Positions 1 to 30,571 of a stretch of DNA of 30,571 bases are shown here, in pieces (the stretch's first letter is position 1; every line of letters starts with the position of its first letter). The notes below the pieces were generated by a model. The model was given only the letters and a program-made list of their open reading frames with translations. It was not told the DNA's origin and did not search any database. The stretch covers positions 1 through 30,571 of IMG/VR virus record IMGVR_UViG_3300013132_000173. One strand, written 5' to 3'. The position numbers were made by a program, and so were the translations under genes. Origin of the DNA: a virus.

Positions 1-534
1 ATATCGGATGGAAAGTGGAGCACCTTCATCGAGCGCAAGATCAGTGCACTCAGTGAGCCGTTAAGGACGGCTGCCAGGTATGGCTTGGTGACCAGGGACA
101 CGGCCCTATTCCAGGGCCTCGCTCGTGCGGTCCAGTACGGTGATTTCGTCGCCAAGGCGGTACTCTATGATGACCTGACCAGTCGTAAAAAGTCGTCGAA
201 GGAGGGCGCCATTGCTACCGTGAATGAGGCGTTCGTAAACTACAACCGTCTCGCGGGTCGCAGCCGTCAGTACCTCGAGAGCATTGGTCTGCTCTGGTTC
301 TACAACTACAAGTTGCGCATCATGAAGGAGGCGGCTTACCTGCTGCGTCATAACCCGCTGAGGGCTTTGCTTGCTGTCTCGGTGCCGTCGTTACCAATGA
401 TCGGGGACATCGGTACACCAGTGAGCGATAACATCGTCGGGATCCTGAACGATGGGAAGCTCGGCTACTCGATCGGGCCCGGCATGGGTATCGGTAGCTG
501 GCAGCTCAACCCCTGGATCAACCTGGCTCGTTGA
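1..534 (+). CDS. Virion-encapsidated RNA polymerase, C-terminal end (partial)
   Basis: The frame is open from base 1 to a TGA at 532-534, so this is the 3' end of a gene that starts outside the window; 177 codons are visible. Segments such as LFQGLARAVQYGDF, VNYNRLAGRSRQYLES and WFYNYKLRIMKEAAYLLRHN resemble the tail of the giant (about 3,500-residue) virion RNA polymerase, gp50 of N4. In that family the polymerase core is central and the C-terminal part is needed for packaging into the virion and passage into the cell; the end seen here belongs to that part and has no catalytic residues. It is one of only two plus-strand genes in the window, in keeping with the late strand of N4 opposing the early/middle strand. 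The ATG at 85 is internal, not a start. The family call is from memory of N4-like sequences, with good confidence given the surrounding N4 gene set. Confidence 0.85.
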   Translation: MSDGKWSTFIERKISALSEPLRTAARYGLVTRDTALFQGLARAVQYGDFVAKAVLYDDLTSRKKSSKEGAIATVNEAFVNYNRLAGRSRQYLESIGLLWFYNYKLRIMKEAAYLLRHNPLRALLAVSVPSLPMIGDIGTPVSDNIVGILNDGKLGYSIGPGMGIGSWQLNPWINLAR

Positions 535-556
535 CGCTGGGGTCCTCATCAGGCTA

Positions 557-586
557 CACCAGTCCCTATTGCGATGGGGACTGGTG
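557..586 (+). other. Strong hairpin after vRNAP gene
   Basis: CACCAGTCCC (557-566) pairs perfectly with GGGACTGGTG (577-586) around a 10-nt loop. It lies 23 nt after the vRNAP stop and contains the ATG at 574. No T-run follows, so it is not a clear intrinsic terminator. It may be an RNA processing or stability structure, or may hide the ribosome-binding site of the next gene. Confidence 0.5.
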
Positions 587-588
587 CT

Positions 589-786
589 ATGTCGATGTTG
601 AAGCAGATCATGACCGGGGTCTTTATTTTCTTGGCCTTTGGGGTTGTTTTGACACTGGATAAGCCTGATGCAGGTGGCAAAGTAGTCAGCTCCCTGGCCA
701 GGATGTCCCCTATCATCCTGATCGTCCTAGTGCTCTATTTGGTGGTGAGCGGGGTCAGGAAGATACTCAAGCGCCTCCAAGGTTAG
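589..786 (+). CDS. Small two-helix membrane protein
   Basis: A 65-residue protein if it starts at ATG 589; ATGs also exist at 574 and 595. I prefer 589 because a GGGGA stretch lies about 8 nt upstream, while 574 sits in the loop of the 557-586 hairpin and has no purine-rich stretch before it. Two hydrophobic segments are visible, roughly residues 5-22 (MTGVFIFLAFGVVLTL) and 40-54 (SPIILIVLVLYLVVSG), followed by a basic tail (RKILKRLQ). It follows the vRNAP gene on the late strand, where N4 has small genes of unknown role (46-49). Function is unknown; a holin-like role is possible for any small two-helix phage protein, but nothing here shows it. Its stop interleaves with that of the opposing gene at 783. 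Confidence 0.55.
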   Translation: MSMLKQIMTGVFIFLAFGVVLTLDKPDAGGKVVSSLARMSPIILIVLVLYLVVSGVRKILKRLQG

Positions 787-799
787 CCATCGGCTAGCC
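781..799. other. Hairpin at convergent gene junction
   Basis: GGTTAGCC (781-788) pairs with GGCTAGCC (792-799) around a 3-nt loop, with one G-T wobble. It covers the stop codons of both converging genes: TAG at 784-786 on plus and TAA at 785-783 on minus. No T-run flanks it on either strand. It could act as a pause or processing site where the two transcription units meet. Confidence 0.4.
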
Positions 800-1055
800 C
801 CAGCACGCAATAACCCGGCTCGATGCCGAATTGTCCGCCTTGCAGCAGGTACGTGATCCGCTTGCGGAGTTTCACGGCGCTGAACATGCCCGGCTCTGTG
901 ATGTAGTAGCGCCCCTCGTCGTCGTCCCACTTCTCAAGGATGAGGATATCCCCGGTCTGGAACGCGCGGTCGTTCTTTCGCACCTCGAACGTCTTTCGAC
1001 CGTCGGCCACGGCATCCCAGTACCGCGCCAGAGTCTTCAGCGTGTGTTCACTCAT
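783..1055 (-). CDS. DUF3850-like (ASCH/PUA-type) protein
   Basis: A 90-residue protein. The pattern HTLKTLARYWDAVADGRKTFEVRKNDRAFQ, then GDILILEKW, then RITYLLQGGQFGIEPGYCVLGL, matches the DUF3850 family, small proteins with an ASCH-like RNA-binding fold common in phages and mobile elements. The molecular role of the family is not established. The ATG at 1055 is preceded by GAGGCAAAGG, a good ribosome-binding site, and overlaps the end of the upstream gene by 8 nt, so translation is probably coupled. It is the last gene of the minus-strand block before the convergent junction. Length is typical of the family. Confidence 0.75.
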   Translation of the reverse strand: MSEHTLKTLARYWDAVADGRKTFEVRKNDRAFQTGDILILEKWDDDEGRYYITEPGMFSAVKLRKRITYLLQGGQFGIEPGYCVLGLADG

Positions 1056-1290
1056 CCTTTGCCTCCAGGTCTTCGAGTTCTCCGGGTTTCGGCCACCACA
1101 GGGCGAAGGCCCGTCCAGTCAGCACCCACCATGCCGCGACAACACGGCTACGTGGGCTGTCATATGGAACGCAGACGGCCCGTACTACACGCCCGCTCGG
1201 GAGCCCGGCGATGCTGTTCTTGCTGGGGTAGATGCGCGCAAGGGTGTGAATCCCCCACGGAAGCGGGGTGGTGTTTGCTGTCTCACTCAT
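1048..1290 (-). CDS. Hypothetical protein, 80 aa
   Basis: Not recognised. I take ATG 1290 because GAGGAAAAGG lies directly before it; the frame is open further upstream but without support. The protein has a central basic/aromatic stretch (VVAAWWVLTGRAFALWWPKP) and an acidic end (ELEDLEAKDE). The start overlaps the preceding gene by 8 nt and the end overlaps the next by 8 nt, in a chain of coupled small genes. Confidence 0.6.
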   Translation of the reverse strand: MSETANTTPLPWGIHTLARIYPSKNSIAGLPSGRVVRAVCVPYDSPRSRVVAAWWVLTGRAFALWWPKPGELEDLEAKDE

Positions 1291-1588
1291 CCTTTTCCTC
1301 CAGTGCTGCGCGGGCGCGTTGGATGATAGTATACGCTTCTGCAAGTTCCCGTTTGGCGGCTTCGGCGCGGTTATGCTCATGGATACAGGCGTCATTGGCC
1401 GCGTTCTCGCGAATACGTGCTTTTGCCGCGTAATCTCGCGCCTCGTCCCGTTCCCGCTCCAGCCGCTCGATGGCTGCGGCGGCTGCGTTCATTGCATCAG
1501 TCAAGGCGGGATCGAAGTGCTCAGGTGAACGGTCTCGCTCGGCAGCTTCTCGCCGTAGCAGTGCTACCAGTTCGGTCATCTCGCTCAT
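1283..1588 (-). CDS. Small coiled-coil protein
   Basis: A 101-residue charged, alanine-rich protein. Residues about 30-100 look like one long helix or coiled coil (IERLERERDEARDYAAKA, RAEAAKRELAEAYTIIQ) with alternating charge and no aromatic core. Many phages carry similar short coiled-coil genes next to replication cassettes; function unknown. ATG 1588 overlaps the stop of the upstream gene as ATGA, so translation is coupled. Confidence 0.65.
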   Translation of the reverse strand: MSEMTELVALLRREAAERDRSPEHFDPALTDAMNAAAAAIERLERERDEARDYAAKARIRENAANDACIHEHNRAEAAKRELAEAYTIIQRARAALEEKDE

Positions 1589-1953
1589 GGCTCACTCCCA
1601 TGCCGGGGAGCGGGGCCGAAGTCTTTGAATGCGAAGTCGCGTTCCGCGCCCTTGTCGGCATCGTAGGCTTTCACCAGCCATTGCGGTTCGGGGTGCCAGT
1701 CGGTGGATCCGTACCAGAACGATAACGGAATGATGCACCGAACCGCGAACTCGCCACGGTAGTTGGTATAGCCGATCTCGACCGGAGGCGCGATCTTCCC
1801 GTCTACGCGCGGGTACGCCACCGGCTCCACCTCCCCTTGGACTGGGGAAAGGGTGGGAGCGGCGGCGAGCCACGCACCACAAATGTCCACCGCCATCATG
1901 GACATATTCGCCGCCTCAAGCCCCTTCGCATCTACCTTGTCCATGTCAGTCAT
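1585..1953 (-). CDS. Hypothetical phage protein with WHPEPQW/RDFAFKDF motif
   Basis: A 122-residue protein. ATG 1953 follows AAGGAG, a perfect ribosome-binding site; a second in-frame ATG is at 1944. The C-terminal half (IGYTNYRGEFAVRCIIP, FWYGSTDWHPEPQWLVKAYD, KGAERDFAFKDFGP) resembles a short phage-borne domain seen in many proteobacterial phages and prophages whose function I do not know. The middle encodes APTLSPVQGEVEP from a short palindromic repeat-like insert (1829-1858), while the N-terminal third is ordinary. Coupled to both neighbours by overlaps. Confidence 0.65.
   Translation of the reverse strand: MTDMDKVDAKGLEAANMSMMAVDICGAWLAAAPTLSPVQGEVEPVAYPRVDGKIAPPVEIGYTNYRGEFAVRCIIPLSFWYGSTDWHPEPQWLVKAYDADKGAERDFAFKDFGPAPRHGSEP
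1829..1858. repeat. Short palindromic insert of host type (candidate)
   Basis: The plus strand reads CCTCCCCTTGGACTGGGG then AAAGGGTGGG: an imperfect CCCC...GGGG palindrome with a G-rich flank. This looks like the small GC-rich repeats that recur in many proteobacterial genomes and are sometimes translated as TLSPxxGE-type peptides. Only one copy is in the window, so the call rests on resemblance alone. Confidence 0.3.
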
Positions 1954-2428
1954 GCTCCTTGTGAGAGAGGGCTTCGAGAAAGGCGGCGAGGATGGTAAGG
2001 GCGGGGGTCTGACCGTCCGCGATGTTGGGCATCGGACGCAACGGGCTTTGTTTCGTGACGTGGGCGCGATACTCACCCCGACTGCTATGGTGGCAATGGA
2101 CGCCCCAGCGGTGATTCGGCAGCAGCCGCTCCACCAGAGTCAGGGCAGCATCGAGGCTGCCGGTCAGGCGCGGGAGTTCCGGCTTGCCCCACTCACCATC
2201 GGGAGTGCGCCAGAATGCACCGCTTTCGGTTTCAGGGTCAAATGGGGCGAAGTACCCGCTGCCCTCCCAGTCGTTTACCCAAGCACCGCCCTTCTTCCGG
2301 CGGTGATGGTAGATCAAAGGAGCGGTCCACCCAACCGCCAGCAGAATGTCGTGGTCCAGCAGCCGATCCGGGCCGGTTGCCTCTCGCGTCCTGGTGAGTA
2401 GTTCCGCCAGCTTATCCTTGTCCAACAT
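1946..2428 (-). CDS. Hypothetical phage protein (possible ABA-sandwich type)
   Basis: A 160-residue protein. The pattern GPDRLLDHDILLAVGW near the N-terminus, LTGSLDAALTLVERLLPNHRWGVHCH in the middle and TPALTILAAFLEAL at the C-terminus is typical of a widespread small phage family related in layout to the phage ABA-sandwich domain (DUF2591-like); this link is tentative. No catalytic motif is evident. ATG 2428 overlaps the stop of the upstream gene (TAAATG), with GGAAG 12 nt before it. The downstream gene starts inside its end. Confidence 0.6.
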   Translation of the reverse strand: MLDKDKLAELLTRTREATGPDRLLDHDILLAVGWTAPLIYHHRRKKGGAWVNDWEGSGYFAPFDPETESGAFWRTPDGEWGKPELPRLTGSLDAALTLVERLLPNHRWGVHCHHSSRGEYRAHVTKQSPLRPMPNIADGQTPALTILAAFLEALSHKEHD

Positions 2429-2779
2429 TTAGTTGTCTACTTCCGCGAGCCCGGCAAGCACAGTGCCGATCATCGTATGAGGGCGCTCGACGGCGCGGCC
2501 CATTTCGTTGACCTCGCTACGCCCGGTCGCGGCCAGCAGTTCCTCCACCGTGGCACCATGCTGCAGGGCGATGCTGAGCATGGTGGCGACGTCCTTTGCC
2601 ATGAGCGCGGTGACGAACCGCTGCTGCTGGTAAGGGACGTCGATGAAGATTTCGCCGAGTCGACCGTCAGCGTATCGCCCTATACTGACGATGAAGGTCT
2701 GCTCAACCCCATCGTGGGTCCGATGGGTGACCTCGAAGGTCTCAGTCTCGCGCCTATTAGGCAATCTCTCTCGCGACAT
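2429..2779 (-). CDS. TSCPD-domain-like protein
   Basis: A 116-residue protein starting at ATG 2779; the longer frame upstream has no ribosome-binding site. The segment LPNRRETETFEV, IVSIGRYADGRLGEIFI and MLSIALQHGATVEELLAATGR follows the TSCPD domain that closes many ribonucleotide reductases and also exists as a free-standing protein in phages and alphaproteobacteria. The domain usually carries cysteines; none is evident here. A role in nucleotide metabolism is plausible beside the pyrophosphohydrolase-like gene just upstream, but the free-standing form has no established function. It begins one base after the neighbour's stop. Confidence 0.65.
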   Translation of the reverse strand: MSRERLPNRRETETFEVTHRTHDGVEQTFIVSIGRYADGRLGEIFIDVPYQQQRFVTALMAKDVATMLSIALQHGATVEELLAATGRSEVNEMGRAVERPHTMIGTVLAGLAEVDN

Positions 2780-2780
2780 C

Positions 2781-3170
2781 TCAGCTGCCCGTGCTTTCGT
2801 AAAGCACCCGCTGAATGTCCGGCGCCACCCATCCATCGGGCTTCAGGACCTTGCCGTCGGTACGCTTGGTGACCTTGCCGGTTTCCGGATCGATCTTGGC
2901 CATGTTGGACCGATGGACCTCGTCCCAGATGCGATCCAGGGGAATGCCGAACTCGAGAGCTGTACCCACGGCAACATAGATCAGATCGGCCAGACCATCA
3001 GCGACACCGACGAGATCACCGTTGACGATCGCAGCGTCAGTCTCCAGCCACTCCTCCTTGAGGAGTCGCTGCCGCAGAAATGCCCGCTCATGGACAAAGG
3101 TGGGCGTGGAAAGCACCGGATTGTCGGTTGCTTCATGGAAGGCACGAACGTCATTCAGAAGAGTCTTCAT
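2781..3170 (-). CDS. MazG-like/PRA-PH-like nucleotide pyrophosphohydrolase
   Basis: A 129-residue all-alpha protein. LLKEEWLETDAA, then DGLADLIYVAVGTALEFGIPL, then IWDEVHRSNMAK followed by a conserved KxDGKVLKPxGW-type tail, matches the phage phosphoribosyl-ATP pyrophosphohydrolase-like branch of the all-alpha NTP pyrophosphatases. The EExxE-like and ADxxADLIY acidic clusters are the usual Mg2+ site. Such enzymes hydrolyse (d)NTPs to NMP and PPi; the substrate cannot be read from sequence. ATG 3170 is preceded by GGAGC. A strong hairpin (3193-3220) lies just upstream. Confidence 0.8.
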   Translation of the reverse strand: MKTLLNDVRAFHEATDNPVLSTPTFVHERAFLRQRLLKEEWLETDAAIVNGDLVGVADGLADLIYVAVGTALEFGIPLDRIWDEVHRSNMAKIDPETGKVTKRTDGKVLKPDGWVAPDIQRVLYESTGS

Positions 3171-3192
3171 GTTTTGCTCCGTTGATTTACAG

Positions 3193-3220
3193 CCGAGAGG
3201 TCCTACGGAGGACCCCTCGG
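3193..3220. other. 12-bp hairpin overlapping gene end
   Basis: CCGAGAGGTCCT (3193-3204) pairs with AGGACCCCTCGG (3209-3220) around a tetraloop, with one wobble. It overlaps the 3' end of the small membrane-protein gene and precedes the pyrophosphohydrolase gene by 22 nt. No T-run follows on the minus strand, so it is more likely a processing or stability hairpin than an intrinsic terminator. Confidence 0.5.
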
Positions 3221-3388
3221 TAGCTTGTGGTCGTGTTGGTCATCTCTGGTGGTGTCGATGATGACCACGTAGGCAATACCGGTGATTATCGAGAAAATGA
3301 TTATCACCGGTAATACGGCAATTATCGCCAATATGGCGAAGATTACTGCCGTTCCCACCGCACCGATGATAAGTGCTCTAAGCCACAT
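3203..3388 (-). CDS. Small hydrophobic membrane protein
   Basis: A 61-residue protein. Residues about 4-47 are almost wholly hydrophobic (ALIIGAVGTAVIFAILAIIA, then VLPVIIIFSIITGIAYVVII), enough for two membrane-spanning helices; the tail is charged and His-rich (DTTRDDQHDHKLPRGPP). Function unknown. The ribosome-binding site before ATG 3388 is weak. The isoleucine-rich stretch is encoded with ATTATC-type sequences (3285, 3300, 3321) like the intergenic motif described elsewhere; here they are probably just codons. Confidence 0.55.
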   Translation of the reverse strand: MWLRALIIGAVGTAVIFAILAIIAVLPVIIIFSIITGIAYVVIIDTTRDDQHDHKLPRGPP

Positions 3389-3403
3389 CGACGCTGTCGG
3401 CCG

Positions 3404-3973
3404 TCAGGCGGTCGGTTTGGACAGGTTCGCGAAGAGAGACTTGGCCTTCGTCGCCGGGTCCACTTCCGGCTCCGGATTGGGAATGACCGGAGCAGACGTC
3501 TCTGTCTGGCCGAAAATGCCGGCCTTCTTGGTCGCCGAGAAGTCCGGGGGGTCGATCTCGAAGGGAGGCTTGCTGTCAGCTGGATCCTGGCGGTCTTCAG
3601 GAGAGGGCGAGATGTTGGGCTTCTCTTCTTCTCCTACGGTCACCCCCGCGGCTTCCAGCACCTCCGACATGGTGGTCGTGTTGACATTGGCTTCCGTTAC
3701 AGTGGTGGCGACGTTGGGTTCTTCGGCCGGTTTGGACTTGTCTGCCCTGGGCTTCCGAGCGGGCTTTTCGGCACTCGTAACGGCAGCGATCGTGCCCGTG
3801 ATGTCGATGATCGCCGTCAGGAGGTTGGTGTCCGCGGTATCATCGGCGAAGTCCACCTCGAAAGTGGCGTCGGCTGGGACCTCGGTACGTGTCTTGATGA
3901 ACTCGATCGCCGCGGTCTTGAGCTCATCCTGGCTCAGTACGATCTGCGTCGAGATCTTGGTAGAGATCTGCAT
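3404..3973 (-). CDS. Acidic, low-complexity protein with SSB-like tail
   Basis: A 189-residue protein, not recognised. Residues 1-60 look folded (STQIVLSQDELKTAAIEFI, FEVDFADDTADTNLLTAI). The rest is a disordered Pro/Glu/Thr/Lys-rich linker ending in ATKAKSLFANLSKPTA. The ending recalls that of the SSB gene in the same block (AAKATTSLFSA), which may mean a shared docking tail. It lies next to the RuvC-like and SSB genes, suggesting a role near the replication fork, but this is inference from position. Start at ATG 3973; ribosome-binding site weak. Confidence 0.6.
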   Translation of the reverse strand: MQISTKISTQIVLSQDELKTAAIEFIKTRTEVPADATFEVDFADDTADTNLLTAIIDITGTIAAVTSAEKPARKPRADKSKPAEEPNVATTVTEANVNTTTMSEVLEAAGVTVGEEEKPNISPSPEDRQDPADSKPPFEIDPPDFSATKKAGIFGQTETSAPVIPNPEPEVDPATKAKSLFANLSKPTA

Positions 3974-3979
3974 GTGTGG

Positions 3980-4534
3980 TTACATCTCTTTGAAAAGTCG
4001 CATCAGGTTCTGGAACATAGGCGTTCGAACGCCCGAGTGGATGGCGGCAATAGCGTCAGCCATATGTTCCGCTTTATCGAGGATTTTCCCCTTTTGCACG
4101 GGGAAATTCGCCTCCGGGTATAGTTCGTAGGCCCTCGAAATCATTTGTCTCTTGGTAGCTGTGGAGCTGCCCGTGAAGACCTTCTTTGTTTCAGAGGCGG
4201 TTACCTCGATCAGTGGAATTTCGAGAGCAAGGACGGAGCCAAGGATCCCAACGCATATCCCGTAACTGGCCATCGCCCTTGCTGACTGTGAGCCCACGGG
4301 CACCTCGACGAAGATTGCCTTCGCCTTGCGTGCTGCCAGCATCACAGGAGCGGCAAGCTGCTCTGCTCGATGCAGATCGTTGGAGTTTACCCGCACCTGC
4401 TTGCCTTCCAGACCCATTGGCTGGATCAAGGAAAGGCGCGGGGTAGAGAGTATTCCGGTCCGGAGGCACAACTCCGCCTCGGCAAGACCCCAGTTTGTGA
4501 GGCTCGGATCCATACCGAGGACGGAGATCAGCAT
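3980..4534 (-). CDS. RuvC-like Holliday junction resolvase
   Basis: A 184-residue protein starting at ATG 4534; the frame is open upstream but that part is proline/arginine-rich and unlike the family. Residues 5-17 (VLGMDPSLTNWGL) are the RuvC/RNase H-like first strand with the catalytic Asp at 9. IFVEVPVGSQSARAM carries the second acidic residue (Glu 77), and DKAEHMADAIAA gives His 157 and Asp 160 near the C-terminus. These form the metal site of RuvC nucleases, which cut four-way DNA junctions. Homologues occur in many N4-like phages beside SSB, where they are thought to resolve replication or recombination intermediates. The gene begins 23 nt after the SSB gene. Confidence 0.8.
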   Translation of the reverse strand: MLISVLGMDPSLTNWGLAEAELCLRTGILSTPRLSLIQPMGLEGKQVRVNSNDLHRAEQLAAPVMLAARKAKAIFVEVPVGSQSARAMASYGICVGILGSVLALEIPLIEVTASETKKVFTGSSTATKRQMISRAYELYPEANFPVQKGKILDKAEHMADAIAAIHSGVRTPMFQNLMRLFKEM

Positions 4535-4556
4535 GACGCAGTACCTGACGTGCTGA

Positions 4557-5303
4557 TTAGGCGCTGAAGAGCGAGGTCGTCGCCTTGGCGGCTTCGTTCG
4601 CCTTGGGAGGAGTGCCAGCCGGCCGGCCGGTTTTGCCACCCTGGGCGCTGTTGCCGTCCTTGATGCTGCGGCGATCCTGGGTGTTGCCGGTATTGCGCTC
4701 GACCCAGATGCCGTAGAAGGCCGCCGTCTGGACGCCGCGCTTGGCCTCGACCACGGTCAGATGGGACGGATGGTGGAAGATCTTGTCGGTGACGTTCTCT
4801 TCACGGGTGTCCGCGGTGTCCTCGTACTCGCCGGTCGACGTGTTCTTGGCCTGCTTGTTCTTGAGGTGCTTCTGGATCCCCAGGGTGACTTCACGTCCCA
4901 ACAGATCGACGAGCATCGGAACCGCAGTCGGGACCTCCTTCTTCTGGTCGAAGTCGTAGAGGTTGATCACCTTCTCCTCGGCCGTCTGCTCGGAGAGGGG
5001 CTTGTTGGTGGTGACCAGGCACAGGTCGTCGATGACGGTGAAGCCGGGCATGGCGTACTTCTTGTTGTCCTTGGTGTAGAAGTTCAGGTCATCCTTGTTG
5101 GTGACCCAGAAGGTTTCCCGGTATTCCCCGTCGGGGAATTCCATGACCAGGCTGACGCTCCGAGCCTTGGAGCTCGTCGCCTTGCCGACATAGGCCAGCT
5201 TGATCTTGCCGGTGTAAGCTCCGGACTCACGGACCCGGAAACCGCCAACGCGGTCCTGGTTTTCCTCGAGCCCAGCAGTCGAGACATTTCCGAAAACGTT
5301 CAT
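4557..5303 (-). CDS. Single-stranded DNA-binding protein (N4 gp45-like)
   Basis: A 248-residue protein starting at ATG 5303 after AAGGAA. The N-terminal half (GGFRVRESGAYTGKIKLAYV, SVSLVMEFPDG, TFWVTNKDDLNFY) and the C-terminal low-complexity tail (GGKTGRPAGTPPKANEAAKATT then SLFSA) fit the N4-type SSB, not the bacterial OB-fold SSB. In N4 this protein coats ssDNA for replication, stimulates recombination and opens the hairpin promoters of the virion polymerase; its C-terminus contacts host RNA polymerase for late transcription. Position (last of the core replication genes, before the convergent point) agrees with N4. Identification is from layout and remembered motifs. Confidence 0.85.
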   Translation of the reverse strand: MNVFGNVSTAGLEENQDRVGGFRVRESGAYTGKIKLAYVGKATSSKARSVSLVMEFPDGEYRETFWVTNKDDLNFYTKDNKKYAMPGFTVIDDLCLVTTNKPLSEQTAEEKVINLYDFDQKKEVPTAVPMLVDLLGREVTLGIQKHLKNKQAKNTSTGEYEDTADTREENVTDKIFHHPSHLTVVEAKRGVQTAAFYGIWVERNTGNTQDRRSIKDGNSAQGGKTGRPAGTPPKANEAAKATTSLFSA

Positions 5304-5353
5304 CAAATTTTCCTTGTTGTGAGCGGGTTGAGAGACTTCAGCGAAGATGATCG

Positions 5354-6082
5354 TCAGGCGTAGAATCGCCTGAGATGCTCCAGGAGAAGGTTGGCGTCGT
5401 TGTCCATGTAGGTCTGTTCCCTGGAGAACAGCCCCATGGGGGATCGAATGCGCTCACCGACGGTTTCCTTGGTCGGCCGAGTTTGGAAGACATGCTTGTA
5501 GCCAAGGTCCTTGTCTTCGTCGGTGATGTTCAGAAGCTCGGAATGGTAGGGCTCGAGCTTGTTGATCGGCATCCGCTTGGTGGACACCACGGTCGAGAAA
5601 TAGGCCTCGATGCCATTGTTCTTGAGGGAGCCCTTCACGGGTACCTGGGTCCTCATGGTCATGGCCGCTTCATCGAGCTCGGACTTGGTGTGTCCGAGGA
5701 TGATTACGGGCTTGTTGAAGCGGACGACGTAGTCCTGCATCAGGTTCTTGAAGAACTGGGCGTAAGCTCCCCAGGCCTTCTGGGTATCGTGCTGGCCGAT
5801 GATGTAGACCGACTCGAACATGTCCATGAGGAAGGTCACGGTGTCGATGATGGCTCCGTCCCAGCTGGCCGGATTGTCGATCGCGTGCTGAATAGATCCA
5901 TGAACCTGGTAGGGATCCACGACTTTGGCGCTCTTGAAGCTGTTCTTGAACGGGAGTCGTTTGCCGGCTTCGCAGTTCAGGTACATCCAGCGCTCCTGGT
6001 TCGGAATATTCCGCAGACTCGCGGATTTACCAGAAGACGACTCGCCGGATATCAGCACGAGCTGCGTGTTGATGTCTTCCAT
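5354..6082 (-). CDS. RecA/Sak4-like ATPase (N4 gp44-like)
   Basis: A 242-residue protein. I choose ATG 6082, preceded by GAGGAAA; the in-frame ATG 6106 lies inside the palindrome at 6104-6120 and lacks a ribosome-binding site. Residues 13-20 (GESSSGKS) are a Walker A loop; WDGAIIDTVTFLMD (74-87) is a Walker B-like strand, and KPVIILGHTKSE a further sensor strand of a RecA fold. The family (N4 gp44) sits between SSB and the gp42-like gene in N4-like phages and resembles Sak4-type annealing ATPases, so a role in strand annealing or replication is likely. No DNA-binding motif is clear by eye. Confidence 0.8.
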   Translation of the reverse strand: MEDINTQLVLISGESSSGKSASLRNIPNQERWMYLNCEAGKRLPFKNSFKSAKVVDPYQVHGSIQHAIDNPASWDGAIIDTVTFLMDMFESVYIIGQHDTQKAWGAYAQFFKNLMQDYVVRFNKPVIILGHTKSELDEAAMTMRTQVPVKGSLKNNGIEAYFSTVVSTKRMPINKLEPYHSELLNITDEDKDLGYKHVFQTRPTKETVGERIRSPMGLFSREQTYMDNDANLLLEHLRRFYA

Positions 6083-6103
6083 ATTTTCCTCGATTAACTC
6101 TAT

Positions 6104-6120
6104 CATTATCTGAGATAATG
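6104..6120 (-). promoter_or_regulatory. Palindromic ATTATC/GATAAT site
   Basis: CATTATCTGAGATAATG: perfect 8-bp arms around one base. It lies in the gap between the gp42-like gene and the ATPase gene, 22 nt upstream of the latter's ATG. On the minus strand it reads CAGATAATG. It is one of a family of sites in intergenic gaps of this genome; promoter or operator role inferred. Confidence 0.55.
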
Positions 6121-6147
6121 ACGACCAGAAAAACAGACGGCTCTGAA

Positions 6148-8301
6148 TTAGGCCGTCTGCTGGTATCGCTTGGCGACGGTCACCATGATGGTGCTGTCGA
6201 TTTCCTTCTCGTCCATGGGGGTCGAGAGCTTCTTGTTGAAGGCGTGAACCTGCGTATTGATGGACGGCAGGTCCCACCCCGCATCGATCAGGCACAGAGC
6301 GTACTTGATCATCTGGTTGTTGCGGTTGCCCGAGGCGATGCGCTGAGCAAACCAGCGTTCCAGGTTGTCCAGAGACTGCAGATTTTGGATCTGCTTCTGT
6401 CGTTGCTCGTTGCGGCTCGTCTTGGGGATGAAGTCCAGAACATCCAGGATTGTGCCATCCAGGTTGTAGAAGTGGGAGCCACCATGAAAGGACTCGGACT
6501 TCTTCTCCCGCTTGTCGTAGCTCTCATCCGTCTGGAACGGTAGCCAAGCAAAGATCCCCTGCATGAACTCCTTGTACTCATCGTTGTCGAGCTGCAGCCG
6601 ATAGTTGATGGGCAGCAGCATACGAAAACGATTGGCGCCGTCGGTATGCCGCTTGGTCGTGTAGGTGAGGAACTTGTAGTCCTTCATCAACTCGTGAGCG
6701 GCGCTGAGGCTGACGCCGCCATCGACGTCGAACGCGATCATGTTGAAACCAGCGATCACGTTCTCCTCGGAGCGGTGTCCTTGGACAAAATGATGGTTGG
6801 CCCAGTGCATACCTTCAGCCTGGGTCAGCAAGTGCAGCTGATCAAACGGTGCCTCCTCGGCCAGATAGTTGTAGGCCCAGTGGGTGGAGTAGGAGATCAC
6901 GATCTTGCTCAGATCGGTCTCCTTGAGGGTCTCACCCTTGAAGAGTTCGATCCCGTCCACGAAGGATTTCTTGATGATGATATGACGCTTGTAGCCCCAG
7001 GCCGTGGCCAGGGTCATCATCTCGTTGCGTGCAGACTGGCTTGACTTGTAGAACGGCAGGTTCTCATGCAGATCCGCGTGAGTGACCTCGGTGCCGATCT
7101 GGGCGATGTACTTGGCCAGTTTGACGTAGGTCTTCTCTCGGCTCAGAATGGTCTGGAAAGAGGAACCAGACTCCTCCACCAGCTTGATGGCCGAGTGGAG
7201 GTGCACCATTTCGACCATGGTGGAGCCATCAACGAACGCCAGGGCGCCGGCAAGCTTGAGGGCCTTGGAATGGCGGTGCTCGAGCTCCGCTTTGCGGATT
7301 TCCTCGTGTTCCGCCAGCTGGCTGGCTCGAAATAGGCAATCGTCATGATACTCGATCAGGGCGATGCCGACCGTGTCGTCCACTTCCATCTTCCAGTTGA
7401 AGACGGCCGGATCCGCAAGCCGGTAGAAAGCCTGGGTCCACTTGGTCACAGCAGCACTGTTGGCCGGATTGGTGCGCAGCTGGTACTTCTCCTCAGCGGT
7501 CATGGACGTGGAGTCGATGGACTTCAGTCCTATCCCGAAGATACAACGACGTGCATATCCGGTCTCGAGCAGCGAGTAGAACTCGTTCTCGGTCGGCCCG
7601 CCGTCGAACAGCTTGGAGGGCGTGCCGAACAGCAGCATGTTGGTCGGGGTGGTCCCATCCAGCTCCTCGCCCCGCTGATTGTCAGAGGTGTTCTTGACGA
7701 GCTTCTGCTTGATCTGTCCGGTGTCGTAGAGCTCAAGGAAAGCGGTCAGGACCTCGGTTTCACGCAGGAGGTTCGAACCGATCTCGTCGATCTGCATGTT
7801 GATCGAGCCAGCGTTGGCCATCAGCAGTTTCTGTCGCAGCTGCTTGACAGCCGGCGTCGTTCCAGAGTCGAAGGTGAACGGGTAGGCCCCGTAGGAGCGG
7901 TACTCCTTCGACGCCCGCTCGAACTCCTCGTTCTGGTCAGTTCCGTTCCTGGCCGCCCGATTGTTGGCGATGACCCAGAGGTTCTGCTCGGCAAGTACCG
8001 GCAGGGTGTCCTCCATGAAGCGGGTCTTGAACCCCTTCAGCAGTTCATTTTCGATGATCGTGACAGAGTGACCCTTGCCGAAGCCAGAGGGAGCCAGGTC
8101 AATGGCGTAGACATTGACCGGCAGCTCACCGCGGTCCTTGGTGACAATGGTGGCACGCATGGTGGCGGCCATCTTGCCGAGGAAATAGGCAATCTCGACC
8201 CGGAAGAAGCTACGATCCAGCTGCTGGGTCTTGGCACACAGGACGTCGACGAGTTCCTCAATGGCCGGATGGTGAGGGATTGCCGAAAGGTTAAGCGACA
8301 T
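6148..8301 (-). CDS. N4 gp42-like primase/P-loop replication protein
   Basis: A 717-residue protein starting at ATG 8301 (MSLNLSAIPHHPAIEEL); the open frame upstream to 8604 overlaps the nuclease gene and is Ser/Arg/Pro-rich out-of-frame sequence. FRVEIAYFLGKMAATMRATI leads to a P-loop-like PSGFGKGHS at 71-79. Later parts (TFDSGTTPAVKQLRQ, MQIDEIGSNL, MLLFGTPSKL) fit a primase-helicase-like ATPase of the DUF3987 kind, with a C-terminal half of unknown fold. N4 gp42 has the same length range and place and is required for replication as a putative primase. The start overlaps the end of the nuclease gene by 11 nt, so the two are co-translated. Confidence 0.8.
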   Translation of the reverse strand: MSLNLSAIPHHPAIEELVDVLCAKTQQLDRSFFRVEIAYFLGKMAATMRATIVTKDRGELPVNVYAIDLAPSGFGKGHSVTIIENELLKGFKTRFMEDTLPVLAEQNLWVIANNRAARNGTDQNEEFERASKEYRSYGAYPFTFDSGTTPAVKQLRQKLLMANAGSINMQIDEIGSNLLRETEVLTAFLELYDTGQIKQKLVKNTSDNQRGEELDGTTPTNMLLFGTPSKLFDGGPTENEFYSLLETGYARRCIFGIGLKSIDSTSMTAEEKYQLRTNPANSAAVTKWTQAFYRLADPAVFNWKMEVDDTVGIALIEYHDDCLFRASQLAEHEEIRKAELEHRHSKALKLAGALAFVDGSTMVEMVHLHSAIKLVEESGSSFQTILSREKTYVKLAKYIAQIGTEVTHADLHENLPFYKSSQSARNEMMTLATAWGYKRHIIIKKSFVDGIELFKGETLKETDLSKIVISYSTHWAYNYLAEEAPFDQLHLLTQAEGMHWANHHFVQGHRSEENVIAGFNMIAFDVDGGVSLSAAHELMKDYKFLTYTTKRHTDGANRFRMLLPINYRLQLDNDEYKEFMQGIFAWLPFQTDESYDKREKKSESFHGGSHFYNLDGTILDVLDFIPKTSRNEQRQKQIQNLQSLDNLERWFAQRIASGNRNNQMIKYALCLIDAGWDLPSINTQVHAFNKKLSTPMDEKEIDSTIMVTVAKRYQQTA

Positions 8302-9274
8302 AGTAGAGGTCTTTCTGCTTGCAAGCATTGAAGGCCGGACAGAATTCACAGGCTCTGACCTCACCAGGAACGGCGATGACAATGCCTTTCCCGCCCTTCG
8401 ATGCCATGAAGGCATGAGCTTCCGCTTTGTCGTCGAAATTCTTGGTAGACCGGCCCGTCGTTTTGGTCGGATCCGAGTAGTACTTGTAGACGGTCTCGCC
8501 CCGCCAAAGCTCCTTGTCGGTACAGAACGGGATGCTCTCGTCCGGAGAGTCCCAGTACTGTTGCAGTTGAAGCAGCTTGTTGCGGATGTAGTTCTCGGTC
8601 TCATCGATCGAGGGCATCTTGACCGGATACTCGAGAGCCTTGGTCTGGGGGTAGTCCTGGTCCCCTCTGGCTCGAGCTTTCTGCCAGTCCGTGAAGATGA
8701 ACTGGATGTAGATGTGATCGTCCGTGATCAGCTCGGGATTGAGCCAACGATAGATGCCCCCCTGCCAGGCATAGTCCGCATCCTTGCGCCCCAGAAGGTA
8801 CGCATAGACTGATGTGGACTTGGCATCGAAGAGCCTACCGTCAATCACCTGGTCGAACTTGCCACCGATCTTGTAGGTGGTGCCGTTGACCTCGATCTCC
8901 TTGAAAGCCCGCTGCTCCATCCAGATCGGGATCAGGTCTGGATTGCTTGCAAGCTGCTCCGGGCTGGGGTTCACCTGGACGTTGGTGTAGATACGCTCAG
9001 GATATCCCAGCTTCTTCATGGCCCAGGATCCCGAATGTACCCACGCCTTCTCGATCGAGTCGTGGATGGCAGTGCCCATTCGGGATGCAAGGAAGGCTGA
9101 GATATCGAGCTCTCGATCAGCTTGGTTCACCCTCCTGGAAAGCACAAGCTGACGGGTGGACTTCAGCAGGCTGGTGGCGGAGATGTAGTTCGGCTCGTCG
9201 ATGTAGTCGTACTCATCGTGAAGCAGCCACACGGCAAGTGGCAGCGAGATGCCGTGAATATTGGTCAGTTTCAT
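8291..9274 (-). CDS. PD-(D/E)XK nuclease, Cas4/RecB-like (N4 gp43-like)
   Basis: A 327-residue protein. ATG 9274 is chosen because TGAGGCC lies just before it; the TTG at 9286 is inside that site. His 71 (AIHDSIE), then GGKFDQVIDGRLFDAKS (137-153) with Asp 141, Asp 150 and Lys 152, form the PD-(D/E)XK nuclease core. The C-terminus has a cysteine cluster (CEFCPAFNAC) which, with a possible further Cys, recalls the iron-sulfur site of Cas4/AddB-type exonucleases, though the N-terminal Cys of that site is not evident. N4 gp43 occupies the same place. It probably degrades or processes DNA ends during replication or recombination. Confidence 0.8.
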   Translation of the reverse strand: MKLTNIHGISLPLAVWLLHDEYDYIDEPNYISATSLLKSTRQLVLSRRVNQADRELDISAFLASRMGTAIHDSIEKAWVHSGSWAMKKLGYPERIYTNVQVNPSPEQLASNPDLIPIWMEQRAFKEIEVNGTTYKIGGKFDQVIDGRLFDAKSTSVYAYLLGRKDADYAWQGGIYRWLNPELITDDHIYIQFIFTDWQKARARGDQDYPQTKALEYPVKMPSIDETENYIRNKLLQLQQYWDSPDESIPFCTDKELWRGETVYKYYSDPTKTTGRSTKNFDDKAEAHAFMASKGGKGIVIAVPGEVRACEFCPAFNACKQKDLYYVA

Positions 9275-9327
9275 CGTTGGCCTCAAATTCTGGGGATGCT
9301 TCGCCGTAGATCAAAAGACCTTTCAGC

Positions 9328-9341
9328 ATTATCTCGATAAT
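9328..9341 (-). promoter_or_regulatory. Palindromic ATTATC/GATAAT site
   Basis: ATTATC-TC-GATAAT in the 74-nt gap upstream of the nuclease gene, 54 nt before its ATG. The minus strand reads CGATTATCGAGATAATG. The longer context (CATTATCTCGATAATCG) extends the symmetry. Probable phage promoter or operator, by recurrence. Confidence 0.55.
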
Positions 9342-9348
9342 CGACGGG

Positions 9349-9789
9349 TTACTTACCGCCTGCGGGCTCGCAGGCAGTCAGAGCCTGCTCGCGTTGGGTC
9401 TGCTTTTTGTTCAGACGATCGACCCATTCCTCGCCGGCATGAAGAAGGTCAGCCTCGATCTGGGAGATCGGCCGATTGTCGATCATGGTGTGGTGAGCCA
9501 TGGCATCGATCAGGATCGTGCAGCAGGCTTTCACTGCACCGAGGTTTTTCACCAGGGTATCCCTGGTCAGTTCCTCACCAACCTTGAAAAGCTGGAGGTG
9601 GCGCATCGCCGCTTCGACGTAGGTCATCGCCTCGATGGGCTTGGTCCTCCAGTTGAGCGGACCATATTTCTTCATCCCGTCGTACAGCGCCTCCAGCTCA
9701 GCCAGCTGGGCAGAGAGCGGGATATAGGCCAGCGGCGGTTTATTGTCCCCGTAGAGCTGCTTGGGATTGGGCGGAACAGTCTGAGTCAT
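9349..9789 (-). CDS. DUF5664-like (dATP/dGTP diphosphohydrolase-type) protein
   Basis: A 146-residue protein. NKPPLAYIPLSAQLAELEAL, YDGMKKYGPLNWRTKPIEAM and VEAAMRHLQLFKVGEELT match the DUF5664 family, an all-alpha phage domain related to MazG-type pyrophosphohydrolases. One branch (MazZ) removes diphosphate from dATP/dGTP in phages that use 2-aminoadenine. No PurZ is seen in this window, so that pathway cannot be claimed. The gene sits within the core replication genes, ahead of the nuclease. ATG 9789 shares one base with the upstream stop (TGATG), so it is translationally coupled. Confidence 0.7.
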   Translation of the reverse strand: MTQTVPPNPKQLYGDNKPPLAYIPLSAQLAELEALYDGMKKYGPLNWRTKPIEAMTYVEAAMRHLQLFKVGEELTRDTLVKNLGAVKACCTILIDAMAHHTMIDNRPISQIEADLLHAGEEWVDRLNKKQTQREQALTACEPAGGK

Positions 9790-10112
9790 CAGTCGAGCTC
9801 CTTGGATCCCATCATGGCGCTGGCGGAGTTGGCCTCAGCGAACGGCCCATTGAACTGCTGGGCAGTCATCAGGCCCATGGGGCTGATGGAAAGAATGAAG
9901 ACGTCGACGATCTTGCCGGCCTTGGACTGATCAGTCTCCTCGAGGAAGCGACGCATCAGGCCGTCCTGGGCAGTAGCAAGGTCACCGCGGGTGAAAAACG
10001 CTTCAGCGGTGCGGATCATGGTGTTGAGGCCACGTTGCGCCATCTGGCCCTTGGGACCGGACGCAATGACGTTCCCGGCAATGAGCCAGTGGTACTTCAG
10101 TTCACCCTGCAT
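9789..10112 (-). CDS. Hypothetical protein, 107 aa (replication cassette)
   Basis: Not recognised with confidence; N4 has small conserved genes (40, 41) at this place. Sequence is soluble and mixed alpha/beta in character: ELKYHWLIAGNVIASGPKGQ, LNTMIRTAEAFFTRGDLATA, KIVDVFILSISPMGLMTAQQF. There is no metal or nucleotide motif. ATG 10112 follows GGAGAG. It is the first gene after the 420-nt gap downstream of DNA polymerase and is coupled to the DUF5664-like gene. Confidence 0.65.
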   Translation of the reverse strand: MQGELKYHWLIAGNVIASGPKGQMAQRGLNTMIRTAEAFFTRGDLATAQDGLMRRFLEETDQSKAGKIVDVFILSISPMGLMTAQQFNGPFAEANSASAMMGSKELD

Positions 10113-10532
10113 GAGGCTCTCCAGAAAATGTGGAATAAGGGCTGACGGGAGTCGCTGTGGGGCAACTCTAGTCGCTCAGGGGGGATTATCATAGGAGATT
10201 ATCTGGTAATCCGCCACAGTTTCTTGTGATGGATTATCGAGAAAACCAGAACCTACTAGATGTAGTGGGTGGATGTCGGCAAGGGCCTAGCCGACGCTCT
10301 CTTCCGAGTCGCTCGTTGCTGCAAACTATGGGCTGAGCCGCCCAGGACCGATACGCAGCTCCGGTCATCGTTGCCTGTTCAGGCGAAATTCGTCAGAGTT
10401 TTTTCATGAGGACTATCAGACATTTGACCTCGCTCCGCAGATAACGCTCTGCTGTTCGGCGTCCGGTTCTCTCCGCGAGACAAAGACGCTGCAGGCACCG
10501 GCAACCCCGCCCACCTTCTCGTCGCCCGCAGC
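10113..10532. other. 420-nt intergenic region with ATTATC half-sites and hairpins
   Basis: The longest stretch without a convincing gene. It holds three ATTATC half-sites (10185-10190, 10198-10203, 10233-10238) close to the downstream gene, and a GTCGGC/GCCGAC hairpin (10275-10295). On the minus strand a 14-codon frame starts with ATG near 10424 after a GAGG; its reality is doubtful. No T-rich terminator is clear after the polymerase gene. Possible contents are a promoter array, a replication origin or an untranslated RNA; none can be proved by eye. Confidence 0.5.
10185..10238 (-). promoter_or_regulatory. Cluster of three ATTATC half-sites
   Basis: GGATTATC at 10183, GAGATTATCTGG at 10195 and GGATTATCGAG at 10231; on the minus strand these read GATAATCC, CCAGATAATCTC and CTCGATAATCC. 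They lie 73-126 nt upstream of the gene at 10112. They match the motif family seen before other minus-strand genes and may be a promoter or operator array. Confidence 0.45.
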
Positions 10533-13214
10533 TTAGGCCGCGAGCTTGTTCACATGTGCCTCAAAAGCCTCTCGGATCTGCTCCTTGGAGGCGCCATTGG
10601 GGATTGAGGCTTCCTGGCTCCAGTCTGGATAGAAGATCGAGAACTCTCCACCGAGTTTGACCTCATCATGCCAGATGTCCGGGTGATCCTGCCACTCGCA
10701 CGCCTTTACCAGATGGATATTGGCGTAGTGCATGGCATCGATGTTGTCGCGAACCAAGGTGTAATTCGCGTCGTGGATCTGGGCGCAGGGCTTGATGTCG
10801 TGTCTGAATTCACTGGTACGCACTCCGACCATGAATTCAGACATCGCCCTGCTGTTCAGCAAGCACCAGGACTGGCCTAGGGCATTTCCGGCGGTCCTTC
10901 CTTCAGCCTCGGCCTGAAAAGGAGTCTTGGAGTTCCCCAGTACGACCTGGTGCAGCATAGGGGTTCTAACCCGAAGACCAAAAGCTGCGGTGATGTAGCC
11001 GGTCTTGCTGGCTTCCTTAAGCTTGCCGGCCACCCAGTCGTCAGAGACCTTGTAAAGCTCATGGTATTTGGTCTCGACCATTTGGGCCTTTTCCTGAGCC
11101 CATCCCAGCTGCTGCATGATCCCGATATAGGTGCCACCATAGGTCAGCAGGAATGTCGGTGTCTTGGACTCCTGCCGGAATGATGGGTATTTCTCCTGGA
11201 TCGAGTTGATCAGTTCCACTGTCATGGTGATACCAGAGAATTCCGTCATCTGATCCGAGAAGTAGCTGTAAGCCCGGAGAGAGTGTCCATCATAGCCGTC
11301 GGTGTACACCTTCAGCTTGTTGGGATCCTTGGTGGTGAGAGCCGAAATACGGTCCTCAAGGGACGCGAAGTCGATACCGCAGAAAAACCAGCCAGGTGGG
11401 GCCTGGAAGCAGTACTTGATGAGCTTGCCCAGGCTGAGCTTGCCCTTCTTGGCGAAGCGCTTCAGAAGATCGAATTGATCTATCAAGTGCTGCATCAACG
11501 TCATGACGACATTGGCCGGAATGTTCTGCAGGTTCGGCTTGCTCGAAGAAAGCCGTCCAGAGACCGTACCACCCAGATTGAAGTTGCCGAACAGCCAGTA
11601 CCATCCGTCTGGTCCAAGCTGGGCGTTCTCGAGAGCCGGTATGAAGGTTTCGAGAATGGTGCTCACCGCCTTGAACTCGATCAGGGCAGTGAGAAACTCT
11701 CGCACATCGGCATTCTGGGTGTGGTTGATCAGCTTCTCGAGGGTCTTTCCACCTGTCGCCGGTTGCTTGGTGTCGGTGCTGTCGATGACGGGCAAGCCCA
11801 GATCGTCATAAAGCAGGCGTTGCAGTTGAGAATCGGAGTCTGGGTTGAAGGTAATGGCCTTCTTGGTTGGCTCATGGGTAAGAGCCAGTTCGGCCATCTC
11901 TTGAACCGTCATCCTTTTTTTGACCCACTCCTCGTTCTTTTTCGAGGTGTAGTTCTCCAGGAGCTCGTACTCGAACTGCTGTATCCTGGGAAGCTGGAGC
12001 ATCCTGGATCGGGCGTTTTCATAGACGACCAACAGGATAGACTTTACCTCCCTCACCCGCTCCATGTTGATGGGCATGCCGGTCAGCTGCATCTGAACGA
12101 TGTCAACCACAGCTGGCTTGAAGATGGTTTCGTAGATCTCGAGCTGCTTGTCCCGCACCATACGTTGGTAGTGCTTTTCGTGGACATGCCAGGTGGAGAG
12201 GCAATCCACCAGGTTGTACTGCATCAGCTGTGGCCGAGGGATCTTGCGGATGTCCTGGATATCATCCTGGGCGTAGTTGCCAGCGTATTCCTGAGCCTGG
12301 ATCTTGAGTTTGAGCTCGTTTCCGGCGCACGAATTGGTTGCCAGATACGTGATGAGCTTGGTGTCATCCCAGTTGCGCAGCATGATCTGCAGGCCCTCGA
12401 GCAGCCCCTCGTTGTCGAGAAGATTGCTCATGAAAAGCTGGTAGATCAGCACATACACATCGAAGGTGATGTTGTGGTAGATGGCCTTGCGTTGAAAGGA
12501 CCTGAAGAAGCCGCGGAGGAGTCTCCGCATAAGGTCCGAGTGTTCTGGGTCATCTAGAATGTCGACCGCAAAGCAAACTCCCTCAGTCTTGGACCACGCA
12601 AAAGCGATGGTCCCAATTCCGGCATCGTAGTGCTTCAGGGAAAACGTCTCGATGTCGATCGTGAGATCGCGATCCATCTGCAATAGCTTGTCGATCCATT
12701 CAACAGCAGCCTCGGCCGTGTCGATGTACTCAGCAAAGCTGATGATGCCACAACCTGGGTCCCGATAGGTTCCATTCATCCAGGAGATGATGGCATTGAT
12801 GCCGGCACTGATCTTCTGCCCAACTTTCACAGAGTCGTAGAACGCTGTCCGGTAGTTGGGCACATAGACGACTTTCCAGGCACCATAGGTCGTGTCTAGA
12901 ACATAGCCTAGGACAGGATCGATTTTGGAGACCTTGGTGAGGGTCTTGAAGTACTCACCGTCTCCGACAATCAGGATCTCAACACCCAGATCGACCAAGG
13001 TAGGCCCCAATTCCTCGACGATGTAGGCTTTCTGCTCCACTGACGGAGTCTTCTTTTGACCCGGGGTTTGGTGCAGATCGATGACGATGATGTCGTCTTC
13101 GTTGAGTCCGTAGGGAGTAATGTACTCCCGTCGGATCTCGTCCCTGCGGATCTCATTGACGAGGATGGCGATCTTGTAGGTAGCCTGATCGGGTCCGAAA
13201 GTGAGGTGCCGCAT
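10533..13214 (-). CDS. DNA polymerase, family A with 3'-5' exonuclease (N4 gp39-like)
   Basis: An 893-residue replicative polymerase. Exonuclease domain: DIET at 187-190 (ExoI), HNITFDVYV near 247-255 (ExoII) and YNLVDCLS at 333-340 (ExoIII), so proofreading residues are present. Polymerase domain: SGRLSSSKPNLQNIP at 552-566, motif A DFASLEDR at 615-622, motif B with Lys 684 and TYGG at 691-694, and motif C with His-Asp at 814-815. No 5' nuclease domain is visible. Length and layout fit N4 gp39. ATG 13214 follows AGAGGA and an ATTATC site (13247). Its neighbours, the gp38-like gene and helicase, keep the N4 order. Confidence 0.95.
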   Translation of the reverse strand: MRHLTFGPDQATYKIAILVNEIRRDEIRREYITPYGLNEDDIIVIDLHQTPGQKKTPSVEQKAYIVEELGPTLVDLGVEILIVGDGEYFKTLTKVSKIDPVLGYVLDTTYGAWKVVYVPNYRTAFYDSVKVGQKISAGINAIISWMNGTYRDPGCGIISFAEYIDTAEAAVEWIDKLLQMDRDLTIDIETFSLKHYDAGIGTIAFAWSKTEGVCFAVDILDDPEHSDLMRRLLRGFFRSFQRKAIYHNITFDVYVLIYQLFMSNLLDNEGLLEGLQIMLRNWDDTKLITYLATNSCAGNELKLKIQAQEYAGNYAQDDIQDIRKIPRPQLMQYNLVDCLSTWHVHEKHYQRMVRDKQLEIYETIFKPAVVDIVQMQLTGMPINMERVREVKSILLVVYENARSRMLQLPRIQQFEYELLENYTSKKNEEWVKKRMTVQEMAELALTHEPTKKAITFNPDSDSQLQRLLYDDLGLPVIDSTDTKQPATGGKTLEKLINHTQNADVREFLTALIEFKAVSTILETFIPALENAQLGPDGWYWLFGNFNLGGTVSGRLSSSKPNLQNIPANVVMTLMQHLIDQFDLLKRFAKKGKLSLGKLIKYCFQAPPGWFFCGIDFASLEDRISALTTKDPNKLKVYTDGYDGHSLRAYSYFSDQMTEFSGITMTVELINSIQEKYPSFRQESKTPTFLLTYGGTYIGIMQQLGWAQEKAQMVETKYHELYKVSDDWVAGKLKEASKTGYITAAFGLRVRTPMLHQVVLGNSKTPFQAEAEGRTAGNALGQSWCLLNSRAMSEFMVGVRTSEFRHDIKPCAQIHDANYTLVRDNIDAMHYANIHLVKACEWQDHPDIWHDEVKLGGEFSIFYPDWSQEASIPNGASKEQIREAFEAHVNKLAA

Positions 13215-13246
13215 TAAGTCCTCTGAAGGGTGTAAATAGGGGGCGG

Positions 13247-13258
13247 ATTATCTCAATA
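13247..13258 (-). promoter_or_regulatory. GAGATAATC site upstream of DNA polymerase
   Basis: Plus strand GGATTATCTCAATA; on the minus strand TATTGAGATAATCC, 33 nt before the polymerase ATG and overlapping the last codons of the gp38-like gene. A reversed copy (TTGAGATAATCC on plus) is at 13310-13321 within the same gene. Only one half of the palindrome is well kept here. Confidence 0.45.
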
Positions 13259-13759
13259 CAGAAGTCGAGCGGCAGCGTAAAACTCGATCTTGTCCCTCAG
13301 CCGCATATATTGAGATAATCCGCGGGGGTCGTTGGCCAGGGTATAGGCCTCCTCCCTGGTTCGCTGGAGACCCACCAGATCAGGAACTATCCCCTGCAGA
13401 CAGTTCGGAAGTGCGTCTCGCCTGTCCTGCGCTGATCTGGTTCCGGTCAGAACCAGCACCAGGGCCTGCTTGATCCAACCTTGATCGTTTTGCGCCGTTT
13501 CGTAGGCCGAAAGAAGACTCTCGATCTCGGGAACCAGGGAAGTATGGAGGGGGTCGTAAGTCCCTCTGGGTCGGGCAGAGCCCATGAGGTCGGTGTAGAT
13601 GACTCCCATGAACTTGAAGCCGTCTTTGGATCCGCCCTTGGCCTGATGCTTGGGTATCAGAGCTTTGGTTCTGTTGTGGAAGTTGGCCTTCTCCCGCTCG
13701 AAAAGAGCATCAAGGATGGTGGTGATAGTCTTGAAGAGGTAGTCATCGGTCATCACCAT
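13253..13759 (-). CDS. N4 gp38-like protein between helicase and polymerase
   Basis: A 168-residue protein. Position between helicase and DNA polymerase, and length, match the conserved gene 38 of N4. Visible segments: YLFKTITTILDALFEREKAN, GFKFMGVIYTDLMGSARPRG and QALVLVLTGTRSAQDRRDALP, with an alpha-helical C-terminus (LRDKIEFYAAARLL). No catalytic motif is recognised. GAAAGGA precedes ATG 13759; a second ATG is at 13753. It is presumably a replication accessory factor, by context only. Confidence 0.7.
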   Translation of the reverse strand: MVMTDDYLFKTITTILDALFEREKANFHNRTKALIPKHQAKGGSKDGFKFMGVIYTDLMGSARPRGTYDPLHTSLVPEIESLLSAYETAQNDQGWIKQALVLVLTGTRSAQDRRDALPNCLQGIVPDLVGLQRTREEAYTLANDPRGLSQYMRLRDKIEFYAAARLLY

Positions 13760-13774
13760 CTAGGTTGTCCTTTC

Positions 13775-15094
13775 TTATTGGATGATGGGCCCACCGTACT
13801 TCGGGGCGAGCTCTCCATAGAGAAACACCCTGTTGCGAGCCCGGGAGAACGCCACATAAAGCATTCGCGCAACCTGCTGGGGCTGGTGGCAGGTGCTGAT
13901 GTTACCGAGGTCGACAAACACATTGTCATAGGTGGAACCTTGGGACTTGTGCACCGTTGCGGCGTCTCGTTGACGAAGATCGGCGATCGTGTTCTTCAGA
14001 TCGAAGTAGCGTTTCCATTTCTTGACCTGAGAGTAGTACTTGGTCAGCTGATTGAAATGCTCCCGATTGGTCATGACTGGCACGTCATGAAAGATCTCTC
14101 CGAACGAGTCCTTGATCGTCAGTATGTCCACATCGAGGTAAACCCCGTGCTCGTCGTCGACAAGAATTCTGTCTGCGCCGCGGTTCTTGAGAACCTCGAC
14201 CTCCATTTCCACAGGGATCTGGGTTCTCTTCAGGTGGACCATGGAACTGGTCACCAGGTACTCGCCGGCAGTGAACGACGAGGGCAGGTTTCGCATTGCC
14301 CTGATATGATCGTTGTACTCGACGACACGCTTGTTGGTGTAAGCGAGAATGCGGGATGTGTGGGTCTGCGCTGAGAAGTGAGCGGCGATTTCAGCCTGCA
14401 TCTGCGTGCTATCGAGCATGTCGATGGATCCAGGGACAGCTCGGATCGGCATGAATTCACCGGTAGCAACGGTGTGCCTCAGCTGTTGACAGATGTTCAT
14501 CAAGGCCGGGGATCCAGCATTGCGAACAGGCTGCAGGAGCTCCACCATAGGGCTACCATGCTTGTACACAGGTGAGAGATCTTCCTGGACCGGTGCCAGC
14601 TGGTGCTGGTCACCGACGTACACCAGCTTGCAATTCAAGGTTCCCTCATGGAGGGTCTTCCAGAGCTCCGTGTCGATCATCGAGCACTCGTCGATGAAGA
14701 TGATGGTGTTCCTGTGCACCATCCAGCGAGAGTTCTTCTGGATGTTGGCCTTGCCGGTCGAGTGGTCATCTCGAACATAGAGGTTGAAGAACGAGTGCAC
14801 TGTCTGGGTTGGCCGACCAACGCTCTGGGAAAGGACGTCCGCAGCCTTGTTGGTGGTGGCGGTCATCACCACGCCATCGAACTCGACCGGTACTCCCATT
14901 AGACCGCACATTTCCTGGTAGCGGGGCATCGTGTTGTCGATGATGTAGTTCATCAAATAGGTTTTGCCGACACCGGCTGGTCCCGAGATGATGAACTCCT
15001 TCTCATCGCTGAAGAGGAATTCCATGAACTTGTCCGCAGCGTGCTGCTGCCCCTGGTTCAGGTTCTTGTGGAGGACGGGCGAGGCGATGGTCAT
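13775..15094 (-). CDS. SF1 DNA helicase, RecD/Dda-like (N4 gp37-like)
   Basis: A 439-residue helicase. GPAGVGKT at 38-45 is Walker A, FIDECSM at 133-139 is Walker B (DEC box), VTATTNKAA-like motif Ia occurs as MTATTNKAADVLSQ, YVGDQHQLAP is motif III, and the C-terminal AATVHKSQGSTYDNVFVDLG with YVAFSRARNRVFLYG carries motifs V/VI. These are the RecD/Dda (SF1B, 5'-3') type. In N4-like phages this helicase works with the DNA polymerase downstream. The ATG is 15094; the TTG just upstream is not needed. The ribosome-binding site (TGAGATT) is modest. A terminator-like hairpin closes the preceding unit. Confidence 0.92.
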   Translation of the reverse strand: MTIASPVLHKNLNQGQQHAADKFMEFLFSDEKEFIISGPAGVGKTYLMNYIIDNTMPRYQEMCGLMGVPVEFDGVVMTATTNKAADVLSQSVGRPTQTVHSFFNLYVRDDHSTGKANIQKNSRWMVHRNTIIFIDECSMIDTELWKTLHEGTLNCKLVYVGDQHQLAPVQEDLSPVYKHGSPMVELLQPVRNAGSPALMNICQQLRHTVATGEFMPIRAVPGSIDMLDSTQMQAEIAAHFSAQTHTSRILAYTNKRVVEYNDHIRAMRNLPSSFTAGEYLVTSSMVHLKRTQIPVEMEVEVLKNRGADRILVDDEHGVYLDVDILTIKDSFGEIFHDVPVMTNREHFNQLTKYYSQVKKWKRYFDLKNTIADLRQRDAATVHKSQGSTYDNVFVDLGNISTCHQPQQVARMLYVAFSRARNRVFLYGELAPKYGGPIIQ

Positions 15095-15121
15095 CAAAAT
15101 CTCATGTGGGTTGGGGTAGCA

Positions 15122-15160
15122 AAAGCAAGAAGCCCCGGCTGTGGGTAAGCCAGGGCTTCT
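15122..15160 (-). terminator. Intrinsic terminator after H-NS-like gene
   Basis: On the minus strand GAAGCCCTGGCTT...AGCCGGGGCTTC folds into a long GC-rich hairpin (arms 15129-15135 and 15153-15159 plus inner GGCT/AGCC), followed by TTGCTTTTGC. It lies 21 nt after the stop of the H-NS-like gene and 28 nt before the helicase start, so transcription of the helicase unit should depend on read-through or a promoter in this short gap. Confidence 0.7.
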
Positions 15161-15181
15161 CGGTCGTCTCAGCCGTAATGG

Positions 15182-15619
15182 TTACTCTTCGTCAGGAATT
15201 TCGAACTTGCGGCGATCCTTGCCGCGGATCCAGGTGGGCTCCTTGCCGCGCCCAGACCAAGTGACACCAGTGGCAGGATCCCGGTATTTCTGGACCGCCT
15301 TCATGCCCTTGCGCTTGATCTTCAGACCACCAAGGGCATCCACGAGCTCGTCGATGGGGATATGGTGACCAATCACGACATCGACGATCTGTGCGATGAT
15401 CGCTCGCTTCTCAGCTTCCTTCTTCTCACGGATCTTCCGATCGATTTCCTCCTGTCGGCGCTGAAGTTCCGCGACAGTCAGGTCATCCAGTTTCGGATCG
15501 GTTTCCATGATGTGAACGTCTTTGTGTTCAGTGGGTACGGCTGATCCCTCGGTTGCTCGAGGGAAATTTAGGCGCGGTGTGGCAGGAATATCTGGCTCTG
15601 CCCGGTCATCTGCACTCAT
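15182..15619 (-). CDS. H-NS-family DNA-binding protein
   Basis: A 145-residue protein. Residues 40-100 (DDLTVAELQRRQEEIDRKI onward, charged heptads) form the helical oligomerisation region of H-NS proteins, and KYRDPATGVTWSGRGKEPTW (111-130) is the C-terminal DNA-binding loop with the conserved TWSGRG core. H-NS proteins bind AT-rich DNA and silence foreign genes. A phage copy may replace, block or redirect host H-NS or organise the phage's own DNA. ATG 15619 has AAGGAACT before it; an internal ATG at 15508 would give the usual H-NS N-terminus but has no ribosome-binding site, so about 37 residues are an extra N-terminal extension. Closed by an intrinsic terminator. Confidence 0.88.
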   Translation of the reverse strand: MSADDRAEPDIPATPRLNFPRATEGSAVPTEHKDVHIMETDPKLDDLTVAELQRRQEEIDRKIREKKEAEKRAIIAQIVDVVIGHHIPIDELVDALGGLKIKRKGMKAVQKYRDPATGVTWSGRGKEPTWIRGKDRRKFEIPDEE

Positions 15620-15719
15620 AATTTCAGTTCCTTAATGGATCGTCATTGTGGCTCGCTCCATTGTGGCCTGAGACAGACTCGCAGCCGGTTAGGGGTTTCA
15701 CAGACCTTTTCGACTCACG

Positions 15720-15755
15720 ATTATCCTGTCAAGCCTGAATCACATATTCAGGCTT
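15720..15755 (-). promoter_or_regulatory. Hairpin plus GATAATC upstream of H-NS-like gene
   Basis: AAGCCTGAAT (15731-15740) pairs with ATTCAGGCTT (15746-15755), loop CACAT. On the minus strand the hairpin follows the HTH gene and leads into GACAGGATAATCGTG (GATAAT at 15725-15720). There is no T-run, so termination is uncertain; the GATAAT matches the genome's intergenic motif. Confidence 0.4.
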
Positions 15756-15770
15756 AATGGGCGGAAAATA

Positions 15771-16079
15771 TCAGGCAGCCGGGTCCGTAGGCTTCCGGTT
15801 GAGGAAAGCCTGGATCAGCAACGCCTTGATGAAGTCCTTGACCGAATATCCAGGCCCCAGCTGGTTGGTCAACCAGGTCTGCTGGGCTGGACTGAGGGCC
15901 TCGTAAACGTCCTCCATGAAGGCACGCCGTGTGTCTGCAGGGGTAATGCCAAGGGCCTTGAGTCGGCCGCTGACGGTGGTGTGATGGACGCCGACCCGTT
16001 CGGCGATGCCGGACAGAGAGAGGCCGATATTGTTCAGCTCGATGATTTGCGCATCATCAGCCTTACGCTTGTAAGCCAT
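15771..16079 (-). CDS. Small helix-turn-helix DNA-binding protein
   Basis: A 102-residue protein. Residues 8-45 (DAQIIELNNIGLSLSGIAER then VGVHHTTVSGRLKALGI) are a clear resolvase/Homeodomain-like HTH, of the kind that opens transposases and CENP-B-like regulators. The C-terminal half (SPAQQTWLTNQLGPGYSVKD, FIKALLIQAFLNRK) is helical and could dimerise. ATG 16079 follows GGAGCCC and a tandem ATTATC pair (16097-16112) lies directly upstream, so it is a candidate for self-regulation or for binding the motif family across the genome. That link is inference. Confidence 0.75.
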   Translation of the reverse strand: MAYKRKADDAQIIELNNIGLSLSGIAERVGVHHTTVSGRLKALGITPADTRRAFMEDVYEALSPAQQTWLTNQLGPGYSVKDFIKALLIQAFLNRKPTDPAA

Positions 16080-16096
16080 GAAAATGGGCTCCGTGG

Positions 16097-16112
16097 ATTA
16101 TCTCTGATTATC
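16097..16112 (-). promoter_or_regulatory. Tandem ATTATC repeat, 10-bp period
   Basis: ATTATC-TCTG-ATTATC: two direct copies whose starts are exactly 10 bp apart (one helical turn). The minus strand reads GGATAATCAGAGATAATCC. It is only 18 nt before the ATG of the HTH gene, overlapping the end of the upstream gene, which suits an operator at least as well as a promoter -10 element. Confidence 0.5.
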
Positions 16113-16341
16113 CTTCGGCTCTTTGGCCGATTAAGTCCAGGATTTTCGAGATACTATCCCAAGAAATTATGAAAATCACGTCCTTTTCGTAGGCTGTTCC
16201 ATCTTCCGCAAAGATGGTGACGTGCTCAGTCTGGGTCACACGACCAGCATACGCTGCCTTCGAATGCCCGTCAGGCTTTATGGCCACTTGGTGCTGTCGG
16301 AGCTGACGAGCATGCTCTTCCGCGGTGCCTTGGTTATTCAT
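16108..16341 (-). CDS. Hypothetical protein, 77 aa
   Basis: Not recognised. ATG 16341 follows AGGAAC; the frame upstream contains a His run and no better start. N-terminal EEHARQLRQHQVAIKPDGHS is charged and probably helical; the middle VTIFAEDGTAYEKDVIFIIS looks like beta strands. The ATTATC repeat lies in its last codons and just beyond. It follows a strong terminator (16382-16420). Confidence 0.6.
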   Translation of the reverse strand: MNNQGTAEEHARQLRQHQVAIKPDGHSKAAYAGRVTQTEHVTIFAEDGTAYEKDVIFIISWDSISKILDLIGQRAEG

Positions 16342-16381
16342 AGGTGTTCCTAGATGGTGATGGTGGAGAGATGTTCCTCCG

Positions 16382-16420
16382 AGAAAGAAACCCCCACTCA
16401 CCTGGTCGAGTGAGTGGAGG
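16382..16420 (-). terminator. Intrinsic terminator
   Basis: On the minus strand CCTCCACTCAC (16420-16410) pairs with GTGAGTGGGGG (16401-16391) across an 8-nt loop, and TTTCTTTCTC follows. This is a clear rho-independent terminator ending the ThyX unit and the structured region at 16421-16618. Confidence 0.85.
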
Positions 16421-16618
16421 CCCTAGAAGCGTCTGTTCGATGCTCGAGGGTGCCGTACCTCAGTGGGCTTCTGGTACGCCGCCGAGTACAACCCAGCTCT
16501 GACCAACTCGTTCAATAGAACGAGTGGAAGCAAAGCCCCATGTTTCAACAATGTCAACACCTATCGTGTGAAAAAGTGCACTTAAGGTGTTGATATTATT
16601 GAGAAAAACGACAGTTGA
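16421..16618 (-). other. Structured untranslated region after thyX
   Basis: A 198-nt stretch with no gene but three hairpins: TCAACACCT/AGGTGTTGA (about 16552-16594), ACTCGTTC/GAACGAGT with an AATA loop (16506-16525 region) and CGTACC/GGTACG (about 16453-16475). It ends in the intrinsic terminator at 16382-16420. It may be a long 3' untranslated region of the thyX transcript or a separate small RNA. No tRNA fold was found in it. Confidence 0.45.
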
Positions 16619-17554
16619 TTACTGACATTCTCCCGGAAGCATTTTTCGGTATTGGATGAAGCCCTCAAAATTCCCGTGTAGATTGCGGTCTTCCCAGTAG
16701 CCATCGTCAAAGTACCATTCGGCAGCCTGGGCGACGTGTTCGGCCGGCGAGGCATGAAGTGGCGTGGATCCGACTAGCTTATCATGAATTTCAATCGCCT
16801 TCTCGAGGGTCATATCGTAGCCATCGACCGTCTTGTAGGAGGTCGAAGCACAGCGAGCTACCGAGAGCTTTTTCAAGAGATTGACGGCCCGATCCTTGCG
16901 TTCTTCCCAGGTGGTGGCCATGCTGTAGTCCAGAGCCTGCACCCACTCCCCCCGCTGGATAAACGGAAAGTGCCACTCACCTGGTTCCAGAGTCTGGATG
17001 TTGTCCTCTCGATTGAGCTCCTTGCGGACCTCACGAGCCAGCATGGCAATGTGCGGCTCGGCATCCGAATGGTCCCTGAGCGCCAGGAAGTTTGACCACT
17101 CCGTCGACGAGACCAGCACGGTGATATGAACGAAAGGCTCGAGCAGTCGATTGACGATCTGCTTGTGATAGCCAGCTTCAGAGAAGGCACGGGCCTGCAT
17201 CACCGCGTTGTCCCGTGCGTATAGCCAGGCTTCTTCGTTGGTCCCCAGAATCCCACCTTCGATTGGCTCCAGACTGCGGTAGCGCATCACCGGAGCAGCG
17301 CATTCCTCCGTCGCCTGCATGCCTTTCTGGTTCTTGCCCCAGTAGAGCGGCACGGCAGGATTGTCGAGCACGTCCTGGATCAACTTGGCGACCGGGATGG
17401 CCCGGCTGCTGGCAGCATTACGGCTGAAGACACGATGCGTCATCAGTTCGGCATGGATCCAGCGGGGGTACCGGAGCAGCAGTGTCGAGAGAACCTTGTC
17501 GGGGCGCTGGCTGTGCCGGCTGCGGAGGATTGTAGTGGTGGAGATGGCGGTCAT
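16619..17554 (-). CDS. thyX: FAD-dependent thymidylate synthase
   Basis: A 311-residue ThyX. Residues 28-53 hold RYPRWIHAELMTHR and RVFSRNAASSRAIP: the ThyX signature RHRxxSxNxxSxR is present with the first Arg replaced by Thr, as is usual in the phage branch. NRLLEPFVHITVLVSSTEWS with NFLALRDHSDAEPHIAMLAR is the second conserved block (flavin/dUMP site), and the C-terminus (HASPAEHVAQAAE, NFEGFIQYRKML) also fits. ThyX makes dTMP from dUMP with methylene-tetrahydrofolate, NADPH and FAD. A dCMP deaminase that supplies dUMP lies upstream in the same unit. ATG 17554 overlaps the upstream stop (ATGA), so it is coupled. Confidence 0.92.
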   Translation of the reverse strand: MTAISTTTILRSRHSQRPDKVLSTLLLRYPRWIHAELMTHRVFSRNAASSRAIPVAKLIQDVLDNPAVPLYWGKNQKGMQATEECAAPVMRYRSLEPIEGGILGTNEEAWLYARDNAVMQARAFSEAGYHKQIVNRLLEPFVHITVLVSSTEWSNFLALRDHSDAEPHIAMLAREVRKELNREDNIQTLEPGEWHFPFIQRGEWVQALDYSMATTWEERKDRAVNLLKKLSVARCASTSYKTVDGYDMTLEKAIEIHDKLVGSTPLHASPAEHVAQAAEWYFDDGYWEDRNLHGNFEGFIQYRKMLPGECQ

Positions 17555-17730
17555 GGTGTTGAGGCTTTCAGACGTTGCAGGCTGGCATGCCAGCGATCGA
17601 ATTCTCGAATGTGCTCTCGGTAGCTGTCGATAAACCCCAGCTCCAATGCGAAAGCGGCCCTTCGGCGAGCTCCGGCCATCCAGTCTAGGCGGAGCATCAT
17701 GTCCCGTCGACGTACCGCTTCTCGGGTCAT
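17551..17730 (-). CDS. Hypothetical small basic protein, 59 aa
   Basis: Not recognised. Arg-rich, probably helical (TREAVRRRDMMLRLDWMAGA, RRRAAFALELGFIDS, YREHIREFDRWHASLQRLKA). Start ATG 17730 shares a base with the stop of the tiny upstream gene (TGATG) and the stop overlaps the thyX start, so it is one link in a chain of coupled genes. Confidence 0.6.
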   Translation of the reverse strand: MTREAVRRRDMMLRLDWMAGARRRAAFALELGFIDSYREHIREFDRWHASLQRLKASTP

Positions 17731-17828
17731 CACTCGGATCTTATGATGAAGATGGGGTGCTCAGCCTCGACGATGATCGAGGCGACCTCCTCGGCGAACT
17801 GCCGGACGATCACAGTGAATTTGGGCAT
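17730..17828 (-). CDS. Very small coupled gene, 32 aa
   Basis: A 32-codon frame starting at ATG 17828: MPKFTVIVRQFAEEVASIIV then EAEHPIFIIRSE, stop TGA 17732-17730. It exactly fills the space between two genes, with one-base stop/start overlaps (TGATG) on both sides, which argues strongly that it is translated. The content looks like a beta strand, an amphipathic helix and a second strand. Function unknown. Confidence 0.6.
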   Translation of the reverse strand: MPKFTVIVRQFAEEVASIIVEAEHPIFIIRSE

Positions 17829-18265
17829 CAGACGTTGATCCTCTCGCAGAGATTATTGATGGTGTTGTCGTTCATTAGGGCGTTTTTGCCGCCATCGGTG
17901 GCAATCTCGAGCAGTCCATCGTTGATGTAGGCAGCGCCGTCGTTCACCACGTCGTTCCACAACCGCAGGGCAGCGAGGATCATGTCGCGTTCAACAGGCT
18001 TGAGCCGCAAATCCACGTAGTCGTAGGCATCGTGGATCTGTTTGACTGCTGCCTCGAAGTTCTCAGCCGTGATCTCCTTGGTGCGATCTTCGAAGAACTC
18101 AGCGTCGTCGAACTCGGGGACGTTTCCGTTGGGTGTCCAGGTTACGATGTTTCGGGTCGTCCAGGCGCTGGCGCGCTGTAGTGCTTCAGCTGGATCAGAC
18201 GCTTCGACGACCCCACTGTATTCGATGTAAGCATCCTGGCCTTTTACGACCTCAAAGAATGGCAT
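17828..18265 (-). CDS. Hypothetical protein, 145 aa
   Basis: Not recognised. ATG 18265 begins MPFFEVVKGQDAYIEYSGVV, followed by EASDPAEALQRASAW and an acidic middle (VPEFDDAEFFEDRTKEI), reminiscent of small phage proteins with a sandwich fold at the N-terminus. The C-terminal half is helical (DMILAALRLWNDVVNDGAAY). No catalytic motif. It overlaps the end of the GcrA-like gene by 14 nt and is coupled to the 32-residue gene downstream. Confidence 0.65.
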   Translation of the reverse strand: MPFFEVVKGQDAYIEYSGVVEASDPAEALQRASAWTTRNIVTWTPNGNVPEFDDAEFFEDRTKEITAENFEAAVKQIHDAYDYVDLRLKPVERDMILAALRLWNDVVNDGAAYINDGLLEIATDGGKNALMNDNTINNLCERINV

Positions 18266-18776
18266 TGGGATTTCTCTTGATGGTGTTGCGATCCAGATGG
18301 TGGGGGCAGTACCGCGCACCTGATCCGCACGGCATTCCGCAAAAGAGGTGCGTCTCACCTTTCTTCGGATTGTTGACTGGCCAATGACACTGCTGCTGGG
18401 TAAGCTGTTCCAGCGTCAGATGCATCGAGGCCGCGTCGTACTCCACACCACCGGGAGGGATTCGAACCTGGTGTGCAGGGTGCTTAGGAGGGGCAGCCTC
18501 CATCGTCACTGTCTTGGACAAGACAGCCACCTTGTTTGACCCCTTTGGGATCTTGCGCCGCGTCTTGTCTGCGTGTGGGTGTGTGTCGCCATTGAGAGGG
18601 TGCGTCTTCTTCAGCACCGGATTGCGGGTGTACAGTCCCAGCAGAGAATTGCGGCTGACGGCGTACCCCTGTGTCGACGCGATCTTGCCTGCCAGGGTAG
18701 TTGCAGAGCATCGCTCGAACCAATGCTTTTGGATCAGCTCAATCCTCGAAGTCCGATCAAGAGACTGCCAGGTCAT
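18252..18776 (-). CDS. GcrA-family cell-cycle regulator
   Basis: A 174-residue protein. ATG 18776 follows AGAAGG. Residues 1-50 (RIELIQKHWFERCSATTLAG, YAVSRNSLLGLYTR) form the N-terminal HTH that in GcrA recognises methylated GANTC-type promoters. A long basic linker follows, and the C-terminus has the GcrA sigma-factor-binding pattern: LTLEQLTQQQCHWPVNNPKK, HLFCGMPCGSGARYCPHHLD, with Cys 130, 146, 150 and 157. GcrA binds the primary sigma factor and activates transcription in alphaproteobacteria. A phage copy could steer host RNA polymerase. The linker gene sequence contains a tRNA T-arm-like GGTTCGAATCC (about 18451-18475). It overlaps the deaminase gene by 20 nt. Confidence 0.82.
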   Translation of the reverse strand: MTWQSLDRTSRIELIQKHWFERCSATTLAGKIASTQGYAVSRNSLLGLYTRNPVLKKTHPLNGDTHPHADKTRRKIPKGSNKVAVLSKTVTMEAAPPKHPAHQVRIPPGGVEYDAASMHLTLEQLTQQQCHWPVNNPKKGETHLFCGMPCGSGARYCPHHLDRNTIKRNPNAIL

Positions 18777-19212
18777 CTGAAACCTTCTCGGGATGGTAAG
18801 GATTGAGCTGGACCCAGGCTTCACTGAACATCTGGGTGGCGGCCTGGAATTCCTCAGAAGGCATGCTTGTGGCACCGGGACCGAAGACGACCTTGGCAAT
18901 TCCAGCCTGGATCAACGTTCGGGCACAGGATGAGCAGCACATGTGAGTCACATAGACAGTGCAGCCTTTGGTATGGATGCCTTCTCGAGCCGCAAAGGCG
19001 ATCAGGTTGGCTTCGGCATGGGAGGCGAACAGATATTTGGTTGGCCTCTGACGACGAGCCTCGGTATCGATCACGCCCTTGGGCGGACCGTTGTAGGCTG
19101 TGAGGCGAACCTCCCCATCGGATCCAACGAGAATGGCGCCCACCTTGGTGCTGTCCTTGGACTTGAGGGCGGCGTGTTGGGCAAAGCCCATGTAGTAGTC
19201 CTGCCAGTTCAT
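18757..19212 (-). CDS. Deoxycytidylate (dCMP) deaminase
   Basis: A 151-residue protein starting at ATG 19212 after CAGGAACC; the frame runs upstream into the tRNA-like element but that part is not protein-like. Zinc site: HAEANLIAFAAREG at 65-78 gives His 65 and catalytic Glu 67; CSSCARTLIQAGI from 93 gives Cys 93 and Cys 96. The N-terminal STKVGAILVGSDGEV and YNGPPKGVIDT fit the dCMP deaminase family and its substrate loop. It converts dCMP to dUMP for ThyX, in the same direction downstream. A 20-nt overlap couples it to the GcrA-like gene. Confidence 0.9.
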   Translation of the reverse strand: MNWQDYYMGFAQHAALKSKDSTKVGAILVGSDGEVRLTAYNGPPKGVIDTEARRQRPTKYLFASHAEANLIAFAAREGIHTKGCTVYVTHMCCSSCARTLIQAGIAKVVFGPGATSMPSEEFQAATQMFSEAWVQLNPYHPEKVSDDLAVS

Positions 19213-19240
19213 GGCGCTGGTTCCTGTTGAAAAAGGTGAT

Positions 19241-19329
19241 GGCCCCGGGAGGATTTGAACCTCAGCGGTCTTGCGACACATCGGATCCCTGTGGAGGTAG
19301 CGGCAGCTCGCCTGGCTGCTTCCGGGGCC
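19241..19329 (-). tRNA. Degenerate tRNA-like element (89 nt)
   Basis: On the minus strand GGCCCCGG (19329-19322) pairs with CCGGGGCC (19248-19241) like an acceptor stem, followed by A. The 3' arm GAGG-TTCAAAT-CCTC is a textbook T-arm, and GCAGC-CAGGCGA-GCTGC resembles a D-position arm. The middle contains a GTC-GCAA-GAC tetraloop hairpin and CACA...TGTG, but no 5-bp anticodon stem with U33 can be formed, so the anticodon cannot be assigned. The length suits a tRNA with a long variable arm. CCA is not encoded. It is either a decayed tRNA or a tRNA mimic. It ends 28 nt before the deaminase start. Confidence 0.4.
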
Positions 19330-19336
19330 TTGGGAT

Positions 19337-19419
19337 TAGGTGACTCTCGTCGTGTGGCGGAATACTCGCCGCGGCAGTCGCCCCTATCGGCTTCACTGCA
19401 CCGCTCAGAGAATCACCTA
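19337..19419 (-). other. Cruciform-like RNA stem with 12-bp base
   Basis: On the minus strand TAGGTGATTCTC (19419-19408) pairs with GAGAGTCACCTA (19348-19337), one wobble. Inside are GCGG(tg)CAGT paired with ACTGCCGC and a small GGCG-AGTATTC-CGCC hairpin with a 7-nt loop. This gives a multi-branched fold of tRNA-like outline directly after the VWA gene and before the tRNA-like element. No T-run follows. Role unknown; RNA processing or translation control of dCMP deaminase is possible. Confidence 0.5.
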
Positions 19420-19424
19420 AAGGC

Positions 19425-20639
19425 TTATCCGTTCAGGTGGAAAATGGACCCATGGGGGACCACTGCACTCCGGTTGTTGAGTACGATCCAGATGATAGGA
19501 ATATGCGCTGCTTCGATGGGTAAGGCTTCCATCGGGTTGCACTGCAGATCGGAGAAGATCACCACCGCAGAGGGCTTGTGTTTGATGATGTGGTCACGCA
19601 CACAAACCAGAGAGGTACCACCTCGACCCACGATCTTCACTTCCTCGAAAGGGTCTTCCTTCAGGAAGACGTCCTCCTTCTGGATGATCGTGTCGAACTG
19701 GACCATCGTCATCTTCTCGGGCTGGAAGTAGTCGTGGACGTGCTTGAACTCCGAGTTGAACCGGACGGCGTCAGCATCGCTGATCGAGCCGGACACATCC
19801 TCATAATAGATGATGTGTGCGAGACCGTTGTATTCCTCCTGCAATGACGGCAAGTAGAGTTCCTGATATCGCCGGTTCGGCCTGGCCCAGCTGTAGTCGC
19901 TGCCGCCCAACTCATTGAAGAAATTGAACAGGGCCTTGTCCCAGTCGATCTTGGGCTGGAGGAACCGGCTCAACGTCACCTCGATGTCCTCAAGAACATT
20001 TCCACCTGCCAGCTTTGCCTGGTGTGCGGCCGAGATAACATTGCTCAGAGCATTGTGCATCATGGCCTGGTGGGTGTCGGTTTCCTCTGGCTCAACCAGA
20101 TCCGACGCATCATACCCACCTGTATTGGGGTCGATGAGCCACGGCGTATTCCATGGCATTGCCGGTGAAGGCTGTTGCGGTCCAAGGGAGGCGATGATCT
20201 CATTACGCTCCCGGATCAGGTCATCGTAGATGTCCTCGGTGACCCAGTTCTCGTACTTGAAGTTGTGCCAGGGCTTGAAGCCCTTGAAGCTGTAGCCTTC
20301 CCGGATCAGGGTGTTGTTGATCCAGATGTCCGCAGCATAGTTCCAGATCTCCGGATCTCTGGATCCTCGACGCAGCATGTCGAGTCTGGCGGGATGCCAG
20401 AGCTCGTGCATCAGGATGGTCTTCCTGGTCTCTACTGGCATAGCCAGGAAGAAATGCGGGTTCCAGAGCAGAGACACGCCGTCGGTACAGGCGGTTTGGA
20501 TATCCGTGACCCAGGAGAAGTTCAGCGAGCACATGAGCGGGCCGAGAAAAGCGGCGTTCTTGTTCAGAAACACCTGGGTCTTGGTCCGATCCATCTCGCG
20601 ATCGAGCATGGTGTAGTCGATGTCGGGCAACTGGCTCAT
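19425..20639 (-). CDS. Metallopeptidase-like/VWA protein (N4 gp25-like)
   Basis: A 404-residue protein starting at ATG 20639 after AGGAGA. The N-terminal half holds HELWH at 78-82 in the pattern ILMHELWHPARLDMLRRG followed by WNYAADIWINN, the zinc-peptidase-like domain of the DUF2201 family. The C-terminal half is a VWA-like domain with DVSGS at 281-285 (MIDAS-type), then RGGTSLVCVRDHI and AVVIFSDLQCNP. In N4 and relatives gene 25 lies beside the AAA ATPase gene 24, as here. Such MoxR/VWA pairs often act as metal-insertion or remodelling chaperones; their role in N4 infection is unknown. The start overlaps the small upstream gene (ATGA). Confidence 0.85.
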   Translation of the reverse strand: MSQLPDIDYTMLDREMDRTKTQVFLNKNAAFLGPLMCSLNFSWVTDIQTACTDGVSLLWNPHFFLAMPVETRKTILMHELWHPARLDMLRRGSRDPEIWNYAADIWINNTLIREGYSFKGFKPWHNFKYENWVTEDIYDDLIRERNEIIASLGPQQPSPAMPWNTPWLIDPNTGGYDASDLVEPEETDTHQAMMHNALSNVISAAHQAKLAGGNVLEDIEVTLSRFLQPKIDWDKALFNFFNELGGSDYSWARPNRRYQELYLPSLQEEYNGLAHIIYYEDVSGSISDADAVRFNSEFKHVHDYFQPEKMTMVQFDTIIQKEDVFLKEDPFEEVKIVGRGGTSLVCVRDHIIKHKPSAVVIFSDLQCNPMEALPIEAAHIPIIWIVLNNRSAVVPHGSIFHLNG

Positions 20640-20911
20640 GACCAAGTCTCCTGGAGAAATTTCTGATATACCTGAGGAACATAGGCGTTGTTGACCGATG
20701 ACAGGGTGCGCTCGTCTTCGGTAACGAAAACACCCCGATTGTGGTGCGGGAGGGCAATGACGAACTCGCGTCGATCATTGTACCCTCCCCAATGCTGCCA
20801 GTTGATGGCTCGCATGGCGTCTTCTCTTGAACCGTACCCCTCGAGCCAAAGGGGAAAGCCGGCGTGTCCATCCTGGTCTACTGCCAAGACATAGAGCCGG
20901 CGTTTGGCCAT
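20636..20911 (-). CDS. Hypothetical protein, 91 aa, between AAA and VWA genes
   Basis: Not recognised. MAKRRLYVLAVDQDGHAGFP, then GSREDAMRAINWQHWGGYND, suggests a small alpha/beta protein. ATG 20911 shares one base with the stop of the AAA ATPase gene (TGATG), and its own stop overlaps the VWA start (ATGA), so the three are translated together. It may be an adaptor of the AAA/VWA system, by position only. Confidence 0.65.
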   Translation of the reverse strand: MAKRRLYVLAVDQDGHAGFPLWLEGYGSREDAMRAINWQHWGGYNDRREFVIALPHHNRGVFVTEDERTLSSVNNAYVPQVYQKFLQETWS

Positions 20912-21966
20912 CACGCCGCCTTCGCTACGTCGTCATGCAGGTAACGACTCAGCTCGACCATCGACTGACGGAACGCCTGGTGCTGCTTGAGATGCGGCTT
21001 CTGGATCATCAGGCTGCGGAAGAACAGCACCCGAAACTCGGCAGTGAATCGGCCGAGATAGGTAGCCACAGCACTGAAATGATCCTCATCGACGTTCTCG
21101 ATCAGGTGCGTGATGGTGGCCCACCTGGTTGCCGAGTCAGTCGGAACACCAATGGTGTCGGGAGACCGCACGATGTCCACAAACCTCGGGAGGGAGGCAT
21201 AGACCTTGGTGAACTGGATGAAGTCGACGGCCACTCCAGAGGTGATGGCGCCGGCATAGAGGGCTGCATCGCTGTCGAGTACCGCGTTGCCCTTGATCAG
21301 CTTGTTCATGAACTCCCAGGTCCGAGGGGACGCAAAGGTCTTCTCGTTGTGATCAGGCCGGAAGTCGTGGAGTGCCGACTTCTTGTAGTTCAGGTAGGCA
21401 ACGATGCGGCTGTCCCACTGTTGGGCCAGTGCCACGTCCTCCATGAACTCGTCGAAGCTCAGATCCATCTCGAGATGGATCAGCCGGCTTTGCATGGCTG
21501 TGGAGATCGGATTGACGATGGCCCGATCGGTGCTCTTGTTGCCCGCGGCAACCAAGGCAACCCTGGGGTGCAGCTTCTTGAGACCGATCATGCGATCGAG
21601 GACGAGCTTGTAGGCAGCGGCCTGAACCATCTTGGAGGCCGAATTGAACTCGTCGAGGAACAGCATCCATCCATCCTTGCCGGGCGGGACGGGGGTATCC
21701 TCGGTGGGGAACGTGTCGAACGGGGCGAAGGTGGCAGTACCGTCCGGCAGGAAGTGCGGCAGACCAGAGAGATCCTCCGGCGCCGAGGTCGACAGACGAT
21801 GGTCGATCAGCTCGAGGTTGTACTCCTTGGCGATCGAGGCCACCATTGCGCTCTTGCCCATGGCCGGCGAGGACTGGATGAACGGCACCAGGCCGACCAT
21901 CATGCACTTGATCACATAGCCGCGAGCCTGACGGGGCGTGACGGTATAGGCGGAGATGCCGCTCAT
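20911..21966 (-). CDS. MoxR-like AAA+ ATPase (N4 gp24-like)
   Basis: A 351-residue ATPase. SSPAMGKSAM (32-41) is a Walker A variant with GKS, MLFLDEFNSA (101-110) is Walker B, and VALVAAGNKSTDRAIVNPIS is the sensor-1 block. STAPEDLSGLP-like text (STSAPEDLSGLPHF) just after Walker A is typical of MoxR proteins. The helical lid covers residues 230-351. MoxR ATPases remodel or load metal cofactors with VWA partners; the partner gene here is at 19425-20639. ATG 21966 has AAGGA 10 nt before it. Confidence 0.88.
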   Translation of the reverse strand: MSGISAYTVTPRQARGYVIKCMMVGLVPFIQSSPAMGKSAMVASIAKEYNLELIDHRLSTSAPEDLSGLPHFLPDGTATFAPFDTFPTEDTPVPPGKDGWMLFLDEFNSASKMVQAAAYKLVLDRMIGLKKLHPRVALVAAGNKSTDRAIVNPISTAMQSRLIHLEMDLSFDEFMEDVALAQQWDSRIVAYLNYKKSALHDFRPDHNEKTFASPRTWEFMNKLIKGNAVLDSDAALYAGAITSGVAVDFIQFTKVYASLPRFVDIVRSPDTIGVPTDSATRWATITHLIENVDEDHFSAVATYLGRFTAEFRVLFFRSLMIQKPHLKQHQAFRQSMVELSRYLHDDVAKAA

Positions 21967-21985
21967 TGATGTGTTCCTTCTTGGT

Positions 21986-22024
21986 TCAGTGATGGAAAAT
22001 GAAAATGTCGTCGAGCTGGATCAT
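21986..22024 (-). other. Possible mini-gene or frame-shifted tail
   Basis: ATG 22024 opens MIQLDDIFIFHH (stop 21988-21986). The same frame is open back to the end of the upstream small membrane gene and reads as sensible acidic sequence (ESIPSEHYPEEQEMIQLDD). A +1 shift at ACC-TGA of the upstream gene would join them. With no start beyond the ATG and a purine run too close to it, it remains a candidate only. Confidence 0.25.
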
Positions 22025-22061
22025 CTCCTGCTCTTCGGGGTAGTGTTCACTTGGGATCGAT

Positions 22062-22220
22062 TCAGGTGCAGTGCATGTTGATCATGTCATCGAGGGTGCC
22101 AATCAGCCGGTCAGTTGTCCGGCCGCCGACATCGAAGGCGTACCCGAATACCAGGCCAACTGAGACAGCTATCACCGAGATGATGGCCCAGGCGATAAGC
22201 GCCTTGAGGTACTTACTCAC
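22062..22220 (-). CDS. Small single-helix membrane protein, 52 aa
   Basis: GTG 22220 is chosen because GGGAGG lies just upstream and the start overlaps the preceding gene by 8 nt (GTGAGTAA). The sequence has one membrane helix (residues about 6-26, ALIAWAIISVIAVSVGLVFG) and a soluble tail (GGRTTDRLIGTLDDMINMHC). Not recognised. The small region downstream is open in the +1 frame. Confidence 0.55.
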   Translation of the reverse strand: MSKYLKALIAWAIISVIAVSVGLVFGYAFDVGGRTTDRLIGTLDDMINMHCT

Positions 22221-22518
22221 TGCATCCTCCCATGACCTTGCTCTCGACCAGACGGTCGAATTCGTCTTCACTGATGTCGTCTGATCTGTCCTGTGGGGGT
22301 CTGTTGGTCAGCTCGTCGAAGCGCCATTCCTCGCCGTCCTCGCAGATGTAGACGCGGGATCCCCGGCTCCAGACGGTCTTCTGATCGTCCCACCAGACCT
22401 TGGTCTCTCCGTCGTAGATCGGCTCGCCGTCGGTTTTGTATTCCTGGGTCAAAGCAGTGCCGGGCACCGTCTCCTTGGTGCCGATGATCTGCTTGCCGGA
22501 AGGGGTGTAGAGCTTCAT
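22213..22518 (-). CDS. Hypothetical protein, 101 aa
   Basis: Not recognised. The N-terminal half is beta-rich (KLYTPSGKQIIGTKETVPGT, PIYDGETKVWWDDQKTVW) and ends in YICEDGEEWRFDELTNRPP; the C-terminus is acidic and helical (DDISEDEFDRLVESKVMGG). ATG 22518 overlaps the upstream stop (TAATG) with GGAGAG upstream, so coupled to the HTH/integrase-like gene. Confidence 0.6.
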   Translation of the reverse strand: MKLYTPSGKQIIGTKETVPGTALTQEYKTDGEPIYDGETKVWWDDQKTVWSRGSRVYICEDGEEWRFDELTNRPPQDRSDDISEDEFDRLVESKVMGGCSE

Positions 22519-22943
22519 TACTGACTCTCCTGGTTCAAATTAACGGGACGGATCACGAGCTCGAGCCCCAAAACAGCCAATGCCGCTTCCATGTTGAGGA
22601 CGCTGGCCGAGGCCTTGCCGGTCTTCCAGCAGTAGAGGGTGTTGACGTGGATGCCGCTCTTTTCGGCGACCTCTTTGGTCGCCAGATAGCGGTCTTCCCC
22701 ACCGTTCTTCACGTATCGGTCCGCCGCTGCATTGAACGTGATAGTGGGTTCTCGACCGGTGATATTCTGCTCGGCGACCGAGTCTTCGATCTGCCGTCGG
22801 ATGGCATCGGCCTGCCTGAAATCCCGGGTTTTGGTGGACTTGAGGCGAACCTCTCGAGGCATGGCTCTTCCATCTCGCCATACGGTGACAGTGCCTGAGA
22901 CGTACCAGAAGCCGTTTTCGTGCTGAGTGAGCTTGAGGGGCAT
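22518..22943 (-). CDS. Integrase N-terminal-like domain joined to XRE-type HTH
   Basis: A 141-residue protein. Residues 1-80 (MPLKLTQHENGFWYVSGTV, RLKSTKTRDFRQADAIRRQI, TFNAAADRYVKNGGEDRYL) follow the N-terminal arm/core-binding part of proteobacterial tyrosine integrases. The catalytic domain is absent. Instead residues 88-135 (TKEVAEKSGIHVNTLYCWKT, LNMEAALAVLGLELVIRP) form an XRE-type HTH. The result looks like a regulator built on an integrase fragment. ATG 22943 has AGGATGATCGA before it, and the gene overlaps the excisionase-like gene in another frame. It could bind attachment-type or promoter DNA; integration is not possible with this protein alone. Confidence 0.65.
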   Translation of the reverse strand: MPLKLTQHENGFWYVSGTVTVWRDGRAMPREVRLKSTKTRDFRQADAIRRQIEDSVAEQNITGREPTITFNAAADRYVKNGGEDRYLATKEVAEKSGIHVNTLYCWKTGKASASVLNMEAALAVLGLELVIRPVNLNQESQ

Positions 22944-23131
22944 TCGATCATCCTATCGGCCAGCTGCTGCAATTGGTCCTGGTTCAGCTTAACGTTTCGG
23001 CCATGTCTGACAAATGGGATCTGATGCCTTCGGATTAGGTCCCGAACATAACGAACAGGATCGGCCACATCGTCACAAGTTATCCCCAGCGCTATAGCAG
23101 CAGTGATCAGGGTGTATAAGTTGGACCCCAT
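22709..23131 (-). CDS. Excisionase/HTH-like small protein with overlapping tail
   Basis: ATG 23131 follows AGGAG. Residues 1-62 (MGSNLYTLITAAIALGITCD, VRYVRDLIRRHQIPFVRHGR, VKLNQDQLQQLADRMIE) look like a MerR/excisionase-type winged HTH. After residue 63 the frame is Ser/Pro/Arg-rich (CPSSSLSTKTASGTS) and overlaps 235 nt of the integrase-like gene in another frame. Alphaproteobacterial excisionases often end in a CPS-type tail overlapping the integrase gene, so the arrangement may be inherited from a temperate element. The exact protein end is uncertain. Confidence 0.5.
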   Translation of the reverse strand: MGSNLYTLITAAIALGITCDDVADPVRYVRDLIRRHQIPFVRHGRNVKLNQDQLQQLADRMIECPSSSLSTKTASGTSQALSPYGEMEEPCLERFASSPPKPGISGRPMPSDGRSKTRSPSRISPVENPLSRSMQRRTDT

Positions 23132-23132
23132 C

Positions 23133-23453
23133 TCAGGTTTTCTCCTGATAGGTTGAGTCTTCTTGAAGGGTCAGCGAAGAAGCTCCGTAAAGTCTGTTTT
23201 GAGGAGACTCTACGGTTGCCCACATAGTGAGTACCTTCCAAAACTTCTTATGTGTCAACGTCTGGTTAGGACGTAGATTACAAGCATTGGCCACCTGAAC
23301 AGGTACTCTGAACTTCGCCCCCCTACAAAAGACGTGTATATCTGTAGTATGGTTCAAGTGTCCCTCTTGGACTTGTTTAAATCCAGACTTAGTGTGCGTG
23401 GTTGTACATACTAGTACCGAATTTTTAAGCAGAGGGAAGCCACTATGTTCCAC
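23133..23453 (-). CDS. Doubtful ORF in AT-rich segment, 106 aa
   Basis: An open frame with a GTG start and no ribosome-binding site, ending one base before the excisionase-like ATG. Codon use is unlike the neighbours: third positions are often A or T (AAA, ACT, GTA, CTA runs), whereas nearby genes prefer C or G. The protein (FCRGAKFRVPVQVANACNL, NQTLTHKKFWKVLTMWATV) has no recognised domain. It is either a recently acquired gene or a leader/promoter region with an accidental frame. TTGACA and TTGAAC elements lie inside. Confidence 0.3.
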   Translation of the reverse strand: MEHSGFPLLKNSVLVCTTTHTKSGFKQVQEGHLNHTTDIHVFCRGAKFRVPVQVANACNLRPNQTLTHKKFWKVLTMWATVESPQNRLYGASSLTLQEDSTYQEKT

Positions 23454-23482
23454 AATATGGTGAGGTTTATTGAATGGTTAAC

Positions 23483-23515
23483 AAAAAAGACCTGGCTCCT
23501 TTCGAAGCCAGGTCT
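23483..23515 (-). terminator. Intrinsic terminator of decoration-protein gene
   Basis: On the minus strand AGACCTGGCT (23515-23506) pairs perfectly with AGCCAGGTCT (23497-23488) across an 8-nt loop, followed by TTTTTTG. It lies 27 nt after the stop of the gene at 23542 and should separate that strongly expressed gene from the units below. Confidence 0.9.
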
Positions 23516-23541
23516 CGGAATAAGTTCGAGTTATTGTCTTA

Positions 23542-24051
23542 TCAGGTAGCGGTGATCGCCACCTCGACAGTATCGGCAGTGTGCTTGTGGGTCGCTGTGA
23601 TGATGCACTCGCCGGCAGCCACGAACGTGACCACTCCGGCGGTGGACACAGTGGCCACGCCGGTGCCCGACGACACGTAAGTGAAGTCGTCGTTGACCGC
23701 AGCCACATCAGCCAGCTGGTACTTGATGACGATGGTCGCCGTCCCAGGGTCGTTGTCGATCTCCAGACCGGCCGCGGTCATGTACTCGGAGGCAAGAGCT
23801 CCGCTGAACACGATCGAGATCCCCTGCATGTTCTGGATGCCCTGCTGACGATACAGGGCTTCCTGGATGTCCCGGTAGATCGGATGGTTCTCGGGGTAGT
23901 CACTGACCAGGTCCGCGGCTTCGGTGCTGCCGAGCTTGGCGTGATCGATGTCAGTGAGGGTGGTACCGGCGGTGACAGGGAGTGCATCGCTGAGTACGGT
24001 GACCCAGCAGATGGTCTTTGCGGTGTTGATCCGCAGATTGAGATTGCTCAT
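23542..24051 (-). CDS. Head decoration protein, Ig-like (N4 gp17-like)
   Basis: A 169-residue protein. The C-terminal 55 residues (DDFTYVSSGTGVATVSTAGV, VTFVAAGECIITATHKHTAD) form a bacterial Ig-like (BIG2) domain. The N-terminal part (NLRINTAKTICWVTVLSDAL, YPENHPIYRDIQEALYRQQG) is specific to the family. In N4 the Ig-like decoration protein gp17 is encoded directly after RNAP2, as here, and sits on capsid hexons. The unit is well insulated: an ATTATC/GATAAT palindrome upstream (24117-24131), a hairpin-prone leader, AGGA before ATG 24051, and a strong terminator after. This layout suggests high expression independent of its neighbours. Confidence 0.78.
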   Translation of the reverse strand: MSNLNLRINTAKTICWVTVLSDALPVTAGTTLTDIDHAKLGSTEAADLVSDYPENHPIYRDIQEALYRQQGIQNMQGISIVFSGALASEYMTAAGLEIDNDPGTATIVIKYQLADVAAVNDDFTYVSSGTGVATVSTAGVVTFVAAGECIITATHKHTADTVEVAITAT

Positions 24052-24116
24052 TATCTATCGTTCCTGAGTGGAGAGGGGGCCCGCTCCCCGAAAATCAGGA
24101 AGCGAACCCACTATAT

Positions 24117-24131
24117 ATTATCTCCGATAAT
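24117..24131 (-). promoter_or_regulatory. Palindromic site upstream of decoration protein
   Basis: ATTATC-TCC-GATAAT; on the minus strand GATTATCGGAGATAATATATAGTGGG. It is 66 nt before the ATG, in the gap after RNAP2, and the downstream gene is closed by its own terminator, so this is the best candidate in the window for a real promoter core. TATATAG after the palindrome may be the initiation region. Confidence 0.6.
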
Positions 24132-24140
24132 CAGGAAAGA

Positions 24141-24936
24141 TTAACTCAAGGCGTAGTTCGCCTCACGGACGTCGTGAGCCAGGTGCGGATCGAGCTTGCC
24201 CGCCTGGATCGGGCGCTTGCAGATCTGGGAGACGATCGAGCTGAGCATGTCAGACTCGGCAATCTCGGCCAGAATGGTGTTGTACTGCCGGCGCAGATCG
24301 TTGCCGTAGTTGGGCAAACACCTGAAGCAGTCATGGATCGAGATGACCTGGAAAGGTCTGTCCGGCAAGCTGTCGATCAGCTTGGAGATCGCATTGTGTT
24401 CAACCAGGCCCATGTTGTCGATGTCCAGGTAGTTGAGGATCCTTGCTGAGAGGAAGCCGGTATCCTGGTAGTGCTGCCAGAGCGTCTGAACCAGTGCATC
24501 CTGCGGCCGATGGGTGTTGCGTCCCCTGGCTCCGACAGCAATGTGGTTGGTCAGGGTTGCTATCTTCGCTGGGTCATAGCTGCAACGACGCTGCATCTCC
24601 CGAACCACCATGCCGTCGATGGAGTGAACCATGTTGGCGCCGAGGGATCGACCACCTTCGATGGGGATGTTCTGGTACTGGGTCACCTCGAAGGGCTCGT
24701 CCAGGAAGTGCACGATCTCTGTGACCGGACCCATGACCTTGATCTTGACATGGAAATTGTCCGGCAGGATCCAGGAGTTTTCGAGCGCCGTCTTATCCCA
24801 GATGGCGAGCATGGTCTGATTGATCTCCCAGGCCCCGGGAGCATTGCTCTCCACGGTGTCGTAGAAAACCTGCAGCAGCTCCCCGTCACCAAAGACTCGC
24901 TTCGGCACAGCCGTCGAGCTGTAGAAGGCCGTCATA
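24141..24936 (-). CDS. RNA polymerase RNAP2, exon 2 (C-terminal part; N4 gp16-like)
   Basis: Exon 2 begins at base 24936 (T) and supplies the last base of codon 137 and residues 138-401 of the spliced protein. It carries the rest of motif B (Met138, Tyr142 in MTAFYSS), then GRSLGANMVHSIDGMVVREM and the motif C strand VISIHDCFRCLPNY, with the second catalytic Asp at 339. These match the T7-like single-subunit polymerase C-terminal half. The ATG at 24935 gives an open frame by itself, but no ribosome-binding site precedes it and the product would lack both motif A and most of motif B. The spliced length (401 aa) matches the N4 RNAP2 size. It pairs with RNAP1 to make the middle polymerase. Confidence 0.9.
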
Positions 24937-25261
24937 CAATACGTTCAACAGAGGTCGTTAATCTCTGCCCGCAGCTTTACCTGCAGCTCCATGTTACCAA
25001 GGAGTTCGGACTATATCATGCACGGTTTTCCGTGCCCTCGCGCTTCGACCCACTTGGGCCTACTCTACTAGGTTCAGCTTGTGCTGCCGTTCGATAGTCT
25101 CTGCACTTTCCGATTGTTCAAGACAACCTCACACATCATGTCTTGAACATAGAAACCTCCAGTTGAGTTTTCTATGTATCGGCTTAGCTCATGATTGTCC
25201 AGGATTAGCTGGGTTTTCCATGAGTTCACGAGGTTTAAAGGCCACCATGATTTAGTGGTTA
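24937..25261 (-). ncRNA. Group I intron in the RNAP2 gene
   Basis: A 325-nt ORF-less intron. P1: exon end GGCCAU (25267-25262) pairs with the guide GGUGGCC (25246-25240), with the required U-G at the splice site. P10: exon 2 UAUGA pairs with UCAUG next to the guide. P7: GACTA (25099-25095) with TAGTC (25013-25009) inside the classical GCAGAGACTA and GATATAGTCC elements. P8: GCACGG-AAAA-CCGTGC (25035-25020). The last intron base is G. A 10-bp GTTCAAGACA/TGTCTTGAAC hairpin (25148-25116) lies upstream. Splicing restores the frame exactly (410 + 796 nt = 402 codons). No homing endonuclease is inside; the flanks have none that I can recognise. Confidence 0.93.
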
Positions 25262-25671
25262 ATGGCCTGCTTGGTCAGCTTGCGGTCGATCTTGGCGGTG
25301 CCGCCCATGGTAGCAACCATGTCCTGATAGATGGACACATAGGCGTCTCGCCGATTTCCGGTGTCGACGACGTTGGAGATCTCCGCGGCCCTGCGATCGC
25401 ATGCCAGGACAGCCAGGATCTGGATCCCGGAAGAAGTGGCATCGAGGGAGATTGGATAGCCGGAAGGCTTTCCGGCCTTGGCATCCTCCCAGGCCAGCAT
25501 GCCAGCGTAGAAGAGTGCGGGCTCATCGGCCTTGGAAACCAGGTTCTGCAGGTCGTGTTCGTTGGCATCGAACCAGGCGAGGCGCTCATCCCAGGTGAGC
25601 TTGTCGAGCCCGAAAGAGCCGGCGATGTCGATCTTCAGATACTCGCGTCCAGTGAAGGTCTGGAAGGTCAT
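25262..25671 (-). CDS. RNA polymerase RNAP2, exon 1 (N-terminal part; N4 gp16-like)
   Basis: ATG 25671 follows AGAGG. Exon 1 encodes residues 1-136 and two bases of codon 137. GREYLKIDIAGSFGLDKLTW matches the linker after the T7 DxRGR block; SLDATSSGIQILAVL (76-90) is motif A with catalytic Asp 77; and KIDRKLTKQAI (127-137) is the first half of motif B with Arg 130 and Lys 134. Without splicing, translation stops three codons into the intron, right at motif B. Spacing R130-K134-M138-Y142 after splicing equals R627-K631-M635-Y639 of T7 polymerase, though the usual Gly after Tyr is Ser. Together with RNAP1 it should form the heterodimeric middle RNA polymerase. Confidence 0.9.
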
Positions 25672-25711
25672 GTGGTAGCCTCTGTTGCGGTTGTGGCGGA
25701 AGTTGCGTCTG

Positions 25712-26152
25712 CTAGAAGATCAGAGGGATCTCTGTTCCCTTTTCGAAGCAGTCCTCAATGATTGTGTTGCTGGTGATCAGGTATTGGGCATCACCTCCTG
25801 AGCGCGACTCGATGTCATCTGACTCTTCACCGATGCGAATGAATTCCCAGGCGAGACCTGCCTCTTCGGAGTTGGTCATGAAGTTCTCCCAGGCCTGCAC
25901 ACCAGGGTAAGTCTCGTACCACTTCCAACTGTCCCCATAAAGATCCAGAACATGGATCTCCGTATGGCTCTCCTTTATATTCAGGTTGTCATCCAGAATA
26001 CGTAGCTTGATCTTGGAAGTGTATCGGGTCAAGCTGTCTCGGAAGTGGGCGAATACCCCGCTGTTAAAAACAAGCGCTTGCTCGGTCATATAGGCTTCAA
26101 GTGCCTCCTTTGTTCCGTAGATCAGGCATCTTACTTGGCTGCGGTAGCCCAT
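25712..26152 (-). CDS. Hypothetical phage protein, MGYRSQV family
   Basis: A 146-residue protein starting at ATG 26152 after GAAGGAACC; the frame upstream is Ser/Thr-rich noise over the next gene. The N-terminus MGYRSQVRCLIYGTKEALEA resembles a family of small phage proteins beginning MGYRSxV. An acidic cluster (IGEESDDIESRSGGDAQYLI) and aromatic SWKWYETYPGVQAW follow. Function unknown. It is the gene directly upstream of RNAP2, 40 nt away. Confidence 0.65.
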   Translation of the reverse strand: MGYRSQVRCLIYGTKEALEAYMTEQALVFNSGVFAHFRDSLTRYTSKIKLRILDDNLNIKESHTEIHVLDLYGDSWKWYETYPGVQAWENFMTNSEEAGLAWEFIRIGEESDDIESRSGGDAQYLITSNTIIEDCFEKGTEIPLIF

Positions 26153-26177
26153 TGTTGGTTCCTTCGGTGGTGTGCGG

Positions 26178-26456
26178 TCAGTAGAGGTAGAGGAGGCCGC
26201 GACAGAGATCGCGATCCTCGGTGCTGATGAAGAAGACGTGGTGGCCATCAATACGCCACACCTGTTGCCCGTAGTGGTTGGGCTCGAGATGCTCAGTGCA
26301 AATGAGCTTGATCTTGTCACGGTCGGTATTGGTACGGATTTCGATGTTTGGATAAGCGCCTTCCAGCATGCGCTCGGTGATCCGGCCCGCTTGTGCAGCG
26401 TCTCGACCGCGAGCCCAGATGTCGAGGTCAAGTCCACTCTCTACATCATCTCCCAT
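26178..26456 (-). CDS. Hypothetical protein, 92 aa
   Basis: Not recognised. DLDIWARGRDAAQAGRITER, then YPNIEIRTNTDRDKIKLICT and VWRIDGHHVFFISTEDRDLC, suggests a small alpha/beta protein. ATG 26456 begins 3 nt after the stop of the previous gene; the ribosome-binding site is weak, so translation may depend on coupling. Confidence 0.6.
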   Translation of the reverse strand: MGDDVESGLDLDIWARGRDAAQAGRITERMLEGAYPNIEIRTNTDRDKIKLICTEHLEPNHYGQQVWRIDGHHVFFISTEDRDLCRGLLYLY

Positions 26457-26459
26457 GAG

Positions 26460-26765
26460 CTATACCATGTACTGAAGAGCGCGGAAGACGTGGGCATCTT
26501 CTTCAGTAAGGAAGAAGAACCTGTTGGCGAACGCCATGAAAGTTTCGCGACCTTGTTCGTCGACAAAAGTAGTTGTGGCGACTTCTCGTAGTTTCCGCCA
26601 CCTTTTATCAATGGGTACCACCACTTCAGGATAGCCGGCCTTAATAAGGTCTTCAGCACCTGGAAAGATAGTGCGATTTCTGAGATGTGTGAAAGCACTT
26701 CTTCCTTCGAGGATGGCCTCACGCCTACGTTTGATCTTTCGCTTGACCAGAAGTTTTCTTCTCAT
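26460..26765 (-). CDS. Hypothetical basic protein, 101 aa
   Basis: Not recognised. ATG 26765 follows GAGG. The first 15 residues are strongly basic (RRKLLVKRKIKRRREAI), suggesting nucleic-acid binding, and the rest (DLIKAGYPEVVVPIDKRWRK, FANRFFFLTEEDAHVFRALQ) looks alpha/beta. FFFLTEEDAHVFR recalls the end of the neighbouring 26178 product (HHVFFISTEDRDLC), so the two may be distant relatives by duplication. Confidence 0.6.
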   Translation of the reverse strand: MRRKLLVKRKIKRRREAILEGRSAFTHLRNRTIFPGAEDLIKAGYPEVVVPIDKRWRKLREVATTTFVDEQGRETFMAFANRFFFLTEEDAHVFRALQYMV

Positions 26766-26769
26766 GGAA

Positions 26770-26964
26770 TTACCTCGTAGCTGCCGCTTCTCGAGCGTGA
26801 ATGGACAAACGACCGAGGTAGTCCTGGATATTTTTGATACGTCTCTCGGTTGCGATGCCCATATCGATTTTGGACACAACTCTTGGTCCGTCTCTCTGAA
26901 CGATGACCAATCGGTCGTTTTCGATACCGAGGTCGCAATCGTTGCCAAGTCCGATGTAGATCAT
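26770..26964 (-). CDS. Hypothetical protein, 64 aa
   Basis: Not recognised. ATG 26964 with GAAGAACC upstream. YIGLGNDCDLGIENDRLVIV, then VVSKIDMGIATERRIKNIQD: short beta-rich start and helical end. It is the first gene after the terminator at 26981-27008 and is followed 4 nt later by the basic-protein gene. Confidence 0.55.
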   Translation of the reverse strand: MIYIGLGNDCDLGIENDRLVIVQRDGPRVVSKIDMGIATERRIKNIQDYLGRLSIHAREAAATR

Positions 26965-26980
26965 GTGGTTCTTCAGATGT

Positions 26981-27008
26981 GAAAAGAGCCCCTCTTTCGA
27001 GGAGCTCT
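26981..27008 (-). terminator. Intrinsic terminator/attenuator
   Basis: On the minus strand AGAGC-TCCTC-GAAA-GAGG-GGCTCT folds (arms 27008-26999 and 26994-26985), followed by TTTTC. It lies 17 nt before the ATG at 26964 and downstream of the ATTATC pair at 27154-27172, so it either ends a small RNA or attenuates the genes that follow. Confidence 0.75.
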
Positions 27009-27153
27009 CATGAAGCCGATGGAGTGTTTATCTCTAGAAGACCCCTCCTAACCAACTCCGGAAGCAGGGAGCTGGGTCCGTCTTCGGCGGGTGAGGGTGG
27101 AAGCGTCAAAAGCGAGCCAGGTGGTCAAGCGTTTGTTCCCTCGTTCAGACCTG
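27009..27153 (-). ncRNA. Structured untranslated RNA or leader (candidate)
   Basis: About 145 nt with no gene, bounded by an ATTATC pair upstream and an intrinsic terminator downstream. Its core folds as three stacked stems on the minus strand: GAAGAC with GTCTTC, CCC with GGG, and AGCTCC with GGAGTT around CTGCTTCC (about 27035-27093). This is the layout of a small RNA gene or of an attenuated 5' leader. No known family is recognised. Confidence 0.4.
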
Positions 27154-27172
27154 ATTATCGTCTCCGATTATC
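27154..27172 (-). promoter_or_regulatory. Tandem ATTATC pair, 13-bp spacing
   Basis: ATTATC at 27154-27159 and 27167-27172; the minus strand reads CTGATAATCGGAGACGATAATC. The pair lies directly after the stop of the gene at 27182 and upstream of the structured segment. Matches the genome's intergenic motif family. Confidence 0.5.
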
Positions 27173-27181
27173 AGGCGGTGG

Positions 27182-27403
27182 TCAACCCATTTTCTTGTTT
27201 ATCGGGGCACTGACATCGTAGGCCCAGAATTCGTCAACGAACTCGAACTCTTCGAGGAGCTTGTTCTCCTCGATGTAGGCTGCTGCCTTTTTGAGATCGG
27301 GGATCATCTCGTCGGTAGCGTACCGACGGATAGCCTCCTCCCTGGTGACGTTCAGGTAGACGGTGCGGGTGCCGAGCCAGCCGATGACGATGAGCTTGTT
27401 CAT
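27182..27403 (-). CDS. Hypothetical protein, 73 aa
   Basis: Not recognised. NKLIVIGWLGTRTVYLNVTR, then EEAIRRYATDEMIPDLKKAA and an acidic FEFVDEFWAYDVSA. Small soluble alpha/beta type. ATG 27403 shares a base with the stop of the previous gene (TGATG), so translation is coupled. Confidence 0.6.
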   Translation of the reverse strand: MNKLIVIGWLGTRTVYLNVTREEAIRRYATDEMIPDLKKAAAYIEENKLLEEFEFVDEFWAYDVSAPINKKMG

Positions 27404-27531
27404 CAGCGCCACCAGGTAATCACGGCGGGGCCGATGAAGAGCTGAAACTCTATCGTCTTGCCGGTGTAGGCTTTCTGGTGACGCCAGCCAATCGCCCAGA
27501 TCGTCCAGAAGAAGCGGATCTTACGGTTCAT
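27403..27531 (-). CDS. Very small aromatic protein, 42 aa
   Basis: ATG 27531: MNRKIRFFWTIWAIGWRHQK, then AYTGKTIEFQLFIGPAVITW. Two hydrophobic aromatic patches flanked by basic residues suggest a membrane-associated peptide. It overlaps the upstream gene by 11 nt and is coupled to the gene downstream, which supports translation. Function unknown. Confidence 0.5.
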   Translation of the reverse strand: MNRKIRFFWTIWAIGWRHQKAYTGKTIEFQLFIGPAVITWWR

Positions 27532-27898
27532 TGATCTGGTTCGCTTCGTGCTCGACACGGAACGTTTCTTCGATGAAGAGTTGAACCAGACGAGTTGCTT
27601 CCTCGAACTTGTTCGAGTCATTGTCGCAGACCCGGTATAGCAAGGTGGTCATTGCCGGCACCTTGGAGCCGAGTAACCAATGGTCCGGATCCACGGTGCC
27701 GTAAAGCACCTTGGTCACGGGGGCATCGGGATCCTCGTTGCCGGGGAGGTTCTCCTGCAACATGACGAGAGCCTTGTTGGCCTCTTCGTAGCTCGAGAAT
27801 ACCCGATCGGTGAGCCGAGATCGTGGACCGTCGATGGTCCAGTAGGTCTCGGTGATGCGGGCATAGTCGGGCTTGCCTTGGCGATGCGGATCCAGCAC
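27521..27898 (-). CDS. Hypothetical protein, 125 aa
   Basis: Not recognised. The first standard start is GTG 27898 (VLDPHRQGKPDYARITETYW); the frame continues upstream as STLKIVLDPHR, so a non-standard CTG start at 27904 is also conceivable. Middle: RLTDRVFSSYEEANKALVML, helical and acidic. C-terminus: FEEATRLVQLFIEETFRVEH, helical. It starts 18 nt after the stop of RNAP1 with GAAGA as a modest ribosome-binding site. Confidence 0.6.
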   Translation of the reverse strand: MLDPHRQGKPDYARITETYWTIDGPRSRLTDRVFSSYEEANKALVMLQENLPGNEDPDAPVTKVLYGTVDPDHWLLGSKVPAMTTLLYRVCDNDSNKFEEATRLVQLFIEETFRVEHEANQINEP

Positions 27899-27915
27899 GA
27901 TCTTCAGGGTGCTGC

Positions 27916-28722
27916 TTATTCGACGATTTTCTGGTTCGCGAACTCGATCACCGCCTTGTTCCAGGTCGTGCCCTGGTAGTTGACGACGTAGCCCTGGCAG
28001 TAGGTGCGACCACGCTTGTCGATCTTGTGGGTCAGGTAGAACTCCCCACCGTTCGAGATGCCCAGATGGTCCATGACATCATGAGCCGTGCGATCATATT
28101 TTTCGAACGCCTTGACTCTCTTCTGGAATTCAGCCGTATCCTCGTCCGGCTTGGGCTTGTCGAGATGGCGCCATCGGTTCTTGATCGTGTCGGCAACCTG
28201 GCGGTTGATCCGGAACTTCACCTGGTTCACCTGGTTCAGATGATCCAGGCAGACATCTTCATCGTGGTGGTTGTGCTTGAGGATCACCGATCCCTTGCCG
28301 GTGTAGTAGCCGGTATCGGAGTTCGTCTCGAGTGTCAGGGGAGGCACGATCATAGGCAGTGGGTACTGATACCGATCGATGTCCTCCTGGACGTCTTCCG
28401 AGATGTTGAACCTCAGTATGAATTGACGGGTGACCGGAGACCAATCGACGAGATCTGCGATGGTCGCCTGAGTGATGGCATCGACCGTCTTCTGGGCATC
28501 GTCGTTGAAGTGCCTCCTCAGCGCACCAACCAAGGTCGGCAGCGTAGCCCGCTTGTGCAGGACCATCTGTACGAGGAGAGCAAATCCGAACTTGAGGTCG
28601 ATGCCGACCTCGGTCATGTACTCCTCAAAGCTGGAGTCCTCTCGGAACTCCTGCTCGATCCGCGGCAGGAGCTGGTTTTTGTGGAAGAGCTTCTCGATCT
28701 CGACCTGAAAGTCACTGAGCAT
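27916..28722 (-). CDS. RNA polymerase RNAP1 (N4 gp15-like)
   Basis: A 268-residue protein starting at ATG 28722 after CAGGAGAAG; an in-frame ATG at 28761 would add 13 residues without a good ribosome-binding site. N4 RNAP1 is about the same size. The C-terminus THKIDKRGRTYCQGYVVNYQ and KAVIEFANQKI corresponds to the T7 polymerase DxRGRxY block just before the palm, where N4 splits its polymerase into two polypeptides. The N-terminal part (VEIEKLFHKNQLLPRIEQEF, EYMTEVGIDLKFGFALLVQM) is the helical N-terminal/thumb region. It must pair with RNAP2 (24141-25671), which holds the catalytic residues. The two genes lie 2.2 kb apart with seven small genes between. A terminator lies just upstream. Confidence 0.88.
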   Translation of the reverse strand: MLSDFQVEIEKLFHKNQLLPRIEQEFREDSSFEEYMTEVGIDLKFGFALLVQMVLHKRATLPTLVGALRRHFNDDAQKTVDAITQATIADLVDWSPVTRQFILRFNISEDVQEDIDRYQYPLPMIVPPLTLETNSDTGYYTGKGSVILKHNHHDEDVCLDHLNQVNQVKFRINRQVADTIKNRWRHLDKPKPDEDTAEFQKRVKAFEKYDRTAHDVMDHLGISNGGEFYLTHKIDKRGRTYCQGYVVNYQGTTWNKAVIEFANQKIVE

Positions 28723-28781
28723 TGATTTCTTCTCCTGGTTCGGCCTGATGTGAAGCGGCATCGGTCTTGGGGGTGGATACG

Positions 28782-28807
28782 AAAAAGGCCGCTGAGGGGA
28801 CAGCGAC
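28782..28807 (-). terminator. Intrinsic terminator upstream of RNAP1
   Basis: On the minus strand GGTCGCTG (28807-28800) pairs with CAGCGGCC (28794-28787) around TCCCCT, with one mismatch, followed by TTTTTCG. It ends the early unit 28863-30571 about 60 nt before the RNAP1 start, so RNAP1 needs read-through or a promoter in the gap 28723-28781, where I see no clear motif. Confidence 0.8.
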
Positions 28808-28862
28808 CTGAGCTCGAATAGGATCGGCAGCACGAAGACGAGCAGCCGGATGGCTGGGTGCA

Positions 28863-29246
28863 TCAGAACATGCCCCAGTAGCGATGCTTCACCCCCAACC
28901 AGGGTTCCCACATCTTATCGAAGAGACAGTTGTCTGGTGCAGTTGTGAAGAAAGGAGCGATGTCCTGGTCACGAAAACCAGCAAGACCGCAACCGATGCG
29001 AGTGACCTGGAAGGGCATATCGGGGTTCTGTCTGGCATACTTGAGAAACAGGTTGACGTACCCGTTGATCGCATGCAGCGGCAGCGATTGAAGTTTGCTA
29101 TTCTTGGTCGGAATAGCGAAGGACTGCCCCATGGGACCATATCCGATATGGGGTATAGCTCCGTACTCACGCAGAGCAGTCAATGCGGCCCCAGCACCGT
29201 GACGGCCGGCCAGATTGGAACCAAAGACGAAAATGTGATCTCTCAC
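28863..29246 (-). CDS. Macro-domain-like phage protein (A1S_2505 type)
   Basis: A 127-residue protein with GTG start 29246 after GAGGGG, overlapping the upstream stop (GTGA). FVFGSNLAGRHGAGAALTAL, then PMGQSFAIPTKN, then VTRIGCGLAGFRDQDIAPFF match a phage and bacterial family with a macro-like (ADP-ribose-binding-like) fold. Macro domains bind or hydrolyse ADP-ribose derivatives, so countering ADP-ribose-based defence or controlling phage ADP-ribosylation is possible, but binding is not proved for this branch. The gene is the last before the terminator upstream of RNAP1. Confidence 0.65.
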   Translation of the reverse strand: MRDHIFVFGSNLAGRHGAGAALTALREYGAIPHIGYGPMGQSFAIPTKNSKLQSLPLHAINGYVNLFLKYARQNPDMPFQVTRIGCGLAGFRDQDIAPFFTTAPDNCLFDKMWEPWLGVKHRYWGMF

Positions 29247-29455
29247 GATTGACGCCCCTCATTGATGAGTTTGACGACGTTCTCGTGAGTGTCCTCGACC
29301 TCGAACGATTGCTTTCCGGGATATCCGATCAGCACCGAGCCGTGGATGGTGTCGTGCACATAGAGGACCTTGCGGGGATCCACAGTGACCTGGCGCTCTT
29401 TGTTGCTGCCGTCAGGCAGGTTGTACAGCGTGAACGAGGCGAGAGAAGATGCCAC
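29243..29455 (-). CDS. Hypothetical protein, 70 aa
   Basis: Not recognised. GTG start 29455 with TGGAG upstream. FTLYNLPDGSNKERQVTVDP, then VLYVHDTIHGSVLIGYPGKQ and DTHENVVKLINEG: beta-rich core with a helical end. It resembles in layout the partial product at 30398-30571 (ADSIHGSFYINTWN), which also has an IHGS motif. Coupled to the macro-like gene. Confidence 0.6.
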   Translation of the reverse strand: MASSLASFTLYNLPDGSNKERQVTVDPRKVLYVHDTIHGSVLIGYPGKQSFEVEDTHENVVKLINEGRQS

Positions 29456-29488
29456 TTTTGTGCTCCAGGGTTTTGTGTGGAATTGTGA

Positions 29489-29515
29489 GGAGGGGAAGCA
29501 CTTGGCTTCCCCTCC
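29489..29515. other. 11-bp GC-rich hairpin
   Basis: GGAGGGGAAGC (29489-29499) pairs perfectly with GCTTCCCCTCC (29505-29515), loop ACTTG. It lies 34 nt before the GTG at 29455 in a 160-nt gap. No T-run follows on either strand, so it is not a typical intrinsic terminator; RNA processing, stability or hairpin-promoter roles are open. Confidence 0.5.
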
Positions 29516-29524
29516 AATGCACCA

Positions 29525-29596
29525 TCAAGATCGGAAAGAAGACGATCCCTGGTACTGCGGGTGTTGTTTTATGGCCGTCATGACCGCCCGCTGCAC
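29525..29596 (-). other. Possible tiny gene, 18-23 aa
   Basis: A short frame with GTG at 29596 or ATG at 29581 (MTAIKQHPQYQGSSSFRS), stop at 29527-29525. CGGAA precedes the GTG. The composition is protein-like, but at this length chance cannot be excluded. Otherwise the gap 29516-29617 holds nothing clear. Confidence 0.25.
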
Positions 29597-29617
29597 GACG
29601 TTCCGGATTTACGCTGG

Positions 29618-29971
29618 TCAGGCTACCGGAATTTCCCCGCGGCGGCGGGGATACTTGAGGGCCAGATAGCGATCCCTGAGCTCCTTCACCTTGGGCAAAA
29701 CCAGGTGTGGGAACAGATAATCGTGGCCCTGAGGTCCATAACGAACACCGGCTGAGAACAGCGGTGAGTTGCAGAGGATGTAGGCGTCGAGCTTGTCGCC
29801 ATACTGAGCCCAGTGAGCGATGACCTCGATCACATCCCAGGATCTGTTGGGTGCTGTCATGCTGTAATGACAGGCAGCCAGCTCTTCGACCGTGACGTAG
29901 ACGAGGTTGTCCTTCCAGGGGTTCTCGTCGTGCCAGAAAGGTCCGGTGTTATCGACCATGTTCGTACTCAT
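29618..29971 (-). CDS. Hypothetical protein, 117 aa
   Basis: Not recognised. ATG 29971 lies inside the end of the upstream gene (23-nt overlap) with GAG upstream. VDNTGPFWHDENPWKDNLVY, then CHYSMTAPNRSWDVIEVIAH, then HLVLPKVKELRDRYLALKYP: aromatic and histidine-rich N-terminal half, basic helical end. Confidence 0.6.
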   Translation of the reverse strand: MSTNMVDNTGPFWHDENPWKDNLVYVTVEELAACHYSMTAPNRSWDVIEVIAHWAQYGDKLDAYILCNSPLFSAGVRYGPQGHDYLFPHLVLPKVKELRDRYLALKYPRRRGEIPVA

Positions 29972-30356
29972 TGATCTCGTCGACGATCATCATCGTGATC
30001 TTGTTGCCCGAGACACCCTGATCAGCAGGCAGTTTGGCCAGCTCTGCGTTCACCGCGTCGATCGAGATGCGGAGATTTGGCCACTCGATGGCCACAGAGC
30101 TCTCAGGCCCATCCTGCTCCTGATACTTGGAGAAGTTGCCAAACCAGTCCCGGTTCACTCCATCCTGCATGCCCTCGATATCCGAGACCAGGTTTTTTAC
30201 TGCCTGGATCAGTTTGTATTTCTGCTGTTGCTCCCGGTAGCGCTCGCGGAGATCGAAGAAAATGTCGGTCTTGTCGATCCCATCCCGGTTCTCGATGAAC
30301 CACCAGAGGGCTTCCATCAGCGACAGCGATTTCACGTAGGCACGGTAATCGGTCAT
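29949..30356 (-). CDS. Hypothetical helical protein, 135 aa
   Basis: Not recognised. ATG 30356 follows AAGGAG, the best ribosome-binding site in this part. Residues 1-70 are mostly helical (LSLMEALWWFIENRDGIDKT, FFDLRERYREQQQKYKLIQA). The C-terminal half contains VAIEWPNLRISIDAVNAELA. It could be a small regulatory protein; no domain is recognised. Confidence 0.65.
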   Translation of the reverse strand: MTDYRAYVKSLSLMEALWWFIENRDGIDKTDIFFDLRERYREQQQKYKLIQAVKNLVSDIEGMQDGVNRDWFGNFSKYQEQDGPESSVAIEWPNLRISIDAVNAELAKLPADQGVSGNKITMMIVDEINEYEHGR

Positions 30357-30368
30357 CGACGTGACTCC

Positions 30369-30398
30369 TTAAGGATCGGTGAAGAAAATCTTGGTCAT
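30369..30398 (-). other. 9-codon minigene (candidate)
   Basis: ATG 30398 overlaps the TAA of the upstream gene (TAATG) and encodes MTKIFFTDP, ending in TAA just before the AAGGAG of the next gene. It may be a chance frame, or a coupling peptide that keeps ribosomes on the message. Confidence 0.25.
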
Positions 30399-30571
30399 TA
30401 CTGACTCCCTGAAGTGATCGGCTTGCCATTGGCACCTAGCGGTGCTGGCTTGACACTGCGGATGGCGAATACGGTGGCACCTTCGTCGTTCCAGGTATTG
30501 ATGTAGAAGGATCCATGGATGCTGTCGGCAAAGGCAATCTTCGCTTGAGCCCGGGTGATGGGCTTATTGAA
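30398..30571 (-). CDS. Hypothetical protein, C-terminal part (partial)
   Basis: An open frame entering from the right edge; 57 residues are seen, ending at TAA 30400-30398. ITRAQAKIAFADSIHGSFYI, then NTWNDEGATVFAIRSVKPAP. The IHGSFYIN segment recalls HDTIHGSVLIGYP in the 29243 product, so these may be two members of one small-protein family. Start and N-terminus lie outside the window. Confidence 0.6.
   Translation of the reverse strand, partial: FNKPITRAQAKIAFADSIHGSFYINTWNDEGATVFAIRSVKPAPLGANGKPITSGSQ

Follow-up and report, generated by a model that had tools for sequence, protein, structure and literature searches.

GATAATC repeats in the intergenic gaps of a clade of N4-like phages and a candidate repressor encoded beside the integrase

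The window (the whole stretch of DNA analysed, 30,571 nt) corresponds to the half of an N4-like (Schitoviridae) phage genome that holds the middle genes. Short repeats built on GATAAT are found in its gaps, and all of the copies listed in a preliminary description of this DNA exist, as dyads, direct repeats, a triple and singles. On the minus strand, the dyad CATTATC-TCA-GATAATG (6104-6120) overlaps a position at which the Sak4-like gene may start, and GATTATC-GA-GATAATG (9327-9342) lies upstream of the exonuclease gene; the orthologous gap of the related contig G8 reads GATTATC-AA-GAAAATC. Three half-sites (10184-10238, minus strand) are located within the gap of 420 bp that follows the DNA polymerase gene, and their layout is retained in G8 as GATTTTC-TCT-GAAAATC plus GATAATC. 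The single GATAATC immediately before the DNA polymerase gene (13246-13252, minus) recurs at this position or close to it in G8, G2, L005, G3, and G17. Another single GATAATC (15719-15725, minus) is present in the gap separating the phrog_6377 HTH gene from the H-NS gene, and the direct pair GATAATC-AGA-GATAATC (10 bp; 16096-16112, minus) precedes the phrog_6377 HTH gene. Between RNAP2 and the Ig-like gene lies the dyad GATTATC-GGA-GATAATA (24116-24132, minus), followed by a terminator-like hairpin; this dyad is conserved in G8 and G17 and lost in G4. The last pair is direct, GATAATC-GGAGAC-GATAATC (13 bp; 27153-27172, minus). The shared minus-strand sequences were also described correctly, with GAGATAAT at 9328, 13247, 16097, and 24117, and CAGATAAT at 6105 and 10198. 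Several copies had been missed: a GATAAT copy, TAGATAATG, that overlaps the Ig-like gene at its start codon (24050-24055, minus); three copies (3285-3326, minus) within an ORF for a small Ile-rich membrane protein (3203-3388), the G8 version of which also has GATAAT copies; and single in-gene copies at 13314 and 29716. Some sites in the window are followed by TATGAT/TATRGT.

GATAAT occurs 21 times in the window against 7.5 expected, and none of 100 shuffles reached this number. In an unbiased scan of all hexamers, ATTATC/GATAAT ranked at the top for gap enrichment in the window (15 gap and 6 gene copies, p 2.4e-12). Comparison with dinucleotide-shuffled gaps gave 18 observed and 1.8 expected copies, a count in which the ORF at 3203-3388 was left uncalled by the automatic gene set, 15 being the safer figure. 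The unit of the motif is AGATAATC, and it mostly has a partner copy, often degenerate, at 9-10 or 13 bp. Because GATWATC and its reverse complement hardly differ, "direct" and "inverted" pairs are almost equivalent.

In relatives of the window phage, the gaps have the same 7-mer as their dominant word. When nine contigs were pooled, it was found 130 times in gaps against 8.5 expected from dinucleotide-shuffled gaps. In the window, as in all well-covered contigs of the group, the motif ranked first or close to first among gap-enriched words. Near-complete related genomes carry 33-50 gap copies of GATAAT each, and here, too, the motif is far commoner in gaps than in genes. The profile of the nine contigs has AGATAATC as its consensus; about 10 bp upstream of it lies a W-rich partner, and spacings peak at 9-10 and 13 bp. 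The G and C at the ends of the GATAATC word are strictly kept. The motif-bearing relatives form one clade, and the motif was absent from the other N4-like phages tested outside it. Within the clade it has been lost in a single branch (G4, L149, and also G437), and in L052 and G8 the consensus has drifted to GAAAATC. Thus, GATAATC repeats in intergenic gaps are confirmed as real and as common to a small group of related viruses. An effect of chance or composition in AT-rich gaps would call for the higher AT content that gaps do have relative to genes, but the excess over dinucleotide-shuffled gaps, the lack of a comparable excess in motif-free relatives with similar gaps, and the conserved positions of sites in orthologous gaps make it very improbable.

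Sites were found in early, middle, and late regions and in both orientations. The bias toward the sense strand noted in the preliminary description is marked in the window (15:3) but weak across the clade (127 sense:85 antisense). Site density reaches 11/kb in gaps of 41-80 bp versus 3.6/kb in gaps longer than 300 bp, and the densest sites are in short gaps within operons. It had been suggested that the motif is either the promoter of the RNAP1/RNAP2 polymerase or an operator for a phage regulator; the operator fits best. As promoter elements, the sites would serve the split RNAPII together with a double-strand-binding factor ("protein X" of the N4 model) or the host RNA polymerase, with GATAAT as a -10 box. 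Most window sites are indeed sense-oriented and upstream of genes, some have the TATGAT/TATRGT words after them, the middle-gene location is shared with N4 RNAPII promoters, and the N4 model includes a protein recognising and melting double-stranded middle promoters (PMC4496689). However, sites are also present in early regions and upstream of late plus-strand structural genes, 40% are antisense over the clade, they are dense in tiny gaps inside operons, N4-like relatives with the same split polymerase do not have them, and the aligned profile has no downstream position at which a base is strongly preferred. The minimal middle promoter of N4 RNAPII is an AT-rich stretch from -7 to +2 (PMC4496689), whereas the sites described here are strict and paired, and extend beyond the middle region. 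Some dyads resemble the early hairpin promoters of N4 vRNAP in having a 3-nt centre, but most have other spacers or are direct repeats, and they occur far outside the early region. RNAPII, vRNAP, and sigma70 promoters all have the wrong distribution and orientation, and a promoter function is considered unlikely.

In the window, an integrase/XRE module falls within the longest stretch of gap sequence that has no sites (16342-23541). The module includes an in-frame fusion of a tyrosine-integrase N-terminus with an XRE/HTH_3-like domain (22518-22943, minus), which is a candidate repressor and from which the integrase catalytic domain is missing; its integrase part is 70% identical to the G1 integrase and its XRE part 69% identical to the XRE protein of G8 (G8 64666-64908). 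An HTH_17-like (excisionase-like) ORF (22709-23131, minus) overlaps the start of the integrase remnant. The longest site-free run also holds this module in G1, G8, and G16 (permutation p 0.013 for the window and 0.026, 0.022, and 0.0014, respectively); for G17 the p value was 0.135. Integrases were identified in G1, G8, and G17, and none is intact in the window. They are present in three of four near-complete motif-bearing contigs versus about 2 of 20 motif-free ones (p 0.018), although these genomes are related and few independent events lie behind the co-occurrence of motif, XRE, and integrase. In G8 the 3' half of a tRNA lies between integrase and XRE; a tRNA search of the window returned none. 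G17 begins at an ATG and stops at the integrase stop codon, like a trimmed provirus, and an XRE gene on the attP side could lie beyond the end of this contig.

The XRE domain is a weak HTH_3-like match (21.9 bits, cut-off 23). In fold, a confident AlphaFold model of the XRE protein (pLDDT 88) comes nearest to HipB and to other operator-binding proteins of the Cro/C1 type. Members of the family occur in the window, G1, G8, G16 (a remnant only), and G17 (with a different recognition helix). In fragments G3 and G18, no XRE gene was found in the covered part between RNAP2 and the AAA gene, its place in the window, G1, and G8, and an XRE scan of viral contigs matched only G8 itself. In a screen limited to proteins of up to 220 aa, only the H-NS and XRE families were present in all four near-complete motif-bearing genomes and in almost no motif-free ones. 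The branch that has lost the motif retains H-NS and lacks the XRE of the module family and, where complete, the integrase.

The phage H-NS family protein (15182-15508, minus; PF00816, 43 bits, above the cut-off) is the rival candidate among these two families. The sites could be nucleation points from which it spreads to silence or organise the genome; close homologues are encoded in every motif-bearing contig covering the region, fragments included, and an oligomerising silencer would suit the variable spacing and orientation of the sites. Against this, motif-free G4, L149, and G437 have an H-NS with an identical WSGRGKEP DNA-binding loop, and the strict G and C ends agree better with an HTH dimer that reads the major groove than with AT-minor-groove binding. 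We rank H-NS second because the motif-loss branch keeps it, and consider this role improbable. The phrog_6377 HTH protein (15771-16079, minus), named earlier as a possible regulator, was rejected as the determinant of the motif. It is nearly universal in the N4-like phages checked and has the same recognition helix with or without the motif (e.g., in G3 and G4), and therefore cannot explain a clade-specific site. A peptide-pattern scan of viral contigs returned no close relatives of this protein, which were found by other routes. Binding by another phage or host regulator, such as an activator or a replication or partition protein, has a similarly small chance: no candidate binder is perfect, and some motif-bearing fragments carry a ParA gene (G3, without integrase in its covered part), but ParA-bearing N4-like contigs outside the clade lack the motif, and among small proteins only the H-NS and XRE families track it.

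The reading that we prefer, and regard as evenly balanced between right and wrong, is that GATAATC pairs serve a phage repressor as binding sites and that this repressor, acting at many places at once, keeps the genome of a temperate N4-like phage silent. We infer that the XRE protein binds the sites, that binding represses, and that these phages form lysogens. The candidate is the small, predicted dimeric Cro/C1-type (XRE, HipB-like) protein encoded beside the integrase and attP. It would bind GATWATC-N2/3-GATWATC, with half-site centres 9-10 bp apart, about one DNA turn; its predicted target in paired form is GATTATCNNGATAATC, and GATTATCGAGATAATC is a candidate paired site with GAAAATC as the variant form. 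By occupying short gaps in the early, middle, and late operons, the repressor would block initiation or elongation at these points; the lysogeny module itself is free of sites. Dimer sites about one helical turn apart are shared with HipB and Cro/C1-type repressors, which the candidate matches best in fold; the HipB operators known so far are few and local and are not spread over a whole genome.

A closer precedent is offered by the stoperators of Cluster A mycobacteriophages, bound by L5 gp71, in which dozens of copies of one short, mostly intergenic site are spread genome-wide; Cluster A phages carry an integrase or parABS, and the lytic derivative D29 lost its repressor while the sites persist (PMC6550527, PMC5712189, PMC9283540). 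The two systems share at least 20-30 mostly intergenic copies per genome (15 in the 30-kb window, and the copy numbers given above for near-complete relatives), an integrase (G1, G8, G17) or ParA (G3) in the clade, and a consensus that drifts between relatives. The stoperators of L5 are 13-14 bp, have no dyad symmetry, and are oriented with transcription (PMC6550527, PMC5712189, PMC9283540), whereas the sites described here are near-palindromic pairs of about 16 bp with a weak orientation bias over the clade. The phages also belong to another family, the sequences are unrelated, and the repressor is a candidate from sequence. Like D29, the window phage may have lost lysogeny and kept the sites; it may be a virulent derivative, given the truncation of its integrase and the fusion of the remnant to the XRE domain. 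The fused protein is possibly non-functional.

N4-like phages have long been regarded as strictly lytic, and an N4-type phage carries its early RNA polymerase in the virion. As this polymerase arrives with the particle, an incoming relative could not be stopped by ordinary repression of a host-read promoter in the lysogen, but would be stopped by a large number of roadblock sites distributed along the genome. More tentatively, and with considerable doubt, we propose that lysogeny in temperate N4-like phages is controlled by genome-wide repressor roadblocks, with the gene of a small HipB-like repressor beside attP, stopping three different polymerases, including the virion-injected one of a superinfecting phage. 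To our knowledge, no immunity system has been proposed before for this family. Integrase-bearing N4-like phages and proviruses were reported in 2023 in a paper whose text, when searched, gave no match for a repressor (PMC10654107). If the proposal is confirmed, a single small protein and a 16-bp site would suffice to test the question of lysogeny, and the stoperator principle, a rarely seen switch, would be extended to a family unrelated to the actinobacterial phages.

A prophage search across 84,980 bacterial and archaeal species gave one match, a contig of a Methylophaga MAG without the motif, and 398 genomes of the same phylum yielded no other; no prophage belonging to the clade was detected in this collection. 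The integrase-bearing contig G24 has a gap motif of its own, AAACCCAGA, which is sense-only and adjoins start codons; it resembles a translation leader and is not a comparable site.

With its 30.6 kb, the window covers the half of an N4-like phage genome that carries the middle genes. On the + strand it holds the terminal part of the gene for the virion RNA polymerase (1-534) and, on the minus strand from right to left, pieces of RNAP1/RNAP2, AAA, vWA, ThyX, an HTH protein, an H-NS-family protein, helicase, DNA polymerase, exonuclease, primase, Sak4, and SSB; genes were called with our own codon-usage script, and some of these names are our reading of the sequences. By DNA polymerase, the closest named relatives (57-59% identity) belong to the Schitoviridae and infect rhizobia, Erwinia, and Pseudomonas. 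The RNAP2 gene, uninterrupted in the related contig G8, is split into two pieces (25252-25671 and 24141-24935) by a group I intron-like element on the minus strand (24987-25271; Rfam RF00028, 49.8 bits with a gathering threshold of 50, E 8e-12).

All ATTATC/GATAAT copies listed in the preliminary description were found in the window; it had overlooked one at 24050 and three at 3285-3326, within a small membrane-protein ORF. When all hexamers were scanned, with no motif supplied beforehand, ATTATC/GATAAT was the most gap-enriched, with 15 copies in gaps totalling 2.6 kb vs. 6 in genes totalling 28 kb (p 2.4e-12). Dinucleotide-matched shuffled gaps gave 1.8 copies vs. 18 observed (one small ORF counted among the gaps). 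GATWATC is nearly its own reverse complement, the strands being distinguishable solely by the central base pair; thus the "palindromes" and "direct repeats" described earlier are one design, a pair of half-sites whose centres lie 9-10 or 13 bp apart. The profile of 228 gap copies from nine contigs is AGATAATC, preceded by A (54%) and followed by C (57%) or G (24%). One helical turn upstream there is a W-rich stretch, in our reading the trace of a degenerate partner half-site. The strictest 7-mer was GATAATC (130 observed vs. 8.5 expected). GAAAATC is a second, weaker form, dominant in contig L052 (5 vs. 0.2 expected) and frequent in G8 (12 vs. 1.4). Motif clusters were also seen inside the coding sequence of an Ile-rich small membrane-protein gene in several relatives (window 3203-3388; G8 43317-43499; G17 about 20748-21073), reflecting either codon coincidence or dual use.

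Relatives were retrieved via their DNA polymerase, primase, and AAA genes, and the motif status of many contigs is based on ~22 kb around one gene. The motif ranked at or near the top of the gap words in G1 (contig L003, 74 kb), G8 (L051, 78 kb), G16 (L144, 69 kb), and G17 (L145, 73 kb), as well as in G26/G18, G3, G2, and L005. This held for no other N4-like contig tested, ort11 and Zuri among them. The motif bearers group as one clade (support 0.956) in a tree built from 98 DNA polymerase sequences; a single branch nested in that clade (G4/L148/L149) is without the motif. It is also missing from G437; the H-NS-like proteins of G437 and L149 share their C-terminal sequence.

Sites occur in early, middle, and late regions of the near-complete genomes; in G1, 13 of 34 lie within the late + strand region. 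Their density peaks in short gaps (11/kb in gaps of 41-80 bp vs. 3.6/kb in gaps >300 bp), and 127 are sense vs. 85 antisense relative to genes. Sites are kept in the orthologous gap before DNA polymerase in the window, G2, L005, and G3, and further upstream in G8 and G17. Before the Ig-like gene, the window and G8 have CCTGATTATCGGAGATAATRTATRGTGGG in the gap, and G17 has a close variant; in motif-negative G4 the terminator-like part is retained and the dyad is gone. In the window, G1, G8, and G16, the longest stretch of consecutive gaps with no site spans the same module, made up of an integrase gene and a small XRE-type HTH gene or of what is left of them (site permutation over gaps, p 0.013, 0.026, 0.022, and 0.0014, respectively; 0.135 in G17; these values are not independent because gene order is common to the contigs).

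Tyrosine integrases (PF00589), not closely related to one another, were identified in G1, G17, and G8; the closest in the phage collection are from alphaproteobacterial phages. An integrase was present in three of four motif-positive vs. about 2 of 20 motif-negative full-size contigs (Fisher p 0.018; since the genomes are related, such counts overstate independence). Between integrase and XRE, G8 carries a tRNA 3′ half, recognised by eye, as is typical of an attP core. The G17 contig runs from an ATG to the stop codon of the integrase, the pattern of trimmed proviruses, and that of G1 starts with a bacterial-looking transporter-like gene and tRNA-Ser, which we read as putative host DNA. These edge genes (L027:48-1328) adjoin the integrase and resemble an integrated-prophage boundary; the orientation of the tRNA is opposite to the usual attachment layout. 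At 22518-22943 of the window, an integrase N-terminus (70% identical to G1) is fused in frame to an XRE domain (69% identical to G8). The catalytic part and attP are missing, as if a deletion had taken them out. G16 is without an integrase and retains an XRE remnant only, at the expected place of the lysogeny module, adjoined by a DNA ligase-like N-terminal fragment (about 39500-40150). The two phages may be virulent derivatives, by analogy with D29, which derives from an L5-like parent (PMC5712189), or the losses may be metagenome assembly artefacts.

Two protein families are candidates for binding the sites. Among proteins of ≤220 aa (larger ones were compared by tblastn only), H-NS-like and XRE families were present in all four near-complete motif-positive genomes and hardly occurred in others. 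The H-NS-like protein (PF00816, 43 bits) occurs in every motif-positive contig covering its locus, and, with an identical WSGRGKEP loop, in motif-negative G4, L149, and G437. Neither an XRE of this family nor an integrase was found in G4 or G437; motif loss thus tracks loss of XRE and integrase, not of H-NS. The window copy (15182-15508) corresponds to phrog_10171 (function listed as unknown), and Agrobacterium phage OLIVR1 has a relative at the equivalent place. HipB heads the fold matches of the G8 XRE model (pLDDT 88), P22 c2 and controller proteins rank lower, and the E-values are weak owing to the small domain. Against XRE as the binder, G17 XRE has a different recognition helix, and the G3 and G18 fragments showed no XRE gene at its window/G1/G8 position.

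From the sites, their distribution, the clade, the module, and its co-occurrence with the motif, we infer XRE binding, repression, and lysogeny. In the prophage state an XRE dimer would occupy GATWATC pairs in every class of operon, blocking transcription; the module, which would need continued expression, is free of sites. N4-type phages carry their own polymerase into the cell (PMC4496689); reasoning from this biology, immunity to a superinfecting phage would need sites that stop elongation. L5-type stoperators, 20-30 in number, lie between genes, point in the direction of transcription, lack dyad symmetry, and belong to phages with integrase or parABS (PMC6550527). GATWATC sites are alike in number, place, and lifestyle but differ in symmetry and orientation; we therefore do not class them as L5-type stoperators, although they would work like stoperators. 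A 2023 paper described integrase-bearing N4-like phages and proviruses; a search of its text found a repressor nowhere mentioned (PMC10654107). Among the papers searched, none linked N4-like phages to stoperators.

A ParA-type ATPase gene was seen in many N4-like contigs (G3, L033:10594-11289; G021, G029, G030, G032, G039, L180, L187, L189, L195, L199, L202, L203, L205). Several of these have a different gap word, CACACC/ACACCA, and the ParA bearers are possibly a phage-plasmid lineage with its own sites. In G24 (contig L158) a leader, AAACCCAGACCAA, precedes the start codons of about 20 genes, nearly always in sense orientation, making a non-Shine-Dalgarno translation signal a possibility.

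Follow-up and report, generated by a model that had tools for sequence, protein, structure and literature searches.

The gene for RNAP2 (N4 gp16) examined here is broken inside motif B, between an Ile and a Met codon, which raises the question of whether a complete polymerase can still be made from it and, if so, how such an interruption came to lie there. The DNA analysed (the window) is a 30,571-base IMG/VR viral fragment, a single metagenomic contig from a schitovirus (N4-like), with the interrupted gene on its minus strand. Other genes of the window, likewise on the minus strand, are:

4557-5306: single-strand binding protein
6148-8604: primase
10533-13214: DNA polymerase
27916-28911, minus strand: RNAP1

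A GcrA-like protein (PF07750, 2.1e-14) is also encoded at 18252-18899 on the minus strand. Members of the GcrA family are alphaproteobacterial cell-cycle regulators and the nearest relatives of the window's RNAP2 belong to rhizobial phages, which together suggest an alphaproteobacterial host for this phage.

The interrupted gene and its joined product

The locus comprises two exons and an insert:

25262-25671, minus strand: RNAP2 exon 1, an open frame of 136 codons plus 2 nt, ending ...AAG CAG GCC AT
24937-25261, minus strand: predicted group I intron of 325 nt, IA type with P7.1/P7.2, omega-G at 24937
24141-24936, minus strand: RNAP2 exon 2, starting T ATG ACG, with Met138 of motif B

Every reading frame of the insert contains several stops, and the frame of exon 1 meets one at intron nucleotides 8-10. 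Removal of the insert restores the host gene as a stop-free ORF of 401 residues, as a preliminary description of this DNA had proposed and as its coordinates bear out. The joined product preserves R-x3-K-x3-M-x3-Y and keeps the register of RHph_X3_15 (61% identical), OLIVR1 and others, and its motif B aligns without a gap against intact relatives (KQAIMTAFYSS in the window versus KKAIMTSFYSS). It matches phrog_2051 over residues 1-401, and a profile built from the joined sequence together with seven relatives aligns end to end (1-404) with the solved N4 RNAP2, 6dt7_B. In the RNAP2 profile search, yeast mitochondrial RNAP places its ITRKVVKQTVMTNVYG at the interrupted segment, which supports the identification of this segment as motif B. 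Both exons are free of frameshifts and 75-76% identical to the RNAP2 of the closest intact relatives, L011 and L012.

Group I architecture of the insert

The Rfam search that had been suggested as a check returned RF00028 (Intron_gpI) over the full length of the insert (1-253/253, E 1.5e-11) with a score of 49.8 bits, which misses the curated cutoff of 50 bits by 0.2 bits and hence does not count as a match at the gathering threshold. Besides the insert, no further RF00028 match occurs across the whole contig. A FinP match in P6 (18.3 bits against a cutoff of 45, E 0.85) was taken as a chance product of the P6 hairpins and set aside. The fold energy of the insert has a z-score of -5.2, with none of 100 shuffles equally low, and the minimum-energy fold displays P3, P4, P5, P6, P8 and P9 unaided. 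The structural elements are listed below, where two-sided changes refer to base pairs altered on both strands among introns at the same site:

25252-25254, minus strand: in-frame UAA stop at intron nucleotides 8-10, at the same position in 5/5 same-site introns compared
25246-25250, minus strand: UCAUG, P10 pairing with exon 2 UAUGA
25240-25245, minus strand: internal guide sequence GUGGCC, forming P1 with exon 1 GGCCAU, with a U-G pair at the splice site
25227-25233, minus strand: 5' strand of P3, CCUCGUG, pairing with 25036-25042 CGCGAGG; two-sided changes in 3/7 pairs
25170-25224, minus strand: P4, P5 and the start of P6, from the Rfam match and pair counts
25095-25099, minus strand: 5' strand of P7, GACUA, pairing with 25009-25013 UAGUC; invariant in 5/5 same-site introns
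25047-25086, minus strand: P7.1 and P7.2 hairpins, with two-sided changes
25020-25035, minus strand: P8 hairpin, two-sided changes in 5/6 pairs
24949-25004, minus strand: P9, P9.1 and P9.2, from structure comparison and pair counts

The features of group I membership (the P3-P8 core, the P7 helix, the P1 U-G pair, P10 and the terminal omega-G) are thus present, and P1, P10, P7, P8 and the terminal G lie where the preliminary description had placed them. The P7.1/P7.2 extension between P7 and P3 assigns the insert to subgroup IA, at a resolution that does not separate IA1 from IA2. By analogy with the T4 td intron, the in-frame stop would keep ribosomes that arrive from exon 1 from entering the ribozyme core.

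Introns at the same site in other phages

Searching the insert against phage genomes identified introns in the Achromobacter phages JWAlpha/JWDelta and the Burkholderia phage HN02, and an alignment-based scan of IMG/VR added two further RNAP2 carriers, L083 (near-identical in L161) and L159. A search with the homing endonuclease gene (HEG) of these introns added the Vibrio phages phi 1 and pVco-5 as well as the RNAPs of 42-45 kb T7-like phages, in which a motif B intron with an HEG occurs in Acinetobacter 4AB-P, Klebsiella HF0522, Pseudomonas Drael01 and Pectobacterium PPWS1, the last classed as Autographiviridae. In the introns at the same RNAP2 nucleotide, the P6 loop holds an endonuclease VII-like HEG (phrog_1035 for JWAlpha). 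In phi 1, pVco-5 and the T7-like carriers, with splice sites assigned by visual inspection of P1, the exon frame and ATG-AC, exon 2 starts one base before ATG-AC (motif B Met-Thr), and hence the codon and phase of insertion are the same in two phage groups. Rfam matches in these distant carriers reach 24.7-36 bits, no match being reported for the Vibrio phi 1 intron. A scan of genome contigs for the 3' junction returned no match. The impression that the site was new for an N4-like RNAP2 does not survive these searches, as the schitoviruses JWAlpha/JWDelta, HN02, L083, L159, phi 1 and pVco-5 share the intron nucleotide.

Several related elements lie elsewhere. In Acinetobacter phage XC38 (L164:1655-2588), a related HEG-bearing intron with an approximate 3' end lies among the Met-Thr-Leu codons of motif B, some 7 nt downstream of the position used in the window. 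A 309-nt HEG-less group I intron (L158:2182-2490, IMGVR_UViG_3300037010_000554; Rfam 74.6 bits) cuts a different phage gene in a motif-A-like DASA^S segment; the spliced product of 609 aa has RNAP-like motifs (KKAFTPMLYGSG, IHDAF), and the PHROG families matched by its exons are all of unknown function. In Pseudomonas pakpunavirus ph0034 (L156:1972-2704), an endonuclease VII gene and an intron core 71.5% identical to that of the window split the DNA polymerase gene, which indicates that DNA polymerase genes are also targeted by the same core family. In the schitovirus Shigella phage B2 (L010:2423-3131), an HNH endonuclease gene lies between the halves of the DNA polymerase gene in DNA similar to the 3' part of the window intron; because the endonuclease splits DNA polymerase, B2 was ruled out as an RNAP2 case.

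For covariation, four same-site introns were aligned with their endonuclease genes cut out, giving 77 base pairs including the P7 and P10 pseudoknots. Two-sided changes were found at 33/77 pairs and 99.3% of the cells were paired, either value being reached by 0/500 shuffles, while sliding the strands as a control left no more than 4 such pairs. The pairing scheme had been traced on the window sequence before counting, which favours it over the slid versions on cells paired but is not the source of the 33 two-sided changes. Being invariant, P7 contributes no covariation signal. Two P1 pairs show two-sided changes that include exon bases, so that the guide sequence tracks changes in the exon, L083 and JWAlpha/HN02 altering both sides relative to the window's GGCCAU/GUGGCC. 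Because independent same-site introns keep it by compensatory change, the structure lies far beyond chance, and the identification of the insert as a group I intron lying within motif B of an N4-like RNAP2 is strongly supported.

These data also bear on whether RNAP2 might instead be made as two assembling polypeptides of ~139 and ~264 aa, with the intervening RNA left unspliced. RNAP1 and RNAP2 already pair as a heterodimer in N4 RNAPII, exon 1 meets the stop at intron nucleotides 8-10, exon 2 opens with an ATG, and the authors who described JWAlpha left the function of its split gene open, all of which would suit such an arrangement. However, the break between the two polypeptides would fall within the motif B helix itself, inspection reveals no ribosome-binding site before the exon 2 ATG, a split RNAP2 without an intron was found at none of the loci examined, and compensatory change has preserved a ribozyme structure that extends into the exon-intron pairs of P1, so that two polypeptides are highly improbable. 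One metagenomic contig might raise the suspicion of an artefact of assembly or sequencing, or of a gene that has decayed and no longer functions, but introns at the same site in independently sequenced isolates and the well-preserved exons described above reduce this chance to a negligible one.

Remains of a homing endonuclease gene

The description of the insert as ORF-less holds in that it contains no functional ORF; two HEG fragments nevertheless persist in P6, listed here together with a hairpin:

25136-25160, minus strand: 5' vestige of the HEG, GGAGG and ATG inside the P6b hairpin, with the frame M-F-K-T-stop
25115-25149, minus strand: 11-bp perfect hairpin UGUUCAAGACA/UGUCUUGAACA at the point of HEG deletion
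25074-25136, minus strand: 3' vestige of the HEG, MCEVVLNNRKVQRLSNGSTS-stop, overlapping the ribozyme core

The 5' vestige aligns with the ribosome-binding site and start codon of the intact HEGs of L083, JWAlpha, HN02 and L159, and in the intact relatives the HEG likewise starts within the P6b hairpin and ends within the core. The 3' vestige corresponds to the last ~20 HEG codons, MCEVVLNNRKVQRLSNGSTS being identical to the C-terminus of the HN02 HEG at 15/20 positions (BLASTP, E 5e-8); part of this similarity falls within the ribozyme core, itself conserved for its own reasons, and the 26 nt outside the core beat 5000/5000 joint shuffles when scored jointly against four HEGs. About 160 HEG codons are missing in between, and the two remaining ends are mutually out of frame. 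No match to the phrog_1035 endonuclease was found in the 30.6-kb contig, itself a fragment. Where homing introns encode a homing endonuclease, the window intron thus retains terminal fragments only, and it is the single HEG-less allele of the motif B site in RNAP2 seen.

The order of events could in principle have been the reverse, a plain intron being ancestral and the HEG having invaded its P6 loop later in other lineages. The compact and stable P6 of the window would fit, as would the existence of HEG-free related introns such as that of L158 (Rfam 74.6 bits). This order is nevertheless unlikely, since the GGAGG-ATG of the HEG is retained in place, the C-terminal fragment outscores every joint shuffle in its match to four HEGs, and the mismatched frames of the two ends are what a deletion would leave. 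The window intron is accordingly best read as an HEG-deleted member of a homing-intron family, with the HEG probably present first and lost later, and it would capture the point in the life cycle of such introns at which the HEG has been lost but its two ends can still be read.

Taken together, the interruption of RNAP2 is very probably a self-splicing, HEG-deleted homing intron. Briefly, the intron would remove itself from the RNAP2 transcript through two guanosine-initiated transesterifications, joining ...GCC AU to U AUG ACG... and yielding the complete 401-aa RNAP2. The family to which it would belong consists of homing introns whose target is motif B of single-subunit phage RNAPs, reached by means of an endonuclease VII-like HEG located in the P6 loop. 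In the lineage of the window, an internal frame-breaking deletion would have taken most of the HEG, and the ribozyme would have been kept because the RNAP2 gene is broken without splicing.

Distribution and mobility

The comparison of RNAP2 homologues that had been proposed as a check yields relatives lacking the insert: RNAP2 is intact and intronless in 82 of the fetched RNAP2-bearing loci, including L011 and L012. Five of the 89 RNAP2 sequences placed in a tree are carriers, each among intronless relatives, and accounting for them takes five changes, no fewer than shuffled labels would need; this was a quick tree, and starred branches force the same five changes. Identity between the window and the other carriers amounts to 74-81% in the intron core against 56-63% in exon DNA, a difference that RNA constraint, which also slows change, may partly explain. 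The GC content is 48% in the intron versus 59% in the coding sequence, and this contrast, together with the conservation of the core, fits horizontal movement. Scattered carriers are as expected of a homing element, and the homing itself would have been driven by an HEG of the kind found in the relatives.

The preliminary description had further suggested that splicing acts as a timer of polymerase supply. An intron in a transcription gene whose core stays intact despite loss of the HEG might look like one kept as a regulatory delay. The distribution, with 5/89 sporadic carriers and intronless close relatives, lends this no support and argues that phages do well without the intron, and splicing would be selected in any case because the host gene must be restored. 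In N4, moreover, it is the virion RNAP that transcribes RNAP1 and RNAP2 early, and RNAP2 therefore need not make its own mRNA. A role as a regulatory delay is therefore very unlikely.

Competition over the polymerase gene appears to be a better lead than timing. Two phage groups with only distantly related polymerases have the insertion site in the catalytic motif B in common. Tentatively, motif B might serve N4-like and T7-like phages alike as a homing site, with the endonuclease directed against the polymerase gene of a co-infecting phage and an HEG-deleted intron serving as a resistance allele. If so, such an intron would fill the target site and shield RNAP2 from cleavage without the cost of an endonuclease, making the HEG-less intron of the window a possible protective allele. 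The shared site renders both a cross-family homing target and inter-phage RNA polymerase competition directly testable.

Comparison with known systems

A search of a literature collection with few subscription journals found no paper describing motif B as an intron site. The one paper found to mention such an interruption, Wittmann et al. (2014, PMC3915230), reported the interrupted RNAP2 of JWAlpha/JWDelta and asked whether it is still functional, in a text from which 'intron' and 'splic-' are absent; the present comparison bears on that question, since the interruption is built like an intron that can be spliced. The JWAlpha/JWDelta introns share the gene, the nucleotide and the guide-sequence logic with the window intron, which is ~75% identical to them, but are 805 nt long with an intact 186-aa endonuclease. 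Likewise, the intron of Burkholderia phage vB_BpP_HN02 (PP079243) lies at the same site and is 82.6% identical over 86% of the window intron, but measures 807 nt with a 187-aa HEG. PP079243 labels this HEG a hypothetical protein and has it flanked by two ORFs, of which the first is named RNA polymerase 2. PPWS1, 4AB-P, HF0522 and Drael01 have the same motif B codon and phase (V/L^ATG AC) and a related HEG, in another phage group with another RNAP and with more distant intron cores.

Other phage introns share fewer features. The group I intron of the N4-like phage pVa5 lies in a different gene, that for thymidylate synthase, and has an HNH HEG (PMC5746245). The DNA polymerase gene of Pf-WMP3 is interrupted by a group IA2 intron (PMC3428280), which resembles that of the window as an IA-type phage intron in a polymerase gene but differs in the polymerase concerned and in the presence of the HNH HEG I-PfoP3I. 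For competition, the relevant precedent is PhiPA3 gp210, encoded in a putative group I intron at a conserved site of the vRNAP beta-subunit gene, whose endonuclease was shown to cut the homologous RNAP gene of a competitor and to bring a competitive advantage (PMC11620839). Like the window, PhiPA3 thus has an intron at a conserved site of a phage RNAP gene, whereas its RNAP is multisubunit, its site is unrelated, and its HEG is still present.
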